A stretch of DNA of 64,000 nt from Rhodococcus sp. HM1 (GTDB taxonomy: Bacteria > Actinomycetota > Actinomycetes > Mycobacteriales > Mycobacteriaceae). Location of the stretch: positions 1-64,000 of the forward strand of contig NZ_JALPTB010000031.1 of assembly GCF_023218075.1 (NCBI RefSeq), in the 5' to 3' direction. Every line of letters begins with the position of its first letter. Position 1 is the stretch's first letter. The notes under the pieces were generated by a model. It was given only the letters and a program-made list of their open reading frames with translations, made no database searches and was not told where the DNA came from. This document shows positions 1-64,000 of this stretch, piece after piece. A program made the translations under genes and the position numbers.

Positions 1-17
1 CCGTCGTGTGAAGCGGT

Positions 18-49
18 GGTCCCGGGGCGGGAGACCCCGCCCCGGGACC
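18..49. terminator. GC-rich hairpin terminator
   Basis: A 14-base perfect stem (18-31 with 36-49) encloses a loop of four bases. It lies about 110 bases beyond the stop codon of the leftward argJ homologue, so it may end that transcript or one from the left. No T-tract follows, as is usual in high-GC actinobacteria. Confidence 0.6.
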
Positions 50-98
50 GGCGCTGTGGTTCGCGGTCGCGGACCTTCGGCTATTTCGCAACAGCCCG

Positions 99-131
99 TT
101 GAAGGAGACGAATGTACCGCTCGCTCGGAAA
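99..131. repeat. Direct repeat copy 1 downstream of argJ
   Basis: This 33-base stretch (beginning TTGAAGGAGACGAA and ending CGCTCGGAAA) recurs at 1452-1484 with about 80 percent identity, so the argJ homologue is flanked by direct copies. Each copy contains a CGAA...TCG dyad of about 15 bases. It may be the operator of a leftward gene just outside the window that shares a regulator with argJ. Confidence 0.5.
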
Positions 132-158
132 CGGGAGGGGCTCGCCCGGGTGGGGCGG

Positions 159-1307
159 CTACGTGGTGTAGTCCGCGTTGATGCGGATGTAGCCTTCCGT
201 CAGATCGCAGCCGTAGGCGGTGAACTCGCCCGCGGCGATGCCCAGATCCACCTCGATGACCACCTCGTCACCCCCGAGGTACTCCTGGAGAGCGGCGAGA
301 CGTTCGGGTGATGCCGGGACCGGATAGGTTTCGAGCCCTCCGAATGCGATCCGCACGTTCTCCTCGAGGATGTCGGTTTCGGATTCGCACTTCCCCACGG
401 CCATCGCCACCCGGCCCCAGTTCGGGTCGGCGCCGTGCACGGCCGTCTTGACGAGCGGGGAGTTCACGACCGCCTTGGCGACGAGCTTGGCCTGCGCATC
501 GTCGCGGGCACCGGTGACCCGGACCTCGATGAGCTTGCTGGCGCCCTCACCGTCCGAGGCGATCATCCGCACGAGCTCGGTGCACACCTCGAGCAGCGCC
601 GCTTCGAACTCGGTCGGGTCGACGGGCCCGGCCGCCCCGGACGCGAACACGGCAGCGGTGTCCGATGTCGAGGTGTCGGAATCGACGCTGACCGCGTTGT
701 AGGTGCGGTCGACGACCGAGCGGAAGATGCGATCGAGGGCGTCCGGGGCGAGCTGCGCGTCGGTCGCGATGAACGACAGCATCGTCGCCATATTCGGTTC
801 CATCATGCCGACACCCTTGGCCACCCCGACCACCGTCGCGTTCCCGACCGTACGGAACGCACACTTGGAGCGCGTATCCGTCGTCATGATCGCCTCGGCG
901 ACCGCGCCGAGATCGGCGGGTCCGGGCGCGGGAAGGGCGTCCATTCCCGCGAGCATGCGTTCCATCGGGTACAACACCCCGATGACGCCGGTCGAGGCGA
1001 CCAGAACCTGCTCGGCCGGGCATCCGAGGCGGTCTGCCGCCCAGGCCCGGAGTGTCCGGGCATCCGCGAGTCCCTGCTCTCCGGTTGCGACATTCGCGTT
1101 GCCCGACACGACGACGACTCCGCGGAGCGCCGACAGATCGACCTCACGGTCGAGACGCACACTCGGGCCGGCGAAGCGGGACCGGGTGAACACCGCAGCG
1201 GAGGCGACATCGGGGGTGGTCACGCCGAGAAGCGCGAAGTCGGGACGGTTGTCTTTGACACCGATGCTTCCGGTGAGCGAGATGAAGCCGTCGACGGCGG
1301 GGATCAT
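159..1307 (-). CDS. argJ: Glutamate N-acetyltransferase / ornithine acetyltransferase (ArgJ family)
   Basis: This 382-residue protein is full length for ArgJ, which transfers an acetyl group from N-acetylornithine to glutamate in the cyclic arginine pathway. The self-cleavage site is visible as N-M-A-T-M-L, with the nucleophile Thr175 following Ala174. The GTxx-type core (STGVIG near residue 105) and the C-terminal DLTEGYIRINADYTT tail are also typical. The ATG at 1307 is preceded by AAAGGA; reading further upstream gives only low-complexity Arg-rich sequence. No other arg gene is adjacent, so this may be a second, stand-alone copy with a different acyl donor or role. An operator-like dyad pair lies upstream at 1432-1476. 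Confidence 0.85.
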   Translation of the reverse strand: MIPAVDGFISLTGSIGVKDNRPDFALLGVTTPDVASAAVFTRSRFAGPSVRLDREVDLSALRGVVVVSGNANVATGEQGLADARTLRAWAADRLGCPAEQVLVASTGVIGVLYPMERMLAGMDALPAPGPADLGAVAEAIMTTDTRSKCAFRTVGNATVVGVAKGVGMMEPNMATMLSFIATDAQLAPDALDRIFRSVVDRTYNAVSVDSDTSTSDTAAVFASGAAGPVDPTEFEAALLEVCTELVRMIASDGEGASKLIEVRVTGARDDAQAKLVAKAVVNSPLVKTAVHGADPNWGRVAMAVGKCESETDILEENVRIAFGGLETYPVPASPERLAALQEYLGGDEVVIEVDLGIAAGEFTAYGCDLTEGYIRINADYTT

Positions 1308-1431
1308 TGAGAGTCCTTTCGAGCGAGTTTGCTGCAGGGTCCACTCTGCCGAACGAACGCCGGAAACGGGGACGCCGGGGTGCGCAGCAGCGCGCCCGCT
1401 TATGGGACCGGACCGTGCCTCGTAGCTCGAG

Positions 1432-1476
1432 CGAACGGTACGTTCGATCGATTGAAGGAGACGAACGATACATTCG
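1432..1476. promoter_or_regulatory. Paired dyad operator upstream of argJ
   Basis: Two related 15-base dyads, CGAACGGTACGTTCG (1432-1446) and CGAACGATACATTCG (1462-1476), lie 30 bases apart, about three helical turns, in the 188-base gap between argJ and the acetoacetate-decarboxylase-like gene. A third version occurs at 109-123. The size and symmetry suit a TetR-type repressor. No such regulator gene is next to it in the window. Confidence 0.45.
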
Positions 1477-1495
1477 CTCGGAAAGAAGGGGGAGG

Positions 1496-2245
1496 CTACC
1501 GCGCCGGCACTTCCACGGCGTCCCCGAACGTCATCGCCAGATTCCCGATCGACGACGACACCAGCGCACGCTTGGGGAGCCCCAGCGACCGCAGCTCGTC
1601 GGCGATCGGGTGCGTCCCCAGCCGCAGCGTGGCACCCCCGATCCGTGTCCGCATTCCGGACGGGTTCATGTCCCAGCTCGTGCGGCGCGTCACCGCGTCC
1701 AGGAACGAGTACGCGGCGACGGACGCCGTCGCACCCGCCCCCGGAACCGGAATACCCCGGGCGACGGTCAGTTCCGCGATGAGCCGGTCGTCCACGGACA
1801 CCGACGCGCGTTTGGTGGCGCTGTGATGGTCGGTGTCGAAGTCGGCGAGGATCTTCGGGAATCCCCAGATACCGCGGCCGGCGGCGAGCGTGAAGTCGCC
1901 GTCGACGGGCAGTCGGTGGATGAGCGCACCGGCGCCGCCGGACCCGAGTTCGCGGAGGTCCTGCAGCACCGTGCCGCCGCGCCGGTTGTGGTCGCGGACG
2001 AGGAAGCACACGCCGAATTCGTTGTAGGGCCCGAGATCTCCGTCGACGTAGTCGACGAACACGAGGGTGCAGAGGCCGTGTCCGGGCCGGTACTGCAGAA
2101 TCTCGAGGCCGCTGCCGGCGATCAGCGCCTGCGCCGGTGCTGTGGGTACCGAGTACATCGCCATGAAGGCGGTCGCGGTCCGGACCTGCACGGGCATCGC
2201 GACCTTCCTGCCGAGGACGAGGTGCGTGCCGGTGGTGTCGCTCAT
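1496..2245 (-). CDS. Acetoacetate decarboxylase-fold protein
   Basis: This 249-residue protein resembles the acetoacetate decarboxylase (ADC) superfamily, with the GRGIWGFPKI segment near residue 130 that is characteristic of the fold, followed by a conserved C-terminal half. True acetoacetate decarboxylase uses a Schiff-base lysine; I cannot assign it with confidence here, so the substrate is unknown. The ATG at 2245 is chosen because GGAAGG lies just upstream. The gene lies between the argJ homologue and an aldo/keto reductase, all on the minus strand but separated by 188 and 88 bases, so cotranscription is uncertain. Confidence 0.7.
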   Translation of the reverse strand: MSDTTGTHLVLGRKVAMPVQVRTATAFMAMYSVPTAPAQALIAGSGLEILQYRPGHGLCTLVFVDYVDGDLGPYNEFGVCFLVRDHNRRGGTVLQDLRELGSGGAGALIHRLPVDGDFTLAAGRGIWGFPKILADFDTDHHSATKRASVSVDDRLIAELTVARGIPVPGAGATASVAAYSFLDAVTRRTSWDMNPSGMRTRIGGATLRLGTHPIADELRSLGLPKRALVSSSIGNLAMTFGDAVEVPAR

Positions 2246-2333
2246 GTGTGCCTTCCCGGAGAATCGTGGAACGCTCGGATCAGAAATGAGAACACGTTCC
2301 ACTATTGGGTCCGGGTGCGGCGAACGCAAGACC

Positions 2334-3206
2334 TTACGGCGCTCCCAGGTTCATCTCGTCCGGGTGCATCCCCACCCGGGTGCCGTCGTCGAGAGTCGCG
2401 ATCTCGCTCAGGTCCAGTTCGGACAGTTCGAAATCGAACACGTCGATGTTCTGCGCGATCCGTTGCTCGTGCACCGACTTCGGAATGACGATCAGCCCGT
2501 TCTGCAGGTGCCACCGGATCAGGACCTGCGCCGGCGTCTTGCTGTGCCGGTCGGCGATGCGCGTGATCATCGGATCCGTGAGCAGCGTGTTCGGCTTGGA
2601 TGCCGGACCCCACCCGGAACCGCTGGTGCCGCCGAGCGGACTCCAGGATTCGACGGCGATACCGAGTTCGGCGGCGGTCGCGCGGATCTCCTCCTGCGGC
2701 AGGTGGGGGTGCAGTTCGACCTGGTCGACGGCGGGAAGCAGGCCGCCGCGATCGGCGAGCAGCTTCAGGTGCCGCGGCTCGAAGTTGCAGACGCCGACCG
2801 CCTTCGCCTTCCCCGAGGATGCGATCTCCTCCATCGCATCCCACGTGCGCAGCAGGCGCTGGTCGTCGAGCAGCGGCCAGTGCACGAGATACAGGTCGAC
2901 GTAGTCGAGACCGAGCCGTTCCAGGCTCGCGTCGATCGCCGCCAGGGCGGGTTCGTAGCCCTGGTCGGAGTTCCACAGCTTGGTGGTGACGAACAGGTCT
3001 TCGCGGGGGACCGACGACGACGCGAGGCCGCGCCCGACGCCCGCCTCGTTGCCGTACGCGGCGGCGGTGTCGATGTGCCGGTAGCCGGCTTCGTCGATCG
3101 CGAACCGCACGATGTGCTCGGTCTGTTCGTCGGTGGCCTGCCAGACTCCCAGGCCGAGCTGCGGGATGGTCGTTCCGGAATTCAGCGTGATCTCGGGAGT
3201 GCTCAT
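2334..3206 (-). CDS. Aldo/keto reductase
   Basis: This NADPH-dependent carbonyl reductase of 290 residues has the full AKR catalytic tetrad: Asp46 and Tyr51 in HIDTAAAYGNE, Lys76 in TTKLW and His109 in LVHWP. The C-terminal IPKSVHEQRI segment matches the cofactor-phosphate-binding site of AKR5-type enzymes such as 2,5-diketo-D-gluconate reductases. The substrate cannot be read from sequence. The gene is divergent from the SRPBCC-ArsR pair, with about 120 bases between start codons. Confidence 0.88.
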   Translation of the reverse strand: MSTPEITLNSGTTIPQLGLGVWQATDEQTEHIVRFAIDEAGYRHIDTAAAYGNEAGVGRGLASSSVPREDLFVTTKLWNSDQGYEPALAAIDASLERLGLDYVDLYLVHWPLLDDQRLLRTWDAMEEIASSGKAKAVGVCNFEPRHLKLLADRGGLLPAVDQVELHPHLPQEEIRATAAELGIAVESWSPLGGTSGSGWGPASKPNTLLTDPMITRIADRHSKTPAQVLIRWHLQNGLIVIPKSVHEQRIAQNIDVFDFELSELDLSEIATLDDGTRVGMHPDEMNLGAP

Positions 3207-3256
3207 CGTCCCAGGCTAACCACCGGGGTGCGGCTGCGCGGTCCGGAAGAAGAAAT

Positions 3257-3305
3257 GCAACTCGGGGGTTGCAGTGCGCTGGTACATGTGCAACCCTGGA
3301 GTTGC
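3257..3305. promoter_or_regulatory. Tandem palindromic operators, probably for the ArsR regulator
   Basis: Two 16-base palindromes with identical arms GCAAC...GTTGC (3257-3272 and 3290-3305) start 33 bases apart, about three DNA turns, in the promoter of the SRPBCC-ArsR operon. The second ends 24 bases before the SRPBCC start codon. Autorepression by the ArsR-family protein encoded at 3758 is the simplest reading. Confidence 0.6.
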
Positions 3306-3329
3306 AAATCATCTACCACGGAGGAAGTC

Positions 3330-3761
3330 ATGGCCTCTCTCGACATCACCCGCAGTATCGACATCCAGGCCCCGATCGCCAAGGTGTGGGCCGCCCTGAC
3401 CGAACCGGAGCTGATCGCCCAATGGTTCGGTGACACAGCAGAATTCGATCCGAAGCCCGGAGGCGTAGGAAGTTTCGGCTGGACGAATCACGACGAAGGT
3501 CCGTTCCGCGTGCTGGTCGAGCACGTGGACGAACCGAAGACCCTGATCTACCGGTGGGCACGTGAATCGAATGCCGACCCCGTGCCGGGAAACTCCACGC
3601 TGGTGCGGTTCGACCTCGCCGAGATCGACGGCGGTACCCGCTTGACGTTGGTGGAGACGGGTTTCGAGGAGCTCGCCGAACCGCGATCGGCTCACGACGG
3701 CAACGTCGAGGGCTGGCAAGCCGAACTGGGCGACCTCGTGGAGTACGTGGAAGCACGGTGA
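3330..3761 (+). CDS. SRPBCC/AHSA1-domain protein
   Basis: This 143-residue protein belongs to the START-like AHSA1 family: it has the N-terminal strand RSIDIQAPIAKVWAALTEPE, the AQWFGD motif and a C-terminal amphipathic helix ending WQAELGDLVEYVEAR. Such proteins have a hydrophobic ligand cavity and are often paired with an ArsR regulator. A strong GGAGGAAG ribosome site supports the ATG at 3330. The stop codon overlaps the GTG of the ArsR gene (GTGA), so the two are translationally coupled. The ligand is unknown. Confidence 0.85.
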   Translation: MASLDITRSIDIQAPIAKVWAALTEPELIAQWFGDTAEFDPKPGGVGSFGWTNHDEGPFRVLVEHVDEPKTLIYRWARESNADPVPGNSTLVRFDLAEIDGGTRLTLVETGFEELAEPRSAHDGNVEGWQAELGDLVEYVEAR

Positions 3762-4084
3762 GTGACATGTCCAAGGATGTTCCGGTGGTGCTGGCGGTAC
3801 TCGCCGACGAGACCCGCTGGAACATCCTCACGCAGATCGGCGCCGAGGACCTGTCCGCGAGTGCGCTGGCGGACCGGCTTCCGGTCAGCAGGCAGGCCAT
3901 CGCCAAGCACCTGTCCGTGCTGGCCGACGCCGGATTCGTGGAGTCGGTCCGGGTGGGGCGAGAGATCCGATACCGGGCGATCGGCACCCCGCTCGGCAGG
4001 CTCGCCGATGAACTCGACGCCATCGGGCGGCAGTGGGATCGCCGTATGGAGGCGATCAAACGTATCGCCGAACGGCCCGATTAG
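3758..4084 (+). CDS. ArsR-family winged-helix regulator
   Basis: This 108-residue regulator has the classical ArsR fold: a D-E-T-R-W-N-I-L first helix, a recognition helix in VSRQAIAKHLSVLADAGFV and a wing (VGREIRYRAIG). No metal-binding Cys pair is visible, so it is the non-metal subtype commonly coupled to AHSA1 proteins. The GTG at 3758 overlaps the preceding stop; an ATG at 3767 is a possible alternative. The twin palindromes at 3257-3305 are its likely operators. Confidence 0.88.
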   Translation: MSDMSKDVPVVLAVLADETRWNILTQIGAEDLSASALADRLPVSRQAIAKHLSVLADAGFVESVRVGREIRYRAIGTPLGRLADELDAIGRQWDRRMEAIKRIAERPD

Positions 4085-4125
4085 GGCGTGCCTCCCGATC
4101 CGTCGGGGAATGGGAGACATGCCCT
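4083..4125. terminator. Bidirectional hairpin terminator
   Basis: Imperfect 14-base arms (4083-4096 and 4112-4125, starting AGGGC and ending GCCCT) lie between the convergent ArsR and P-loop kinase genes and could serve both. Confidence 0.55.
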
Positions 4126-4143
4126 GGATCGGCGGCGCCTCGA

Positions 4144-4707
4144 CTACTCGACGGGACGAAGCTGCCGAACCCAGGCGTCGACCTCGCGCCGGCCGGTCAG
4201 CCGGATCACGGGAAATTCGGGTCGCCGCGCGACGACCTCGGCGACCCGCTGCGCCGTCAGGGGATGCGTCGACCACGCCCACCGTACGATGTGCGCCGGG
4301 TCGGTGAAGACCGTGTGCAGGGGTGGTTCGATGTTGCCGTTCCACAACACTTCCCGGCGCCACCGACGCCGCAGGGTGCGCACGGCCACCTGGCGCATCA
4401 CCGTCGCGCGGGGCAGGTCCAGCCACACCATCAGATCGGCACGTTCGGCCAGCAGCGGACGCACCGCGCGGTACTGCCATTCCGTCACCCACGCGGGTTG
4501 CGCGCTGAACCGGTCCACGTCGTCGGCGAACGACGCCCGCGGGGTCCAGTTCGGTCCGTGGTGCAACCCGTCCAGCTCTACGTGCGGTATGCCGAGCACC
4601 GCCCCGAGCCGCCCCGCCAGCGTCGTTTTCCCGGACCCGGAGGTGCCGGCGACGAGGATGCGGCAGGGGCGGCTCGGTGGCGGTGCGGTGGCGTCGAGCA
4701 GGGGCAC
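4144..4707 (-). CDS. P-loop kinase-like protein (DNA topology modulation/FlaR-like)
   Basis: This 187-residue protein belongs to the small adenylate-kinase-like group often annotated as topology modulation protein. The Walker A motif GTSGSGKTT lies near residues 21-29, HVELDGLHHGPNW follows, and a lid-like Arg-rich segment (RRRWRREVLWNGN) is present. The substrate is unknown. The GTG at 4707 has a weak ribosome site. It starts 18 bases after the fadE33 stop on the same strand, so it may be the distal gene of the fadD3-fadE operon, although a steroid role is not evident. Confidence 0.7.
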   Translation of the reverse strand: MPLLDATAPPPSRPCRILVAGTSGSGKTTLAGRLGAVLGIPHVELDGLHHGPNWTPRASFADDVDRFSAQPAWVTEWQYRAVRPLLAERADLMVWLDLPRATVMRQVAVRTLRRRWRREVLWNGNIEPPLHTVFTDPAHIVRWAWSTHPLTAQRVAEVVARRPEFPVIRLTGRREVDAWVRQLRPVE

Positions 4708-4725
4708 CCGGGCAGGGTAGCGCCG

Positions 4726-5781
4726 TCAGTGGGCGACCGCACCCAGATATTCGTGCGGCCGGCCGAACAGCTGCGCGGTGCCGTGGGCCCGCTTGAAATA
4801 CAGCTGCGCGTCGTGTTCCCACGTGATGGCGATGCCGCCGTGCAACTGGATCGCCTCGGCCGCGACCTGCTCGAATGCCTCGGAGCAGTAGATCTTCGCG
4901 GCGTAGGCGTCCTGCGGATCCTGCGACAGTGCCGCCGCGTACGACATCGACCGGGCGGTCTCGACGAGCGCGTACATGTCGGCCATCCGGTGTTTGAGTG
5001 CCTGGAACGAGCCGATGACGCGACCGAACTGCTTGCGGTTCTTCGCGTATTCGACGGTGAGATCCAGTGCGGCCTGCGCGGCCCCGACCTGCTCGGCGGA
5101 CAGTGCGACGAGCGCGACCGTCGTCAGCCGTTCGACCAGGTCGGCCGGCGACGACAGGCGCCGCCCGGTCACCGCGGTGAACGACACCTGGGACAGGGAC
5201 CGAGTCGGATCCATCGTCGGCACCCGGCGCCGCTCGACACCGTCGGCGTCCGGATCCACCTCGAACAGTGCGACTCCGTCACTGTCACCGTCGCCGGCGA
5301 GCACGAGCAGCGTCGTCGCGACGTCCCCGCCGAGCACGTAGTGCGCGGTGCCGGTCAGTGAATCGCCTGACGCCGTGACATCCGGTGTTTTCCAACCGGA
5401 TTCGGATGCCCAGCACACCGCCACTACCTCGCCGGCCGCGATGCCCGGCAGCAGCCGTGCGGACGCCTCGGCGTCACCGGAGAGGAGCAGCAGCTGCGCG
5501 GCGAGCACCGCGGAGCCGAGCATGGGCGAGGGCGTCAGGGTGCGGCCGAGTTCCTCGAGCACGACGTGGGTTTCGGCGAGCGACGCGCCCACTCCGTCGA
5601 ACTCCTCGGGAATCGCGAGTGCGGCGACCCCGATCTGCTCGACGAGCCGAGCCCACAGGGTCGTGTCGAAGCCGTCCGGTGAAGCGATGGCCTTGCGTAC
5701 GGCGGCGGAGTCGGAGTGCTTGGCCAGCAGGTCGCGCACCGACTGCCGCAGGGCGGCGCGATCCTCGGTTTCGAACGTCAC
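4726..5781 (-). CDS. fadE33: Acyl-CoA dehydrogenase subunit FadE33-like
   Basis: This 351-residue flavoprotein is of the short acyl-CoA dehydrogenase type found in actinobacterial steroid clusters, where two different subunits form alpha2beta2 enzymes. RKQFGRVIGSFQALKHR near residue 220 and QLHGGIAITWEHDAQLYFKRA near the C-terminus are the conserved helical-domain signatures. It is last in the fadD3-ech-fadE31-fadE32-fadE33 series, as in M. tuberculosis Rv3561-Rv3564, and is assigned by that order. The GTG at 5781 overlaps the fadE32 stop (GTGA); upstream reading is not protein-like. It probably acts late in HIP-CoA beta-oxidation; the exact substrate is not settled by sequence. Confidence 0.82.
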   Translation of the reverse strand: MTFETEDRAALRQSVRDLLAKHSDSAAVRKAIASPDGFDTTLWARLVEQIGVAALAIPEEFDGVGASLAETHVVLEELGRTLTPSPMLGSAVLAAQLLLLSGDAEASARLLPGIAAGEVVAVCWASESGWKTPDVTASGDSLTGTAHYVLGGDVATTLLVLAGDGDSDGVALFEVDPDADGVERRRVPTMDPTRSLSQVSFTAVTGRRLSSPADLVERLTTVALVALSAEQVGAAQAALDLTVEYAKNRKQFGRVIGSFQALKHRMADMYALVETARSMSYAAALSQDPQDAYAAKIYCSEAFEQVAAEAIQLHGGIAITWEHDAQLYFKRAHGTAQLFGRPHEYLGAVAH

Positions 5782-6743
5782 GATGCCTCCAGAGCGGCGA
5801 CGACCCGCGCCCGGTGCACATCCGGCGTGCCCCACGCGGTGACGAGCGCGCGGGCCTTCGTCAGCCACAGAGACAGGTCGTGTTCCTGCGTGTAACCGAT
5901 CGCGCCGTGCACCTGCAGCGCCGTGCGGGCGGCCCGGTACGCGGCGTCACCGCACGCGACCTTCGCGGCCGAGACGTCCCGCGAGGCCGTCGGCAGTCCG
6001 TCCCGCACCGCGAGCGCCGCACCGAGCAGCAGCGGGCGGGCCATCTCCAGGGCGACGGCGACCTCGGCGAGGTGGTGCTTGATCGCCTGGAACGAGCCGA
6101 TGATGCGACCGAACTGCTTGCGCTGCTGCGCGTATTCGGTGCTGGTCTCGAGCAGGGTGCGACCCAGCCCGAGCAGCTGCGCCGCGGTCGCGAGCGCACC
6201 GAGGTCGAACGCGTCGGTGAAGTCCGCGGTGCCGAGGGTCTCCGCCGCGGTCACCGCGAAGAGCCGCCGGGCCGGGTCGACCGATCCGTGTGTGTCGCCG
6301 GCGGCGCCGGTGGATACAGTCGAATCCTGCACGAGCAGAACCAGATCGGCGGTGTCCGCGTCGACCGCGTACGGCACGTGCGGAGCCGCCGCGACCGTCG
6401 CGAGGGAACCGGACGCCAGCGCGGCGAGCCGGTCGGGCGCGACCGAGGCGAGCAGTTTCGGTGCGACCGCGACGGTTTCCACGACGGGGCCGGGCACCGC
6501 GTGACGGCCGAGTTGTTCGACGGCGACGACCAGATCGACGGCGTCGGCCCCGAGACCGTCGTGTTCCTCGGCGACGAGCAGGCCGTTGACGCCGGTCTCG
6601 GCGAGACGCTGCCACACCTTCAGGCCGGGTCCGGTGTCGCCGGTGTTCCAGGCGCGGATCACCGCCGGCATGTCCGACTTGGTGAGCAGCGCGTCGATGC
6701 TCGCCGCGAAGTCCTCGTGGGACTCGTCGAGTGCGAATCTCAT
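5778..6743 (-). CDS. fadE32: Acyl-CoA dehydrogenase subunit FadE32-like
   Basis: This 321-residue acyl-CoA dehydrogenase subunit is unusually short in its central beta domain, as is typical of one partner of steroid-type heteromeric dehydrogenases. RKQFGRIIGSFQAIKHHLAE and LQVHGAIGYTQEHDLSLWL mark the C-terminal helical domain. It is coupled to fadE31 by an ATGA overlap at 6740-6743 and to fadE33 by GTGA. A complex with the FadE31 product is expected from the family and gene pairing. Calling it fadE32 rather than fadE33 rests on gene order. Confidence 0.82.
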   Translation of the reverse strand: MRFALDESHEDFAASIDALLTKSDMPAVIRAWNTGDTGPGLKVWQRLAETGVNGLLVAEEHDGLGADAVDLVVAVEQLGRHAVPGPVVETVAVAPKLLASVAPDRLAALASGSLATVAAAPHVPYAVDADTADLVLLVQDSTVSTGAAGDTHGSVDPARRLFAVTAAETLGTADFTDAFDLGALATAAQLLGLGRTLLETSTEYAQQRKQFGRIIGSFQAIKHHLAEVAVALEMARPLLLGAALAVRDGLPTASRDVSAAKVACGDAAYRAARTALQVHGAIGYTQEHDLSLWLTKARALVTAWGTPDVHRARVVAALEAS

Positions 6744-7900
6744 CGGTCGCCCTTCGGTAGGCCGAGCAGCCGCTCGGCGATGACGTTCTTCTGGATCTCG
6801 TTGGTACCCGCGTAGATCGGGCCGGACAGCGAGAAGAGGTAGCCGTCGGTCCAGGAGTCGACGAGCTCGGCCTCCGGGCCCTGCAGTTCGAGCGCGGTCT
6901 CGTGGGCGGCGATGTCCCACTCGGACCAGAACACCTTGTTGATCGACGACTCGGCGCCGAGCTGGCCGCCGGCCTCGAGCCGGGTCACGGTGCCCCAGGT
7001 CGACAGTTCGTACGCCCGCGCACCGATCCACGCGTCCGCCACCCGGTTCCGCAGCGCGGCGTCACCGTGCAGCGGGGAGGTGCGGTAGAGCTGCAGCAGC
7101 CGGTCGGCGGTCGCGAGGAAGCGGCCGGGGGAGCGCAGCGACAGGCCGCGTTCGTTCGACGCGGTGCTCATGGCGACGCGCCACCCCTCGTTGACGCCGC
7201 CGATGACACCGGACTCGCCGGGGTTGGCGGCGTCGTCGGGCACGAACACGTCCTCGAGGAAGATCTCCGCGAAGCCCGGCTCGCCGTCGAGCTGATCGAT
7301 CGGGCGGACGGTGACGCCGGGGGAGCGCAGGTCGAACATGAAGTACGTGATGCCCTTGTGGCGCTGGGCATCCGGATCGGAGCGGAACAGGCCGAAGCCC
7401 CAGTCCGCGAAGCTTGCCCGCGAACTCCACGTCTTCTGGCCGTTGAGCAGCCAGCCGCCGTCGGTGCGGGTCGCGGTGGAGCGCAGCGACGCCAGGTCGC
7501 TGCCCGATTCGGGTTCGGACCACGCCTGCGCCCAGATGTCGTCGGCGCGGGCCATCCTCGGCATGATGCGCGCGAGCTGCTCGGCGTTGGCGTGCTCGAA
7601 CAGGGTGGGGGCGAGCAGGAAGATGCCGTTCTGGCTGACCCGCCCGGGTGCGCCGGCGCGGTAGTACTCCTCCTCGAAGACCACCCACTGCTGCAGCGTC
7701 GCGTCACGGCCACCGAGCTCGGCGGGCCAGGACACGACGGACAGGCGGGCGTCGGCGAGGGTGCGTTCCCACTGCCGGTGCTCCTCGAAGCCCTCCTTCG
7801 TATCCATGGACTTCAGCGGTGTGGACGGCACGTTCTCGGCGAGGAACGCCCGCACCTCGTCGCGGAATGCGACTGTGGCGTCGTCGAACTCGAGATCCAT
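6740..7900 (-). CDS. fadE31: Acyl-CoA dehydrogenase FadE31-like
   Basis: This 386-residue acyl-CoA dehydrogenase has the AQAWSEPESGSDLASL flavin/substrate loop near residue 130, the NGQKTWSSRA strand and the C-terminal IYAGTNEIQKNVIAERLLG segment. It is the longer partner expected to pair with the shorter FadE32 and FadE33 subunits. The ATG at 7900 shares an ATGA overlap with the upstream enoyl-CoA hydratase. It lies in the KstR2-controlled operon for steroid C/D-ring remnants. Confidence 0.88.
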   Translation of the reverse strand: MDLEFDDATVAFRDEVRAFLAENVPSTPLKSMDTKEGFEEHRQWERTLADARLSVVSWPAELGGRDATLQQWVVFEEEYYRAGAPGRVSQNGIFLLAPTLFEHANAEQLARIMPRMARADDIWAQAWSEPESGSDLASLRSTATRTDGGWLLNGQKTWSSRASFADWGFGLFRSDPDAQRHKGITYFMFDLRSPGVTVRPIDQLDGEPGFAEIFLEDVFVPDDAANPGESGVIGGVNEGWRVAMSTASNERGLSLRSPGRFLATADRLLQLYRTSPLHGDAALRNRVADAWIGARAYELSTWGTVTRLEAGGQLGAESSINKVFWSEWDIAAHETALELQGPEAELVDSWTDGYLFSLSGPIYAGTNEIQKNVIAERLLGLPKGDR

Positions 7901-8769
7901 CACTTGCCTTCCTGGACGGGCCGGGCGCTGGCCGCCATCGACTTCGCGTTCATGCCACCGAGGGAATCGGTGCCGACCTCGGCGTTGTGGGCGTGCGCGA
8001 AGTGGTGCAGTCCGAACACCGAGTCCATGCCGTTGCGCATGCCCATGAGGTCCTCGCACTGGTTGACGGCGCGCTTGGTCAGGGCCAGGCCGAAGCGCGG
8101 CATCTCCGCGATCCGCGCTGCGAGGGCGAGGGTTTCGTCCTCGAGCTGTTCGCGCGGCACGACGCGGTTGACCATGCCCACCTCGTACGCGCGCTGCGCG
8201 GTGAAGCGGTCACCGGTGTAGAGGATCTCCTTGGCGAAGCGCGTGCCCAGCACCCACGGGTGGGCGAAGTACTCTACACCCGGGATACCCATGCGCACAA
8301 CGGGATCGGAGAAGAACGCGTCCTCGGACGCGACGATCAGGTCGCACACCCACGCGAGCATGAGGCCACCGGCGATGCACGCGCCCTGCACGGACGCGAT
8401 GGTCGGCTTGGGGATCTCCCGCCAGCGGCGGCACATCCCGAGGTAGACCTCCATCTCGCGGGCGTAGCGCTGGTCGCCGCCCGGCTTGTCGATGTGGTCC
8501 CACCACATGACGGCCTTGTTGTCGTAGTGCACGTGGTGGTCGCGTCCCGGGGTGCCGAGGTCGTGGCCGGCGGAGAAGTGCTTGCCGTTGCCGGCCAGCA
8601 CGATCACCTTCACCTCGTCGTCCTCGACGGCGCGCTCGAAGGCGGCGTCGAGGGCGTAGGTCATCACCGAGTTCTGGGCGTTTCGGTAGTCCGGGCGGTT
8701 GAGCGTGACGATCGCAACCCCGTCCCGTACTTCGTAGGTGACGACATCGGGCTCGAACGGGACGGTCAT
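7900..8769 (-). CDS. Enoyl-CoA hydratase/isomerase (crotonase family) in the fadD3 operon
   Basis: This 289-residue crotonase-fold protein has the oxyanion-hole segments GNGKHFSAGHDL near residue 60 and VQGACIAGGLMLAW near 127, followed by the FSDPVVRMGIPG active-site region. A good ribosome site (GAGGAGAAATC) precedes the ATG at 8769, which overlaps the fadD3 stop. In M. tuberculosis, fadD3 is followed directly by fadE31, so this gene is an addition relative to that order. It is a candidate for a hydration step in HIP-CoA side-chain beta-oxidation; this role is inferred from position. Confidence 0.85.
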   Translation of the reverse strand: MTVPFEPDVVTYEVRDGVAIVTLNRPDYRNAQNSVMTYALDAAFERAVEDDEVKVIVLAGNGKHFSAGHDLGTPGRDHHVHYDNKAVMWWDHIDKPGGDQRYAREMEVYLGMCRRWREIPKPTIASVQGACIAGGLMLAWVCDLIVASEDAFFSDPVVRMGIPGVEYFAHPWVLGTRFAKEILYTGDRFTAQRAYEVGMVNRVVPREQLEDETLALAARIAEMPRFGLALTKRAVNQCEDLMGMRNGMDSVFGLHHFAHAHNAEVGTDSLGGMNAKSMAASARPVQEGK

Positions 8770-10313
8770 GATTTCTCCTCACGCAGAACGTTTTTCAGAA
8801 CTTTGCCGGACGGGTTTCGGGGCAGGGACTCGACGAACCGCACCGATCGGGGGACCTTGAACCCGGCGAGCCGTTCCTTGCAGAACGTGATCACCGCGTC
8901 CTCCGTCAGGTCGGCGTCGGCCAGCGGCACGACGAAGGCGCGGCCGACCTCGCCCATGCGGCCGTCGGGTACGCCGATCACGGCGACCTCGTGCACACCG
9001 GGCAGTCGCAGCAGTGCCGCCTCGACCTCGGCGGGATAGACGTTGAAACCGCCGCTGATGTACATGTCCTTGAGCCGGTCGGTGATGTCGAGATAGCCGC
9101 GCTCGTCGAGGGTTCCGACATCGCCGGTGTGCAGCCAGCCGTCGGCGTCGATGGTCGCCGCGGTGGCCTCGGGATCGTCGAGGTAGCCGAGCATCACGTT
9201 GGGTCCGCGCAGCAGGATCTCGCCCTTCTCGCCGATGCGGATCTCGAAGTCGGCGGTGGCGCGGCCCGAGGACGTGGACACGGTGACCGGGTCGTCGTCG
9301 GTGCGGCACATGCTGACCACGACCGCCTCGGTCTGGCCGTAGGCGGTGAGCACCGCGTCGAAGGCCAGCTCGTTCTGCATCCGCTCGACCAGCGCGACCG
9401 GCACCGGGGCCGCGCCGGTGACCGCGATGCGCAGGTTCGACAGGTCGTAGTCGCCGCGGCGGGGATGGTCGAGGATGCTCTGGTAGATCGTGGGTGCGCC
9501 GGGCAGCACGCTGATCTGCTCGGCGGACACGATCGCCATGACCTTCTCGACGTCGAACACGGCCATCGGCACGACGGTCGTTCCGGACAGGAGCGCGGCC
9601 ACGATGCCGGCCTTGTAGCCGAAGCTGTGGAAGAACGGGTTGATGATCAGGTAGTTGTCCTCGGCGGACAGTTCGGCGCAGTCGGCCCACGCCTGCGCGA
9701 CCCCGATCGTCTGGCGATGTGCGCTGAGCACGCCCTTGCTGCGGCCGGTGGTGCCGGAGGTGAACAGGATGTCGCAGACGTCGTCGGCGTCGACCGCGGC
9801 GGCCCGGGTATCGGCTTCGGCGCGGCTCGCGTCGGTCGCGAGGGCCAGGAAGTCGTCCCAGTCCCGCACGCCCTCGGTGGGAACGTCGTTCCCGCCGACC
9901 GGGACCCGCACGACATGCGGCACGTGCAGTTCGGGTGCGGCCTCGCGCAGCTGGGCGTACCGGTCGGCGCCGAGGAACTCGCCGACGACGACGAGCACCG
10001 TGGCGTGCACGCGGTCGACGATGTCGGCCGCCTCCGCGCCGGTGTAGCGCGTGTTGACGGGGACGACGACGGCACCGGCCCAGTGCGCACCGAGGGCGGC
10101 GACGACCCAGTGATACGTGTTCGGCGACCACAGGACGACGCGGTCACCCGGTTCGACGCCGCTCGCGACGAGCGCGGCGGCGAAGTCCCGGACCCGGTCG
10201 CGCAGCTGTGCAAAGGTCAGACGGGTATCGCCGTCGGCGATGGCGAGCCGGTCGGCGTAGGTGCCGGCGGCGCGATCCAGGGCGGCCGGCGTGGTTCTCG
10301 GATGTGCAGTCAC
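8766..10313 (-). CDS. fadD3: HIP-CoA synthetase FadD3
   Basis: This 515-residue ATP-dependent acyl-CoA synthetase is the expected first enzyme of steroid C/D-ring degradation, joining CoA to the propionate side chain of HIP. Visible motifs are the AMP-binding loop FTSGTTGRSKGVL near residue 172, AYGQTEA, the hinge GWLHTGDVGTLDERGYLDI with ITDRLKD, and the adenylation lysine in NPSGKVLK near the C-terminus. The GTG at 10313 has GGAG upstream. It opens a five-gene coupled operon that is divergent from fadE30 across a KstR2-type operator, the arrangement known for fadD3. Confidence 0.92.
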   Translation of the reverse strand: MTAHPRTTPAALDRAAGTYADRLAIADGDTRLTFAQLRDRVRDFAAALVASGVEPGDRVVLWSPNTYHWVVAALGAHWAGAVVVPVNTRYTGAEAADIVDRVHATVLVVVGEFLGADRYAQLREAAPELHVPHVVRVPVGGNDVPTEGVRDWDDFLALATDASRAEADTRAAAVDADDVCDILFTSGTTGRSKGVLSAHRQTIGVAQAWADCAELSAEDNYLIINPFFHSFGYKAGIVAALLSGTTVVPMAVFDVEKVMAIVSAEQISVLPGAPTIYQSILDHPRRGDYDLSNLRIAVTGAAPVPVALVERMQNELAFDAVLTAYGQTEAVVVSMCRTDDDPVTVSTSSGRATADFEIRIGEKGEILLRGPNVMLGYLDDPEATAATIDADGWLHTGDVGTLDERGYLDITDRLKDMYISGGFNVYPAEVEAALLRLPGVHEVAVIGVPDGRMGEVGRAFVVPLADADLTEDAVITFCKERLAGFKVPRSVRFVESLPRNPSGKVLKNVLREEKS

Positions 10314-10320
10314 TGAGCTC

Positions 10321-10344
10321 CCTACCTAGCAATTGCTTGGTAGG
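10321..10344. promoter_or_regulatory. KstR2-type operator between fadD3 and fadE30
   Basis: This 24-base palindrome has a single mismatched pair (10327 and 10338) and a core of AGCAATTGCT flanked by CCTACC and GGTAGG. It fits the KstR2 half-site family CAAGnnCTTG reported for mycobacteria and rhodococci. It ends 13 bases before the fadE30 GTG and starts 7 bases upstream of the fadD3 GTG, so bound repressor would block both promoters. Confidence 0.9.
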
Positions 10345-10357
10345 TTATCGTACAGAC

Positions 10358-11566
10358 GTGGATCAGAGCGAGAGTCTCGAGAACGCAGAGTTTGCGGCCA
10401 CCGTCCGCCAGTGGCTCGAAGAAAACCTGACCGGCGAATTCGCCGAGCTCAGAGGTAAGGGCGGGCCCGGAAGCGAGCACGAGTTCTTCGAACAGCGGCT
10501 CGCCTGGGATCGGCATCTGGCCGCCGCCGGATGGACGTGCATCGGATGGCCGACCGAGTACGGCGGGCGCGGTGCCACCCTCGAACAGCAGGTGATCTTC
10601 CACCAGGAATACGCCAAGGCGAACGCGCCCGCGCGCGTCAATCACCTCGGCGAGGAACTGCTCGGCCCGACGCTCATCGCGTTCGGCACCGAGGAGCAGA
10701 AGCAGCGCTTCCTGCCCGGGATCCGGAACGTGACCGAACTGTGGGCCCAGGGCTACTCGGAGCCCGGCGCCGGGTCCGACCTCGCCAACGTCTCGACGAC
10801 CGCGCGGCTCGACGGCGACAGGTGGGTGATCAACGGACAGAAGGTGTGGACGTCCCTCGCGCACGTCGCGCAGTGGGCGTTCGTCGTGTGCCGCACCGAG
10901 CCCGGCTCGACCCGGCACCAGGGCCTGAGCTTCCTGCTCGTGCCGCTCGACCAACCCGGCGTCACCGTCCGGCCCATCCAGCAGCTGACCGGCACCTCCG
11001 AATTCAACGAGGTGTTCTTCGACGACGCCGTCACCGACGCAGACCTCGTCGTCGGCGCGCCCGGCGACGGCTGGAAGGTCGCGATGGCGCTGCTCACCTT
11101 CGAGCGCGGCGTCTCCACCCTCGGCCAGCAGATCGGCTTCGCCCGCGAACTCGACGGCATCGTCGCGCTCGCCGAGGCCAACGGCGCCGTCGGCGACCCG
11201 CACATCCGCGAGCGCATCGCCCGCGCCCGCATCGGCCTGCGGGTCATGCGCGCCCACGCCGTGCGCACCCTCGCCGACGCCGACCCCGGCCAGGCGTCTG
11301 TGCAGAAACTGTTGTGGGCCAACTGGCATCGTGATCTCGGTAAGCTGGCCATGGACGTGCAGGGTGCGGCGTCACTCGTCGGCCCCGATCACGATCACGC
11401 CGGCAACCCGTCGGTGATCACCGACCCCGAACACCTCGAACTCGCCGAGTGGCAGCGGCTGTTCCTGTTCACCCGCGCCGACACCATCTACGGCGGATCC
11501 AACGAAATTCAGCGCAACATCATCGCCGAGCGGGTGCTCGGCCTTCCCCGAGAGGCTCGCTCGTGA
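10358..11566 (+). CDS. fadE30: Acyl-CoA dehydrogenase FadE30
   Basis: This 402-residue acyl-CoA dehydrogenase corresponds to Rv3560c, which acts on the HIP-CoA side chain. AQGYSEPGAGSDLANV near residue 130, NGQKVWTSLAH and the C-terminal DTIYGGSNEIQRNIIAERVLG are all present. The GTG at 10358 is chosen because the reading frame before it runs through the operator; no clear ribosome site precedes it, so the message may be leaderless. Its stop overlaps the GTG of ipdF (GTGA), starting the operon fadE30-ipdF-kstR2-fadA6. Confidence 0.9.
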   Translation: MDQSESLENAEFAATVRQWLEENLTGEFAELRGKGGPGSEHEFFEQRLAWDRHLAAAGWTCIGWPTEYGGRGATLEQQVIFHQEYAKANAPARVNHLGEELLGPTLIAFGTEEQKQRFLPGIRNVTELWAQGYSEPGAGSDLANVSTTARLDGDRWVINGQKVWTSLAHVAQWAFVVCRTEPGSTRHQGLSFLLVPLDQPGVTVRPIQQLTGTSEFNEVFFDDAVTDADLVVGAPGDGWKVAMALLTFERGVSTLGQQIGFARELDGIVALAEANGAVGDPHIRERIARARIGLRVMRAHAVRTLADADPGQASVQKLLWANWHRDLGKLAMDVQGAASLVGPDHDHAGNPSVITDPEHLELAEWQRLFLFTRADTIYGGSNEIQRNIIAERVLGLPREARS

Positions 11567-12363
11567 CCACCTCACCTCTGGCAGAAGTTCCCGTCGAGAC
11601 TCCCGGCCACGGCCTGCTCGCCGGTAAGAAGGTCGTCGTCACCGCAGCCGCGGGAACGGGCATCGGATTCGCGACCGCGCGGCGCGCGCTGCTCGAAGGC
11701 GGCGACGTGCTCGTCTCCGACTTCCACGAACGCCGCCTCGGCGAGACCGTCGAGAAGCTCGCCGCCGAGTTCCCGCAGCAGCAGGTCGCCTCGATCGTGT
11801 GCGACGTCTCGTCCACCGAGCAGGTCGACGCCCTGATCACCGGTGCCGCAGAACAACTCGGCCGCATCGACGTCCTGGTCAACAATGCCGGGCTCGGCGG
11901 GGAAACTCCCGTCGTGGACATGACCGACGAACAGTGGGATCGCGTCCTCGACATCACCCTCAACAGCACGTTCCGCGCCACCCGCGCGGCGCTGCGCTAC
12001 TTCCGCAGCGTCGACCACGGCGGGGTGCTGGTCAACAACGCGTCGGTGCTCGGCTGGCGTGCCCAGCACTCGCAGGCGCACTATGCCGCCGCCAAGGCCG
12101 GTGTCATGGCGCTGACCCGGTGCTCGGCGATCGAAGCCGCCGAATACGGGGTGCGCATCAACGCGGTCGCCCCGTCCATCGCGCGGCACCCGTTCCTCGC
12201 GAAGGTCACCAGCGAGGAGCTGCTCGACCGTCTCGCCGCCGGCGAAGCCTTCGGGCGGGCCGCGGACGTCTGGGAGATCGCCGCGACGATCGCCATGCTC
12301 GCCAGCGACTACACCACGTACCTGACCGGCGAGGTCGTCTCGATCTCGTCGCAGAGGGCGTGA
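11563..12363 (+). CDS. ipdF: IpdF-type short-chain dehydrogenase
   Basis: This 266-residue SDR corresponds to Rv3559c. The nucleotide-binding loop is the variant TAAAGTGIG near residue 24, NNAG follows near residue 106, and the catalytic pair is in HYAAAKAG. IpdF oxidises a hydroxyl on the HIP-derived CoA ester so that ring D can be opened later; this is known for the family and assigned here by position and sequence. The GTG at 11563 overlaps the fadE30 stop. Confidence 0.9.
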   Translation: MTTSPLAEVPVETPGHGLLAGKKVVVTAAAGTGIGFATARRALLEGGDVLVSDFHERRLGETVEKLAAEFPQQQVASIVCDVSSTEQVDALITGAAEQLGRIDVLVNNAGLGGETPVVDMTDEQWDRVLDITLNSTFRATRAALRYFRSVDHGGVLVNNASVLGWRAQHSQAHYAAAKAGVMALTRCSAIEAAEYGVRINAVAPSIARHPFLAKVTSEELLDRLAAGEAFGRAADVWEIAATIAMLASDYTTYLTGEVVSISSQRA

Positions 12364-12368
12364 CCGCC

Positions 12369-12412
12369 CGGTGTGCCCTTGTGGCGCCCCTGGCCGCCAC
12401 AAAGGCACACCG
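12369..12412. repeat. Palindromic repeat, family 2, copy 1
   Basis: Arms 12369-12386 and 12395-12412 (CGGTGTGCC...GGCACACCG) pair over 17 of 18 bases. It fills the 70-base gap between ipdF and kstR2 and could attenuate or terminate transcription. A related element lies at 62857-62899 immediately before another KstR2-regulated promoter. Confidence 0.65.
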
Positions 12413-12433
12413 CGGCCTTGAAAGGATGCATCC

Positions 12434-13048
12434 ATGACTCCACCCCGTGACGATGCCGCCGGTAAGTCCGGACGCCGTGCCGAACTGCTCGCCATCGCAG
12501 CCGACCTGTTCGCCTCCCGAGGCGTGCGCGCGACCACCGTCCGTGACATCGCCGACGCGGCGGGCATCCTGTCCGGCAGCCTCTACCACCACTTCGATTC
12601 GAAGGAATCGATGGTCGACGAGATCCTCCGCGGATTCCTCGACGACCTGTTCGGCCGCTACCGCAAGATCGTCGCCGCCGGACTCGACTCCCGCGCGACC
12701 CTCGAAGGACTCATCACGGCGTCCTACGAGTCGATCGACCGATCCCACTCGGCGGTCGCGATCTATCAGGACGAGGCCAAGCACCTCGTCGGCAACGAAC
12801 GCTTCGCGTACATCGCCGAACTGAACACCGAATTCCGCGACCTCTGGGTCGGTGTCATCGAACGCGGCATCGAGGACGGCAGCTTCCGCCCCGAACTCGA
12901 CGTCGAACTGGTCTTCCGGTTCCTGCGCGACACCGTGTGGGTCGCGGTGCGCTGGTACAGGCCCGGCGGGACCCTCACCGCCGACCGCGTGGCCCAGCAG
13001 TACCTCAGCATCGTCCTCGACGGCCTGTCGAGACCCGAATCCTCATAG
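12434..13048 (+). CDS. kstR2: TetR-family repressor KstR2
   Basis: This 204-residue TetR regulator has the HTH in VRATTVRDIADAAGILSGSLYHHFDSKE-like sequence spanning residues 30-58. It corresponds to Rv3557c, which represses the HIP-degradation genes and is released by HIP-CoA. The gene sits inside its own regulon between ipdF and fadA6, and three matching palindromes occur in the window. The ATG at 12434 has GAAAGGATG upstream. A 70-base gap with a strong hairpin separates it from ipdF. Confidence 0.93.
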   Translation: MTPPRDDAAGKSGRRAELLAIAADLFASRGVRATTVRDIADAAGILSGSLYHHFDSKESMVDEILRGFLDDLFGRYRKIVAAGLDSRATLEGLITASYESIDRSHSAVAIYQDEAKHLVGNERFAYIAELNTEFRDLWVGVIERGIEDGSFRPELDVELVFRFLRDTVWVAVRWYRPGGTLTADRVAQQYLSIVLDGLSRPESS

Positions 13049-13056
13049 GAGCAAAC

Positions 13057-14211
13057 ATGACCGAGGCATACATCGTCGACGCGGTGCGCACCCCGATCGG
13101 CAAGAAGAACGGCAGCCTCGCCGGAGTGCACCCCGCCGACCTGGGCGCCCACGTGATCAAGGCGGTCGTCGAACGCACCGGCATCGACCCCGCCGACGTC
13201 GACGACGTCGTGTTCGGCTGCGTCGACGCCATCGGCGGGCAGGCCGGCAACATCGCCCGCACTGCGTGGCTCGCGGCGGGCTACCCGCAGCACGTCCCCG
13301 GCGTCACCGTCGACCGCCAGTGCGGCTCGAGCCAGCAGGCGATCCACTTCGGTGCCCAGGCCATCCTGAGCAACACCGCGGACCTGATCATCGCCGGTGG
13401 CGTGCAGAACATGTCGCAGATCCCGATCTCGTCGGCGATGACCGCCGGTCAGCAGTACGGGTTCGACACCCCCTTCGGCGGGTCGAAGGGCTGGACCGAG
13501 CGCTACGGCAGCGACGAGGTGTCCCAGTTCAAGGGCGCCGAGATGATCGCCGAGAAGTGGGACCTCAGCCGCGAGGAACTCGAGAAGTGGGCGCTGCAGA
13601 GCCACGAACGCGCGAAGGCCGCGATCGCCGCCGGCCGCTTCGACAACGAGGTCGTGCCGCTCGGCGACGCGACCGTCGACGAGGGCCCGCGTGAGACCAG
13701 CCTCGAGAAGATGGCGGGCCTGCAGCCGCTCGTCGAGGGTGGTCGCCTCACCGCGGCGGTCGCGAGCCAGATCTCCGACGGCGCATCCGCACTGCTGCTC
13801 GCGTCCGACGAGGCGGTGAAGAAGCACAACCTGAAGCCCCGCGCCCGCATCCATCACCTCAGCGCCCGCGGCGACGACCCGATCTTCATGCTCACCGCCC
13901 CGATCCCGGCGACGCAGTACGCCCTCGAGAAGGCCGGTCTGACGATCGACGACATCGACCTGGTCGAGATCAACGAGGCGTTCGCACCCGTCGTGCTCGC
14001 GTGGATCAAGGAGATCGGCGCCGACCCGGCCAAGGTCAACGTCAACGGCGGCGCCATCGCCCTCGGCCACCCGCTCGGCGCGACCGGCACCAAGCTGATG
14101 GCGACGCTGCTCAACGAACTCGAGCGCATCGGCGGCCGCTACGGGCTGCTCACCATCTGCGAGGGCGGCGGCACCGCCAACGTCACCATCATCGAGCGCC
14201 TCGAGGCCTGA
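13057..14211 (+). CDS. fadA6: Acetyl-CoA acyltransferase (thiolase) FadA6
   Basis: This 384-residue thiolase carries the nucleophile Cys89 in VDRQCGSSQQA, the NEAFAP loop, the catalytic His in GGAIALGHPLGATG and the second Cys in CEGGGTAN. It corresponds to Rv3556c, which performs thiolysis of the ring-opened HIP-derived CoA ester. AGGAG lies seven bases before the ATG at 13057, itself eight bases after the kstR2 stop. A hairpin at 14221 ends the operon. Confidence 0.93.
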   Translation: MTEAYIVDAVRTPIGKKNGSLAGVHPADLGAHVIKAVVERTGIDPADVDDVVFGCVDAIGGQAGNIARTAWLAAGYPQHVPGVTVDRQCGSSQQAIHFGAQAILSNTADLIIAGGVQNMSQIPISSAMTAGQQYGFDTPFGGSKGWTERYGSDEVSQFKGAEMIAEKWDLSREELEKWALQSHERAKAAIAAGRFDNEVVPLGDATVDEGPRETSLEKMAGLQPLVEGGRLTAAVASQISDGASALLLASDEAVKKHNLKPRARIHHLSARGDDPIFMLTAPIPATQYALEKAGLTIDDIDLVEINEAFAPVVLAWIKEIGADPAKVNVNGGAIALGHPLGATGTKLMATLLNELERIGGRYGLLTICEGGGTANVTIIERLEA

Positions 14212-14220
14212 TCGCATACG

Positions 14221-14258
14221 GGTGTCCGTCCCGGCTGAAGGAGGCGGGGACGGACACC
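14221..14258 (+). terminator. Hairpin terminator after fadA6
   Basis: Perfect 12-base arms GGTGTCCGTCCC (14221-14232) and GGGACGGACACC (14247-14258) begin nine bases after the fadA6 stop codon. From here to about 14476 I see only decayed sequence from the neighbouring MaoC remnant. Confidence 0.75.
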
Positions 14259-14476
14259 TACCGCCGGGTGCGACGTTGTGCGCGACCATCGTGCCCGACG
14301 GTTCCAACGGCAGGCTCCGGGTGTTCCCGTCAGCATCGGGATCGACCCGGCAGCTTTCCGGATGAAGCGGATAGATTTCCGAGCGGTGGCGGTTCTGTTG
14401 GTTGTCGCCTCGCTGATATGGCCAGAATGCAGACCGGTCGACACCGGAGACACGTCGACGATCTCACCGTGCCCTC

Positions 14477-14702
14477 GCACTCGGCTTTCGACCGGAACCA
14501 ACGACAACGTCGGATTGCCGTGGACGATCGTACTGCCGAACGAGCTCTGCATGGCGCGCTCGGGATCGACGTGGATCCACTGGTGATCCTCGGTGATCTC
14601 GGCGAAGGCATCGATGTGAGCCCGGTCGATCTCGATCCACCGGCTGTGTCCGAGGTCGGTGCCGGCGGCCGTGGTCAGCTCGTCACAGGTGAAGGACGGC
14701 AT
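14477..14702 (-). pseudogene. MaoC-like hydratase remnant, N-terminal half only
   Basis: The first ~75 codons from the ATG at 14702 read like a MaoC/NodN-type hot-dog-fold enoyl-CoA hydratase: RWIEIDRAHIDAFAEITEDH followed by QWIHVDPERA and FGSTIVHGNPTLSL, including the hydratase-like Asp and His region. After about 14477 the similarity is lost and the frame runs into low-complexity sequence antisense to the fadA6 end, so the C-terminal half is missing. An intact member is about 150 residues. Its start overlaps the stop of the degraded SDR gene (ATGA), so the two were once an operon downstream of the acyl-CoA ligase. Confidence 0.65.
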
Positions 14703-15085
14703 CAGATAGACATGCCTCCGTCGACGGGCAGGACGACACCGGTGATGGATCCGGCTTCACGGGAGGCGAGAAAACGCCACCGCTGCATACATTTCGGAGG
14801 CGTCGGCGAAACCACCTATCGGACCGCGGCGGCGAGTTCAGCCTTCTTGTCGTCCGGGATGGAGGCGACCATGCGGGTTTCGGCGTCGGGGGAGATGGCA
14901 TTGACGGTGACACCGAAGCGGGCGAGTTCCTTGGCGGCGGTCTTGGTGATGCCGATGATGCCGGCTTTGGCCGTGGCGTAGTTGGCCTGGCCGGTGTTGC
15001 CACGCAGCCCGGTGAAGGAGGTGACGTTGACGACCCGACCGAAGCCTTGGGGCCGCGACATCGGGACGAGGTGAACTCACAGATC
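14702..15085 (-). pseudogene. Truncated, frameshifted SDR (FabG/PhaB-like)
   Basis: The C-terminal half of a short-chain dehydrogenase is recognisable: GFGRVVNVTS, then ANYATAKAGIIGITK with the catalytic Tyr and Lys, then VTVNAISP, and finally SITGVVLPVDGGMSI before the TGA at 14702-14704. Between about 14816 and 14772 the reading frame is displaced (GGFADASEMYAAVAF lies in another frame), consistent with one lost base near 14816 and one extra base in the A-run at 14771-14774. The N-terminal nucleotide-binding half is absent; sequence above about 15085 is unrelated. The frameshifts could be sequencing errors, but the truncation is not explained that way. Confidence 0.7.
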
Positions 15086-15206
15086 CAGGCCCACTTGTCG
15101 TAGCCGGTCATCGGTCTATCGAACATATTGGACCCCAGGGTAACTCGATCTGTCCGTGGAGTGGAACACGGCCTCCTGTTGCCGACCTTCCCGCCCGGAC
15201 TGTCGG

Positions 15207-16829
15207 TCAGACGTGTTCGACACACAATTCGCCGTCGTAGAACTGCGTACGAAGTCGCTTCTTGTCGAACTTTCCGACGGACGTTTTCGGCACCTCCGCT
15301 ATCCGTACCCAGTTCTCGGGGAGCTGCCAGCCTGCCACCCTGCCCACCATGAACTCCTTCAGCTGAGTCGGGGTGACATCGGAGCCGTCACGGATTACGA
15401 CGGCGACGAGTGGGCGTTCATCCCACTTGGGATCGGGGATGCCGATTACCGCCGCCTCGAGGACATCGGGGTGTGCCATGACGAGGTTCTCGAGTTCGAC
15501 CGACGAGATCCACTCACCGCCGGACTTGACGATGTCCTTGGAACGATCGGTGATGGTAAGGAAGCCATCCGGGGTGATCTTTCCGACGTCGCCCGTGCGA
15601 AGCCACCCGTCATCGAACTTCTCCGGTGCGTCCACTCCGTAGTACGCGCCGGCGATCCACGGTCCTCGCACTTCCAGTTCTCCGACGGACGTGCCGTCCG
15701 ACGGAACGACGGCGCCGGTGTCGTCGACGAGCCTGGCCTCGACACCGGCGGGGAACCGCCCCTGGGTGTAGCGGTATCGCCAGGCCTCCTCGCCGGTGGC
15801 ACTACTCGGGGGGTGGGCGACCGAGGCCAGAGGCGACGTTTCGGTCATGCCCCACGCATGTAGCACGGTGATGCCGTGCTGCTCCTCCAATGCGTGCATG
15901 AGGGCGGGCGGAACGGCCGACCCACCCACCACGACAGTCTTCATCGACGAAACGTCGTCGGCGTGGTTCTCCAGGTGGTGCAGGATGCCTTGCCAGATCG
16001 TCGGCACGGCCGCGGCGAAGTTCGGGCGAGCTTCGGCGATCATCCGGACGAGGGGTTCGGGTTGCAGGAAGCGATCAGGCATGAGCAACGAGGCCCCGAC
16101 CATGAACGCGGCGTAGGGCAGTCCCCACGACATCGCATGGAACTGTGGGACGATCGCCAATGCGTTGTCGCCCTGCCGCAGCGCCATCCCGTCGGTCATG
16201 CACACGGACATGGAATGTAACCAGATCGAACGATGTGAGTAGACAACGCCTTTCGGATCTCCGGTCGTACCCGAGGTGTAGCACATCGCGGCGGCGGACC
16301 GCTCGTCGATTTCGGGCCAGTGGAATTCGGTGGGCTGGTCTGCGATCAGAGCCTCGTAGGCGTGTACCTGCACGCCCTCGGGCGCCTCGAGACCGGCGGT
16401 CGTGTCACCGGTGACTATGACGTGCTTGACGGAGGTCAGCTGCGGTAGTTGCGGTGCGAGGAGCGGGATGAGGGTGGGGTCGACGATGATCACGTGGTCT
16501 TCGGCGCGGTTGGCGACGTGGACCAACTGCTCCGGGAACAGGCGGATGTTGAGGGTGTGCAGGACGGCGCCCATCGACGGTACCGCCAGGTATGCCTCGA
16601 GGTGTTCGGCGTTGTTCCACATGAACGTGGCCACCCGCTGGTCGCCGGTGACTCCGAGTCCGCGCAGGGCGTGTGCCAGTGCCGCGCATCGTCTGCCGAT
16701 CTCGGCGTAACTGCGACGCTGCGCTCCGAAATCGGTCCAGGTGACGACCTCGGCCCCGCCGTGAACGGTGCTGCCGTAACGCAGCAAGGTAGCGATGGAC
16801 AGCGGCGCGTCCTGCATCGTGCTGAGCAT
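15207..16829 (-). CDS. Acyl-CoA ligase (AMP-binding)
   Basis: This 540-residue adenylate-forming enzyme resembles medium/long-chain or aryl-alkanoate CoA ligases. It has CYTSGTTGDPKGVVYSH near residue 185, HAWGMTETSPL near 340, GWLRTGDVGKITPDGFLTITDRSKD near 425 and the terminal lysine in TSVGKFDKK. GAGGAG precedes the ATG at 16829. It follows the carotenoid-oxygenase-like gene on the same strand and originally headed the series ligase-SDR-MaoC, so it probably activated an acid formed from the cleavage product. The substrate is unknown. Confidence 0.87.
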   Translation of the reverse strand: MLSTMQDAPLSIATLLRYGSTVHGGAEVVTWTDFGAQRRSYAEIGRRCAALAHALRGLGVTGDQRVATFMWNNAEHLEAYLAVPSMGAVLHTLNIRLFPEQLVHVANRAEDHVIIVDPTLIPLLAPQLPQLTSVKHVIVTGDTTAGLEAPEGVQVHAYEALIADQPTEFHWPEIDERSAAAMCYTSGTTGDPKGVVYSHRSIWLHSMSVCMTDGMALRQGDNALAIVPQFHAMSWGLPYAAFMVGASLLMPDRFLQPEPLVRMIAEARPNFAAAVPTIWQGILHHLENHADDVSSMKTVVVGGSAVPPALMHALEEQHGITVLHAWGMTETSPLASVAHPPSSATGEEAWRYRYTQGRFPAGVEARLVDDTGAVVPSDGTSVGELEVRGPWIAGAYYGVDAPEKFDDGWLRTGDVGKITPDGFLTITDRSKDIVKSGGEWISSVELENLVMAHPDVLEAAVIGIPDPKWDERPLVAVVIRDGSDVTPTQLKEFMVGRVAGWQLPENWVRIAEVPKTSVGKFDKKRLRTQFYDGELCVEHV

Positions 16830-16965
16830 CCGAACTCCTCTCGTGGAAGCGGCGAACCGAGTCTCGTCGGCACCGCAGGTGTGGCCGCGGATCCGGGGTG
16901 GTGTTCCCGGACCCGCGGAAGGCATCATCCGTTGCAGGGTAATGTCATTCGTCGGCTAGGGCGGA

Positions 16966-18468
16966 TTACCGCGCTTCCGCGAGAACCCGATTCTCGCCGT
17001 CGATCCGGTCACCTTCGACCCAGCATGCGTGGGTGCCCGCGCAGATCCGTTCGGGGAGGATGATCCGGCAGACCGGTCCCTCTTCGATGCGCGCGGCGTC
17101 GTAGACGACGCACTCGGAAGTGTCGGCCGTCAGGTCGTTGACGAAGGTGATCACGTAACCGTCGTCCTCGGCGGTGTAGCCGTCGCGCAGCGCCATGCAC
17201 ACTTCGGACCCGAAACGGCCGTCGCCGTATTCGGTGCGGGTCACGTTGCCGGTCTTGAGCTCGAACTTCTTGATTCCGGTCATCATCCAGTGCCCGGGCA
17301 GGAATAGCGATGCGTACGCGTACTCGTAGTCGCGACCCACGAAATCGTTACTGACTACCGGGAATTCGACGACCTCGTCGTCGAGGGGGAACTCGCGGAC
17401 CTCGCCCGTCACCATGTTGAACATCCACCGGTACATGTGGGTATGGGTGGCGTGCTTGTCGAGCTGACGGGCAATGCGCCCGTAGACGTCGTTCGGATTC
17501 TGCACGGGCGGCATCACGGGGTTGTCCCAGATGCAGCCGTCCTGGACCACCCAGTCGCCGTCCTCGAAGCAGTTGGCCAGGTGCATCACCCAGGCCGGCT
17601 TTGCTTCGAACCAGCGGACGTCCTCGGTCCGTCCGTAGCGGGGAATGATACCGAACCGTGCCGGAATTTCGTCATGGAAGTCCAGCTTCTTGCGCCCGGC
17701 CTTGAGTGCATCCGGGTCGAAGAAGTACGGCAGATCGTGGAGGATCGAGTACCGCTTGGTGATACCCAGGTCGTGGGGCCAGCGCGCGCCGGGCAACTCG
17801 ATCGGCACGTAGTGGACGAGGTTGTCTTCCTTGTTGACGACGCCGTAGTTCATGAACGGAGCGGTTATCGGGTAGTTGAAGAAGACCAGCTCGCCCGTGT
17901 CGTTGTCGACCTTGTAGTGCGACGCCAGACCGTCAGGGACCAGCTGTGCCCAGCTCTTGGTTCCGAGAGTCTCGAGCGTGGTGGGGCTCAGGCTCCACGG
18001 TTCGCTGCCCTGGGACATCGATGCGATGATCTGGCCGCTGTGCACGATCACATCGGTGCCGGCGTTGTCCTTCATCGCGCCCATCGACCCCCACCCGCGA
18101 CGGGTGTAGTCCTGCGGCTGGAGCAGTCCCGGCCATAGTGCCTTGCCCGCGCCCTGTTCGGCGAGGAAGCCGGTGGTTCGCACGAACTTGTTGCGGTACT
18201 CGACCTTTCCGTCGTCAAAGCGCATCGCATGGAGCATTCCGTCACCGTCGAACGGATGGTAGATACCGATCGGCGCCATGGCCTGGTTGTGGGTGTTGCG
18301 GATGTAGATGCCGTTGAGGTCACGAGGGATCTCACCGATGACCTTCATTTCGTCACCAGAAACCGCGTACTCGCGGCGCTGCGGCTTCCATGCGCCGCGC
18401 AACCACGGATTGTCGGTCTGGTCCTCGGTGGGAACGGTGAGGACGAGCGATTCGTCGACGTTGAACAT
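16966..18468 (-). CDS. Carotenoid-oxygenase-family dioxygenase (lignostilbene/isoeugenol-type)
   Basis: This 500-residue protein is full length for the non-haem iron family that cleaves carotenoids, stilbenes or phenylpropenes at a C=C bond to aldehydes. The four iron-binding histidines fit His184 (ASHYKVD), His232 (WPHDLG), His296 (VMHLANCFEDGD) and His480 (AGTHACW), and the HPFDGDGMLHAM seven-bladed-propeller motif lies near residue 71. There is no signal peptide. The ATG at 18468 has AAGGAG upstream. A GntR-type operator (18524-18534) matching one at the GntR/SDR promoter puts it in the same regulon as the ABC importer and the aldehyde dehydrogenase. Substrate is inferred only: a stilbene, isoeugenol-like phenylpropene or apocarotenoid. 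Confidence 0.87.
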   Translation of the reverse strand: MFNVDESLVLTVPTEDQTDNPWLRGAWKPQRREYAVSGDEMKVIGEIPRDLNGIYIRNTHNQAMAPIGIYHPFDGDGMLHAMRFDDGKVEYRNKFVRTTGFLAEQGAGKALWPGLLQPQDYTRRGWGSMGAMKDNAGTDVIVHSGQIIASMSQGSEPWSLSPTTLETLGTKSWAQLVPDGLASHYKVDNDTGELVFFNYPITAPFMNYGVVNKEDNLVHYVPIELPGARWPHDLGITKRYSILHDLPYFFDPDALKAGRKKLDFHDEIPARFGIIPRYGRTEDVRWFEAKPAWVMHLANCFEDGDWVVQDGCIWDNPVMPPVQNPNDVYGRIARQLDKHATHTHMYRWMFNMVTGEVREFPLDDEVVEFPVVSNDFVGRDYEYAYASLFLPGHWMMTGIKKFELKTGNVTRTEYGDGRFGSEVCMALRDGYTAEDDGYVITFVNDLTADTSECVVYDAARIEEGPVCRIILPERICAGTHACWVEGDRIDGENRVLAEAR

Positions 18469-18523
18469 GGGTTCTCCTTGCTGTGTCTTTGATGTCCGTA
18501 CAGTGCTTGGTAAAGTGGATGAT

Positions 18524-18534
18524 TGGTTGAACCA
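18524..18534. promoter_or_regulatory. GntR/FadR-type operator upstream of the C=C dioxygenase
   Basis: TGGTTGAACCA has the TGGTnnnACCA form typical of FadR-subfamily (FCD) regulators. With flanks it reads GATTGGTTGAACCAT and closely matches the reverse complement of the site at 26143-26153. It lies 56 bases upstream of the dioxygenase start codon. Confidence 0.6.
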
Positions 18535-18570
18535 TTTTCGGCAGATTGATCGGCGAAAGTGGTGTGAGGT

Positions 18571-18612
18571 GGTGGACTCACCTGGGCGAAACAGAAACCA
18601 GGTGAGTCCACC
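18571..18612 (-). terminator. Hairpin terminator of the ABC-transporter operon
   Basis: Perfect 15-base arms GGTGGACTCACCTGG (18571-18585) and CCAGGTGAGTCCACC (18598-18612) with a 12-base A-rich loop lie nine bases past the LivM-type permease stop. Confidence 0.8.
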
Positions 18613-18620
18613 GTACCCGA

Positions 18621-19763
18621 TCAGATACACGGATTCTGCGATGTCGGTCCCGCGGTGTCTCGAGGTACGGAGCGTCGGGTGGAGCGATGTCTGCCCTTCG
18701 CTTCCAACCAACGTGAGACCTGGCGGAGCAGTCCCCGCCCGCCGCCTGCGATACCGAGAGGCATGAAGAACATCAACAGCACGAGAAGCGCGCCGTACAC
18801 CATGTTGGCCCCCGTGCCGCCGACGACATCGGCGGTAAGGGTCGGCAGGAATGCCAGCACCAGGCCGCCGATTATCGGTCCGACCAGTGTCCCCGACCCG
18901 CCGATGAGGAGGCCGGTCAACAGCTGGATGGACAGGAATATGCCGAACGTCTCGGGTCCGACTACCCCGGTGACCATGGCGAACAGGGAACCACCGATGG
19001 CAGCGATGGCGGTGCTCGAGGCGAATGCGATCGTCTTCTCCCGCGCCAGGTGCACTCCACTCGTGGCGGCCGCGACCTCGTTGTCACGGATCGCTATGAG
19101 CGTCCGGGATCGCCCGTAGCGGACGAGGTTGCGGCACACCAACAATCCGATTCCGGTGACGACGGCGACGACGAGGTAGTTGATGGTCGTCTGGGTGAAG
19201 AAGGCAGGAGCACCGTCGGGTATCACCCACGCCGACTGGAGGAGCTTTCCGTTGACGCCACCGGTCAGGTCCGGGAAATGCGTGATGATCAGTGGGAAGA
19301 CCACCGCGAAACTCAAGGTGACCAGACCCAGGTAGTGGCCCTTGAGGCGTAGCGCGGGCAGGCCCGCGATCACACCGACCACGAATCCGAGGACGGCGCC
19401 GACCGGTAGCGTTGCCAGTAGCGGCCACCCGTGGTCGGTGACAAGGATCGTGCTCGTGTACGCGCCGATGCCGAAGAATGCACTGTGACCGAGCGAGATC
19501 TGCCCCGCATATCCGGACACCAGGTTGAGCCCGAGTATCGACAGTCCGTAGGCCAGCGCCGTCGCCAGTTGCAGGACTCGGGCCTCGGGGAGGGCGACCG
19601 CCGTCACCGCAACGACCGCCACGTATCCAAGCGCTCCGACGTACAGGGAGCGGCGAGAGAACCGCGCCGCCACCGCCTGCATCGCGGACCGCGTTTCCTC
19701 GGCCACGGGGCGACCGCTGACCGATTCGACATTCCGTTGCACGACACCAGTTTCGGTAGTCAT
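18621..19763 (-). CDS. Branched-chain-type ABC transporter permease (LivM family)
   Basis: This 380-residue membrane protein has about nine hydrophobic segments and the LivM signature GYAGQISLGHSAFFGIGAYT-like stretch near residue 80, plus SGVHLAREKTIAFASS on the cytoplasmic coupling side. LivM/LivH pairs import branched-chain amino acids, urea or small aromatic acids. The ATG at 19763 overlaps the LivH-type stop by ATGA. It is last in the five-gene importer set, followed by a terminator. Confidence 0.9.
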   Translation of the reverse strand: MTTETGVVQRNVESVSGRPVAEETRSAMQAVAARFSRRSLYVGALGYVAVVAVTAVALPEARVLQLATALAYGLSILGLNLVSGYAGQISLGHSAFFGIGAYTSTILVTDHGWPLLATLPVGAVLGFVVGVIAGLPALRLKGHYLGLVTLSFAVVFPLIITHFPDLTGGVNGKLLQSAWVIPDGAPAFFTQTTINYLVVAVVTGIGLLVCRNLVRYGRSRTLIAIRDNEVAAATSGVHLAREKTIAFASSTAIAAIGGSLFAMVTGVVGPETFGIFLSIQLLTGLLIGGSGTLVGPIIGGLVLAFLPTLTADVVGGTGANMVYGALLVLLMFFMPLGIAGGGRGLLRQVSRWLEAKGRHRSTRRSVPRDTAGPTSQNPCI

Positions 19764-20710
19764 ACCCGTGTCACCTCCTTCTGTCCGAACATGCCTTGAG
19801 GCCGGATCACCAGGACGACAAGGAGCAGGACCAGTGCAATCATCAGTCCCGAGCCGGTGCCGATCGCGGGGAAGAGCCTCGGTACCACCGATTCGACGAC
19901 GCCGACCAACAGTCCACCGACGACCGCACCGACGAGGCTGTCGAAGCCGCCGACGCACGCCGCGGTGAACGCGAAGATCAGGACGTTGATCATCATCGAG
20001 AAGTTGAGCGTGCTCGTCGCCTGAGAGGTGAGCGCGCCGGCCAGCGTTCCGGGTACGGCGGCGAGCGCCCACCCGAAAGCGAACACACCCGCGACCGGGA
20101 TGCCCACCAGTGCCGCTGAGGATCGGTTGGAGATGACCGCCCGGTAAGCGACCCCCAATTTCGTCTTGGACAACAGAATCCACAGCACGATCAGCAGAGC
20201 GATCAACGCCCCCCACACCCCGAGAGTCACGAAACTCAGAGTGAAGGGCCGGTCTCCGCCGATGATCGTCAACCGGTCCTCCGTTCCATCCGGAAACGGA
20301 GCCAGTGGAGTCTTGTTATCGACTCCCCACACGACACCTGCGAACGAGTTGGCGAAAAGGAACATTCCCAACACTGCGATGAGTGACGCACTGTGCCCAC
20401 GGCTTTCGAGTGGACGCATGACGCCGAACTGCAGGGCCGCCGATGCGGCCGCTGTGACCACCATCGTCACGAGGATGGCAACCCAGATCGGCATTCCCAT
20501 CCCGACGAACGTGAACACGAGAAATGCGGAGATCATCGCGAACTCGCCCTGTGCGAAGTTGAGGTGACCGGTGGTGCGATACACGGTGACCAGGGCGACC
20601 GCGAGCAGCGCGTACAGCGCGCCGTTCGCCAGCCCGGTGGACACGGTGCTCAACCATTCCGGCAGCGAGACCTCCGCTGCGAGTATGTGTGTCGACGGAT
20701 TCATGGTCAT
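19760..20710 (-). CDS. Branched-chain-type ABC transporter permease (LivH family)
   Basis: This 316-residue membrane protein has about eight transmembrane segments. The LivH-type N-terminal region ANGALYALLAVALVTVYRTT and LNFAQGEFAM near residue 52 is clear, as is the loop GVAYRAVISNRSSAALVGI that contacts the ATPase. Start is the ATG at 20710, overlapping the LivF-type stop; a second in-frame ATG is at 20704. It forms the membrane channel with the LivM-type partner. Confidence 0.9.
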   Translation of the reverse strand: MTMNPSTHILAAEVSLPEWLSTVSTGLANGALYALLAVALVTVYRTTGHLNFAQGEFAMISAFLVFTFVGMGMPIWVAILVTMVVTAAASAALQFGVMRPLESRGHSASLIAVLGMFLFANSFAGVVWGVDNKTPLAPFPDGTEDRLTIIGGDRPFTLSFVTLGVWGALIALLIVLWILLSKTKLGVAYRAVISNRSSAALVGIPVAGVFAFGWALAAVPGTLAGALTSQATSTLNFSMMINVLIFAFTAACVGGFDSLVGAVVGGLLVGVVESVVPRLFPAIGTGSGLMIALVLLLVVLVIRPQGMFGQKEVTRV

Positions 20711-21489
20711 ACTCCCAGATACGCTTGTCGGACGCCGTCGTGGTCCTGCAGTTCGGCGGCGGTTCCGGACAGGACCGTGTTTCCCGACTCGAGCACGTAA
20801 CCGCGGTCTGCGATGGCGAGAGCCAGTTCGGCGCTCTGCTCGACGACGAGCATCGACGTCTCCTGTTCCCGGTTGATCTTCCCGAGCATCCGGAACAGGT
20901 CCTGCACGATGCGGGGCGCAAGCCCCAACGACGGCTCGTCGAGCAGTAGCAGGCGCGGGCGCGACATCATCGCCCGAGCGATTGCCAGCATCTGTTGCTC
21001 ACCGCCGCTGAGGGTGCCCGCCTTCTGTTGTCGTCGCTCGCCGAGGCGCGGGAACGTCTCGAGCCAGAACGCAATGTCCTGCGCGACTTCCGAACGGGAA
21101 CGGCGCAGGAATGCACCCGCCGCGAGGTTCTCGAGCACACTGAGGTCCTTGAAGGTGCCGCGACCTTGCGGCACCATCGCGATTCCGCGCCGCGCGATGG
21201 TGCGTGTCGATTGGCCCACCAACTCCTCACCGTCGAACCGGACACTGCCCGAGGAGCGGACCACGCCGCACAGGGCACGCAGGGTGGTTGTCTTCCCGGC
21301 ACCATTCGCGCCGAGCAGGACGACGACCTCGCCGCGGCCCACCCGAAGTGAGACGTCGTGCAGAACGGGGACCGGACCGTACCCGGCCCGGATCGACGCG
21401 ACCTCGAGCAGCGCGTCCGCGGCGGGCTGCGTCGTCGAGTCCTGCTCGACGTGCCCCGCCGGTTCCGATTCATTCGTCGTCATGGTCAT
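20707..21489 (-). CDS. ABC transporter ATP-binding protein (LivF family)
   Basis: This 260-residue ATPase has Walker A GANGAGKTT near residue 60, the signature LSGGEQQM near 160 and Walker B RLLLLDEPS. The GYGPVPVLHDVSL strand and the C-terminal YVLESGNTVLSGTAAEL are LivF-specific. It carries an N-terminal extension of about 27 polar residues. ATGA overlaps link it to both neighbours. Confidence 0.92.
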   Translation of the reverse strand: MTMTTNESEPAGHVEQDSTTQPAADALLEVASIRAGYGPVPVLHDVSLRVGRGEVVVLLGANGAGKTTTLRALCGVVRSSGSVRFDGEELVGQSTRTIARRGIAMVPQGRGTFKDLSVLENLAAGAFLRRSRSEVAQDIAFWLETFPRLGERRQQKAGTLSGGEQQMLAIARAMMSRPRLLLLDEPSLGLAPRIVQDLFRMLGKINREQETSMLVVEQSAELALAIADRGYVLESGNTVLSGTAAELQDHDGVRQAYLGV

Positions 21490-22286
21490 TCGGCCTTCGT
21501 TCCGAGATACGCTTCGACGACGCGTGGATCCTGCGCGACTTCACGCGGCTCACCGTCGGCGATCTTGACTCCACGATCGAGAACCACGACGTGATCGCAG
21601 TTCCCCATTACCAGGCCCATGTGGTGTTCGACCAGCAGGATCGTCAGGTCGAGCCGGGCGCGGAGCGTGACGAGCTCTTCTGCGAGTTCGTCCACCTCAC
21701 TGTGGATCAACCCATTGGCCGGTTCATCCAGAAGCAGGAGGCGGGGCCGGGATGCGAGCGCCCGGGCCAGTTCGATCCGTTTGAGCGTGCCGATCGGCAG
21801 GTCTGCCGCGGGCCGATCCGCGAGGTGCGCCAGTCCGAGCTCCGACAGGACTTCGTAAGCGCGCTCACAGATCTCACGCTCGGCGCGCCGGGCACCGATC
21901 CCGGTTGAGGAGCGCAGCCAGCCGATCCGGGACGGGCCGCGCACACCCACCGCGACGTTGTCGAGAACGCTCAACGTCGGGAACAGTGCGATCTCCTGGA
22001 ATGTCCGGGCCATACCGAGCTCGGAAATTCGATGCACCGGCACCGAGAGCAGATCGTGGTCACCGAAGAGCCGCACCGAGCCGCTGCTCGGTTCGTAGAT
22101 GCGAGTCATGATGTTGAACGCACTGGTCTTGCCGGCGCCGTTCGGACCGATCAGCCCACAGATACTGCCGGCGGTGACGGTGAAGGTGACGCTGTCGAGG
22201 GCCTGGATACCACCGAACGACAGACTCAAGTCCACTACCTCGAGGGCCGGCGTCGCTCCAGTGTCGGAATTGGTCGTCACATCCAT
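21486..22286 (-). CDS. ABC transporter ATP-binding protein (LivG family)
   Basis: This 266-residue ATPase has LSFGGIQALDSV, Walker A GPNGAGKTS near residue 47, the LivG-type ARTFQEIALFPTLSVLDNV Q-loop and Walker B LLLLDEPANGL. The ABC signature is atypical (LPIGTLKRIELA instead of LSGGQ), which is seen in a number of LivG proteins. The ATG at 22286 is one base from the stop of the binding-protein gene. Paired with the LivF-type ATPase. Confidence 0.92.
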   Translation of the reverse strand: MDVTTNSDTGATPALEVVDLSLSFGGIQALDSVTFTVTAGSICGLIGPNGAGKTSAFNIMTRIYEPSSGSVRLFGDHDLLSVPVHRISELGMARTFQEIALFPTLSVLDNVAVGVRGPSRIGWLRSSTGIGARRAEREICERAYEVLSELGLAHLADRPAADLPIGTLKRIELARALASRPRLLLLDEPANGLIHSEVDELAEELVTLRARLDLTILLVEHHMGLVMGNCDHVVVLDRGVKIADGEPREVAQDPRVVEAYLGTKAE

Positions 22287-22287
22287 G

Positions 22288-23643
22288 TCACTGTCCTGCG
22301 CCGGCAACGACGTCGACGCCGGTGTCGGTCCAGGACTTCGCGGAGGCGTCATACGAGAGGACGGTCCCGTTCCCGACCGGATAGGGCCGCGCGCCGTTGA
22401 CAACGACCTTGTTGCCGTCGAAGTTCATCGCCAGGTTCGTATCGGTGGACCAGACGGCGTCCATCAGGGCAGCCCGGGTCAGTCCGGCTTCCGACTTCGC
22501 GGCGCGGCCGAGCTGTTCGACCAGGAGGGCCGCGAAGCGATAGCCGTCGGCCACGTACGTGGATCGCGCGTTGGCCGACGGCTGGAAGGCGGCCATGTCG
22601 GCCAGATACGTCTTCACGTCCGCGTTCTCGGCATCTCGGGTGCTGGCGGGGTCGAGCGAGCTGCGCACCGCGAGGACATTCGTGGCGAGATCACCGAGAG
22701 GCTCGAAGAACTGAGTGGTGTCTCGGCAGGCAAGCGGCATCATGATCGGTCCTTTGAAACCGGCACGACGTGCTTCGGACACGAGCTGCGTGCAGAATGC
22801 GCCGCCGGTACTGGCGACGATGACGTCGGGTGAGGCCGCGAGGATCTCGCCGGTCTGATTGCTCAGCGACACCGCCGTCGAGTCGTGGGTGGTCTGCGCC
22901 ACTACGGTGGCGTTTCCGCCCTTTATGGCCTCGGACAGTGCGGTGGACGATGCCTTACCGGTGTCCGAATTCCATACCAGCTCACCGATTTTTGCTCCCT
23001 GCGGGAAGGTCTTGGTCAGATAGTCCACCGTGGCCTGACCCCAGACCTCATAGGGCAGGAAGTTCGACGTCGACCACTGGTGTGCCGCGGGATCGTAGAA
23101 GTCCGGAGCGCCGGAGGAGACGTAGAGCTGTGGTACACAGTTCTTCTCGTACATTGCTCGCGTCGCCTGGGACTGCGGTGTGCCCAGCTGCAGGATCGTC
23201 GCGAATACCTTGTCCTGTTCGATCAGCGACTTGACATTGGCGACGGCCCGCGCGGGATCGAGTGCGTCGTCCTTCGTCTCGAATCGGATCTTGTGACCAT
23301 CGACGCCGCCGGCGGCGTTGACCTTGTCGAAGTAGGCGTTGGCTCCGCCGAGCGTCACCGCAGACGAGGACGCGGGCCCCGACATCGCCAGCGAGGTACC
23401 GACGACAATGTCGGCCCCGTCGGCGAGGGCGGCCGTCGCGTCGGGCGGGCAGGCTGAGCTGTCGACGGTCACGGTGTCACCACTGACCTCGGCGCCACCG
23501 CTGGAGGGCGATGATCCGCTCGTCGAGCAACCGGTCAGGGCGAGCCCAACGACTGCGGGCAGTGCGAGGCAGGCGAGGGCCCGGCGAGGGATGATTCGCT
23601 GACTCGAGGCGGCCGTCTGGGCCGGGTCGTGTTGAGTGGGCAT
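22288..23643 (-). CDS. ABC transporter substrate-binding lipoprotein (LivJ/periplasmic type I)
   Basis: This 451-residue exported protein has an N-terminal signal with lipobox LTGC at about residue 39, then a type I periplasmic-binding fold: IVVGTSLAMSGPAS, NAYFDKVNAAGGVDGHKI and FATILQLGTPQSQATR. It should capture the solute for the LivHMGF-type importer. Binding-site residues cannot be assigned to a ligand; the neighbours suggest an aromatic or terpenoid acid or phenol rather than an amino acid. GGAGA precedes the ATG at 23643. Confidence 0.9.
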   Translation of the reverse strand: MPTQHDPAQTAASSQRIIPRRALACLALPAVVGLALTGCSTSGSSPSSGGAEVSGDTVTVDSSACPPDATAALADGADIVVGTSLAMSGPASSSAVTLGGANAYFDKVNAAGGVDGHKIRFETKDDALDPARAVANVKSLIEQDKVFATILQLGTPQSQATRAMYEKNCVPQLYVSSGAPDFYDPAAHQWSTSNFLPYEVWGQATVDYLTKTFPQGAKIGELVWNSDTGKASSTALSEAIKGGNATVVAQTTHDSTAVSLSNQTGEILAASPDVIVASTGGAFCTQLVSEARRAGFKGPIMMPLACRDTTQFFEPLGDLATNVLAVRSSLDPASTRDAENADVKTYLADMAAFQPSANARSTYVADGYRFAALLVEQLGRAAKSEAGLTRAALMDAVWSTDTNLAMNFDGNKVVVNGARPYPVGNGTVLSYDASAKSWTDTGVDVVAGAGQ

Positions 23644-23737
23644 GGGTGTCTCCGTTCGAGGACTCGAGGAAGAGACGTCGACGATCCATCCGGGTGTATC
23701 GTCGTGAGTCTCGGATGTTGCTGGTGTTGGTTGGAAT

Positions 23738-24538
23738 TCAGTGCGCGCTGGCAGTCAGGTCGGCAAGGAAACGGATGACGATGCGCTCGTACTTTTCCGG
23801 CTCCTCCGCGAATCCGTAGTGCCCGACGCCGGAGAGTTCGTGGTACTCCGAGTCGGTGACCAGCTCATGGATCCTCCGCAATCCCGCTGGGGGGCAGGCT
23901 GAGTCGAGTTCACCGGCAATGACGAGGGTGGGCACCGCAACCGAGCGCAGCGCCGGGACGCCGTCGTAATCCACGATGGCACGCATCGAGGCCTTGAAAG
24001 TGTCCGTCGACATCGCACAGATCACGTCGACGACCCGCTGGACGAGCGGTCCCGATGCGCCCTCACGCATCATCGACACGAGCAACTCGGGGGCGTACTC
24101 GGCCACGCTCCGACCGTCCTCGATCGGGTCGATCCGTTCGGCTATGAACCGTGCTTGGTCCTCCGGTGAGAAGGTGTTGAGTCCCGGACTGGTATGGGAC
24201 AGAACGAGCCCGTGCACACGATCGCCGATCAGGTTGGCCGCGTGGGGAGCGATGAGACCGCCCATGGAGTGGCCCAGCAGCACGTTGCGCTCACCGCCGA
24301 CGGCCGCGACGAGGTCGGCCAGCGCGTGTGCATGCGCATCGATCGAGCTGTCCTGAGGTATCGGGGTACCGGCATAGCCAGGGCAGTCCCAGACCACGAC
24401 CCGGTATCCCGCGTCGACGAGCACGTCCCGGGTGTGATCGAAGTAGCGTCCGTCACCGTAGGCGCCGTGCAGTAGGAAGACGGTGGTGGGACCGTCTCCG
24501 GTGATGACGTGCTGAGGCAAAGGGGTATCGACGGGCAT
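23738..24538 (-). CDS. Alpha/beta hydrolase
   Basis: This 266-residue hydrolase has the oxyanion-hole HG in FLLHGAYGDG, the nucleophile Ser in LGHSMGGL near residue 95, the acid Asp in AGELDSAC and the catalytic His in SGVGHYGF. No signal peptide is present, so it acts in the cytoplasm. GGAGACC precedes the ATG at 24538. It lies between the binding-protein gene and a second hydrolase on the same strand and probably hydrolyses an ester or C-C bond in the same pathway; substrate unknown. Confidence 0.88.
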   Translation of the reverse strand: MPVDTPLPQHVITGDGPTTVFLLHGAYGDGRYFDHTRDVLVDAGYRVVVWDCPGYAGTPIPQDSSIDAHAHALADLVAAVGGERNVLLGHSMGGLIAPHAANLIGDRVHGLVLSHTSPGLNTFSPEDQARFIAERIDPIEDGRSVAEYAPELLVSMMREGASGPLVQRVVDVICAMSTDTFKASMRAIVDYDGVPALRSVAVPTLVIAGELDSACPPAGLRRIHELVTDSEYHELSGVGHYGFAEEPEKYERIVIRFLADLTASAH

Positions 24539-24605
24539 GTGGTCTCCGATTCTGCGGTGGGTTGTGCGCGCGGGCGGCTCACGGCCGGCGCGGTCGGGAA
24601 AGAAG

Positions 24606-25340
24606 TCAGTGGGCCGTGGCAGAACTGTGCTTCTGCAGCCATTCGGCGAGGACGTCGGCAAGAGCGTCCGGCTGTTCGGCGGGGAGCATGTGGCCGGCTC
24701 GGGCCAGTACCCGCATGCTCGCGCCGACGTCCAGTGCCATCGCCTGTTGATCGGGGGTCGGGATCACACGGTCGTCGTCACCCGCGACGACCAACACGGG
24801 GGCTGTCGCGGTGCGGAGAACATCGGTGCGATCCGGCCGGTGCGCCGCGGCACGGCTGTGCGCGACAAACCTCTCGAAGCCGTATTCGCGGAGCATCGAT
24901 CTACGTTCTGCCAGAAGGCGTTCCGCCGAAGCGGCGCCGGGGCCGATGCTGTCCTGGTGATAGCTGACGTCGACAACCGACATCGCAATCTGCTCGTAGT
25001 TCTCCGGAGTCAGCTGCTCGATCCGGGCGATCCGGGTCGAACGCTGCTGATCGTTGTCCGCACGGCACGAGCTGTTCACCAGCACGATGCCCCGGATCCG
25101 ATCGGGGTGCCGCTCAAGCGCCGAGAGAGTTACGTAGCCGCCGAAGGAGTGTCCGACCAGGACGAACTTTTCGGGCAGGTCGGCGACCACCGTGTCCGCG
25201 ATCGAGTCGATGTCCTCGAGCAGTGGGAGATCCACTGCTCGACCGCCGATACCGGCCGGCAATGCTTCAATCACCTGTCGCCAGACCGACGACGAATTGT
25301 TCAGTCCCGGAAGAAAAACGACTGTCTCATTGCCGGGCAT
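24606..25340 (-). CDS. Alpha/beta hydrolase
   Basis: This 244-residue hydrolase has FLPGLNNSSSVW as its oxyanion-hole region, the nucleophile Ser in LVGHSFGGYV near residue 64, the Asp in AGDDDRV and the His in ARAGHML. It is of the short MhpC/esterase type. AAGGAGCGCGT precedes the ATG at 25340, nine bases after the GntR stop, so regulator and hydrolase are cotranscribed. It is not closely similar to the neighbouring hydrolase, so the two likely act on different intermediates. Confidence 0.88.
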   Translation of the reverse strand: MPGNETVVFLPGLNNSSSVWRQVIEALPAGIGGRAVDLPLLEDIDSIADTVVADLPEKFVLVGHSFGGYVTLSALERHPDRIRGIVLVNSSCRADNDQQRSTRIARIEQLTPENYEQIAMSVVDVSYHQDSIGPGAASAERLLAERRSMLREYGFERFVAHSRAAAHRPDRTDVLRTATAPVLVVAGDDDRVIPTPDQQAMALDVGASMRVLARAGHMLPAEQPDALADVLAEWLQKHSSATAH

Positions 25341-25349
25341 ACGCGCTCC

Positions 25350-26054
25350 TTACTGGGTTCGACCCTCCTCTGATCCGACGTCCGTACGGGCGATCGCGAG
25401 GATCTCTTCGATATGTTCCGTCATCAGCCGGCGCGCCAGATCTGCGTTGCCTGCGACGACCGCATCGATCAACTCCTCGTGGTGGACGTGCCAGTGACCG
25501 GCTTCGCCCGGTTCCTTTGCGAGTAGCTCCGCGATGCCGTGTTCGCCCGTTGTGAGGGAGCGCATTATGCCCTGCAGCACCGGATTTCGGGTGGTTCCCA
25601 CAAGCCACTGATGAAAGTCGATCGCAGCGCGGGTTATCCCTTCCGTGGTCCGTTCGTCCTGCTCGGTCCCTGCACGTATGTCCGCGATGTCGTCGTCGGT
25701 CCTGCGTTCCGCAGCGGTGGCCGCGATGAACGGCTCGATTGCGAGGCGCGCCTCGAGCACATCCACGAGCGACCGATCCGGCGCGAGGAGGACATCTGAC
25801 ACCCGGACGACGGCCTCGTCTGATGGGCGCTCGGTCAGGTACACACCGGACCCGTGGCGGGCCTCGATCAGGCCCACGGTCTCCAGAGATGCGAGTGCCT
25901 GTCGCAACGAGTGTCGTGAGACGCCGAGGGTCGCGGCGAGTTCACGTTCGGGTGGAAGCGCGGAGTTGCGCGGAAAGCTTCCGGAGCGAATCAGATCCAG
26001 GAGGTGATCCCGGACCTGGTCGTGAATGGGCACTCGTTTGATCTCAAAAGGCAT
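25350..26054 (-). CDS. GntR-family regulator, FadR subfamily (FCD domain)
   Basis: This 234-residue regulator has an N-terminal winged helix (LPPERELAATLGVSRHSLRQALASLE, residues about 35-60, then GLIEARHGSGVYL) and an all-helical FCD ligand-binding domain whose metal-binding His/Asp positions fit IDFHQWLVG and HWHVHHEEL. FCD domains bind small carboxylic acids. Its start at 26054 has GAGAGGATG upstream. TGGTnnnACCA operators occur in its own divergent promoter region (26143) and upstream of the C=C dioxygenase (18524), so it probably controls the whole island. Confidence 0.9.
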   Translation of the reverse strand: MPFEIKRVPIHDQVRDHLLDLIRSGSFPRNSALPPERELAATLGVSRHSLRQALASLETVGLIEARHGSGVYLTERPSDEAVVRVSDVLLAPDRSLVDVLEARLAIEPFIAATAAERRTDDDIADIRAGTEQDERTTEGITRAAIDFHQWLVGTTRNPVLQGIMRSLTTGEHGIAELLAKEPGEAGHWHVHHEELIDAVVAGNADLARRLMTEHIEEILAIARTDVGSEEGRTQ

Positions 26055-26142
26055 GTGGTCATCCTCTCGTACCACTCGACACAAATCGGTCGATGCCCGT
26101 CTGTGACACCCGGAGTAGTTGTTGATTGCTTTTCTGTTTGAC

Positions 26143-26153
26143 TGGTTGCACCA
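26143..26153. promoter_or_regulatory. GntR/FadR-type operator between GntR and SDR genes
   Basis: TGGTTGCACCA (TGGTnnnACCA form) lies in the 267-base divergent gap, 89 bases upstream of the GntR start and 169 upstream of the SDR start. With flanks it matches the site at 18524 in opposite orientation. Nothing else clear is seen in the gap. Confidence 0.6.
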
Positions 26154-26321
26154 ATCGGAAGATGAGATTAGGCTCACTCGCATCGAAGGTCAACCCGTCA
26201 CCCACAAATCGACACGGCGTTGCCGACCGATCCCCCGTGCACACGACCGGAACGCCCCCGGCCTTTGCCGGCACCGGCAGTTCCACCCCCCCACGAGAAC
26301 AGACTTCAGGAGTGACAAGAC

Positions 26322-27119
26322 ATGACCGTACGACTCGCATACAAGGTGCTGGTCATAACCGGCGCAGGCCAGGGCCAGGGCCTCGCGCACGCCTGGGCGT
26401 GCGCGGAAGAGGGCGCGCGGGTCGTAATCACCGACGTCAACAGGGAAACGGGAGAGGCTGCCGCCGAGTCGATGCGTGGCGCCGGACATGACGCGCTCTT
26501 CCACCCGGTGGACGTCACGTCCTCCGCCGACTGGGCCGCCGCCGCGGACGCGGTGCGTTCGCGATTCGGCCGTATCGACGGATTGGTCAACAACGCCGGT
26601 ATCCCGTCGAACGGTGACGTACTGGGCACCACCGACGAGGAGTGGGCCCGCACCGTGTCGATCAACCAGACCGGGATGTTTCTCGGGATGCGCACGATCG
26701 CCCCTGTCATCAAGGAATCGGGCGGCGGTTCGATCGTCAACGTCGCGTCGACACTCGGGTTCTTCGCCTCCCGAGTCGGCTTCGCCTACCAGGCGACAAA
26801 GGGTGCGGTGCGCATGATGACCAAGAGCGCTGCTCTGGCACTTGCGCCCGACGGGATTCGGGTCAACACGGTGTTACCGGGTCTGGTCGACACCCCCTTC
26901 CTCGACGGACTGCGCCGCGTCGGCGGACTCGCCGACTCCGTCGCCCGCACCCCGGTGGGCCGACTCGCCGACCCGCGGGAAATCTCGCAGGGCGTCGTGT
27001 TCCTGCTGTCCGACGAGTCGTCCTACATGACGGGAAGCGAACTCGTCATCGACGGCGGCCTGACTGCCGGATCCGCGGGCAGCCTCCAGCCCACGACCAC
27101 CACGGGAGACGCGTCGTGA
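26322..27119 (+). CDS. Short-chain dehydrogenase/reductase
   Basis: This 265-residue classical SDR has the cofactor loop TGAGQGQG near residue 14, Asp near residue 38 favouring NAD, NNAG near 92, Ser in NVASTLG and the catalytic YQATK. AGGAGTGACAAG precedes the ATG at 26322. Its stop overlaps the GTG of the aldehyde dehydrogenase (GTGA). It is divergent from the GntR regulator and probably oxidises or reduces an alcohol/ketone intermediate of the same pathway. Confidence 0.9.
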   Translation: MTVRLAYKVLVITGAGQGQGLAHAWACAEEGARVVITDVNRETGEAAAESMRGAGHDALFHPVDVTSSADWAAAADAVRSRFGRIDGLVNNAGIPSNGDVLGTTDEEWARTVSINQTGMFLGMRTIAPVIKESGGGSIVNVASTLGFFASRVGFAYQATKGAVRMMTKSAALALAPDGIRVNTVLPGLVDTPFLDGLRRVGGLADSVARTPVGRLADPREISQGVVFLLSDESSYMTGSELVIDGGLTAGSAGSLQPTTTTGDAS

Positions 27120-28525
27120 CCACGATCTACCGTCCCGCAACGGGCGAAGTTCTCACCGAGGTCGCGGACACCGACCCGAGCGATATCGACGCAGTGTTCG
27201 CCCGCGCCCGCGCCGCCTCCGAGGTGTGGCGTCGCCTGTCCGGAACGGAACGGTCGGCACTGCTCTTCGCGCTCGCCGATCGTCTCGAGGAGCAGACCGA
27301 AGCCATCGCGCTGACCGAGGCGCGCAACACCGGCAAGGCTATCCGCGAGACCCGCGCCGAGGCATCCCGGATGCCCTCATCGGTACGGTACTGGGCAGGT
27401 TGGGCCGACAAGATTTACGGCACCACGGTACCTGTTCCCGGTGACTTCCACGCCTACACGGTCCGTGAACCGTACGGGATCGTGGTCGGCATCATTCCGT
27501 GGAATGTTCCGTATATCTTCGCGATCCGCAAGATCGTCACCGCTCTCGCGACCGGTAACGTCATCGTCCTCAAGCCGGCCCTCGAAACCCCGCTGACAGC
27601 GCTGATGATCGCAGAGGCCTGCCGCGAGGTGGGGATCCCGGACGGCGTGGTTCAGATCGTCACCGGTGCCGGCGACATCGGCGCCGCTCTCGTGGCACAT
27701 TCCGAGACGGATCTGATCTGCTTCACCGGGTTCCACGAGACAGGGAAGCACATCGCCCGATCGGCCGCGAACAACCTGACACCCACGATCCAGGAACTCG
27801 GCGGCAAGTCGCCGCAGATCGTGTTCGCCGACGCCGATCTCGACGAAGCGATGGACGCGATCATGGTCGGTGTGTTCGCCTCGACCGGTCAGATGTGTAT
27901 CGCCGGATCTCGACTGCTGCTGCAGGACGGCGTTCCCGACGCGTTCCTCGAACGTCTCGCCGATCGGGTGTCAGCACTACGTGTCGGCGACCCCGAGGAC
28001 GAAGCGACGCAGGTCGGCCCACACGTCACCGCCACCCAGCGCGACAAGACCCTCGCCATGATCCAGGCCGGTCGCGACGCGGGTGCGACCGTAGCCGCCT
28101 CCGGTGCCGTGCCGGACGACGAGCGGCTGCGCGGCGGCTACTACGTCCCCCCGACCATCTTCACCGATGTCACCGTCGACATGCCCATCATGCAGGACGA
28201 GATCTTCGGGCCGGTCCTCTCCGTGATGCGATTCCGGGATGAGGAGGAAGCGGTGGCGCTGGCGAACAGTACACAGTTCGGGCTGGCGGCGGGTGTGTGG
28301 ACCTCCGACTCGGGCCGGGTTCACCGCATGGCCCGCGACATCCGCGCCGGCATGATCTGGCTGAATACCTACCGGATCGTGCACGACATGGTCCCCGGCG
28401 GCGGCTTCGGCCTGTCCGGCTACGGCGCGGAAGGTGGGCTCGAATCGATCCAGCAACTTACCCGGAACAAGAGCGTGTGGACCGCGATGCGACCCGGGCT
28501 GCCCGCAGGCTATCCACGGATCTGA
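27116..28525 (+). CDS. Aldehyde dehydrogenase
   Basis: This 469-residue NAD(P)-dependent aldehyde dehydrogenase is full length, with Asn130 in IPWNVP, Lys153 in LKPA, the general base Glu227 in QELGGKSP and the nucleophile Cys261 in TGQMCIAGSR. It would convert the aldehyde formed by the carotenoid-oxygenase-type enzyme to an acid ready for CoA ligation; that link is inferred from shared operators. The GTG at 27116 is coupled to the SDR stop. A hairpin follows at 28534. Confidence 0.92.
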   Translation: MTTIYRPATGEVLTEVADTDPSDIDAVFARARAASEVWRRLSGTERSALLFALADRLEEQTEAIALTEARNTGKAIRETRAEASRMPSSVRYWAGWADKIYGTTVPVPGDFHAYTVREPYGIVVGIIPWNVPYIFAIRKIVTALATGNVIVLKPALETPLTALMIAEACREVGIPDGVVQIVTGAGDIGAALVAHSETDLICFTGFHETGKHIARSAANNLTPTIQELGGKSPQIVFADADLDEAMDAIMVGVFASTGQMCIAGSRLLLQDGVPDAFLERLADRVSALRVGDPEDEATQVGPHVTATQRDKTLAMIQAGRDAGATVAASGAVPDDERLRGGYYVPPTIFTDVTVDMPIMQDEIFGPVLSVMRFRDEEEAVALANSTQFGLAAGVWTSDSGRVHRMARDIRAGMIWLNTYRIVHDMVPGGGFGLSGYGAEGGLESIQQLTRNKSVWTAMRPGLPAGYPRI

Positions 28526-28533
28526 GCGAACCG

Positions 28534-28573
28534 GCGGCCGTGTAACCGATCACCGCATCGGTCGCACGGCCGC
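28534..28573 (+). terminator. Hairpin terminator after the aldehyde dehydrogenase
   Basis: Arms GCGGCCGTG (28534-28542) and CACGGCCGC (28565-28573) enclose an inner ACCGAT/ATCGGT stem, nine bases beyond the stop codon. Confidence 0.65.
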
Positions 28574-29319
28574 ATGCTCCCTGCACCGGGAATGTGCTCG
28601 GAAGCCCCTTCGTCATCGTCATCGCCATCGCCATCGCCGGCGTCGGCGCCGGCGATGGCACGCAGAACGGATTCCGTGCACGGCCGGCTCGTTTCGTTGC
28701 CGATCGGGGCTCCGACAGCGAGGGGGTGTGGATCGGAGATGGGCACCACCCCCGGCACAGTTCGGCCGCCGCCGTGGGGCAAGTCCTCTTGCCCGCCGGC
28801 ACCGGGCGGCCGGAGCTGATCAGCGTCGAGCGGTCCTCCACGGGTGGAGCCGAGTCGATGTCTCGGTCCATCACGGTCCGGCGGACCCGCGCCACGGATC
28901 GAGGCGGCACGGAGGAGAACAGTTAGGCAGTGAATCATTCGTGTCAGGACCGGCGACAGGCAGTGGAGGGGCTTCACGCCGGCACACCGAACACCCGTTC
29001 CCGGATTACTCCCCCTGATTCCGGGAACGGTTGGGCCACCCATCCCCGCCGGTGGCCCGAACTGCTGGAAGGCTCGACCCGAACCCCCCTGTCGGTCGGG
29101 CCTTCCAGCGCAGTGCCGAGCCGAGCGCGCGGCGCCGGCCGATCTTGTTCCAGCGGGAGCCGCCGCCCCGGAGACGGGCGGTGCGTGGCGTGAGGGACAG
29201 TCATGCGTCGCCGCGGCACCCGCGACTTCCGGAGTGGTCGGATCGACCCTCCAGGGGATGTGGGGCATACGTCCGTATTCAACCGGGTGGTGTCGGGCGG
29301 CGGGACTACCCTCGGAGCC
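28574..29319. other. Long intergenic stretch with hairpins and no convincing gene
   Basis: About 750 bases carry no recognisable protein. A short GTG-started frame (28594-28926, plus) begins with a run of CATCGCC-like repeats coding V-I-V-I-A-I-A-I-A but has no family features and I do not call it. Two hairpins lie in tandem: 28995-29030 (11-base stem CCGTTCCCGGA) and 29065-29108 (15-base stem starting CTGGAAGGC). They might be terminators, remnants of a mobile element or a structured RNA. Confidence 0.4.
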
Positions 29320-29589
29320 ATGTGCCGGAACATCACCGAACTCCGCGGACTCGAACCTGCTGCCACGGCGGAGGAGATCGAAGCCGCCGCGCGCCAATAC
29401 GTGCGTAAGGTCAGCGGCATCCACAAGCTGTCCGACACGACCCGGGAACCGTTCGAACAGGCGGTCGCGGAGGTCGCCGCGACCACCACGCGACTGCTCG
29501 CGGCCCTGCCGGAGCGACGACAACCCCCGGCGAGCGTCCCGCCGTTGCGGCGCCCCGAGGTGCAGGCGCGCATCGCGGCGCGCGGCTGA
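29320..29589 (+). CDS. DUF2277 family protein
   Basis: This 89-residue protein starts MCRNITELRGLEP and contains the QYVRKVSG block characteristic of the DUF2277 family, common in actinobacteria and of unknown function. The ATG at 29320 follows GGAGCC, and the family normally begins exactly here with Met-Cys-Arg-Asn. It is convergent with the P450 gene and shows no link to neighbours. Confidence 0.82.
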   Translation: MCRNITELRGLEPAATAEEIEAAARQYVRKVSGIHKLSDTTREPFEQAVAEVAATTTRLLAALPERRQPPASVPPLRRPEVQARIAARG

Positions 29590-29613
29590 CTCGCCGCTGG
29601 CCGGATAACGAGC

Positions 29614-31020
29614 TCAGCGGGCGCGCACCGACACCGTGGGACACAGGTCCCGCGGCATCAGGGTGAGCCGTTCGGCGACCCGCAGCCGATAATTCGGATC
29701 GAGGTTGAAATCGAAGCGCCGCAACAGACTTCCCAGAACCAGGGTGGCCTCGTGCAGGGCGAACTGACGCCCGATGCAGGCGCGCTCACCCGTGCCGAAG
29801 GGCTTGTACACGTGCCCCGGGCGCGCCCGAACCCGTTCCGGCAGAAAATGATCCGGATCGAACGTCTCGGCGTCGGGGCCCCATACCTCGGGATCGCGGT
29901 GCACCGCCGGGAGCAGCACGAGAACCCAGTCGCCCTTGCACAGCCGGTACCGTCCGCCCAGCGTCGTGTCCTCGCGTGCCTCGCGGGCGTACCCGGGCGC
30001 GGTCGGCCACAGCCGCAGTGCCTCGTCGAGCACCCGCCGCACGTACCGCAGCTTCGCGACCTGTTCGAAGGCCGGAACGTCCTCGCCCCACACCGCGTCG
30101 ACCTCGGCCCGCGCGCGGGCGAACACCTCGGGGTTGCGCATCAGGTAGTACAGCGCGAACGACAATGCACCGGAAGTGGTTTCGTGGCCGGCGACCAGGA
30201 AGGTGAGAACCTGGTTGCGGATGTTCTCGTCGTCGATCCGGTTCGGGTCGTTCTCCCGCGCCGCCCGCAGCATGAGTTCGAGCAGATCGTCGTGCCCGGT
30301 CTCGCCGGCGGCCTGCCTCTCGCGGATCACCTCGTCGACGACCCGGTGCAGATACGCGCGATCCAGGAGGTACTGCCGCTTCTGCCGAGGGAACAAGTGC
30401 CGCCCGACGACCGGTAGCCTCCGTAGGGCGCTGCGCTGCGAGAACGCCAGACCACCGACCATCGCCTCGACGAACGGATGCGGACGGTCGCGCTCGAACG
30501 GGCCGAACGAATAGCTGAATCCGGTGCGGCCGATCGTCTCGAGGGTCAGTTTCGTCATGTCGGCGGCCACGTCCACGCGTCCGTCCTCGGCCGCGCGCCG
30601 ATCCCAGTGCGCGAGCAGATCGGCGGTCACATCCAGCATCGTCGCGTGGTAGGAGCGCATGGCCGACTGCGTGAAGGCGGGGGCGAGCAGGTCGTGCGCG
30701 CGGCGCCAGTTGGGTTCGTCGTTGTATGCGGTGAACAGTCCGTCCCCGCCCAGGCTGCGCAGCGCTTCGACTCCGGGTGCCAGGTGTTTGGCGAAGCGGC
30801 GGTCGTCGGACAGTTCGGCGGTGAGTTCGCCGGAGCACACGAACACGAACCGCAGGTCGAACGGCCGACGTTCGAAGACCGGGCCGAGCCGGCGGTGCAA
30901 CTCCATCGAATCCTGCACCGGCGTGCTCACGGACATTCCCAGCACGTCGCCGAGTACGGGCAGGCGCCACGGCGGGTGCGGGATCTCGGTGTCGAACACG
31001 TGTGATGTGGCCACGGCCAT
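29614..31020 (-). CDS. Cytochrome P450, CYP102-like haem domain without reductase
   Basis: This 468-residue P450 has the haem-binding loop FGTGERACIGRQFAL with thiolate Cys415, the I-helix oxygen-activation motif AGHETTSG and the K-helix ExxR in DEALRLW. The N-terminal PPWRLPVLGDV and the overall helical sequence resemble the haem domain of the BM3/CYP102 fatty-acid hydroxylases or CYP110 enzymes rather than the steroid CYP125/CYP142 types, but no reductase domain is attached, so separate redox partners are needed. GGGGGACG precedes the ATG at 31020. It is divergent from a TetR regulator. Confidence 0.88.
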   Translation of the reverse strand: MAVATSHVFDTEIPHPPWRLPVLGDVLGMSVSTPVQDSMELHRRLGPVFERRPFDLRFVFVCSGELTAELSDDRRFAKHLAPGVEALRSLGGDGLFTAYNDEPNWRRAHDLLAPAFTQSAMRSYHATMLDVTADLLAHWDRRAAEDGRVDVAADMTKLTLETIGRTGFSYSFGPFERDRPHPFVEAMVGGLAFSQRSALRRLPVVGRHLFPRQKRQYLLDRAYLHRVVDEVIRERQAAGETGHDDLLELMLRAARENDPNRIDDENIRNQVLTFLVAGHETTSGALSFALYYLMRNPEVFARARAEVDAVWGEDVPAFEQVAKLRYVRRVLDEALRLWPTAPGYAREAREDTTLGGRYRLCKGDWVLVLLPAVHRDPEVWGPDAETFDPDHFLPERVRARPGHVYKPFGTGERACIGRQFALHEATLVLGSLLRRFDFNLDPNYRLRVAERLTLMPRDLCPTVSVRAR

Positions 31021-31117
31021 CTGTTCGTCCCCCGGACAGTTCGAACTCTTATTGAACCGACGTACAGTAGTCACGCTACGCCCGGATCGGGCGCTGTCAA
31101 GACGCTAGATTGGCGAC

Positions 31118-31702
31118 GTGGCATCACCACGGCGACGACTGAGCCCCGACCAGCGGCGCACCGAGCTGCTGGACATCGGTGCCCGGTTGTTCTCGCAGCA
31201 CGCCTACGAGGACGTGCGCATCGAGGAGGTCGCGGAGCTCGCCGGTGTCTCGCGGGGCCTGATGTACCACTACTTTCCGACCAAGCGCGACTTCATGGCG
31301 GCGGTCGTGCAACGCGAGTCCGACCGGTTGCTCGTCGTCACCGAACCCGATCCGGCGCTGTCGGTGCACGACCGGATCGCCGCGGGACTCGACGCCTATC
31401 TGGAATACATCGAGTCGCACGCGCAGGGTGTGCTGGCGGTCAACCGCGGTGCCGCCTCCGCCGATGCGAGCATCCGCGGCATCGTCGACGCGGAACTCGA
31501 CGTGCAGCAGCGGCGCATCGTCGACGCGCTCGCGCCGTCCGACGGGGACCGCGAACTCGTCGAACTCGCGGTGCGCGGGTGGATCGCGTTCGTGCGCAGT
31601 GTGTGTGTCGACTGGCTGGACCGCCCTGGCGTCACCACCGTGCAAATGCGCGAACTGTGCCTCGCTGCGCTCGCCGGACTGCTCGGCGATCGGCTCGGTT
31701 GA
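31118..31702 (+). CDS. TetR-family regulator
   Basis: This 194-residue TetR protein has the HTH in IEEVAELAGVSRGLMYHYFPTKRDF (residues about 35-59) and a helical ligand domain. The GTG at 31118 is 97 bases from the divergent P450 start, so it probably controls that P450 and itself from the shared gap. Its effector is unknown. Confidence 0.87.
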   Translation: MASPRRRLSPDQRRTELLDIGARLFSQHAYEDVRIEEVAELAGVSRGLMYHYFPTKRDFMAAVVQRESDRLLVVTEPDPALSVHDRIAAGLDAYLEYIESHAQGVLAVNRGAASADASIRGIVDAELDVQQRRIVDALAPSDGDRELVELAVRGWIAFVRSVCVDWLDRPGVTTVQMRELCLAALAGLLGDRLG

Positions 31703-31722
31703 GTCGTGACCCGGCTGCCGCC

Positions 31723-33543
31723 TCAGATCTCCGTGACTCCGTAGGTCTTGAGCTTGCGGTACAACGAGCTTCGCGCCATCCCGAGCATTTCTGCGGCGCG
31801 GACGCGGTTTCCGTCGCACTCGCGGAGCGCGGCGACGATCGCGTCCCGTTCGGTAGCCTCGAGCACACTGAGGGTGCGAGTACTCGTCGACCGGCAGTAG
31901 CCGGGGAGATCATCGGCCTGGATCTCACCGACCGGACGTTTCAGCACGGCGCTGTGAAGCGCTTCGCGCAGCTGAGTCATGTTCCGTGGCCACGAGTAGG
32001 CGCCCAGGACACGCATCGCCTCCGGACTCAGTCGGATCCGGCGCTCGGGGGCGATTTCGCGGAGCGTCCTGTCGACGAGACGAGGGAAGTCGACGGATCG
32101 GAACCGGATCGCGGGGACGGTCACCGACTGGTCGAAGTTCGCCAGGACGTCTTTGCAGGGCAGGTCGGACTCGATGCCGGTGTCCGACAGTGTCGCGGCG
32201 ACGATGAAGTTTCTCGTATCGAGATCCAGGGAATCGAAGAACTCGTTGAGAACGTCGACGCCGTAGGTGGTGAGCCGGTCGAGATTCCGGACGATCAGCA
32301 ATGTCGAGGTGGTCGTGTCGACCGCAGTGAGCTCACCCTGCCGCGTCACGCTGTCCGCGTCGATCGCGATGCTCCGGCCGGACGGGTACATCCGATGGAA
32401 CAGCTCCGCGAGGAGAGTGAACTTCCCTGTCCCGGGTTCGCCGAGGACGAGCAGGTTCTCCCGTCGTCCGAGTGACTCGATGATCGAGTCGCACGCCTGT
32501 TTCCATGCCGGACAGCGGCTTTCGGTGATCGATGGTGGCGGGTTGTGAAGTCCGGATGCGATGGCGGTGGTTCGGGGGTCCGGTGCGTCGACCGCGGGAA
32601 GCGTCCGGTCGACCGCCGGAGTGCCGGCATTGTCCGGGGTGTTGTCGTCGAGAAGCAGAACCATTCCCGCAACCTCGTCGCCGCACAGGATCCTGGTGGC
32701 GCGGATGTGGACGGTCCGGCCCGAAGGCAGCGAAATCGATTCCGCGCTGCGGTCGCGTCGGGTCATGAGGAAACGCGCGTGCTCGTGGATCGCGAGTTGT
32801 TCCTCCGGGGTGAACATGTTCTGTGAGCGCCGGTTCATGATCACGGTCTCGCCGATCGCCATGACCGCTTGACGCGGACGCGAATCGGCCTTGACGTACA
32901 TCTCGAACAACGCCTGCTCCGCCTGGTTCCGGTCGAGGAGCAGATTGCGGCCTATGTCCATGGCTGCGGACTTGACCAGGGCGTGCAGGAGCGGGGACCA
33001 GCTCTCGGCGAGCATGCTGACGTCGAGGACGCCTTCGATCCTGCCGGAGATGGGATCCAGAATCGGCGCGCCGGTGCAGGCGAACTGCACCAGTGCGTCG
33101 TTGAAATGTTCGGGGCCCACAATGCTGATCGCAGAACCGGATTCGAAGACGGTGCCGATACCGTTGGTTCCCACACCCTGTTCTGCGTAGCTGAACCCGG
33201 GCAGGAAATCGACCCGATCGAGCAGCCTGCCGACGAAATTGGAGCAGTCGCGGCGATCGACGATGCGGGCGTGGGCGTCGGTGAGCGCGATACCGACGGG
33301 GACATCCGCGATGTCGGCGGAGAGTCGCTCGAGGACCGGTCGTGCGCACCGTACCAGTCGCGAATCGAAGTCGATGTCGTCGTGATACTCCACGTGGAAC
33401 GTTGCGTAATCGACGCCGGCGGACTGGCTGCGCTGCCACGAGGCGGCAACGACGTCGGGAACCCCGGCTGCTCCGGCGCTCCCGTATTCGAGGAAGTCCG
33501 CTCGCGCCGCGGCAATGCGCAGTCGCTCGCGCTCGTCGACCAT
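31723..33543 (-). CDS. AcoR-like enhancer-binding regulator lacking the sigma-54 contact motif
   Basis: This 606-residue regulator has an N-terminal GAF-type sensory region (residues about 80-220), a central AAA+ region with Walker A LGEPGTGKFTLL and a C-terminal Fis-type HTH (NRVRAAEMLGMARSSLYRKLKTYG). The GAFTGA loop that contacts sigma-54 is absent and the usual Walker B Asp-Glu is replaced by LLIVRN, fitting actinobacteria, which lack sigma-54; MimR-type activators of alkane and ketone genes are comparable. It is divergent from the Baeyer-Villiger monooxygenase, whose promoter contains TCTTGGGACAG repeats, and probably activates it. Confidence 0.85.
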   Translation of the reverse strand: MVDERERLRIAAARADFLEYGSAGAAGVPDVVAASWQRSQSAGVDYATFHVEYHDDIDFDSRLVRCARPVLERLSADIADVPVGIALTDAHARIVDRRDCSNFVGRLLDRVDFLPGFSYAEQGVGTNGIGTVFESGSAISIVGPEHFNDALVQFACTGAPILDPISGRIEGVLDVSMLAESWSPLLHALVKSAAMDIGRNLLLDRNQAEQALFEMYVKADSRPRQAVMAIGETVIMNRRSQNMFTPEEQLAIHEHARFLMTRRDRSAESISLPSGRTVHIRATRILCGDEVAGMVLLLDDNTPDNAGTPAVDRTLPAVDAPDPRTTAIASGLHNPPPSITESRCPAWKQACDSIIESLGRRENLLVLGEPGTGKFTLLAELFHRMYPSGRSIAIDADSVTRQGELTAVDTTTSTLLIVRNLDRLTTYGVDVLNEFFDSLDLDTRNFIVAATLSDTGIESDLPCKDVLANFDQSVTVPAIRFRSVDFPRLVDRTLREIAPERRIRLSPEAMRVLGAYSWPRNMTQLREALHSAVLKRPVGEIQADDLPGYCRSTSTRTLSVLEATERDAIVAALRECDGNRVRAAEMLGMARSSLYRKLKTYGVTEI

Positions 33544-33634
33544 GGATGCACCCTTCTTGCGATTCGATTTGTCCGAAAATGAGACCTGCGTCACATCATT
33601 ATCGGCTCGTTTCCCGAGTCTGGCGACCTCCCGG

Positions 33635-33671
33635 CTGTCCGATCTTGGGACAGTCCGGCCTCTTGGGACAG
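33635..33671. promoter_or_regulatory. Activator-site candidates upstream of the Baeyer-Villiger monooxygenase
   Basis: TCTTGGGACAG occurs twice in the same direction (33643-33653 and 33661-33671), 18 bases apart. The first also forms a dyad, CTGTCC with GGACAG (33635-33653). They lie 50 to 90 bases before the monooxygenase ATG, a fitting place for binding of the Fis-type regulator encoded alongside. Confidence 0.55.
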
Positions 33672-33721
33672 CGGAAGCATTGTTCGCAGTCGTGATACAC
33701 ATCACAGGAAAGGGTCGAACA

Positions 33722-35341
33722 ATGGCTATCGGTACACCAACTGCCCACCGCACTCTGGACGCCCTGATCATCGGCGCGGGGGTGGCCGGCCTCTACCAAC
33801 TGCACCTGTTGCGGGAACAGGGACTGAACGTCCGCGTGTTCGAGACCGCCGCCGACGTGGGGGGGACGTGGTACTGGAACCGTTACCCCGGTGCGCGCTT
33901 CGATTCGGAGGCCTACATCTACCAGTACCTGTTCTCGGAAGAGCTCTACAAGAACTGGAGTTGGAGCCAGCGGTTCCCCGCTCAGCCCGAGATCGAACGG
34001 TGGATGCACTACGTGGCCGATGCGCTCGACCTTCGCCGGGACATCTCGTTCTCCACGACCGTCACGAGCGCCGAATACGACGAGAAGTCGGGCCGGTGGA
34101 CCGTGCGGACCGACAGCGGAGAGGTCGTGGACACGCAGTTCCTCATCACGTGCTGCGGGATGCTCTCGGCGCCGCTGCAGGACCTGTTCCCGGGACAGCA
34201 GGACTTCGCGGGGCAGATCTTCCACACCTCGCGCTGGCCGCGTGAGGGAGCCGAGATCGCGGGCAAGCGGGTCGGCGTGATCGGCACCGGCGCCACGGGT
34301 ATCCAGGTCATCCAGACCATCGTCGACGAGGTCGCGGACCTGACGGTGTTCGTCCGCACGCCGCAGTATGTGCTCCCGATGAAGAACCCGTCGTACAGCG
34401 CTGACGACGTGGCGGCGTACAAGGCCCGCTTCGAGGAACTCCGTAGCACGCTGCCGCACACCTTCACCGGTTTCGAATACGACTTCCGATACGTGTGGGA
34501 CGAGTTGACGCCCGAGCAACGACGCGAGGTGCTCGAGGAGATCTACGAGAACGGATCGCTGCAGATGTGGCTGGCGTCGTTCGCCGAGATGTTCTTCGAC
34601 GAGGCCGTCAGCGACGAGATCTCCGAGTTCGTGCGGGAGAAGATGCGGGCGCGGCTGGTCGACCCGGAACTGTGCCGGCTCCTGATCCCCGAGGACTACG
34701 GGTTCGGCACCCACCGGGTGCCGCTCGAAACCGGCTACCTCGAGGTCTACCACCGACCCAACGTCACGGCGGTGGGCGTGCGCGAGAACCCGATCTCCCG
34801 CATCGTGCCCGAAGGGGTGCTGCTCGCCGACGGCACCCTGTACGAGCTGGACGTGATCATCCTGGCCACCGGTTTCGACGCGGGCACCGGCGCCTTGACC
34901 CGCATCGACATCCGCGGTGTCGGCGGACGGTTGCTGAAGGACGACTGGTCGCGGGACATCCGCACGACGATGGGGCTGATGGTGCACGGCTACCCGAACA
35001 TGCTCACCACCGCTGTTCCCCTCGCCCCGTCCGCGGCGCTGTGCAACATGACCACCTGCCTGCAGCAGCAGACCGAGTGGATCGACGAGTGCATCCGGTA
35101 CATGCGGAAGAACGGCTACACCGTGATCGAGGCGACCGAGGAGGGGGAGGCCGCGTGGGTCGCCCACCATGACGAGACCGCCGCCGCGAACCTGATCTCG
35201 AAGACGAACTCCTGGTACACCGGCTCGAATGTCGAGGGCAAGCCGCGCCGGGTGCTGTCGTACACCGGCGGTGTCGGCACCTATCGGGAGAAGACGCTCG
35301 AGGCCGCCGCTGCCGGCTACAAGGGATTCGAACTGCGATGA
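33722..35341 (+). CDS. Baeyer-Villiger flavin monooxygenase
   Basis: This 539-residue FAD/NADPH enzyme inserts oxygen next to a ketone carbonyl to form an ester or lactone. It has the FAD loop GAGVAG (18-23), the type I BVMO fingerprint FxGxxxHxxxWP at residues 162-173 ([12 protein letters not shown]), the NADPH loop GTGATG (188-193) and the late motif [11 protein letters not shown]. It is closest in style to cyclohexanone/phenylacetone-type monooxygenases. GGAAAGGG precedes the ATG at 33722. The stop overlaps the start of an esterase gene (ATGA), so the lactone product is probably hydrolysed at once. Confidence 0.93.
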
Positions 35342-36555
35342 GCACCGACACCGTGAAGGGACGACAGATCATGACCGAAGCACTTCGCGCATCCGTCGAT
35401 GCGATCCTGAACAAGACTGTCACCGCCGAGGCGCCGGTGCCGGGAGTGGTCGCGATGGTGACCGACCGGGAAGGCAACGTCTACGAGGGCGCGGCGGGAA
35501 AGCGCCGAATCGACCAGGACGCGGCGATGACGACGGACGATGTCTTCGCGCTCTTCTCGACGACGAAGGCCTTCACCGCGACCGCGGCACTGCAGCTGGT
35601 GGAGCAGAACCGCCTCGACCTCGACGCGCCGGCGGGCAAGTACGTTCCGGAGCTGGGAAGCGTCCAGGTCATCGAGGGGTTCGACGACTCCGGCGAACCG
35701 GTGCTTCGAGAACCCCGCCGCGACATCACCACCCGCATGTTGCTCACCCACACCGCCGGATTCGGCTACGACTTCTTCAACGAGAAGTACCGGCGCCTGG
35801 CGGAGGAGAAGGGACAGCCGAGCGTCATCACCGCCACGAAGCAGGCACTGGACACTCCGCTGTTGTTCGACCCCGGGGACCGTTGGGAGTACGGCAGCAA
35901 CCTCGACTGGTGCGGCCGGGTGATCGAGGCGATCACCGGGAACCGGCTCGGCGACGTGTTCTCTGCCGGGATCTTCGAGCCGCTCGGCATCGAGAGCATG
36001 ACCTTCGAACTCGACGACACGCGCCGTGCCGATCTGGCCGGGATGCACGCCCGCAATTCCGACGGATCGCTTTCCGTGATGGACTTCGAACTGCCGTCCC
36101 CGCCGGAAGTGCACATGGGGGGTCACGGCCTGTACGGCACTGTCGGTGACTACATGCGGTTCATCCGGATGTGGCTGAACGACGGAAAGGGTGAACACGG
36201 GCAGGTCCTGCGACCGGAGACGGTCCGGATGGCCGTGCAGAATCATCTCGGGGAGCTTCCCGTGACACCGCTGCCCGGCGTCATCCCGTCGCTGTCGAAC
36301 GACGCCGAGTTCTTCCCCGGGATCTCGAAATCGTGGTCGCTGCCGTTCATGATCAACAACCAGCAGGCTCCCACCGGGCGACCCGCCGGTGCACTGGGGT
36401 GGGCGGGGCTCGCCAACCTGTTCTACTGGATCGATCGACAGTCCGGATACGGGGGATTCTGGGCGACCCAGATCCTGCCGTTCGGTGATCCCACCTCGTT
36501 CGGTGGCTACCTCGAATTCGAATCGGCGCTGTACGCGTCGCTCGACCGACGGTGA
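35338..36555 (+). CDS. Beta-lactamase-fold esterase (family VIII)
   Basis: This 405-residue serine hydrolase belongs to the class C beta-lactamase/esterase fold, with SxxK at Ser74-Thr-Thr-Lys77 (LFSTTKAFT), a Tyr in WEYGSNLDW as general base and [12 protein letters not shown] near residue 265. No signal peptide is seen, so it is intracellular and more likely an esterase or lactonase than an antibiotic-resistance enzyme. Translationally coupled to the Baeyer-Villiger enzyme; the pair would turn a ketone into an alcohol plus acid or a hydroxy acid. An internal ATG at 35371 is an alternative start. Confidence 0.87.
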
Positions 36556-36561
36556 GCCGGG

Positions 36562-36594
36562 GGGACGCGCTCGGGCTCGGCCCGAGCGCGTCCC
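36562..36594. terminator. Bidirectional hairpin terminator
   Basis: Perfect 15-base arms (36562-36576 and 36580-36594, starting GGGACGCGCTCGGGC) with a 3-base loop separate the convergent esterase and CocE-type hydrolase genes. Confidence 0.85.
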
Positions 36595-36614
36595 TGCGTG
36601 TGCCGGTCGGGGAA

Positions 36615-38639
36615 CTACCGCACGATCGGGACGGTGGCGAAGCTCGGCGCGGACGGATCGAGCCGGATGTGCTGCGGTTTCAGACCGCTGTCGTGAAGCA
36701 TCGGACCCAGTGGCAGCGACCGCGGCACGCTCGACGCGTACACGTCGATCCGGAGCCGGTGACCCGGTTGCAGGATCGCGTCGGTGAGCACCGTCGAGAT
36801 GTCCAGGCGGGTGGGCACACCGGTCTCGAGGGTCTCCCGCGTGTCGAGCGTCAGGTACGGGACGGCGTGGGCGTAGTCGCCGGCGGGGGTGAAGGTGCTG
36901 CGGGAGTCGTCGATCGCGCGCAGCGACGCGACGAGCGAACCGGAGGTCAGGACGGTCGAACGGCCGTCGGGCGCCACGTCGTTCACGGTCACCGACCAGA
37001 AGCCGTCGGGGGCGTCGAGGACGGTGTTCAGGTGCACGTTGATCGCGCCGGAGATCTCGGTCGGTTCGGTGACCGGGGCGCCGGTGAACGTCAGACCCTC
37101 CGCCTCGTTGAAGCGGGCGTCCTTGGTGCAGTTCGAACCGAGCAGCACCGTGATTCCGGCGGTGCCGACGGCCGATTCGCGCGAGCAGAACCCGCGCAGA
37201 CCCGGCGCGATCGTCAGATCCTGGGTGCCGGAGGGCGCCTCGGGCGTGAGGCTTCCGTCGAAGGCGGCGTGGCCCGCGGTGCCGCTCGGGGCGCCGGACA
37301 GATAGAACTTCTCGAATTCGGCACCGGCACGGGGGAACTGATCGGTGGTGGTCCATCCGCCGCCCTGCTGGAACAGGGTGACCGGCCCGTAGTTCTCGAT
37401 GCCGTTGTCGATTCCTTTGAGCCAGTGGTCGAACCAGGCGCGCTGCAGGGTGCCGAGCTTCGGCGGGAAGCCCGGCCTGCCGAAGTCGGTACCGGCGACG
37501 ACGTGGTAGCCGTCGCCCATCATCAGCTGCTTCTCGCCCGGCGCGACCGGGATGCGGTTGTAGATGTCCGGCTCGCTGTTGGCGAAGATGTCGTGCCAGC
37601 CCCCGTACACGAAACTGGGCACTTCGATCGACTCGAGATTCGCGGTGCGGTCCTGGTAGAACGGTCCGTCCTGCGCGACCTCGAGTGCGTTGGGGGAGAC
37701 CCCTTCGACGGTGGGGGCTGTGACCGCCTCGACGAGTTCGGGAAGTTTGGTGGCGGGGTCGGCCATCCGGTCGCGCAGCCACTGCGCGTCGAAGTTGCCC
37801 TGCAGCAGGGCCTGCACATCCGGGATCCACTTGAGCCCGTTGACGAGGGTGAGCCACATCGGCATGAATCCGATACCGAGTGCGCCGCCGGTGCCGACGA
37901 TGTCGCGCAGCAGGTCGTTGCCGGGTTCCACCGCGAACACCGCGTCGAGCGCGGCCGGTTGCAGACCCGCACCCTGCAACTGGTTGATCGCCGAGTAGGA
38001 CACACCGCTGGTGCCGACGCGGCCGTTCGACCACGGCTGCTTCGACGCCCAGTCGATGACCTCGACGGTGTCCTGCTGTTCGCGCGGGCCGAGGACCTGC
38101 CATTCACCCTGCGAGAATCCGGTGCCGCGGACGTCGACGATGACCTGCGTGTAGCCGTTCTGCACGAGGTCGCGGTTGAGTCCGAAGACCTGCACGAGTC
38201 CGCCGCCGGTCGTCTTCGCGAGCTCGGTGACCCCGTCGTACGGGGCGGCGAAGTTCAGCGTGTCGCCGAGGCCCTCGACCAGCGGGGCGAGGGTGGGGTC
38301 GTCGGCCACGACGGTTCCCAGGGTCGAGAGCAGCTTGGTGTAGGGCGTGAGGTTGAGGACGACGGGGGTGGGCTCCGCGATCGGTGTTCCGTTCGCGTCC
38401 GCGGGGCGGAAGACGTTGGCGCGCAGGACGGTGCCGTCGCTCATCGTGATGGGGACGTCCCATTCGACGGCGGTGTTCGGGTACGCGTCGGGTGCGTCGA
38501 CCGCGGCCTGCCACGCGGCAGCGTCGGTCCCGCCGGACGGATCGGCGCCGGCAACCGGTGTCGCGGTGATCGCGGCGGCGACTGTGGTGGCGGCGACGGC
38601 CACCGACGCGATCGCCCCGCGCAGGAATCGTCTCTTCAC
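36615..38639 (-). CDS. Exported CocE/NonD-family hydrolase (peptidase S15-like)
   Basis: This 674-residue protein starts with a signal peptide (MKRRFLRG, hydrophobic core, cleavage near VAGA-DP) whose twin arginines allow Tat export. A CocE-type alpha/beta-hydrolase domain follows, with the nucleophile region VGTSGVSYSA near residue 215 and the acid/His region around GGWHDIF, then a C-terminal jelly-roll beta domain (residues about 450-674). The family includes cocaine esterase and X-prolyl dipeptidyl aminopeptidases; in rhodococci exported members probably cleave esters outside the membrane. Start is GTG at 38639. Confidence 0.87.
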   Translation of the reverse strand: MKRRFLRGAIASVAVAATTVAAAITATPVAGADPSGGTDAAAWQAAVDAPDAYPNTAVEWDVPITMSDGTVLRANVFRPADANGTPIAEPTPVVLNLTPYTKLLSTLGTVVADDPTLAPLVEGLGDTLNFAAPYDGVTELAKTTGGGLVQVFGLNRDLVQNGYTQVIVDVRGTGFSQGEWQVLGPREQQDTVEVIDWASKQPWSNGRVGTSGVSYSAINQLQGAGLQPAALDAVFAVEPGNDLLRDIVGTGGALGIGFMPMWLTLVNGLKWIPDVQALLQGNFDAQWLRDRMADPATKLPELVEAVTAPTVEGVSPNALEVAQDGPFYQDRTANLESIEVPSFVYGGWHDIFANSEPDIYNRIPVAPGEKQLMMGDGYHVVAGTDFGRPGFPPKLGTLQRAWFDHWLKGIDNGIENYGPVTLFQQGGGWTTTDQFPRAGAEFEKFYLSGAPSGTAGHAAFDGSLTPEAPSGTQDLTIAPGLRGFCSRESAVGTAGITVLLGSNCTKDARFNEAEGLTFTGAPVTEPTEISGAINVHLNTVLDAPDGFWSVTVNDVAPDGRSTVLTSGSLVASLRAIDDSRSTFTPAGDYAHAVPYLTLDTRETLETGVPTRLDISTVLTDAILQPGHRLRIDVYASSVPRSLPLGPMLHDSGLKPQHIRLDPSAPSFATVPIVR

Positions 38640-38732
38640 CCGGAACCCCCATCTCGACGGTGAAAACCCCGGAAAACGTATCCCGATCGGTGGGGTGGGT
38701 CAACGATCTGCGCACGGGTGTCCGCTATTTGT

Positions 38733-39506
38733 TCAGCGGAATCCGCCGTCGGACCGGACGATGGTCCCGGTGGTGAAACTCGACGCGTCGCTCGCGAGAA
38801 ACAGTGCAGCGCCCACGATTTCGTGGGGTTCACCGATCCGCTTCAGGTGCACGGCCTCACCCGACTGCCGGATCTGTTCCGGGGTCCAGGCATTGGAGAT
38901 GTCCGTGCGGTAGGGGCCGGGCATGAGGGTGTTGACGCGCACCTCGGGCGCGAGCAGGTCGGCGAAACCCTCGGTCATGGCGTTGAGACCGCGCTTGGCG
39001 GAGGCGTAGTGGATGAACGCGCCGGAAGGGTGCAGCGAGCCACTGCTGCTCACGTTGATGATCGAGCCGCTGCCCTGCTCCTTCATTCGGGGACCGACGA
39101 GCTGGGTGAGCCGGAACGGCCCTTTGAGATTCAGTCCCAGCACGCTGTCCCACAGCGCCTCGGTGACATCGGCGATGTTCCGGTAGACGGGGGACATGCC
39201 GGCGTTGTTGACGAGGATGTCGATGCGTCCGAAGGTCGCGTAGGCGGCGTCGACGAGTCCTTCGATCTCGTCCCAGTGGCCCATGTGGCAGGCGTAGGCG
39301 AGGGCTCGCCGGCCGGTGGTCTCCTCGATCTCGGCGACCACCTTCTCGCAGTTCTCGATCTTGCGGCTCGCGACGACGACGTCGGCCCCGGCGCGGGCGA
39401 ATGCGAGCGCGATCTCCTTGCCCATGCCACGGCTGCCGCCGGTGATCAATGCGACCCTGCCGTCGAGACGGAATCGGTCGAACGGTGCGGGTATCGCGTC
39501 GGTCAT
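38733..39506 (-). CDS. Short-chain dehydrogenase/reductase
   Basis: This 257-residue SDR has TGGSRGMG near residue 22, an Arg after the second strand (ASRKIE) that favours NADPH, NNAG near 98, Ser in NVSSSGS and the catalytic YASAK. GAGAGGGCAG precedes the ATG at 39506. It stands alone between the CocE-type gene and the ipdC terminator. Upstream (39540-39551) lies the dyad GTTCTCAAGAAC, a possible repressor site that resembles but does not clearly match a KstR box. Substrate unknown. Confidence 0.88.
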   Translation of the reverse strand: MTDAIPAPFDRFRLDGRVALITGGSRGMGKEIALAFARAGADVVVASRKIENCEKVVAEIEETTGRRALAYACHMGHWDEIEGLVDAAYATFGRIDILVNNAGMSPVYRNIADVTEALWDSVLGLNLKGPFRLTQLVGPRMKEQGSGSIINVSSSGSLHPSGAFIHYASAKRGLNAMTEGFADLLAPEVRVNTLMPGPYRTDISNAWTPEQIRQSGEAVHLKRIGEPHEIVGAALFLASDASSFTTGTIVRSDGGFR

Positions 39507-39602
39507 CGAGCTGCCCTCTCGTCAGAAAATGGTGTTCTCGTTCTCAAGAACGTTATTCTTGACGTTAACGGACGACGGTGGCTCTGGGAAGTACCCCGCA
39601 CG

Positions 39603-39645
39603 CCGAAGCGCCGCCCCGCGACGGAAAAGCGGGACGGCGCTTCGG
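39603..39645 (-). terminator. Hairpin terminator after ipdC
   Basis: Arms 39603-39619 and 39629-39645 (CCGAAGCGCCG with CGGCGCTTCGG plus an inner CCCGC/GCGGG) form a 16-pair stem just past the ipdC stop codon. Confidence 0.8.
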
Positions 39646-39671
39646 TGCTGCGAAAGCCGGGTGCGGCGGAA

Positions 39672-40736
39672 TCAGCGCAGCGCAGCCAGTGCGTCGATGC
39701 GTTCGACGGCCTCGGCCACGATGCGGTCGATCAGTTCCCGGCAGCTCGGCAAATCGTCGATCATGCCGACCACCTGACCGGACGCCAGCACCCCGGCTTC
39801 GGTGTTGCCCTCGACCAGTCCGGCCTTGAGCAGCATCGGGGTGTTCGCGGCCATGATGATCTGCTGCCACGTCCGGTCGCCGGACCGCTTCATGGCCAAC
39901 CCGTCCTTGACGAGCGTCGACCACTTCATGCCGGTCATCGACTTGAACTTCATCGCGTTCTTCGTCGCCGCGACGAGTCCCTTCGCATAGCTGGACTTCT
40001 CGAGCGCGTCGACCAGGTCCGTGTTGAGGACCCGATGCGGCATGCCGTCGACCTTCACGGACACGGTGGTGTCCTGCAGCCCGCGCGAAAGGTACTGCTG
40101 CTTCACCGAATCCGGCACCGCGGAGTCGCTGGTGAGCAGGAACCGGGTACCCATGGCCACGCCCGCCGCACCATACGCCAGCGCCGCCGCGAGCCCGCGG
40201 CCGTCGAAGAATCCGCCCCCGGCGACCACCGGGATGTCGACGGCGTCGAGCACGGACGGCAGCAGCAGCGTCGTGGCGACACCACCGGTGTGGCCGCCAC
40301 CCTCGCCGCCCTGGACGATCACCGCGTCGGCGCCCCACGACGCGACCTTCACCGCGTGCTTGGCGGCGCCGATCGACGGGATCACGACGATGCCGTGATC
40401 CTTGAGCTTGGCGATCAGATCCTTCTTCGGTGCCAGCGCGAACGAGGCGACCTTGACGTTTTCGCGGATGAGCAGGTCGATGCGCTGCGCGGCGTCCGAC
40501 GCGTCGGCGCGGATGTTCACGCCGAAAGGCTTGTCCGTCAACGACTTCGTCTTCGCGACGGCGGCCTCGAGCTCGTCGTAGGTCATCGTCGCGGACGCCA
40601 GGATGCCGAGCCCGCCGGCATTGCAGGTGGCCGCGGTCAGGCGGGGGCCGGACACCCAGCCCATGCCGGTCTGCACGATCGGATGCTCGATCCCGACCAG
40701 CTTCGTCAGCGCCGTCTCGATATGGGGGGTGCTCAT
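39672..40736 (-). CDS. ipdC: Flavin-dependent oxidoreductase IpdC (nitronate monooxygenase-like)
   Basis: This 354-residue FMN-type TIM-barrel protein resembles nitronate monooxygenases and corresponds to Rv3553, which introduces a double bond into a bicyclic HIP-derived CoA ester before ring D is opened. NAGGLGILAS near residue 40, VQGGEGGGHTGG near 143 and GGFFDGRGLAAAL near 175 form the FMN site. The ATG at 40736 overlaps the ipdB stop (ATGA). Last gene of the echA20-ipdA-ipdB-ipdC operon. Confidence 0.92.
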   Translation of the reverse strand: MSTPHIETALTKLVGIEHPIVQTGMGWVSGPRLTAATCNAGGLGILASATMTYDELEAAVAKTKSLTDKPFGVNIRADASDAAQRIDLLIRENVKVASFALAPKKDLIAKLKDHGIVVIPSIGAAKHAVKVASWGADAVIVQGGEGGGHTGGVATTLLLPSVLDAVDIPVVAGGGFFDGRGLAAALAYGAAGVAMGTRFLLTSDSAVPDSVKQQYLSRGLQDTTVSVKVDGMPHRVLNTDLVDALEKSSYAKGLVAATKNAMKFKSMTGMKWSTLVKDGLAMKRSGDRTWQQIIMAANTPMLLKAGLVEGNTEAGVLASGQVVGMIDDLPSCRELIDRIVAEAVERIDALAALR

Positions 40737-41491
40737 GCGGCGACCTCGCGGTCGCGCAGGTTCCTCGGATCCAGGACCTCACGGATGATCCGCAGTTCCT
40801 CGGCGGTGGGTTCGCGGGTGACCCCGGCGTCGGCCAGGTCCGCGACCTCGAAGGAGGTGTTGTCCGCGACCTCGTCGGCGGTGACGCCGGGGTGCAGGCT
40901 CAGCGCGCGGAAGGTGTGGCCGGGGCCGCCGAAGTCGAAGGCGCCGAGGTTGGTGACGACGCGGTACACGTTCAGGTACTTGTATGCCGGGTTCTCCGGA
41001 TCGACCTTGTCCCAGCCCACACCGGCGACGACGTCGACCTTGTCGCAGAACACGCGCTTGTTGTGCTTGCCGACCCAGTAGCTGGTGGCGTGGTTGATGG
41101 TGTTGCCCGGGGCGCCGCGGACGCCGAACATCTGGCGGGTCGGCTGCTGCAGCGGGCCGAACGCCGACAGGTTCTGGTTGCCGTAGCGGTCGATCTGGTT
41201 GGCGCCCATGACGACATGGCGCCGACCGGAGGCGACGACGTCGAACACCTTGCGGAACGGCATCCAGCCCTCGATCGCACCCTTCGCACCGACCGCGGGG
41301 GTGTCGGCGAGGATCAGTGCCTCGCCGTCGGTGATGAGCAGGTCGGGCTCGGTGGTCAGGCGCGCCAGGCGCGCACCGATCTGCGACATCGTCGACATCG
41401 GGCTGGCCATGATCTCGCCGGCCCCGGCGAAGATGTCGGCGCACGCGATCGCGCAGTACTCGGCGCGCGTGATGGTCTCGGTGGAGGTCAT
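40733..41491 (-). CDS. ipdB: IpdB, beta subunit of the steroid ring C hydrolase
   Basis: This 252-residue protein has the fold of a class I CoA-transferase beta subunit and corresponds to Rv3552. With IpdA it hydrolyses ring C of COCHEA-CoA rather than transferring CoA. EIMASPMSTMSQIGARLARLT near residue 27 and GRRHVVMGANQIDRYGNQN near residue 88 are recognisable. The ATG at 41491 overlaps the ipdA stop by ATGA, coupling the two subunits. Confidence 0.93.
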   Translation of the reverse strand: MTSTETITRAEYCAIACADIFAGAGEIMASPMSTMSQIGARLARLTTEPDLLITDGEALILADTPAVGAKGAIEGWMPFRKVFDVVASGRRHVVMGANQIDRYGNQNLSAFGPLQQPTRQMFGVRGAPGNTINHATSYWVGKHNKRVFCDKVDVVAGVGWDKVDPENPAYKYLNVYRVVTNLGAFDFGGPGHTFRALSLHPGVTADEVADNTSFEVADLADAGVTREPTAEELRIIREVLDPRNLRDREVAA

Positions 41492-42387
41492 GCTTGCTCC
41501 CCAGTCTTTTCGGAATCCGCGTGGAATTTCTCGACGGCGGCCTGGTAGTCGTCCTCGGATCCGGACAGGAACCGGTCGACGAAGGCCTGCCACGACTCGG
41601 GTGTCTTGGCGGCCTCGGCGTAGTGGCGCTGGAACTTCTCGTCCCGGCCGTAGGACTCGCCGGCGAGGGTGAAGTGGGCGCCGTTCGGGGCCTCGACGAC
41701 ACCGTCGACCATCATGCGGTTGAGGATCAGCTGCTGCAGCGGAACCTCTTTGACGAGCTGCTCGGTCTCGACGATCTTCTCCACGGAGACGAAGCGCTTC
41801 TCGGCGGCCAGGCAGTACAGGTCGTCGAAGTACGGGTCGACGCCCTGGTAACCCGCATTGCCGTGGGCGTCACCGATGTTCAGGTGCACGAAGGCCGCGT
41901 CCAGGTTCAGGGCGGGCATCGCGATCAGCGTCTCGTGCTTGCCGGAGGCGTCCGGGTAGGGGGAGGTGACGGTCTGCAGTTCGTCGCCCCAGAAGTTCTG
42001 CACGTCCGAGCCGAGGCCGGCGCGGATCGGCAGGAACGGCAGGCGCGCGGCGGCGGCTTCGAGGCCGCACTTGACCATGCCCTCGTCCATCTCGCGGGCG
42101 ACGATGGCGCCCTCGGTGCGGGCCTTGGAGAACCACGGATCGTAGAACGGGGCCGAATCGAGCGACACGAAACCGTAGTACGCCTTCTTGACCTTGCCGG
42201 CCGAGCACAGCAGGCCCAGGTCCGGTCCGCCGTAGGTGACGACGGTCAGATCCTTCACGTCCGAGCGCAGGATCGCGCGCACGAACGCCATGGGCTTGCG
42301 TCGCGAACCCCAGCCGCCGAGTCCGATGGTCATGCCGCTGCGCAGCTGCCCGACGGCGTCGTCGAGAGTAATCCTCTTGTCACGCAC
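41488..42387 (-). CDS. ipdA: IpdA, alpha subunit of the steroid ring C hydrolase
   Basis: This 299-residue protein corresponds to Rv3551, with strong similarity throughout (for example GGWGSRRKPMAFVRAI near residue 24 and TYGGPDLGLLCSAGKVKKAYYG near 51). It has a CoA-transferase alpha fold and forms the active hydrolase with IpdB. GTG at 42387 is used, with GGGAGAGA upstream; it follows the echA20 stop by 13 bases. KstR2-controlled through the operator at 43188. Confidence 0.94.
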   Translation of the reverse strand: MRDKRITLDDAVGQLRSGMTIGLGGWGSRRKPMAFVRAILRSDVKDLTVVTYGGPDLGLLCSAGKVKKAYYGFVSLDSAPFYDPWFSKARTEGAIVAREMDEGMVKCGLEAAAARLPFLPIRAGLGSDVQNFWGDELQTVTSPYPDASGKHETLIAMPALNLDAAFVHLNIGDAHGNAGYQGVDPYFDDLYCLAAEKRFVSVEKIVETEQLVKEVPLQQLILNRMMVDGVVEAPNGAHFTLAGESYGRDEKFQRHYAEAAKTPESWQAFVDRFLSGSEDDYQAAVEKFHADSEKTGEQA

Positions 42388-42400
42388 TGTTTTTCTCTCC

Positions 42401-43162
42401 CTACTTGTTCGCGCGCGGCTTGCCGGTCGCGACGAATTCGTCGCGGTGCTCGTCGGCGACGCCGGCGAGGTTCAGCTCGAAGGTGAATCCCTGTTCGAGG
42501 CGGTAGGCGTTCTTCACGTCCACCGGGTCGATGCGGTTGATCGCTTCCTTCGCGCGGCGGATCACGCGGGTGTCCTTCGCGGCGATCAGGCCGGCGACCT
42601 CGCGGGCGGCGGCGTCGAGTTCGGCGCGCGGTACCACCTTGTAGACGGAGCCGAAGTGGTGCAGCTGCTGCGCGGTGACGTTCTGCGCCGTGTAGTACAG
42701 GGTGCGCATCAGGTGCTGCGGGACCAGGCGCGACAGGTGGGTGGCGGCGCCGAGCGCGCCGCGGTCGACCTCGGGAAGCCCGAAGACCGCGTCGTCGGAC
42801 GCGACGATGACGTCTGCGTTGCCGACCAGGCCGATGCCGCCGCCCACGCAGAAGCCGTTGACGGCGACCACGACCGGGACCTCGCAGTCGTAGACGGCGG
42901 AGAACGCGGCGGCGCAGCCGTGGTTGGCGGCGATGAGCGCGTCGTACCCCTCGGTGGCCTGCATTTCCTTGATGTCCACGCCGGCGTTGAAGCCGCGACC
43001 CTCGGACCGCAGGATCACGACGTGGGTGTCCGGGTCCTTGCCGGCGGCGAGGACCGCGTCGGCCAGTTCGAACCACCCGGCGGACGGAATGGCGTTCACG
43101 GGCGGGTAGTCGACGGTGACCGTGGTGATTCCCGCGCCGTCGGAGGTGGAGGTGATGCCCAT
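42401..43162 (-). CDS. echA20: EchA20, ring D hydrolase of the crotonase family
   Basis: This 253-residue crotonase-fold protein corresponds to Rv3550, which hydrolytically opens ring D of HIEC-CoA to give COCHEA-CoA. Oxyanion-hole segments are SEGRGFNAGVDIKEMQ near residue 54 and VNGFCVGGGIGLVGN near 104. AAGGAACATGCC precedes the ATG at 43162. First gene of the ipd operon, 25 bases downstream of a perfect KstR2-type palindrome. Confidence 0.93.
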   Translation of the reverse strand: MGITSTSDGAGITTVTVDYPPVNAIPSAGWFELADAVLAAGKDPDTHVVILRSEGRGFNAGVDIKEMQATEGYDALIAANHGCAAAFSAVYDCEVPVVVAVNGFCVGGGIGLVGNADVIVASDDAVFGLPEVDRGALGAATHLSRLVPQHLMRTLYYTAQNVTAQQLHHFGSVYKVVPRAELDAAAREVAGLIAAKDTRVIRRAKEAINRIDPVDVKNAYRLEQGFTFELNLAGVADEHRDEFVATGKPRANK

Positions 43163-43187
43163 GGCATGTTCCTTACGTCGGTACCGA

Positions 43188-43205
43188 ACCAAGCGATTGC
43201 TTGGT
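43188..43205. promoter_or_regulatory. KstR2-type operator upstream of echA20
   Basis: ACCAAGCGATTGCTTGGT has perfect 7-base arms (ACCAAGC/GCTTGGT). The surrounding 22 bases (43187-43208) are identical to 62909-62930, upstream of the Rv3549c homologue. It lies 25 bases before the echA20 ATG. Confidence 0.92.
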
Positions 43206-43263
43206 AAGCTAGCACACGCCCGCTCCGCGGCACAGGGTCCGCCATGTGGTGGTGGAGCCGGAC

Positions 43264-44946
43264 TCAGTGCCCGGACGGGTCTTCCGTCCAGGGGTGACGC
43301 CGGACGATCTTGCCGGTTGTGTTGCGCGGCAGAAGATTCCGCGTGATCTTCCAGCGGGTGGGCACCTTGAAGTACGCGAGCCGATCGGCGAGATAGGCGG
43401 TCAGTTCCTCCTTCGTCGCCTCCCTTCCGGGGGCGAGAACGACGACCGCGCACACCTCCTCACCCCACTCGGGATGCGGATCGCCGATGACCAGGCATTC
43501 CCGCACGGCGGGGTGCCCGCCGAGTACCCGTTCGATCTCCGACGGGTAGATGTCCTCGCCGTTCTGCCGGATCAGATCGGCACGCCTGCCCAGCAGGCGC
43601 AGCCGGCCGTTCTCGACCACGCCCAGGTCGCCGGTCCGCAGCCACCGATCGGGGGTGATCGCCGCCGCGGTCGCGGCCTCGTCGCCCCAGTAGCCGAGCA
43701 TCACGAACGGGCTGCGCACGCACACCTCGCCGACGTGACCGTCCGGCAGCCACCCGCCGTGCTCGTCCCGGATCTCCATGCTCACCGTGATCACCGGTGG
43801 ACCCACCGTGCCCGGATACCGCTCGAGATCCTGCGCGCTGGCCACCGCGATCGACGTGCTGCACTCGGTCATGCTGTAGCTGTCGACGACCGCGTACCGG
43901 CCGAACGGCAGCCGCTCCCGCAACCGCTGCTTGAACTCGGGGGACGTCGGTTCCGACGACAGGGTGAACCGGGTCAGCGAACCCAGGTCGTACCGGTCCA
44001 GGTCGGGGATCTCGAGCATCCGCGCGGCCATCGAGGGGACCGCGTTCCAATGCGTGATCTGCTCGTTCTCGATGATCTCGAGGACGCGGTGCACGTCGAA
44101 CCATCCCTGGTTCATCACGACGGTGCTGCCGGTCGCGAGCCGCGGGACGATCGTGTTGTGCAGGCTGGTGATGTGGCACAGGGGAGAGGTCAGCAGGTAC
44201 CGCGCCTCGTGCGGGGCGTCCCGGTCGTACACCTCCCCGCACCAAGTCGTGGAGATCGCATCGGCGAACCGGTGATAGTCCGTGACCGCCAACAGATTCC
44301 GCTGTGAATGCAACGCGCCCTTCGGGTCGCCGCTCGTACCCGAGGTGTAGAGTAGGACGGCCGGATCGTCCTCGTCCACGCGCGGCGGCGGCGGTCGCAT
44401 CCCGGCGAACTCGGCGATCAGCCGCGGGAAATCGTCCTCGACGGTCAGCACGATCGTGCCGTGCGGGCTGCGCCCGGAGAGGGCCTCGGCGCGCGGCTCG
44501 TCCGCGAACACCACCCGCGGCGCGGAGTTACGGATCCCGAATTCGATCTCGGGCTGCGCCCACCACGCGTTCAGTCCGACGGTGATCGCACCGAGCGCCT
44601 GCGTCGCCCAGAACGCGGTGACCCACTCGGGCCGGTTCGCCGACAGGATCGCGACGCGGTCGCCGACCCCGACGCCGTACCGCTGCTGCAGGGCCGCCGC
44701 GAGCGCGTACGCATCCCGCGCGTGCTCGGCGAACGAGATCCGCCGCGTCGCCGTCACGAGATACTCCCGGTCGCCCCAGGCCTGTGACCGCTCCAGCAGA
44801 TCCGCGACGGCGGTGTCACGGTTGCGCATGACGGGCATCTCGGCGCCCAGCACGTCGCTCATCACGATCTCGAAGGCGCCGCCGCGCCCCGTCAGACGCG
44901 AGACCAGCTGGTCGAGGTACTGCTCCGGATCGGGTGGCACGGTCAT
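43264..44946 (-). CDS. Acyl-CoA synthetase (FadD family)
   Basis: This 560-residue adenylate-forming ligase has [15 protein letters not shown] near residue 200, [10 protein letters not shown] near 345, [24 protein letters not shown] near 435, [12 protein letters not shown] and the C-terminal lysine in [11 protein letters not shown]. It is divergent from a second ligase over 171 bases. Its position beside kshA and hsa-like genes suggests activation of a steroid side-chain or ring-derived acid, but the substrate cannot be read. ATG at 44946; upstream codons are not protein-like. Confidence 0.87.
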
Positions 44947-45018
44947 CGCGGGCCTCCCTTCTCGACCGAACGTCCGGCCGAAGACTCTCACGCCCGTCGC
45001 GCCGCCATCCGAACGTAC

Positions 45019-45035
45019 CGGTGAGTGGGACCTGC
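45019..45035 (+). promoter_or_regulatory. Shared promoter element, copy 1
   Basis: This 17-base element containing GAGTGGGACCTGC lies 82 bases upstream of the FadD17-like GTG and is repeated with one mismatch at 46802-46818 upstream of kshA. In both places CCTAaCGTG or CCTAcCGTG, possibly the -10 region, follows 22-24 bases later. Probably the binding site of a common activator. Confidence 0.5.
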
Positions 45036-45117
45036 ACAGATGCCCGGGGTGGCCGCGCTCCTAACGTGCTTGCCCGGGCGTCCGCGTGCGGGCGCCGGCA
45101 ACGATTCGGAGGTGGCA

Positions 45118-46785
45118 GTGCAGACGTTCGCCGAAGTCGTACGTGCCCGCAAGGGCGACGACAAGGTCGGAGTGCGGTTCGAGGACCGGCAGTGGACCTG
45201 GGACGAGGTGGTGCAGCAGAGCGCGGATCGTGCCGCCGCGCTCGTCGCGGCCGTGCCCGCCCCGGCCGGCCGGCAACGCCACATCGGGGTGCTGCTCGAG
45301 AACGTGCCGGACTTCGTGTTCTGGATCGGGGCCGGTGCCCTCGCCGGAGCCGTGGTCGTGGGGATCAACGCCAGCCGCAGCGGCCCGGAGCTCGCCGAGG
45401 ACATCCGCCAGGCCGACGTGGATCTCCTCGTCACCGAATCACGCCTGGCGCACCTCGTCGACGGCACCGGCCACGGACTGCCCGCCGACCGCATCCTCGA
45501 CATCGATACGTCCGCCTACACGCGGTTCCTCGAACCGCACCGCGGGTCCGCTCTCCCCGACACGGTGCCCGCGGCCGACGACATCGCGCTGCTGCTGTTC
45601 AGCTCCGGGTCCACCGGCCGCCCCAAGGCGGTGATCGTCACGCAGGGCCGGCTCGGGCGGCTCGTCGACGTGCTCGTCGAACGCACCCACATGCGCCGCG
45701 ACTCGGTCGCGTACCTGTGCATGCCGCTGTTCCACGGGAACGCCGTCATGCTCAACCTCGGCACCGCGATGCGGGTCGGCGCGACCGTCGGCCTGATCCG
45801 CAAGTTCTCCGCGAGCCGCTTCTCGGAGGACATCCACCGGTTCGGCGCGACCTTCGTCAACTACGTCGGCCGCGCCCTGTCGTACGTGCTGAACCGGCCC
45901 GAGGACCCCCGCGACCGCACCGGAACCCTCGAGGTGGCGTTCGGCACCGAAGCATCCGAGGTCGACGTCGCCCGGTTCTCCGAGCGGTTCGGCTGCACCG
46001 TCATCGAGGGCTACGGCTCGAGCGAGGGCGTCCTGCGCATCAACCGCACCCCCGACACTCCGCCCGGGTCGCTCGGGGTCGCCGCCGGCGGCACCGACGC
46101 CCGTATCCTCGACGAGAACACGGGGCTCGAATGCCCCCGGGCTCGGTTCGACGAGACGGGCCGGCTGCTGAACCCGGAGGCGATCGGGCAGATCGTCGCG
46201 ATCGGTGCGGCCGCCTCGTTCGAGGGCTACTACGAGAACCCGGGTGCCGCCGCGGACCGGATCCGCGGCGACGACTTCTGGACCGGCGACCTCGGTTACC
46301 GCGACGCCGACGGCTACTTCTACTTCGCGGGACGGGCTTCGGACTGGCTGCGCGTGGACAGCGAGAACTTCGCCGCCGCGCCCGTCGAACGGATCCTGCA
46401 GCGCCTTCCCGGCGTGCTGTCGGCCCCGGTGTTCGCGGTGCCGGACCCGACGACCGGCGATCAGGTGATGTGTGCCGTCGAACTCGACGCCGGTGCCGTG
46501 TTCGACCCGGTCGCCTTCGGCCGTGAGCTGGCCGAACAACCGGACATGGGGGACAAGTGGTGGCCGCGGTTCGTGCGGGTCACCGACCGGATTCCGCTGA
46601 CCGGCAGCAACAAGATCGACAAGGCGCCGTTGCGGGTGGTCGCGTGGTACACCGACGACCCCGTCTACGTGCGTGTCGGGCGCACCCCCGAATACGTTCT
46701 GCTCGACGAGTCCGCCCGCGCCGACATCGAACGCGACTTCGTCGCGAACGGTCGCGCGGCGCTGCTCCCGGCGCCGGTCGCCTGA
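45118..46785 (+). CDS. Acyl-CoA synthetase, FadD17-like
   Basis: This 555-residue ligase resembles FadD17/FadD1-type steroid side-chain acyl-CoA synthetases. The AMP-binding loop is the variant LFSSGSTGRPKAVIV near residue 172 instead of TSGTTGxPKG; EGYGSSEGVLRI near 305, FWTGDLGYRDADGYFYFAGR near 400 and the lysine region TGSNKIDKAPL follow. The GTG at 45118 is chosen for GGAGG seven bases before it; the frame is open further upstream to 45025. kshA follows after 139 bases with a copy of the same promoter element. Confidence 0.82.
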   Translation: MQTFAEVVRARKGDDKVGVRFEDRQWTWDEVVQQSADRAAALVAAVPAPAGRQRHIGVLLENVPDFVFWIGAGALAGAVVVGINASRSGPELAEDIRQADVDLLVTESRLAHLVDGTGHGLPADRILDIDTSAYTRFLEPHRGSALPDTVPAADDIALLLFSSGSTGRPKAVIVTQGRLGRLVDVLVERTHMRRDSVAYLCMPLFHGNAVMLNLGTAMRVGATVGLIRKFSASRFSEDIHRFGATFVNYVGRALSYVLNRPEDPRDRTGTLEVAFGTEASEVDVARFSERFGCTVIEGYGSSEGVLRINRTPDTPPGSLGVAAGGTDARILDENTGLECPRARFDETGRLLNPEAIGQIVAIGAAASFEGYYENPGAAADRIRGDDFWTGDLGYRDADGYFYFAGRASDWLRVDSENFAAAPVERILQRLPGVLSAPVFAVPDPTTGDQVMCAVELDAGAVFDPVAFGRELAEQPDMGDKWWPRFVRVTDRIPLTGSNKIDKAPLRVVAWYTDDPVYVRVGRTPEYVLLDESARADIERDFVANGRAALLPAPVA

Positions 46786-46801
46786 GCCCGACCCCGGATC
46801 C

Positions 46802-46818
46802 CGGCGAGTGGGACCTGC
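46802..46818 (+). promoter_or_regulatory. Shared promoter element, copy 2, upstream of kshA
   Basis: This 17-base element containing GAGTGGGACCTGC matches 45019-45035 at 16 of 17 positions and lies 106 bases before the kshA GTG; CCTACCGTG follows 22 bases on. Confidence 0.5.
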
Positions 46819-46924
46819 GATTCCGCCGCTTCCGGACTCACCTACCGTGAGGATCGAAGGAGCACGGAAACCTCAGTAGCACTTTCGATCCCACCGACCA
46901 TCACTGCCGAAAGGACGGCCAGCC

Positions 46925-48103
46925 GTGAGCTTGGAAACCACCGGTACTTCCGACATCCGCGAGATCGTCACCGGTACCGCTCCCACCCGCTTCGCCCGCG
47001 GCTGGCACTGCCTCGGTCTGGCGGAGAGCTTCCGGGACGGGAAGCCGCACTCCGTCGAGGCGTTCGGCACCAAACTCGTCGTGTGGGCCGACACCGCCGG
47101 GGAACTGCAGGTTCTCGACGGGTACTGCAGGCACATGGGCGGCGACCTCAGCCAGGGAACGATCAAGGGCGACGACATCGCCTGCCCGTTCCACGACTGG
47201 CGCTGGGGCGGCAAGGGCAAGTGCACCAACATCCCCTACGCCCGCCGGGTCCCGCCGCTCGCGAAGACCCGCGCGTGGCGCACCCTCGACCAGGACGGTC
47301 TGTTCTTCGTCTGGCACGACCCCGAGGGCAACCCGCCGCCGGCCGACGTCACGATCCCGCGCATCGAGGGTGCCACCAGCGACGAGTGGACCGACTGGGT
47401 CTGGTACACCACCGAGGTCGACACCAACTGCCGCGAGATCATCGACAACATCGTCGACATGGCGCACTTCTTCTACGTGCACTACTCGTTCCCGACGTTC
47501 TTCAAGAACATCTTCGAAGGTCACGTCGCGACCCAGGTCATGCACGGCAAGGCACGTGACGACATGCGCCCGAACACCGAGGGGCAGCCGAAGATGCTGG
47601 GCAGCCGCTCGGAGGCCTCGTACTTCGGACCGTCGTTCATGATCGACGACCTGAAGTACGAGTACGAGGGCTACGACATCGAGTCGGTTCTGCTCAACTG
47701 CCACTACCCGGTCTCGGCCGACAAGTTCGTGCTGATGTACGGCATGATCGTCAAGAAGTCGCCGCAGCTGCCCGACGATGTCGCCCTCGAAACCGCCAGG
47801 AAGTTCGGTGATTTCATCGCCCGCGGTTTCGAGCAGGACATCGAGATCTGGAAGAACAAGACCCGCATCGAGAACCCGCTGCTGTGCGAGGAGGACGGCC
47901 CGGTCTACCAGCTGCGCCGCTGGTACGAGCAGTTCTACGTCGACGTCGCGGACGTGACCCCGGAGATGACCGACCGGTTCGAGTTCGAGATGGACACCAC
48001 GCGTCCGGTCGCGGCGTGGATGAAGGAAGTCGAAGCGAACGTCGCCGCCCGGGCGGCCCGCGCGGCGAAGGCGGACACGGATGCAGCCCCTGCGGTGCAG
48101 TGA
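46925..48103 (+). CDS. kshA: 3-Ketosteroid 9alpha-hydroxylase oxygenase, KshA
   Basis: This 392-residue Rieske oxygenase hydroxylates C9 of 3-ketosteroids, which triggers ring B opening. The Rieske cluster ligands are Cys68, His70, Cys87 and His90 (CRH and CPFH), and the catalytic iron ligands fit His181 and His186 in DMAHFFYVH and Asp305 in EQDIEIW, at the same spacing as characterised KshA proteins. Rhodococci carry several KshA copies with different steroid preference, so this may be a specialised one. GTG at 46925 with GAAAGGACGG upstream. The reductase KshB is not in the window. Confidence 0.92.
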   Translation: MSLETTGTSDIREIVTGTAPTRFARGWHCLGLAESFRDGKPHSVEAFGTKLVVWADTAGELQVLDGYCRHMGGDLSQGTIKGDDIACPFHDWRWGGKGKCTNIPYARRVPPLAKTRAWRTLDQDGLFFVWHDPEGNPPPADVTIPRIEGATSDEWTDWVWYTTEVDTNCREIIDNIVDMAHFFYVHYSFPTFFKNIFEGHVATQVMHGKARDDMRPNTEGQPKMLGSRSEASYFGPSFMIDDLKYEYEGYDIESVLLNCHYPVSADKFVLMYGMIVKKSPQLPDDVALETARKFGDFIARGFEQDIEIWKNKTRIENPLLCEEDGPVYQLRRWYEQFYVDVADVTPEMTDRFEFEMDTTRPVAAWMKEVEANVAARAARAAKADTDAAPAVQ

Positions 48104-48338
48104 GTGCCAGGCCCAGGTGCTCGTGCGGAAGAACAGCTGGGAGCACACCGAGGTCCAGTGGAACGCGCAGGCGCGCAGCCGCTGTCATGAGCTCGGCAAC
48201 GCGGCGGGATCGGGTCGCCGGCCGGGTGCACCGGTCCTGACGTGTTCGGCGTTGGAAGCCGGTGTGGCCCGCGCCGCGACCGAGGGGCTGATCGACGTCC
48301 TCGACGACGCGCCTATTCCCGGCCCGATCCTCCAGTAG
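48081..48338 (+). CDS. Small cysteine-containing protein overlapping kshA
   Basis: An 85-residue frame starts at an ATG 23 bases before the kshA stop, in another reading frame. It begins MQPLRCSECQAQVLV and has two further Cys (RSRCHEL, VLTCSA), hinting at a small metal or iron-sulphur site. No family is recognised. Overlap and same strand suggest coupling to kshA. The 23-base overlap is free of frame conflict only if both are real; codon pattern beyond 48103 supports coding, but confidence is moderate. Confidence 0.6.
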   Translation: MQPLRCSECQAQVLVRKNSWEHTEVQWNAQARSRCHELGNAAGSGRRPGAPVLTCSALEAGVARAATEGLIDVLDDAPIPGPILQ

Positions 48339-48389
48339 TTCGATCCGATTCGTGTCGGCTCGCGTAACAACGGAATCCGAAGGACAGTG

Positions 48390-49193
48390 ATGAGCGAAAC
48401 CCTGCAGATCGACAGTGCCCGTTACGGCAGGTGGGCGGTGATCGCCGGTGGCTCCGAGGGAGTCGGCGCTGCCTTCGCCGACGAACTCGGCCGCGCCGGG
48501 TTCGATCTGCTGCTGATCGCCCGCAAGCCGGGGCCGCTCGAGGACACCGCCGCCGCGGTGCGCGAGCACGGCGTCGAGGTGCGCACGCTCGCACTGGATC
48601 TGCTCGCCGACGACGCCGTCGAGCAGATCCGCACGGCCACCGCGGACCTCGAGGTGGGACTGTTCATCTTCAACGCCGGCGCCAACAGCTACGGCCACGA
48701 GTTCGTCACCGGCGACCTCGACGGTTTCCGCGGCGTCATCGATCTGAACGTGCACCGGCAGGTCGAGCTCGCGCACCTGTTCGGGGCGCGCATGAAGGAC
48801 ATGGGTCGCGGCGGGATCATGTTGCTCGGATCCCTTGCCGGGTACATGGGTTCGGAGCACCAGAGCATCTACGCGGCGTCGAAGGCCTTCAGCCGGGTGT
48901 TCGCGGAGAGCCTGTGGCTCGAGCTCGCGCCGTACGGCGTCGACGTCCTCGAACTGGTTCTCGGTGTCACCCGTACCCCCGCGATGGAACGTGCCGGGCT
49001 GAACTTCGACGTGCCGGGCATGCTCGTGTCCGAGCCGGAGGAGGTCGCCCGCGAAGGTCTCGAGCACCTCGCCGACGGCCCGGTGTGGGTTGCGGGCGGC
49101 AACTACAAGGCTGCGGTCAAGCGCAGCGGATTCCCGCGCGACGCACTGGTCCGCGGCGCGGCCGAGGCGATGCGCGCGCTGCTGAACCGCTGA
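48390..49193 (+). CDS. Short-chain dehydrogenase/reductase
   Basis: This 267-residue SDR has a divergent cofactor loop AGGSEGVG near residue 20, FNAGANSYG in place of NNAG, Ser in LLGSLAGYMG and the catalytic YAASK. GAAGGACAG precedes the ATG at 48390 (a GTG sits directly before it). It follows kshA and the small Cys protein on the same strand, and may act on a steroid hydroxyl or ketone; this is inferred from position. An intrinsic terminator follows at 49254. Confidence 0.85.
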   Translation: MSETLQIDSARYGRWAVIAGGSEGVGAAFADELGRAGFDLLLIARKPGPLEDTAAAVREHGVEVRTLALDLLADDAVEQIRTATADLEVGLFIFNAGANSYGHEFVTGDLDGFRGVIDLNVHRQVELAHLFGARMKDMGRGGIMLLGSLAGYMGSEHQSIYAASKAFSRVFAESLWLELAPYGVDVLELVLGVTRTPAMERAGLNFDVPGMLVSEPEEVAREGLEHLADGPVWVAGGNYKAAVKRSGFPRDALVRGAAEAMRALLNR

Positions 49194-49200
49194 CCTGCCC

Positions 49201-49242
49201 CGTGCGCGTTTTCGGTAGTTCCCGCTACCGGAAACGCGCACG
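49201..49242. repeat. Palindromic repeat, family 1, copy 1
   Basis: Eighteen-base arms (CGTGCGCGTTTTCGGTAG, 49201-49218; 49225-49242) with a 6-base loop. Near-identical elements occur at 50898-50943 and 55056-55102. It lies eight bases after the SDR stop. Confidence 0.75.
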
Positions 49243-49253
49243 AGAAGTTTCGA

Positions 49254-49292
49254 GGAAGACGCCCACGACATACGTTGGGCGTCTTCCTTTTT
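49254..49292 (+). terminator. Intrinsic terminator with T-tract
   Basis: Perfect 12-base stem GGAAGACGCCCA (49254-49265) with TGGGCGTCTTCC (49276-49287) followed by TTTTT. The clearest classical terminator in the window, ending the kshA-SDR transcript. Confidence 0.85.
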
Positions 49293-49439
49293 GGTTCCTG
49301 CTGAGTGAGACCGCGGAGGCGGCAGGCACATTCGGAGCGGGAAAGTGATGTGGGACACGGCTGTTGCCGTCGTTCCCTCCCCCTCCCTTCACCCGCGTAC
49401 CGCAATACGCGGTGCGCCGAAAAGTCTGGAACCGAATCT

Positions 49440-50882
49440 GTGACTTCCGATGCGACTCGAGTCGAACCTCTGATTCCCGATCCACCGGCCAAGGGGCGCT
49501 ACGCCCGCCAACGTCCCGTCTGGGTGATCGTGGCGGTGCTGATCGCCGTCGAGATCATCAGCGCCTTCGAAACATCGATGATGTACGCCGCGATCCCCAC
49601 GCTCATCAAGGATTTCGGCAGCGACGCCACCACGGTCGGCTGGGCCGTCACGGCGTTCCTCCTGGTGGCCGCGGCGTCCGCGGCCGCATGTGGCCGGCTG
49701 GGCGACATGTACGGCCGCGAACGCGTGTTGGTCGTCCTGCTCGCCCTCGCAGCCCTCGGCTCGCTCATCAGCGCCCTGGGCGACAGCCTCGGCAGCATCA
49801 TCGTCGGCCGGACGATCCAGGGCGTGGCCGGCGCGATCCTGCCGCTGTGCATCGGCCTGGCACGTGAGCACCTTCCCCCCGCGCGTGTACCCGTCGCCGT
49901 CGCGCTGATCTCGGGCACCGCGGTGACCGCCGGTGCCGCCTCGCTGCTCGTCGCCGGGCTGCTCATCGACTACGCGAGCTGGCACATGATCTTCGTGGTC
50001 GCTGCAGCCTACTCACTGTTTGCGTTGTTCCTCGTGCTGTTCGTTCTGCCCTGGCGACCCCCGAAGGGAACGAAGGAGGCGATCGACTACATCGGCGCCG
50101 TCCTGTTCGCCGCATCCGTCGCCGCGGTGCTGCTGGGCATCAACAAGGTCGGCGCGTGGGGCTGGTCCGACCCGCGGTTCCTCGCGCTCGTCATCGGTGG
50201 ACTCGCCGGGCTCGCGTTGCTCGTGCGGTGGGAACTGAAGGTCCCGAACCCGCTCATCAGCGTGCGCCTGTTCGCCGATCGCAAGTTCTCCCTGACGATG
50301 CTCGCGACGCTCGCGATCGCGATGGGTCCGCTGGGCGTGGTGACCATGATCATCCCGATCGTGATGCAGTCCCCGACGACCGGGTCGTTCGGGCTGGGTC
50401 TGTCCGCGACGCACGCCGGGTGGCTGTCGTTCATCGGTTCGCTGTTCGGATTCGCGTGCACACCGATCAGCGGCCGGATCGCCGCGGCCGTGGGCGCGCG
50501 AATGTCGATGCTGCTCGGCAGCGCGCTGTTCGTCGTCGGTGTCGTCGTGATGCTGACCGCGCACAGTTCGGAACTCGCGATGACCGCGATGGTGGTCGTG
50601 GTGTCGGTCGCGACGGCGTTCGCATACACCGCGCTGCCCATCCTCGTCGTCGAGTCCGTGCCGGAACGCAACACCAGCGAGACGACCGGCACCCAGACCG
50701 TGCTGCGGATGGCGGGCCAGGGCGTCGGCACGTCGCTCGCGACGATGATCCTGACCGCAACGGTCACGTCGCAGGGTGCGATGACGATCACCGGCCTGAA
50801 CCTCGTCGGTGCCATGATCGTGATCTGCACGGTCGTGGCCATCGCGCTCACGGTGATGATCCCGCGGCGGACCGCGGACTGA
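49440..50882 (+). CDS. MFS transporter, drug:H+ antiporter type (DHA2-like)
   Basis: This 480-residue membrane protein has about 14 hydrophobic segments and the MFS motif GRLGDMYGRERVL after segment 2. The MMYAAIPTLIKDFG first-helix motif and the GVAGAILPL motif-C-like region in segment 5 are typical of DHA2 exporters. The cargo is unknown; export of a steroid-like or toxic compound is possible given the neighbours. GTG at 49440 is preferred because upstream codons are not protein-like, but its ribosome site is weak. Confidence 0.87.
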   Translation: MTSDATRVEPLIPDPPAKGRYARQRPVWVIVAVLIAVEIISAFETSMMYAAIPTLIKDFGSDATTVGWAVTAFLLVAAASAAACGRLGDMYGRERVLVVLLALAALGSLISALGDSLGSIIVGRTIQGVAGAILPLCIGLAREHLPPARVPVAVALISGTAVTAGAASLLVAGLLIDYASWHMIFVVAAAYSLFALFLVLFVLPWRPPKGTKEAIDYIGAVLFAASVAAVLLGINKVGAWGWSDPRFLALVIGGLAGLALLVRWELKVPNPLISVRLFADRKFSLTMLATLAIAMGPLGVVTMIIPIVMQSPTTGSFGLGLSATHAGWLSFIGSLFGFACTPISGRIAAAVGARMSMLLGSALFVVGVVVMLTAHSSELAMTAMVVVVSVATAFAYTALPILVVESVPERNTSETTGTQTVLRMAGQGVGTSLATMILTATVTSQGAMTITGLNLVGAMIVICTVVAIALTVMIPRRTAD

Positions 50883-50897
50883 CCGACTCCCGCTGCC

Positions 50898-50943
50898 CCG
50901 TGCGTGTTTCTGGTAGCTCCAACTACCAGGAACGCGCACGGGT
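50898..50943. repeat. Palindromic repeat, family 1, copy 2
   Basis: Arms 50898-50917 and 50924-50943 (CCCGTGCGTGTT... and ...AACGCGCACGGG) around a 6-base loop. It fills the gap between the convergent MFS and lipoprotein genes, where it could terminate both. Confidence 0.75.
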
Positions 50944-50969
50944 CCCGTTTATGAATTTCGCATCAGCCA

Positions 50970-51758
50970 TCACCACCCGGGAAACGCGGGCAGGGTTTCG
51001 GGTGGAGTGTCGGACCAGACTTCGATGGTGCCCTGCTCGGGAGCTTCGGTGACGAGTTGTCGTCCCCACTGTCGGCAGGCCTGGGTGTGCTCGGATCCGG
51101 ACCAGTCACCGCGGATGATGTTCCAACCGGTGAAGAGGTCGTAGGTGGGAGCCTGCCATTGAGGGCGGCCGGATTCCTCCTTTTCGGCCGTCGCTGTCGG
51201 TTCCGGCGTTCCCGGTACGGTCGCCGTTCCCACGCGCTTGAACGTGATGGCAGTTTCGAAGTCTCCACCGTAAATCCGACGAAGGTACCGACCAGGTTCC
51301 CTTTCGACAGCTACGTTCGAGGTTTGATGGCATGTGTGTGCGACGAATCCGTCCTCCAGGGGTTCGATGCGCATGATGTGGCGGTAGGCGGTACCGAATT
51401 CCCGGGCTGCCTCGGAACCGAACCTTTCGTAGGATGCCTTGGAATCGGTATCGATGGCACGTTCATAGCCTGGGTAGCTCTTGGTAAGTGGACTCCCGAG
51501 GGCGATCCAGTCGGCCTCGACGGCGGCGCGGACAAGCGTCGCCTGCTCACCGTGGAGATCTATGGCGGGCTCGGCTGACCAGACGACGGTGGAGTTCCGG
51601 ATATTTTCGGGCACTTGATATGCGGCGACGGCGTACCGAGACGTCACAGTGGAGGTCGTGCTGCGCTCAGTAGTCGGTTCACCGGCCGAGTGGCAGGCGG
51701 CGGCGGAGCCGATGGCAATCGCTGCAAGAACTCCCGAGAGTTGCCGGGTGGTTGTCAT
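50970..51758 (-). CDS. Putative lipoprotein, unknown function
   Basis: This 262-residue protein has a signal peptide with lipobox SAAAC (Cys at about residue 22) and then a Ser/Thr-rich linker. The rest has no family I recognise; two Cys (HTCHQ and TQACRQW) might form a disulphide. The ATG at 51758 has AGCAGGTGG upstream; a GTG three codons earlier is possible. Its ATG overlaps the end of the reading frame that continues from the TPR-region gene, so it belongs to that operon. Base composition is lower in GC than surrounding catabolic genes. Confidence 0.7.
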   Translation of the reverse strand: MTTTRQLSGVLAAIAIGSAAACHSAGEPTTERSTTSTVTSRYAVAAYQVPENIRNSTVVWSAEPAIDLHGEQATLVRAAVEADWIALGSPLTKSYPGYERAIDTDSKASYERFGSEAAREFGTAYRHIMRIEPLEDGFVAHTCHQTSNVAVEREPGRYLRRIYGGDFETAITFKRVGTATVPGTPEPTATAEKEESGRPQWQAPTYDLFTGWNIIRGDWSGSEHTQACRQWGRQLVTEAPEQGTIEVWSDTPPETLPAFPGW

Positions 51759-52033
51759 GCGGGCCACCTGCTCATCGAAGTGGGATCGCCTGACCCCCGA
51801 ATCGTGGTTCCGAATGAGTCCTGTGGACTTGCGTGTCCGAAGATCATGTCGCGGTATGAGTTGACAGCGATCGAGTGCTGGTGCAGGTACCCATCGACGG
51901 ATCGAAGTCCGGCATCGTCGAAGATGCCCGGCATGTATTCGACGATTCCGCGCCGTGCCGCGGAGCCGAGCCTGTCGAGTTCGGCCGAGTGCGACTCCTC
52001 GCCATCGGTGATCTCGGCATACGTGGCAAGACG
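51755..52033 (-). pseudogene. Detached C-terminal tail of the TPR-region protein
   Basis: Directly after the TAA at 52034-52036 the same reading frame stays open for 92 codons (RLATYAEITDGEESHSAEL..., ...GYLHQHSIAVNSYRDMIFGH) and ends in a TGA that overlaps the lipoprotein ATG. The sequence is protein-like and there is no suitable start codon at its head, so it reads as the original C-terminus cut off by a nonsense codon. A sequencing error in the TAA or stop readthrough are alternatives. Confidence 0.55.
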
Positions 52034-54253
52034 TTAGTCGCGCCAGAGGTATTCGGGCAGTTCGATGCCTGATACTCGGCCGGATGCGACCAGTTCACTG
52101 AACATGATGTAACTGATCTCGTTGTCGGTGACCTGCGTCTGGTCCGGCGTGCCGGACTCACCGGCGCCCAGCCTGAATCGTGCCTGAGGTGACAGTGCGA
52201 ATTCGTTTGTCAGGTTTCCGTCCGCGTCGATGATGTCGGACGACAGGAACGAGCCTGCGACGTACGTTCCAGTCGATGCAGCGACGCCCCAAGGCGGTGG
52301 AAGGTAGCTCACCGCACCGGCGCCGATTGCTTGCGCGGCGCCGAAGAACCCAGCGCGAGTTGTCGCACGTTCCGCCTTGCGCTCGTCCAGATCGTTCATC
52401 CGATCTCCGATTTCGATGTCAAGCCCGCCCTCAACCGCGGCGTGCAGTCGTCCGGAGGTTTCACCCAGCATGATCGGAGGAGGCTCGCGATCGGAACGTG
52501 CGAACGCGCGATCGATCTCGTCGGCAGCAGCGAGCGCGTGCCCGCTGATGAGGGTCCCGGCATGGGGATCACCATCGAGAATGGAGAACAGGCGAGTTGT
52601 CTCGACGGGGCCGAGCTGTCCGAAATTCGATGTAGTCGACAAGGTTCTGTCGCTGGTGACCATATCGATCACGTACGGAGACAGAGAGCTGGCAATCGAT
52701 TGTGCCAGTGCCGGATTCACTTCTCCGAGCGATGACCTTCCGTCGCCGACTCCGGGAATGTTCATGAGCCGGTCGTAGGGGTTGGTGTTCGTGGGATCCG
52801 TGAAGGCGAGGGGTGTTTCCGACCCGGAGGATGACATCAGGGTGGCAAGGGAGTGAGCAGCCTCACCGGCGCGGTCAGCGCGCGTCGAGTTGTCGGGGTC
52901 GGTGACCACTGCGTCTCGGGCGATCCAGTCGACGAGCCGCCCTGCGGTGACTCCTCCGTCGCCCCAGTCGTGTTCGAGTAGCGGTATCAATATCCGGGCA
53001 TTTCCGGGAGTGGTGAGCAGTTCGTACGAGGCAGCCTCGTTTCGTGTGCCGATCTCCAGAAATTTCGTAGCTGTGGTGTCGAAAAGCGTTGCACTGCCTG
53101 ACGGCGTCGATACGTCGACCATGCTCGACGCTGCTCGGTCGAGTTCGGTCGCGAACTCGACCCCGGGAACGAAAGTCGGATTGGCCTCGGCCAACAGAGC
53201 GGCGACTTCTGGAATCCGCCCCTCATTGTAGGCTGTCGTAACGTCGTGGAGGGCGTCGTAGGTGGGTCCGAGCGAGTGGCTGTTGATTCGGGACAACGTG
53301 TCTCTCAAGTCGTCCGGAAGCAGGTCATAGCTGCCACCGACCCAACCGTCGCCGACGTTGTCGTTCGAGATAGTGAGCAGACCGTTGGCCAATGCGTCGA
53401 GCTGCGCGGCGGCGTGCGGATCGCCTGCCTGCTCGCGGGACCGAAGGGCCTCCGCGAGGTTGAGTAGACCGTCGGAACCTGCTTCTCGATAGAAGTCGCG
53501 CAGGTAGTCCATGACGACGGTCGGAACACTGTCGACGGTCTCACCGCGTGCAAGTGCTTCGAGCTGCGCCGGGGAGAGCTGGCTCGCTTCGAGGATTGTG
53601 CAGATCCGGTTGTAATCCTCGGGCTCGAGGGGCCCGTTGCGTACCGCGATCCCGTCGGCAACCGCGTCGGCAACGGCGAGCGATCGATAGGCCTCTCCCA
53701 GAACAGGATCCAGACCGACAGCTTTCTGCACGTCGGTGAGGATCTCGGTGAGCGCGACAGCGGCCCGGTCGTCGGCGACACCGACCTGGTCGAGATGCCG
53801 AGTGATGATTCGGGTGAACTCGTCTGCCTTGCTCTGGAGGGCAACCGCTTGCACAATGATCATCGAGCCGCTCGGGTGCCCGGGATCCGGAACTGCCGGC
53901 GGGGGAGTGACCATGCCATCGTCGGCGACGGTGAATCCTGTTGACATGGTCGCTCGAATGGCCATCACGGCGACGTCGACCGCGTCCTGAAGGTGGCCTC
54001 GATGTGCTTCGAGAGTTGTGCATGCGTCCTCCAGAGCAGCGGTGAGTTTCCGCCCGGAGTCGAGGATGCTGTGAACGCGGTCGCGCATCGAATCACCGGC
54101 ACCCGGACCCCAAAATGTGTAGGAGTCGGTGGTCACGGTCCCCGCGCTTTTCATGCGGTCGGCGGTCGTGGAGGCGGCGGTTCTCCACTCCGAGCACAGT
54201 CCCCGCAGTGATTCCGGTGTCCAGGAGAGAACTTGGGAGACAGTCGGAGTCAC
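52034..54253 (-). CDS. Large TPR-region protein of a type VII secretion-associated locus
   Basis: This 739-residue protein has the N-terminal helical region SWTPESLRGLCSEWRTAAST followed by long helices (residues about 1-110), which resembles actinobacterial TPR repeat region-containing proteins that sit with EspC/WXG100-like partners. A mixed helical middle and a C-terminal small hydrophobic stretch (FFGAAQAIGAGAVSYLPPPWG) follow. No catalytic motif is seen. The GTG at 54253 overlaps the EspC-like stop; another GTG is at 54256. The frame continues past the stop for 92 codons, suggesting truncation. Function unknown; a secreted or cell-surface effector is plausible. Confidence 0.7.
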   Translation of the reverse strand: MTPTVSQVLSWTPESLRGLCSEWRTAASTTADRMKSAGTVTTDSYTFWGPGAGDSMRDRVHSILDSGRKLTAALEDACTTLEAHRGHLQDAVDVAVMAIRATMSTGFTVADDGMVTPPPAVPDPGHPSGSMIIVQAVALQSKADEFTRIITRHLDQVGVADDRAAVALTEILTDVQKAVGLDPVLGEAYRSLAVADAVADGIAVRNGPLEPEDYNRICTILEASQLSPAQLEALARGETVDSVPTVVMDYLRDFYREAGSDGLLNLAEALRSREQAGDPHAAAQLDALANGLLTISNDNVGDGWVGGSYDLLPDDLRDTLSRINSHSLGPTYDALHDVTTAYNEGRIPEVAALLAEANPTFVPGVEFATELDRAASSMVDVSTPSGSATLFDTTATKFLEIGTRNEAASYELLTTPGNARILIPLLEHDWGDGGVTAGRLVDWIARDAVVTDPDNSTRADRAGEAAHSLATLMSSSGSETPLAFTDPTNTNPYDRLMNIPGVGDGRSSLGEVNPALAQSIASSLSPYVIDMVTSDRTLSTTSNFGQLGPVETTRLFSILDGDPHAGTLISGHALAAADEIDRAFARSDREPPPIMLGETSGRLHAAVEGGLDIEIGDRMNDLDERKAERATTRAGFFGAAQAIGAGAVSYLPPPWGVAASTGTYVAGSFLSSDIIDADGNLTNEFALSPQARFRLGAGESGTPDQTQVTDNEISYIMFSELVASGRVSGIELPEYLWRD

Positions 54254-54546
54254 CACAGAGGCTCCCCGTGGATCGAAAGGTCGGCCGCAAAGTCGTCTTC
54301 GGTGACCTCGTAGATGTCGGCGGTAGCCATCAAGCGGTTCTCCGAGTCGAGGAGCTGCGCGGAAACCTGCTGCATGGCCGTATGGACGAGAAGTGCAAGT
54401 GCCAAGGCTGCCGGCGCGACTGTCGACCCCGGAAGACCGTTACGAACGGCCGGGTAGTTGTCGGCCGTGCGTAGGTCACCGACATCCGTGCCGGTAGCGC
54501 TGATGTGGGCCGCGAGCTCACGCACCCGCGCAGTATCGACGTACAC
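54250..54546 (-). CDS. EspC-like small helical protein (type VII secretion target family)
   Basis: This 98-residue protein is all-helical: VYVDTARVRELAAHISATGTDV at the N-terminus, then a Gly-Pro break and a helix with SAQLLDSENRLMATADIYEVTEDD. The YxxxD/E-type signal for ESX secretion is suggested by Y-E-V-T-E near residue 83. It matches the size and style of the EspC/DUF2580 family. GTG at 54546 with GGGGGGATT upstream. Overlaps the TPR-region gene start; divergent from the YbaB-like gene. Confidence 0.68.
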   Translation of the reverse strand: MYVDTARVRELAAHISATGTDVGDLRTADNYPAVRNGLPGSTVAPAALALALLVHTAMQQVSAQLLDSENRLMATADIYEVTEDDFAADLSIHGEPLW

Positions 54547-54621
54547 CGCGTGAATCCCCCCGAAACTTCGTCGTCCCCCGATGACGCACTGGTAGCGTAC
54601 CCGACTCGGACAAAGGGGAGA

Positions 54622-55052
54622 ATGGACACACATCGGGGGATCGTCGGCATGGATCTGGCGCCGATCCGCTTGTCGGCCGACTCGACGACCTCGTCTCCGA
54701 GGTGACGACTGTAACCGCGAGCGCGAGTAGCGACCTGATCTCTGTGCATCTGCGCGCCGACGGATCCGTCGAACAGCTGCGAATCGACGACCGCGCGCTG
54801 GCGAGCACCGGAGCAGCACTCGCCGAACACATCACCGAAGTGATGGGACGTGCCCACACGGAGCTTGTGGAACGTCGTCGTGCTACCCAAGCGGCGTTGT
54901 TCGCGGATCCGCGTATCGCGGAGGCCAGTGCGGTGGTGGAGGCTGCCATGGACAAGCCGTGGCCGCAGCGTCCGGTGGTCCGTGAGCAGGATCCGGACGA
55001 CTATGTTCGACCGGTGTCCTACCTGATGTCCGCGCTGGACCAACGTCGCTGA
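54622..55052 (+). pseudogene. YbaB/EbfC-like protein with a probable frameshift
   Basis: The body (from the GTG at 54702, 116 residues) resembles YbaB/EbfC nucleoid-associated proteins: VTASASSDLISVHLRADGSVEQLRID is the beta-strand core, followed by a long helix. But the first helix of the family is coded upstream in the same frame (DPLVGRLDDLVSEV) with no start codon, whereas an ATG at 54622 with a strong AAAGGGGAG site lies in another frame that would join it if one base were restored near 54662. So the gene is either frameshifted or starts at 54702 with the first helix lost. Such proteins often lie beside EspC/TPR-region genes. Confidence 0.6.
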
Positions 55053-55055
55053 CGA

Positions 55056-55102
55056 CCCTGTGCGCGTTTCTGGTAGTTCCGACTACCGAAAACGCGCACG
55101 GG
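55056..55102. repeat. Palindromic repeat, family 1, copy 3
   Basis: Arms 55057-55076 and 55083-55102 (GTGCGCGTTTCTGGTAG with CTACCGAAAACGCGCAC) lie between the convergent YbaB-like and Old Yellow Enzyme genes, a position fit for a bidirectional terminator. Confidence 0.75.
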
Positions 55103-55110
55103 TGCGGGGG

Positions 55111-56256
55111 TCAGGTCAGGGTGCGCGCGTGCACGCCCTGATCGAACTCGGGGAGAGGACCACCGGCACGCAGGGTCGTGGCGAGCTGCGGATCGGCGAG
55201 ATGCAGGCGCCCGATCGCGGCGAGATCGAATTCTCCTGCGGCGAGCCGTCGTTCGAGTTCGGGAATGTTGTCGCGGGACGGTGCGGCCACGCCGAGGCGG
55301 GTCTCGCGCAACGTGGTCGCGATACCGACGCTGCCGACGGCCATCGACATCGCGCCGGTGAGTTTCTTCGCCCACCCCGCGAGCGACAGGTCGCTGCCCT
55401 CGAACGCGGCGACGTCGAAGCGGCGGATGCTCGCGTCGAACACGTCCACTCCCGCGTCGGCGAGGGCGCCGAGGATCGTGCCCAGCTCGTCCGGGGTCTC
55501 CGCGATGCGTGCGGTGTAGTCCTGCTGCTTGTGCTGCGAGAACCGGAAGAAGATCGGGGCGTCCTCGCCGATCCCGGCGCGGATCGCCGCGACCACCGCG
55601 GCCGGGAACCGGGTACGTCGCTGCAGGTCGCCGCCCCACTCGTCGTCGCGGCGATTGGTGCTCGCCCACAGGAACGCGTCGAGCAGGTAGCCGTGGCCGC
55701 CGTGCAGCGCGACCCCGTCGAACCCGACGTCCAGCGCGGCCCGCGCCGCGCGCGCGTAGGCGGAGATGACGTCGGTGATGTCGTCGTCGGTCATCGGCCG
55801 GCAGGGCCGCGAGGCCTGCGCGACGTACTCGTCCGAATAGGTCGTGACGCCGGGCTCGCCCCACACACCCGACGGGCGCATCGGCGTCAGAGCCGGGTCG
55901 ACGTTACTCGTCATCGCGCCCCACAGCGGCCCGACATGCCACAGCTGCGGGATGATCCGGCCGCCCTCGGCGTGGACGGCGTCGACGACGCGCCGCCACC
56001 CGTCGAGGGCGTCGTCGCCGTGCATCCGCGGGACCCGCGGGTTGTCGACGGCCGTCGGGTGGTCGATCGCGACGCCCTCGGTGACGATCAGGCCGGTTCC
56101 GCCGGCGGCGCGTCGCCGGTAGTACTCGGCGACGTCGGGCCCCGGCACGCCGCCGGGGGAGTGCGACCGGGTCATCGGCGACATCACGATCCGGTTGGGC
56201 AGCTCGAGCGAGCGCACCGTCAGGGGCCGGAAGAGTGGGGACAGGGTTCTCGTCAT
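55111..56256 (-). CDS. Old Yellow Enzyme-family NADH:flavin oxidoreductase
   Basis: This 381-residue FMN protein has NRIVMSPMTRSH near residue 21, the substrate-anion-binding HGGHGYLLDAFLW near 189 (His-x-x-His pair), and AIGRLHLADP near the C-terminus. OYE enzymes reduce activated C=C bonds; a steroid enone is possible given the neighbours. The ATG at 56256 is three bases after the stop of the LLM-class gene, so the two flavin-type reductases are cotranscribed. Confidence 0.88.
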   Translation of the reverse strand: MTRTLSPLFRPLTVRSLELPNRIVMSPMTRSHSPGGVPGPDVAEYYRRRAAGGTGLIVTEGVAIDHPTAVDNPRVPRMHGDDALDGWRRVVDAVHAEGGRIIPQLWHVGPLWGAMTSNVDPALTPMRPSGVWGEPGVTTYSDEYVAQASRPCRPMTDDDITDVISAYARAARAALDVGFDGVALHGGHGYLLDAFLWASTNRRDDEWGGDLQRRTRFPAAVVAAIRAGIGEDAPIFFRFSQHKQQDYTARIAETPDELGTILGALADAGVDVFDASIRRFDVAAFEGSDLSLAGWAKKLTGAMSMAVGSVGIATTLRETRLGVAAPSRDNIPELERRLAAGEFDLAAIGRLHLADPQLATTLRAGGPLPEFDQGVHARTLT

Positions 56257-56259
56257 GCG

Positions 56260-57174
56260 TTATCGGGAGCTTTCGTCGACATCGGAAGGTGTTTGCGGAG
56301 AATCGGATTCGAATTCGGCCCCGGTCTCGACGGCGATCTCGCGCAGCGCCGCGAGCTGATCGCAGTAGTGGTCCGCGCCGGTGGCGGCGAAGGTCGCGCT
56401 CACGATCGTGGTGCCGATTGCGCGGCGTCGTTCGAGGGCCCGCAGGGTGGCGTCGCGGTCGCCGAGCGGATCGAGCGGGCGACCGGCGTCGAGGACGACG
56501 TCGAATCCCTCCGGCGGATCCACCTTGCGCAGCATCTCGGCGATCTGCTGCACGGTGAGACCGAACGGCAGCCAGCCGTCACCGAGCGTGACCGCCCGAC
56601 GCAGTGACCGACCGGTGCGGCCGCCGATCCAGAACGGCACCCGCGGCTGCACCGCGTGCGGGCGTACCTCGACGTCCTCGTAGTCGTAGTAGGTGCCGTG
56701 GAACTCGGGATTCGGGGTCGACAGTCCGGCACGCAGCGCGCGGAGCGCTTCGTCGGCACGGGCGCCGCGGTCCTCGAAGGACGCCCCGAGCAGTGCGAAT
56801 TCCTCCTCGAGGCTGCCGACGCCCAGGCCGAGGATCAGCCGGCCGCCGCTGACGGCGTCGAGGGTGCCGTACCGCTTGGCGATCTCGAGGGGATGGTGGT
56901 AGCCGAGCACGAGCACCCGGGTGTTGAGCCTGATCCGCCGGGTGCGTGCGGCGAGGTATCCGAAGGTCGCCAGCGGGTCCCAGTAGACGCCGCCGCGTTC
57001 GGCGGCGATCCGCGTGGGGACGGCGACGTGTTCGCTGCAGGTGAGGTGGTGGTAGCCGAGGCGATCGGCGGTCTCGGCGACGCGCGCGAGTTCGTCGATG
57101 CCGGCGTGGCGCTCCCATTCGGCGCGGGAGGCGGGGTGGTCGATGACCACGGGCGATGTGACACCTATGTACAT
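56260..57174 (-). CDS. F420-dependent LLM-class oxidoreductase
   Basis: This 304-residue protein has the luciferase-like monooxygenase barrel (LGYHHLTCSEHVAVP near residue 40, GGRLILGLGVGSLEEEFALLG near 110, PFWIGGRTGRSLRRAVTLGDGWLPFG near 180) and belongs to the actinobacterial F420-using subgroup. The cofactor is inferred from the subgroup. It is divergent from the IclR regulator with 240 bases between starts, and upstream of the Old Yellow Enzyme gene in one operon. Confidence 0.85.
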   Translation of the reverse strand: MYIGVTSPVVIDHPASRAEWERHAGIDELARVAETADRLGYHHLTCSEHVAVPTRIAAERGGVYWDPLATFGYLAARTRRIRLNTRVLVLGYHHPLEIAKRYGTLDAVSGGRLILGLGVGSLEEEFALLGASFEDRGARADEALRALRAGLSTPNPEFHGTYYDYEDVEVRPHAVQPRVPFWIGGRTGRSLRRAVTLGDGWLPFGLTVQQIAEMLRKVDPPEGFDVVLDAGRPLDPLGDRDATLRALERRRAIGTTIVSATFAATGADHYCDQLAALREIAVETGAEFESDSPQTPSDVDESSR

Positions 57175-57247
57175 GCGATCGAACCCCTCGTACGCGAACC
57201 CGGCGCGCGCCCGGGCGGCGGCCCGGGTGTGAAGCGCGTGATCGTCC

Positions 57248-57274
57248 TTCCCGACCGTTCTACCGGTCGGGGAA
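57248..57274. promoter_or_regulatory. Dyad in the LLM/IclR divergent promoter
   Basis: TTCCCGACCG (57248-57257) and CGGTCGGGGAA (57264-57274) form a dyad centred 87 bases upstream of the LLM gene and 154 upstream of the IclR gene. It may be an operator for the IclR protein; the remainder of the 240-base gap shows nothing clear. Confidence 0.35.
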
Positions 57275-57414
57275 CGGGTGGCCGGTGTGCTTCCTGTTCA
57301 GTGGGATGTTGTCAATCACGGGCCGATCGGCAATACTTGTTACGTCGGTCACAAGAATGAATTTCAGTCTCTTGGGGTCTCCCTCGGTCCGAGGGGTTGG
57401 AGGAGGTTACGTCG

Positions 57415-58335
57415 ATGCCCGAATTCGATGCTGCTGAAGGGGAATACGAGACCACATCGGAGTCGGCTCGGGGATCGTCGGCGCCGCAGCGTGAACTGCC
57501 CGCCTCCATGGTCGAGCGCATGACGCTGATCCTCGACGCCTTCGACAACGCCTCCTCCCGGCTCACCCTCGAAGAGGTGGCCTGCCGCACCGGGCTGCCC
57601 CGCTCCACCGTCCACCGCATCCTCGACCAGATGGTCCGGCTCGAATGGGTCGACCACGCGTCGTTCGGTTACTGTCTCGGCCGCCGCGCCAAGTCGCTCG
57701 GCGCCGGGGACAACGGTCACGGCCGCATCCGCGAGGCGGCGGCCCCGGTGCTCCACGAACTGCACCTACAGACCGGGATGGTCGCGCATCTCGCGGTCCT
57801 CGATCGCAACGAGATCGTCTACCTCGACAAGGTCGGCGGGCAGCTCGCCGCCACCCTGACCTCCCGCGTCGGCGGCCGCGTGTCCGCCCACGCGACCGCG
57901 TGCGGCAAGGCCATCCTCGCCGGCCTGCAGCCCGAGCACGTCGACGCGCTGTACAGCGCGGGCCTGCCGCGCCGCACCGAACGCACCATCTCCGACCTCG
58001 GGGTGCTGCACCGCGAACTGGGCCGGATCCGGCAGCGACACGGGCTGGCCTTCGAAACCGGTGAGGCGATGGCCGGGATGGCATGCGTCGGCGCGCCCGT
58101 CCGCAGCCCCCAGGGCCCGGTCGCGGGCATCTCGCTGTGCGGCCCGACGCGTCCCGGTCACCTCGACCGCATCGCACCGCTCGTCGCCGACGCCGCACGC
58201 GACGTCTCGCGCATGCTCTACCCCGAGCTGGGAACGCCGCGCCGCGCGCGCCGACTCGCCGACGATCCCGTGTCCTTCACGGTCCCCGACACGGCCGAGC
58301 AGTTCGTCGCCGGTGGAGCCGGAGCATGGGCCTAG
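57415..58335 (+). CDS. IclR-family transcriptional regulator
   Basis: This 306-residue regulator has an N-terminal winged helix (LTLEEVACRTGLPRSTVHRILDQMVRLEWV, residues about 49-78) and an IclR effector domain (VGGRVSAHATACGKAILAGL near 155 and GMACVGAPVRSPQGPVAGISLCG near 220). GGAGGAGG precedes the ATG at 57415; a TTG at 57397 is less likely. It lies between the divergent LLM/OYE pair and the downstream hsaD-hsaA-hsaC genes and is the best candidate to control both. Confidence 0.9.
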   Translation: MPEFDAAEGEYETTSESARGSSAPQRELPASMVERMTLILDAFDNASSRLTLEEVACRTGLPRSTVHRILDQMVRLEWVDHASFGYCLGRRAKSLGAGDNGHGRIREAAAPVLHELHLQTGMVAHLAVLDRNEIVYLDKVGGQLAATLTSRVGGRVSAHATACGKAILAGLQPEHVDALYSAGLPRRTERTISDLGVLHRELGRIRQRHGLAFETGEAMAGMACVGAPVRSPQGPVAGISLCGPTRPGHLDRIAPLVADAARDVSRMLYPELGTPRRARRLADDPVSFTVPDTAEQFVAGGAGAWA

Positions 58336-58399
58336 CAGCGGGTCCCGTTCACCGGGAGCCTGCGCGCACGGTGCCGGTGTCGCTGGGAATGTACCGGAC

Positions 58400-59266
58400 A
58401 TGACGACGGAACTGAGCTACGAGGAGACCGCGCGGTCCATCACGACGGACCGGGGTGTGCTCCGATACCACGAAGCCGGTGACGGACCGCCCCTGCTGTT
58501 GCTGCACGGCTCCGGTCCGGGCGTGACCGGGTGGCGCAACTACCGGGGTGTGCTCGCCGACCTTGCCGAGCACTTCCGTTGCCTCGTCCTCGAATTCCCC
58601 GGCTTCGGCGTCAGCGACCCGTGCGCGGGACATCCCATGGTGATGGCCCGTCACGCGGTGACCGACTTCCTCGACGCCCTCGGCCTCGACCGTGTCTCGA
58701 TCATCGGAAACTCGATGGGCGGCATCGTCGGAACCCAGTTCGCCATCGCCGAACCCGACCGGGTGCACAAGCTCGTCACGATCGGCGGTGCCGGCCGGTC
58801 GGTGTTCGCGCCGGCGCCCGGTGAGGGCATCCGGCTGCTGATGGAATTCACCGACGACCCGACCCGCGAGAAGCTCGTCCGCTGGCTCCACTCGATGGTG
58901 TACGACCCCGCGATCATCACCGACGAATTGATCCAGGAGCGTTGGGAACTCGCAACCGAACCCAAGACCCTCGAGATCGCACGCCGGATGTACAGCACGG
59001 CCGCGTTCGAAGCCGGTGCCCGCGCCGCGCTCGCGTCCACCGAAACCCCCTACTGGGCGCAACTCGGCAAGATCACCGCCCCGACCCTCATCACGTGGGG
59101 ACGCGACGATCGCGTCAGCCCCGTCGACATGGCGATGCTCCCGATGCGCGAGCTGCGCAACGGCGAACTGCACGTGTTCCCGAACTGCGGGCACTGGACG
59201 ATGATCGAGGCCCGCGACGCGTGGCTCGCCACCGTCCTCGCCTTCCTCAACCGCAAGGACGCGTGA
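58400..59266 (+). CDS. hsaD: HsaD-like meta-cleavage product hydrolase
   Basis: This 288-residue alpha/beta hydrolase cleaves the C-C bond in the ring-opened product of the steroid A ring (4,9-DSHA in the cholesterol pathway). The catalytic triad fits Ser105 in GNSMGG, Asp236 in WGRDDRV and His265 in NCGHW, and LLLHGSGPGVTGW provides the oxyanion hole. Similarity to M. tuberculosis HsaD is clear (for example MVYDPAIITDELIQER) but not close, so it is probably a paralogue for a variant steroid. The ATG at 58400 is 64 bases after the IclR gene. Confidence 0.85.
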   Translation: MTTELSYEETARSITTDRGVLRYHEAGDGPPLLLLHGSGPGVTGWRNYRGVLADLAEHFRCLVLEFPGFGVSDPCAGHPMVMARHAVTDFLDALGLDRVSIIGNSMGGIVGTQFAIAEPDRVHKLVTIGGAGRSVFAPAPGEGIRLLMEFTDDPTREKLVRWLHSMVYDPAIITDELIQERWELATEPKTLEIARRMYSTAAFEAGARAALASTETPYWAQLGKITAPTLITWGRDDRVSPVDMAMLPMRELRNGELHVFPNCGHWTMIEARDAWLATVLAFLNRKDA

Positions 59267-59365
59267 GCGGATACCGCTCACCCCACTCCGATCCCGCTCG
59301 GCGGGCGCGACTCCCACGGACGTCCGCCCCGATCACCCGGGCGCCATACAGAAAGCCGGAAGATC

Positions 59366-60544
59366 ATGGGACAGGTTCTCGATTCGCTCATCCCGTTCGC
59401 CGACGAGATCCGCGCCGACGGCGCCGAAGGCGACAAGCTGATGCGTCTGACCGACCGCAGCGCCAAGCGACTGCGAGACTCCGGAGTCATCCGGATGCTC
59501 CAGCCCGCCGAGTTCGGCGGCCTCGAAGCGCACCCGCGCGAATTCGCCGAGACGGCAATGGGTCTCGGTGCCATGGACGGGGCGACCGGCTGGGTCTCCG
59601 GCATCGTCGGCGTGCACCCCTGGGAGATGGCGTTCTTCGACCCCAAGGCCCAGCAGGAGGTGTGGGGCGAGGATCCCGACACGTGGATCGCCTCGCCGTA
59701 CGCGCCGATGGGCGTCGCCACCCCCGTCGAGGGCGGTTACATCCTCAACGGCCGCTGGTCCTTCTCCTCCGGCACCGACCATTGCAACTGGGTCATGATC
59801 GGTGCCGCGCTCGGCGACAAGGACGGCAACCGGCTGAGCCCGCCGAAGTCCCTGCACGTGCTGGTGCCGCGTTCGGACTACAGCATCGACCACGACAGCT
59901 GGAACGTCGTGGGCCTGCGCGGTACCGGGTCGAAGGACCTCGTCATCGAGAACGCCTTCCTGCCCGAGTACCGGACGCTGTCCGCCGAACGCGTCATGGG
60001 TGGTGTCGCCTGGAAGGACGCCGGACGTGACGAGACCCTCTACCGGTTCCCGTTCTCGTGCATCTTCCCGCTCGGCATCACCTCGTCGCTGATCGGCATC
60101 GCCGAAGGCGCCCTCAACTGCTACATCGAAACGCAGAAGTCGCGGGTGACGGTGTCCGGCACCGCGATCAAGCAGGATCCGTACGTGCTGTCCGCGCTCG
60201 GTGACGCGGCCGCCGAGATCGCCGCGTCGCGTGCCGCCATCCTCGAGACCGTCGATCGCTTCTGGGACCTGACCGAGAAGGGCCAGGAGGTCACGTTCGA
60301 GATGCGGGCCATCGGCCGGCGCACCCAGACCGCCGCGGCCTGGCGTGCCGTGCGCGCCGTCGACGAGATCTTCGCGCGGGCCGGTGGCGGCGCGCTGCAG
60401 CTCACCAATCCGCTGCAGCGGTTCTGGCGCGACGCCCACGCGGGTCTGAGCCACGCCATCCACGTGCCCGGCTCGATCTTCCACGCGGCCACGCTCACCC
60501 AGCTGGGCGAGGAGCCGCAGGGCATGATGCGCTCGATGATCTGA
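59366..60544 (+). CDS. hsaA: HsaA-like flavin-dependent aromatic hydroxylase
   Basis: This 392-residue oxygenase has the acyl-CoA-dehydrogenase fold of two-component flavin monooxygenases and hydroxylates the aromatised steroid A ring to a catechol (3-HSA to 3,4-DHSA in the cholesterol pathway). GATGWVSGIVGVHPWEMAFFD near residue 72, YAPMG, NGRWSFSSGTDH near 130, VVGLRGTGSKDLV near 190 and QRFWRDAHAG near 350 match the family. It needs reduced flavin from a reductase such as HsaB, which is not present here. GAAAGCCGGAAG precedes the ATG at 59366. Confidence 0.87.
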   Translation: MGQVLDSLIPFADEIRADGAEGDKLMRLTDRSAKRLRDSGVIRMLQPAEFGGLEAHPREFAETAMGLGAMDGATGWVSGIVGVHPWEMAFFDPKAQQEVWGEDPDTWIASPYAPMGVATPVEGGYILNGRWSFSSGTDHCNWVMIGAALGDKDGNRLSPPKSLHVLVPRSDYSIDHDSWNVVGLRGTGSKDLVIENAFLPEYRTLSAERVMGGVAWKDAGRDETLYRFPFSCIFPLGITSSLIGIAEGALNCYIETQKSRVTVSGTAIKQDPYVLSALGDAAAEIAASRAAILETVDRFWDLTEKGQEVTFEMRAIGRRTQTAAAWRAVRAVDEIFARAGGGALQLTNPLQRFWRDAHAGLSHAIHVPGSIFHAATLTQLGEEPQGMMRSMI

Positions 60545-60580
60545 TCGCCGAATCCACCTGTCACGAAGGAACATCGAACA

Positions 60581-61510
60581 ATGACGGACATCAGGGGACT
60601 GGGATATCTCAGGATCCAGACCACAGACATCGCACGATGGCGTGAACTCGTCGTCGACGGACTCGGCATGGCGATCGGCTCCGGCCCGGAACCGGACGGG
60701 CTGTACCTACGGATCGACGAGCGTCGCGCACGCCTGATCGTGCTGCCCGGCGAGACCGACAAGGCACTCGCCGTCGGCTGGGAGGTCCGCGACCAGTTCG
60801 CGCTCGAACGGGTGCGCGAGGCCGTGGAGAAGGCCGGTATCGCCGTCGAGGTGCTGTCGGAGCAGGAGTCGTTGTATCGCGACGCCGAGCAGGTCATCGC
60901 GTTCGACGATCCGGGCGGCACCCGCGTCGAGGTGTTCTTCGGCCCGGTGCTCGACCACAGCCCGGTCGTGACCCCGTTCGCCGGCCGATTCCACACCGGT
61001 GAGGAAGGACTCGGGCACGTCGTCCTGCCGTGCTTCCGGTTCGACCGGGTGTACGAGTTCTACACCGAGGTCCTCGGCTTCCTGCCGCGCGGTGCGATGC
61101 GCGTCGGCGGTCCGTCGGCACCGCCGCCGGCGCGGCGGGTGCGGTTCCTCGGTGTCAACCGGCGTCACCACAGCCTCGCGTTGTGCCCGGCACCGCCGAG
61201 CGAGCAGCCCGGCCTGGTGCACCTGATGCTCGAGGTCGAAACTCTCGACGCGGTCGGCCAGGCTCTGGATCGTGTTCGCGAGCTGGGCTTCTCGATCTCG
61301 TCGACGCTCGGTCGCCACACGAACGACAAGATGATCTCGTTCTACGTGCGGGCCCCCGGCGGCTGGGACATCGAGTTCGGCACCGAGGGCATGTTCGTCG
61401 ACGAGACGTTCTACACCGCCGAGGAGATCACCGCAGACAGTTACTGGGGCCACGACTGGTCCGGTTCCGAACCGCTCGCCGCGTTCGCGCCGCCGAGCGC
61501 GCAATCGTAG
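60581..61510 (+). CDS. hsaC: HsaC-like extradiol catechol dioxygenase
   Basis: This 309-residue type I extradiol dioxygenase cleaves the catecholic A ring. Iron ligands fit His146 (LGHVVLP), His214 (LVHLM) and Glu265 (DIEFG), and the acid-base residue region NRRHHSLAL is present, as is GRHTNDKMISFYVR. Two glyoxalase-fold domains are complete. Related to M. tuberculosis HsaC throughout but clearly diverged. GAAGGAACATCG precedes the ATG at 60581; it follows hsaA by 36 bases. Confidence 0.9.
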   Translation: MTDIRGLGYLRIQTTDIARWRELVVDGLGMAIGSGPEPDGLYLRIDERRARLIVLPGETDKALAVGWEVRDQFALERVREAVEKAGIAVEVLSEQESLYRDAEQVIAFDDPGGTRVEVFFGPVLDHSPVVTPFAGRFHTGEEGLGHVVLPCFRFDRVYEFYTEVLGFLPRGAMRVGGPSAPPPARRVRFLGVNRRHHSLALCPAPPSEQPGLVHLMLEVETLDAVGQALDRVRELGFSISSTLGRHTNDKMISFYVRAPGGWDIEFGTEGMFVDETFYTAEEITADSYWGHDWSGSEPLAAFAPPSAQS

Positions 61511-61519
61511 GGAGGGGCG

Positions 61520-61999
61520 ATGACCGATACGACCACACTCGTCGAGCAACTCGTCCGACGCGTCGAACTGCTCGAGGACACCCTCGCGATCCAGCAGCTC
61601 ATCACGACCTACGGGCCGGCCGTGGACAGCGGCTCGGCCGAGGCGGTCGGCGCGCTGTGGACCGAGGACGGGGTGTACGAAGTCGATTCGGGTGCGTACC
61701 GGGGCCGTGACGCGATCATGGCGATGGTGCGTTCCGAGGCACATCAGGGCTACATCCACGGTGGCTGCGGCCATCTGCTCGATCCGTTGAACATCCGGAT
61801 CGACGGGGACACCGCGGTCGTCACCTGCCATTCGCAGCTGATTCTCAACACGGACAAGGGTTTCCGTGTGAAGCGCGTGACCGCGAACAGGTGGGAGCTG
61901 GTGCGTGCGGACGGCCGGTGGCAGGTGAAACTGCGCATCGCGCGCGTTCTCGACGGTCGCGCCGACGCCCGCGACCTCCTCGCCGCGGGCGTGGCCTGA
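61520..61999 (+). CDS. SnoaL/NTF2-like protein
   Basis: This 159-residue protein has the cone-shaped SnoaL-like fold: LEDTLAIQQLITTYGPAVDSG, LWTEDGVYEVDSGAYRGRDAIMAMV near residue 46, then a beta-sheet half ending in WQVKLRIARVLDG. Members include ketosteroid-isomerase-like enzymes and dehydratases; Asp-rich pocket residues fit but no specific activity can be assigned. GGAGGGGCG precedes the ATG at 61520, nine bases after hsaC, so it is part of the hsa-like operon. Confidence 0.82.
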   Translation: MTDTTTLVEQLVRRVELLEDTLAIQQLITTYGPAVDSGSAEAVGALWTEDGVYEVDSGAYRGRDAIMAMVRSEAHQGYIHGGCGHLLDPLNIRIDGDTAVVTCHSQLILNTDKGFRVKRVTANRWELVRADGRWQVKLRIARVLDGRADARDLLAAGVA

Positions 62000-62004
62000 C
62001 CAGG

Positions 62005-62117
62005 ATTCGCCGGCGGTCGCGGATCCCGAACGCGACGCGGTAGAACAGCATCGGCCGGGTCGTCGAGCATCGGTACTCGACGGCCCGGCCGACCACCATG
62101 TCGTGATCCCCGCGACG
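62005..62117 (-). pseudogene. Flavin-reductase (HsaB-like) remnant
   Basis: The minus strand codes for RRGDHDMVVGRAVEY followed about four residues later by TTRPMLFYRVAFGIRD, closely resembling the C-terminal part of HsaB-type flavin reductases (a GDH motif, a short strand, then RPLLFYRG). The N-terminal three-quarters and a stop are missing and the flanks are low-complexity, so it looks like a decayed fragment. It lies in the 240-base gap between the SnoaL-like and TetR genes, on the strand opposite the hsa-like operon. Confidence 0.5.
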
Positions 62118-62239
62118 CGCACGTGATCCGCGGCCGGTTCCCGCTCTGCGGACGCACGTGTTGCCGCGCGCCGGAACGACCGTCCAGGGCCCGCTCGGTG
62201 GGACAATCGGTCGCGATCGGAACGGAAAGGGGAGCGACA

Positions 62240-62851
62240 ATGCCCAGGATCGGTGTGGCGCGGGACGGCGCCGAACCGTCTTCGGCGGACCAGCGGGAGC
62301 GGCACGTCCGCATTCTGGACGCGGCTGCGCACCTCGCGACCGAACACGACCTCGCGCACGTGCAGATGACCGAGGTCGCCAAGCGGGCCGGCGTGGCGAT
62401 CGGAACGCTCTACCGATACTTCCCGTCGAAGACGCACCTGTTCGTGGGTGTGATGCTGCACCGACTCGAACGATTCGCCGGGTACCGCCGGAACCCGGCG
62501 CCCGATCGTGGTCTTTCCGCGCAGGACGCGATCTGCGAGGCGCTGATCGAGATGACCCGCGAACTCGTCGCGCGCCCGACGCTGGCGTTGGCGATGTTGC
62601 AGTCCAACAGCACCGCGGCCGCCGGTGCGGTACCCGACGCGGTCAAGATCGAGGAGCAGTTCCAGAGCATCGTGCTCGACGCCGCCGGCATCACCGATCC
62701 CACCGACGCGGACCGCGACGTGCTGCGGCTGCTGTCGATGCTCTGGTACGGCGTCATCATCGCTCACCTCAACGGCCGATCGAGCCTCGAGGAGGCCGAA
62801 AGCGACATCAGGCGCAGCTGCCGCCTGCTGTTGGTGAATCTCGCGGCGTAG
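62240..62851 (+). CDS. TetR-family regulator, KstR-like
   Basis: This 203-residue regulator has an N-terminal part close to KstR: QRERHVRILDAAAHLA, then VQMTEVAKRAGVAIGTLYRYFPSKTHLFV as the HTH (residues about 40-68). The ligand domain (ARPTLALAMLQSNSTAA, LRLLSMLWYGVIIAHLNGRSS) is related but diverged. It probably senses a steroid-CoA and controls the nearby kshA/hsa-like genes. GAAAGGGGAGCG precedes the ATG at 62240. Confidence 0.86.
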   Translation: MPRIGVARDGAEPSSADQRERHVRILDAAAHLATEHDLAHVQMTEVAKRAGVAIGTLYRYFPSKTHLFVGVMLHRLERFAGYRRNPAPDRGLSAQDAICEALIEMTRELVARPTLALAMLQSNSTAAAGAVPDAVKIEEQFQSIVLDAAGITDPTDADRDVLRLLSMLWYGVIIAHLNGRSSLEEAESDIRRSCRLLLVNLAA

Positions 62852-62856
62852 CCGCC

Positions 62857-62899
62857 CGTGTGCCCTTTTGGCGGTCCTGACCGCCAGAAGTACACACCG
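62857..62899. repeat. Palindromic repeat, family 2, copy 2
   Basis: Imperfect arms beginning CGTGTGCCCTTTTGGCGGTC and ending in GTACACACCG lie between the TetR stop (62851) and the KstR2-type operator. Related to 12369-12412; may terminate the TetR transcript. Confidence 0.6.
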
Positions 62900-62909
62900 G
62901 CCTTAACAA

Positions 62910-62927
62910 ACCAAGCGATTGCTTGGT
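62910..62927. promoter_or_regulatory. KstR2-type operator upstream of the Rv3549c homologue
   Basis: ACCAAGCGATTGCTTGGT, with perfect 7-base arms, lies 55 bases before the SDR ATG. The 22 bases 62909-62930 are identical and in the same orientation as 43187-43208. Confidence 0.92.
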
Positions 62928-62982
62928 AAGTTCCTGAGTGCGCCCCGCGGAATCTGGGGCACCAATCGGAGTGGAGGCACGG

Positions 62983-63759
62983 ATGGATCTGGGACTCGAC
63001 GGCGCAGTTGTGCTGATCACCGGAGGTGTACGCGGGGTCGGCGCCGGTATCACCCGGACGTTCCTGCGGGCAGGCGCGACGGTCGTGACGTGCGCGCGGA
63101 ACCGGCCCGAGCGGGACATCGAAATCGACGGCCGCACCGCAGAATTCCTCGAATGCGACGTGCGTGACCCGGATCGGGTGCGTGAACTCGTCGACACCAT
63201 CGTGGCCCGCCACGGCAGGCTCGACGTGCTGGTCAACAACGCCGGTGGCTCGCCGTTCGCGCTCGCCGCCGACGCCAGCCCCAAGTTCCACGCCAAGATC
63301 GTCGAACTCAACCTGCTCGCGCCGCTGATCGTCGCGCAGGCAGCGAACGCGGTGATGCAGCAGCAGGACAGTGGCGGCTCGATCGTGAACATCTCGAGCG
63401 TGAGCGCGCACCGCCCGACACCCGGCACCGCGGCCTACGGTGCCGCGAAGGCGGGCCTCGACAGCCTCTCGACGACACTGGGCGTCGAATGGGCACCGAA
63501 GGTGCGGGTCAACTCGGTCGTGGTCGGCATGGTCGACACCGAACAGTCGCACCTGTTCTACGGCGACGAGGAAGGTATCGCCGCCGTCGGCGCGACCGTC
63601 CCGGCGGGCCGGCTGGCCACCCCGGACGACATCGGCAACTGCGCCGCATTTCTCGCATCCCCGCTGGCGGCGTACGTCAGCGGATCCACACTGACCGTCC
63701 ACGGCGGCGGCGAACGCCCTGCCTATCTGGCAGCGGCCCGAACGAAGGAGGCAAAGTGA
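62983..63759 (+). CDS. Short-chain dehydrogenase, Rv3549c-like (KstR2 regulon)
   Basis: This 258-residue SDR has TGGVRGVG near residue 13, NNAG near 86, Ser in NISSVSAH and the catalytic YGAAK. Its place after a KstR2-type operator and before a second SDR matches Rv3549c-Rv3548c. Its step in HIP degradation is not settled; oxidation of a hydroxyacyl-CoA is likely. GGAGGCACGG precedes the ATG at 62983; an in-frame GTG at 62938 is an unlikely alternative. Confidence 0.88.
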
Positions 63760-64000
63760 GTGGACTGCTGGACGGTCGCGTCGTCATCGTGACAGGCGCC
63801 GGGCGGGGGCTCGGCAGGGCGCACGCGCTGGCGTTCGCCGCGGAAGGCGCCAAGGTCGTGGTCAACGACATCGGTGTCGGCAGCGACGGGTCGGTGACCG
63901 GGGAGACCCCCGGGGAACAGGTCGTCGCGGAGATCCGCGCGGCCGGTGGCGAAGCCGTGGTCAACGGCGACGACGTCGCCGACTGGGACGGCGCCGCGAA
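63756..64000 (+). CDS. Short-chain dehydrogenase, Rv3548c-like, cut by the window edge
   Basis: The first 81 codons are present, starting at a GTG that overlaps the preceding SDR stop (GTGA) with GAAGGAGG upstream. [20 protein letters not shown] near residue 14 and VVVNDIG near 35 are the nucleotide-binding region of MFE-2/Rv3548c-type hydroxyacyl-CoA dehydrogenases. The protein continues beyond position 64000. Confidence 0.85.

Follow-up and report, generated by a model that had tools for sequence, protein, structure and literature searches.

The window analysed here, i.e. the whole stretch of 64,000 nucleotides from Rhodococcus sp. HM1, contains an insertion of 14.8 kb (positions about 14371-29206) with steroid-catabolic genes as its neighbours, and the corresponding site is empty in G017, the closest relative found. 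It is reasonably probable that this segment is a horizontally acquired island carrying a catabolic module, a judgement that leaves the substrate aside. A carotenoid-cleavage-type oxygenase (CCO) and two alpha/beta hydrolases, ABH1 and ABH2, form a module, and their linkage, which recurs in Actinomycetota and Pseudomonadota, is beyond chance. The features of the island are listed below.

14371..29206, no strand: island (insertion relative to G017), from the alignment to L137 and GC content
14371..15206, minus strand: decayed frameshifted remnants (SDR-like and MaoC-like, named by eye); the ORF at 14683-15225 has no Pfam match at E 1e-6
15207..16829, minus strand: acyl-CoA ligase (FadD-like), NF004837 664 bits (cut-off 476), start after AGGAG
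16966..18468, minus strand: CCO, outside the LSD equivalogs, PF03055 395 bits (cut-off 27)
18621..19763, minus strand: LivM permease, Pfam
19760..20710, minus strand: LivH permease, from the sequence, 73% to R. globerulus (no profile scan)
20707..21489, minus strand: LivF ATPase, from the sequence, 74% to R. globerulus (no profile scan)
21486..22286, minus strand: LivG ATPase, Pfam
22288..23643, minus strand: LivK-type binding protein, Pfam
23738..24538, minus strand: alpha/beta hydrolase ABH1 (module core), profile, Ser/Asp/His columns invariant
24606..25340, minus strand: alpha/beta hydrolase ABH2 (module core), profile, fused to ABH1 in Dietzia cinnamea
25350..26054, minus strand: FCD-type GntR regulator, profile, 61% to R. 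globerulus and 43% to Arthrobacter
26322..27119, plus strand: SDR oxidoreductase, profile, 57% to Arthrobacter and 58% to Dietzia aurantiaca
27116..28525, plus strand: aldehyde dehydrogenase (ALDH), profile, 69% to Arthrobacter

In the comparison with G017, window positions 14263-14370 align to 10819-10926 and 29243-31684 to 11094-13528 of the stretch L137, where the two parts are adjacent; the right edge of the island (29207) was read by eye in the sequence. An orthologous site without the island in a close relative is what characterises a genomic island, and the GC content is 64.8% in the island against 68.8% in the left flank. None of CCO, ABH1, ABH2, LivK, LivH and LivM was found at E 1e-8 in the corresponding stretch of 16 genus relatives, among which the L138 stretch stops short of the thiolase side. 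The empty site rules out that the whole of 14.2-39.7 kb is one island, as the initial annotation had it with an end at 39671: most of 29.6-39.7 kb is an older neighbourhood outside the island, G017 carries P450, TetR, S15-family hydrolase, SDR and IpdC-like genes within 6 kb after the thiolase, and 31.7-36.6 kb is a second, separate insertion. The start of the gene set at 14.2 kb had been placed too far to the left, since no intact gene could be found in 14212-15206, which holds only the broken end of a small gene and frameshifted remnants that look, on visual reading, like an SDR and a MaoC-like protein. No mobility gene was found at the island (transposases were looked for by eye), there is no tRNA in the window, and the only repeats between the island ends are two 12-base matches. 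Two of three plasmid copies of the module lie near IS6 or recombinase genes.

Ten minus-strand genes (GntR, both hydrolases, the LivKGFHM importer, CCO and CoA ligase) form one run with intergenic gaps of -4 to +152 bases, and the divergent SDR/ALDH pair stands beside it. A scan between GntR and SDR found no promoter, no operator was found, and the inverted repeats there come to one overlapping palindrome. The genes named in the initial annotation are all present at 15.2-28.5 kb according to profiles (LivH and LivF by identity), and the LivKHMGF-type importer is complete, with binding protein, two permeases and two ATPases together. In ABH1, Ser92, Asp213 and His241 (the numbering starts one residue before Met) are invariant in 18/18 rows of alignment A2, i.e. 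the window and 17 loci. The next similar protein of the same genome reaches 54 bits and 27% identity, while in most clade loci ABH1 is 38-57% identical over nearly its full length. The idea that ABH1 is strigolactone-receptor-like was rejected, as KAI2 matches score below esterases and meta-cleavage hydrolases; an open-access literature search on strigolactone and hydrolase found no matching paper.

Absence of conserved linkage in other genomes had been named as a refutation of the island, and a neighbourhood conservation search found such linkage in Rhodococcus globerulus, Arthrobacter hankyongi and the clade loci. The gene order in R. globerulus is GntR-LivK-G-F-H-M-CCO-ABH2-ABH1, followed by an ALDH of another type (35%); identities are 61-74% for regulator, importer and oxygenase, and 42 and 55% for the hydrolases. 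In A. hankyongi the block reads ALDH-SDR-GntR-ABH2-ABH1, and the oxygenase lies some 5 kb from it. A catabolic island with an importer and a C=C-cleaving dioxygenase under one GntR regulator is thus backed by the empty site, the operon geometry and the synteny, and the rest of that proposal, namely one common pathway and its type of substrate, stays conjectural.

Around the close CCO relatives of 44 loci, ABH1 occurs within 10 kb in 37, ABH2 in 33, both in 32 and either in 38; several of these loci are pairs from one genome or MAG, and neither hydrolase is present in six (L065, L067, L093, L094, L095 and L097). At a distance of 1.5 kb or less, ABH1 or ABH2 is found in 33 of 41 distinct clade loci, in contrast to none of 55 control loci of sibling and other CCOs. 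Of 64 rows, 55 serve as the control set; those removed were copies of the window (two), members of the clade (four) and rows occurring more than once (three). The control loci have no more than 1.5 kb of flank, counted from a match which in some rows is incomplete, and they are actinobacterial whereas most clade loci are proteobacterial. Due to the relatedness of rows and the difference in hosts between the groups, the Fisher value for the 1.5-kb linkage should not be read as a probability. In Dietzia cinnamea a natural ABH2-ABH1 fusion exists.

The surroundings of the trio are exchangeable. Liv importers accompany it in 2 loci and the window, Ssu-like sets (an assignment by eye, L116 having a binding protein with no Pfam match at E 1e-10) in 4, Dpp-like sets in 2, and TctC receptors in 34/44, some of these matches being only 29-31% identical. 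TctC receptors are abundant in Burkholderiales. Regulators also differ between hosts, and close SDR/ALDH copies are confined to Arthrobacter and (SDR) Dietzia aurantiaca. The CoA ligase had been counted in the set and is no conserved member of it, as it stands near CCO in 8/44 loci with 25-42% identity. Hosts of the module include plasmids and bioreactor sources. Around the CCO of several freshwater Burkholderiales loci (L088-L090, L085) nothing is seen besides the trio, one TctC receptor and a regulator of the MarR type, so that the question of substrate can be tested with few genes.

To our knowledge, the known catabolic bacterial CCOs act on phenolic stilbenes and phenylpropenes. Examples are LsdA, NOV1, PbLSD and the isoeugenol- and 4-vinylguaiacol-cleaving CCOs, which resemble the island enzyme in superfamily, four His and catabolic use (PMC12997858, PMC6700365). 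H184, H232, H296 and H480 of the island CCO are the four His iron ligands according to alignment to LsdA. They had been taken as a sign of the lignostilbene/isoeugenol group; nevertheless, they are kept throughout the superfamily, in the clade (46-47 of 47 rows) as well as in the siblings (36-37 of 37) and the other CCOs (20-21 of 21), and so do not point to that group. At the positions of LsdA Tyr101 and Lys134, which we take to be the phenol-binding pair in this numbering, the island CCO has Leu115 and Ser152, and all 47 clade rows have Ile/Leu/Met/Val in the first column and Ser/Thr in the second. The pair is likewise missing in sibling and other CCOs, thus its absence excludes a stilbene-type pocket and identifies no other. 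The equivalent Lys135 of PbLSD contacts the hydroxyls of resveratrol in docking (PMC6097328); the available part of PMC5133782 contains nothing on these phenol-binding residues, and an open-access literature search on the LsdA residues found no paper.

Against the two LSD NCBIfam equivalogs the island CCO reaches 224 and 194 bits (cut-offs 800 and 650), and against the 8'-apo-carotenoid 13,14-cleaving dioxygenase NF052295, also a CCO, 229 bits, below the cut-off of 675. Among solved relatives in the PDB, carotenoid 9,10-dioxygenase gives the top score with the clade profile (303 bits), followed by LsdA (218), NOV1 (195) and apocarotenoid-15,15'-oxygenase (177-187); the single CCO sequence gives 222 bits with carotenoid 9,10-dioxygenase (PDB 9m3e). 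This is a proximity at the level of profiles, and the bacterial clade differs from that enzyme in that its genes belong to catabolic clusters which include a solute importer. In the tree, the two forks around the clade (47 and 45 rows) have support of 100/98 and 100/95; the tree holds 83 of 105 CCO rows (22 sibling rows were dropped for size), all of them other than characterised reference enzymes. Three short fragments from L101 and L102 were left out, and alignment A1 consists of the window and 34 of 40 loci, with L078, L080, L083, L090, L101 and L102 omitted as near duplicates or broken.

Uptake of a carboxylic acid or ester may be supposed for the Liv-type ABC importer. The iron oxygenase would use O2 to break a C=C bond that is electron-rich and non-phenolic, giving two carbonyl products, with ABH1 and ABH2 hydrolysing ester or lactone bonds before or after this step. 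The SDR/ALDH pair would oxidise the alcohol or aldehyde product to an acid, the ligase could form its CoA thioester, and GntR might sense the substrate or an intermediate. We infer each reaction, the order of steps, the class of substrate and a single shared pathway. The tentative first choice of substrate is an acid or ester that is non-phenolic and resembles an apocarotenoid or terpenoid, preferred because of the highest score of the clade profile with carotenoid 9,10-dioxygenase and because a P450 is nearby in 3/7 other actinobacterial loci.

A pathway of the lignostilbene/isoeugenol type, in which CCO cuts a 4-hydroxystyryl C=C bond to an aromatic aldehyde that passes through ALDH to ring degradation, would account for the common superfamily, the four His and the presence of ALDH and importer. 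The assignment of the enzyme to this group was rejected on the missing Tyr/Lys pair and the scores, and as none of the island genes that were recognised is of the vanillate type, the pathway is improbable; the island CCO also differs from these enzymes in its linkage to two hydrolases and an importer. Rather unlikely is the uptake and cleavage of a cyclic acid of another kind, be it aromatic or alicyclic and of natural or xenobiotic origin, whose electron-rich C=C belongs to an enol or enol lactone; the hydrolases would here serve, following CCO, as enol-lactonase or C-C hydrolases. The best NCBIfam scores of both hydrolases fall on 3-oxoadipate enol-lactonase types, the ligases that neighbour CCOs in Arthrobacter and Cupriavidus have activators of cyclohexanecarboxylate and hydroxybenzoate as their closest types (the cyclohexanecarboxylate/salicylate branch), and plasmids and bioreactors are fitting hosts; however, the hydrolase scores (106/256 and 86/390 bits) are far under the equivalog cut-offs, and such CCO chemistry is without an example in this analysis.

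Cleavage of abscisic acid by CCO at C2=C3 would give dehydrovomifoliol and glyoxylate. R. globerulus AX7B grows on abscisic acid (PMC12509608), and R. globerulus NBRC 14531 carries the only CCO match at E 1e-160 among 28 searched genomes of the genus. Rhodococcus sp. P1Y makes dehydrovomifoliol from abscisic acid, but a step resembling beta-oxidation and a BVMO are what the authors of that work propose (PMC9599779), and G298, putatively the P1Y genome, lacks the clade and has one CCO match of 35% identity. Abscisic acid is therefore not supported as the substrate, and its catabolism by this island is very improbable. That unrelated metabolic genes are adjacent by chance in an acquired segment is hardly credible: ligase and importer do vary by host, as does the content of the thiolase-IpdC interval among relatives, but the two-phylum linkage of the trio set against the empty controls, the ABH2-ABH1 fusion and the blocks shared with Arthrobacter and R. 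globerulus speak against it.

Returning to the apocarotenoid- or terpenoid-like reading, it is conceivable, if somewhat doubtful, that CCO, ABH1 and ABH2 constitute a mobile cross-phylum module with exchangeable importers for growth on acids or lactones derived from such compounds, possibly plant or algal signal molecules, and a new catabolic branch of the superfamily. Three enzymes travel together across very different bacteria. That a mobile module recurs in which the CCO has another pocket and is accompanied by two hydrolases hints at unsaturated compounds of a class for whose breakdown by bacteria genes may not yet have been assigned. No description of the cluster was recognised among the top-listed papers of the open-access literature by title or abstract opening, which is no proof of absence.

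Of the large clades in the tree, the closest sister is a sibling CCO clade within the same family of Actinomycetota, 44-49% identical, which has Tyr/Trp where the island CCO has Ser152. Two sibling copies are present in the same genome. The own-genome CCO copy L005 scores 248 bits against NF052295, slightly above the island CCO and also under the cut-off. Next to the sibling CCO on contig C1 stand thiolases, a CoA ligase and an NMO-like protein, which Cupriavidus CCO loci likewise have, and in L087 and L102 the stretch with the trio also contains a sibling-clade CCO.

This contig carries a catabolic island that is genuine and acquired and is centred on an uncharacterised oxygenase-hydrolase module. 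The contig totals 76,241 bases, of which the window covers the first 64 kb, in a 6.93 Mb genome (100% complete) of a host family that also includes R. globerulus and Dietzia. The gene list given for 15.2-28.5 kb by the initial annotation was borne out by Pfam and NCBIfam profiles. Ten genes run on the minus strand in the order GntR, ABH2, ABH1 (two alpha/beta hydrolases), LivK, LivG, LivF, LivH, LivM, the carotenoid-cleavage-type oxygenase (CCO) and a CoA ligase, with intergenic gaps of -4 to +152 bases, while the SDR and ALDH genes are divergent and start beside GntR. An island had been proposed at 14212..39671; DNA alignment with G017, whose IpdC-like protein was the best match of the genus search (96%), upheld it as an insertion and found that extent too long. 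The gene order in G017 is EchA-FadD3-Hsd4-KstR2-thiolase, a small gene, and P450-TetR-S15 hydrolase-SDR-IpdC-IpdB, where EchA, FadD3, Hsd4, KstR2, IpdC and IpdB are names which we take from steroid catabolism; FadD3 exceeds its NCBIfam cut-off and the IpdC-like protein exceeds none. Window positions 14263-14370 and 29243-31684 align to adjacent G017 stretches and 36619-41571 immediately after them, which defines two insertions, the first interrupting the small gene:

~14371-29206: insertion 1, with the CCO at 16966-18468 (minus strand)
~31685-36618: insertion 2, absent from G017; Fis-type regulator, BVMO (Baeyer-Villiger-type monooxygenase) and AcmB-type protein

The GC content is 64.8% in insertion 1 and 65.1% in insertion 2; surrounding stretches have 67.8-68.8%. 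Insertion 2, one protein of which scores 696 bits versus the cut-off of 550 for methyl acetate hydrolase AcmB (NCBIfam), looks like a methyl-ketone/acetone pathway. Both insertions divide a steroid-catabolic region (4.7-14.2 kb and 36.6-48 kb of the window) with FadD3 and putative EchA, KstR2-, thiolase-, IpdABC- and KshA-like genes. The thiolase-IpdC interval is a variable spot: it spans about 4 to 17 kb in the 15 relatives showing both genes and 25 kb in the window, and among 16 fetched relatives IpdC was found in 16, the S15 hydrolase in 12, P450 and TetR in four and the SDR in two. No match to CCO, ABH1, ABH2, LivK, LivH or LivM was obtained at E 1e-8 in these 16 stretches; LivF matched in three (31-32%), BVMO in one (43%) and ALDH in one (42%).

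When the window proteins were searched against CCO loci, both hydrolases recurred. At 33% identity, 40% coverage and 10 kb, with queries from the window and from the stretch L089, ABH1 was found at 37/44 loci, ABH2 at 33/44, both at 32/44 and either at 38/44; several of these loci come as pairs from one genome or MAG. Within 1.5 kb, ABH1 or ABH2 accompanied 33 of 41 distinct loci of the close CCO relatives (the clade) versus 0/55 sibling or other CCO loci, which were actinobacterial, with short flanks and measured from sometimes partial matches. Elsewhere in the own genome the best paralogues score 54 bits (ABH1) and 37 bits (ABH2). A single open reading frame of Dietzia cinnamea (L099:8021-9559) encodes ABH2 and ABH1 as a fusion. 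The stretches L087 and L102 each hold a sibling-clade CCO as well as the trio. In Polaromonas P2-4 (L101 8125-11498) CCO and ABH1 are each broken across two reading frames, as is ABH1 on the Polaromonas P1-6 plasmid (L106 13122-13921); these are decayed copies or sequencing errors. Marinobacter and Sporosarcina (L093, L094, L095) have two clade CCOs each, ABH1 and ABH2 being absent from the fetched stretches, and these CCOs possibly act on another substrate.

Eight actinobacterial CCO rows form one clade in the tree (support 100/100), and the importers at their loci differ:

Liv importer: window, R. globerulus, D. cinnamea
Ssu-like importer (named by eye): D. aurantiaca, genome G212, one MAG
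Dpp-like importer: Arthrobacter

The Ssu-like binding protein of G212 has no Pfam match at E 1e-10. Most Pseudomonadota loci have a TctC receptor in the vicinity of the CCO (34/44 overall, a few weak). Importers that change around a fixed enzyme core are as expected if the core sets the chemistry. The SDR/ALDH block probably belongs to the set as well, because Arthrobacter has a matching block in the same order, ALDH-SDR-GntR-ABH2-ABH1 (ALDH 69%, SDR 57%). The CoA ligase appears to be outside the conserved set; the island type occurs at 8/44 loci with 25-42% identity, and Arthrobacter, Cupriavidus and the own genome's contig C1 have CCOs accompanied by another ligase family (42-43% mutual identity).

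The module is widely travelled. CCOs above 60% identity were found in 5/401 family genomes, own included, and in 1/18 genus genomes (own; others up to 47%), and matches in 1/28 genomes of R. globerulus's genus at E 1e-160, 2/397 order genomes at 1e-150 (own and one 48% match) and 1/396 phylum genomes at 1e-165 (own). At least 40 loci of 52-74% identity are present in the named collection (Actinomycetota, Pseudomonadota, Bacillota), a lower bound obtained with six short peptide patterns. This patchy distribution suggests that the CCO is a mobile trait; three plasmid CCOs exceed 50% identity, and IS6 or recombinase genes are found close to two of these.

The CCO has four His, which the initial annotation had described as ligands of the lignostilbene/isoeugenol group. 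Lignostilbene dioxygenases bind the phenol of the substrate by a tyrosine and a lysine, whereas the CCO clade has neither: the positions corresponding to those of LsdA are Leu115 and Ser152, and each residue is absent in 47/47 clade rows. The role of the lysine finds support in PbLSD, where Lys135 contacts the resveratrol hydroxyls in docking, in agreement with the NOV1 complex (PMC6097328). None of the scanned clade members or relatives (1 + 10 proteins) reached the LSD, NOV2 or 13,14-cleaving equivalog scores, and a stilbene or phenylpropene substrate is improbable. The clade profile gave 303 bits with carotenoid 9,10-dioxygenase, 218 with LsdA, 195 with NOV1 and 177-187 with apocarotenoid-15,15'-oxygenase; the tree includes no characterised enzymes, and these scores are therefore the basis for placing the clade close to one group. 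His60, His244, Trp230, Trp394 and Lys400 are clade-specific in 45-47/47 rows. At the Ser152 position Tyr or Trp is found in the sibling clade, thus pockets differ within the family. As the substrate we tentatively propose an acid or ester that is non-phenolic and resembles an apocarotenoid or terpenoid; another cyclic acid is somewhat less likely. Abscisic acid had been the most specific candidate: in its catabolism the CCO would cleave the C2=C3 bond, yielding dehydrovomifoliol, a product reported in Rhodococcus sp. P1Y (PMC9599779), and R. globerulus includes a strain grown on abscisic acid; this route is nevertheless placed low, because the presumed P1Y genome has only a 35% CCO.

A CCO paralogue (46%) of the own genome (contig C1, 6347-14304 of stretch L154) shares a cluster with genes for a CoA ligase, a thiolase and thiolase-like and NMO-like proteins. 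Relatives (47-86%) of the C. necator NMO-like protein lie beside CCOs in ten other loci, including Pigmentiphaga and Hydrogenophaga, and transposase-like ORFs, recognised by eye, adjoin the G212 cluster (L116:18364-19516).
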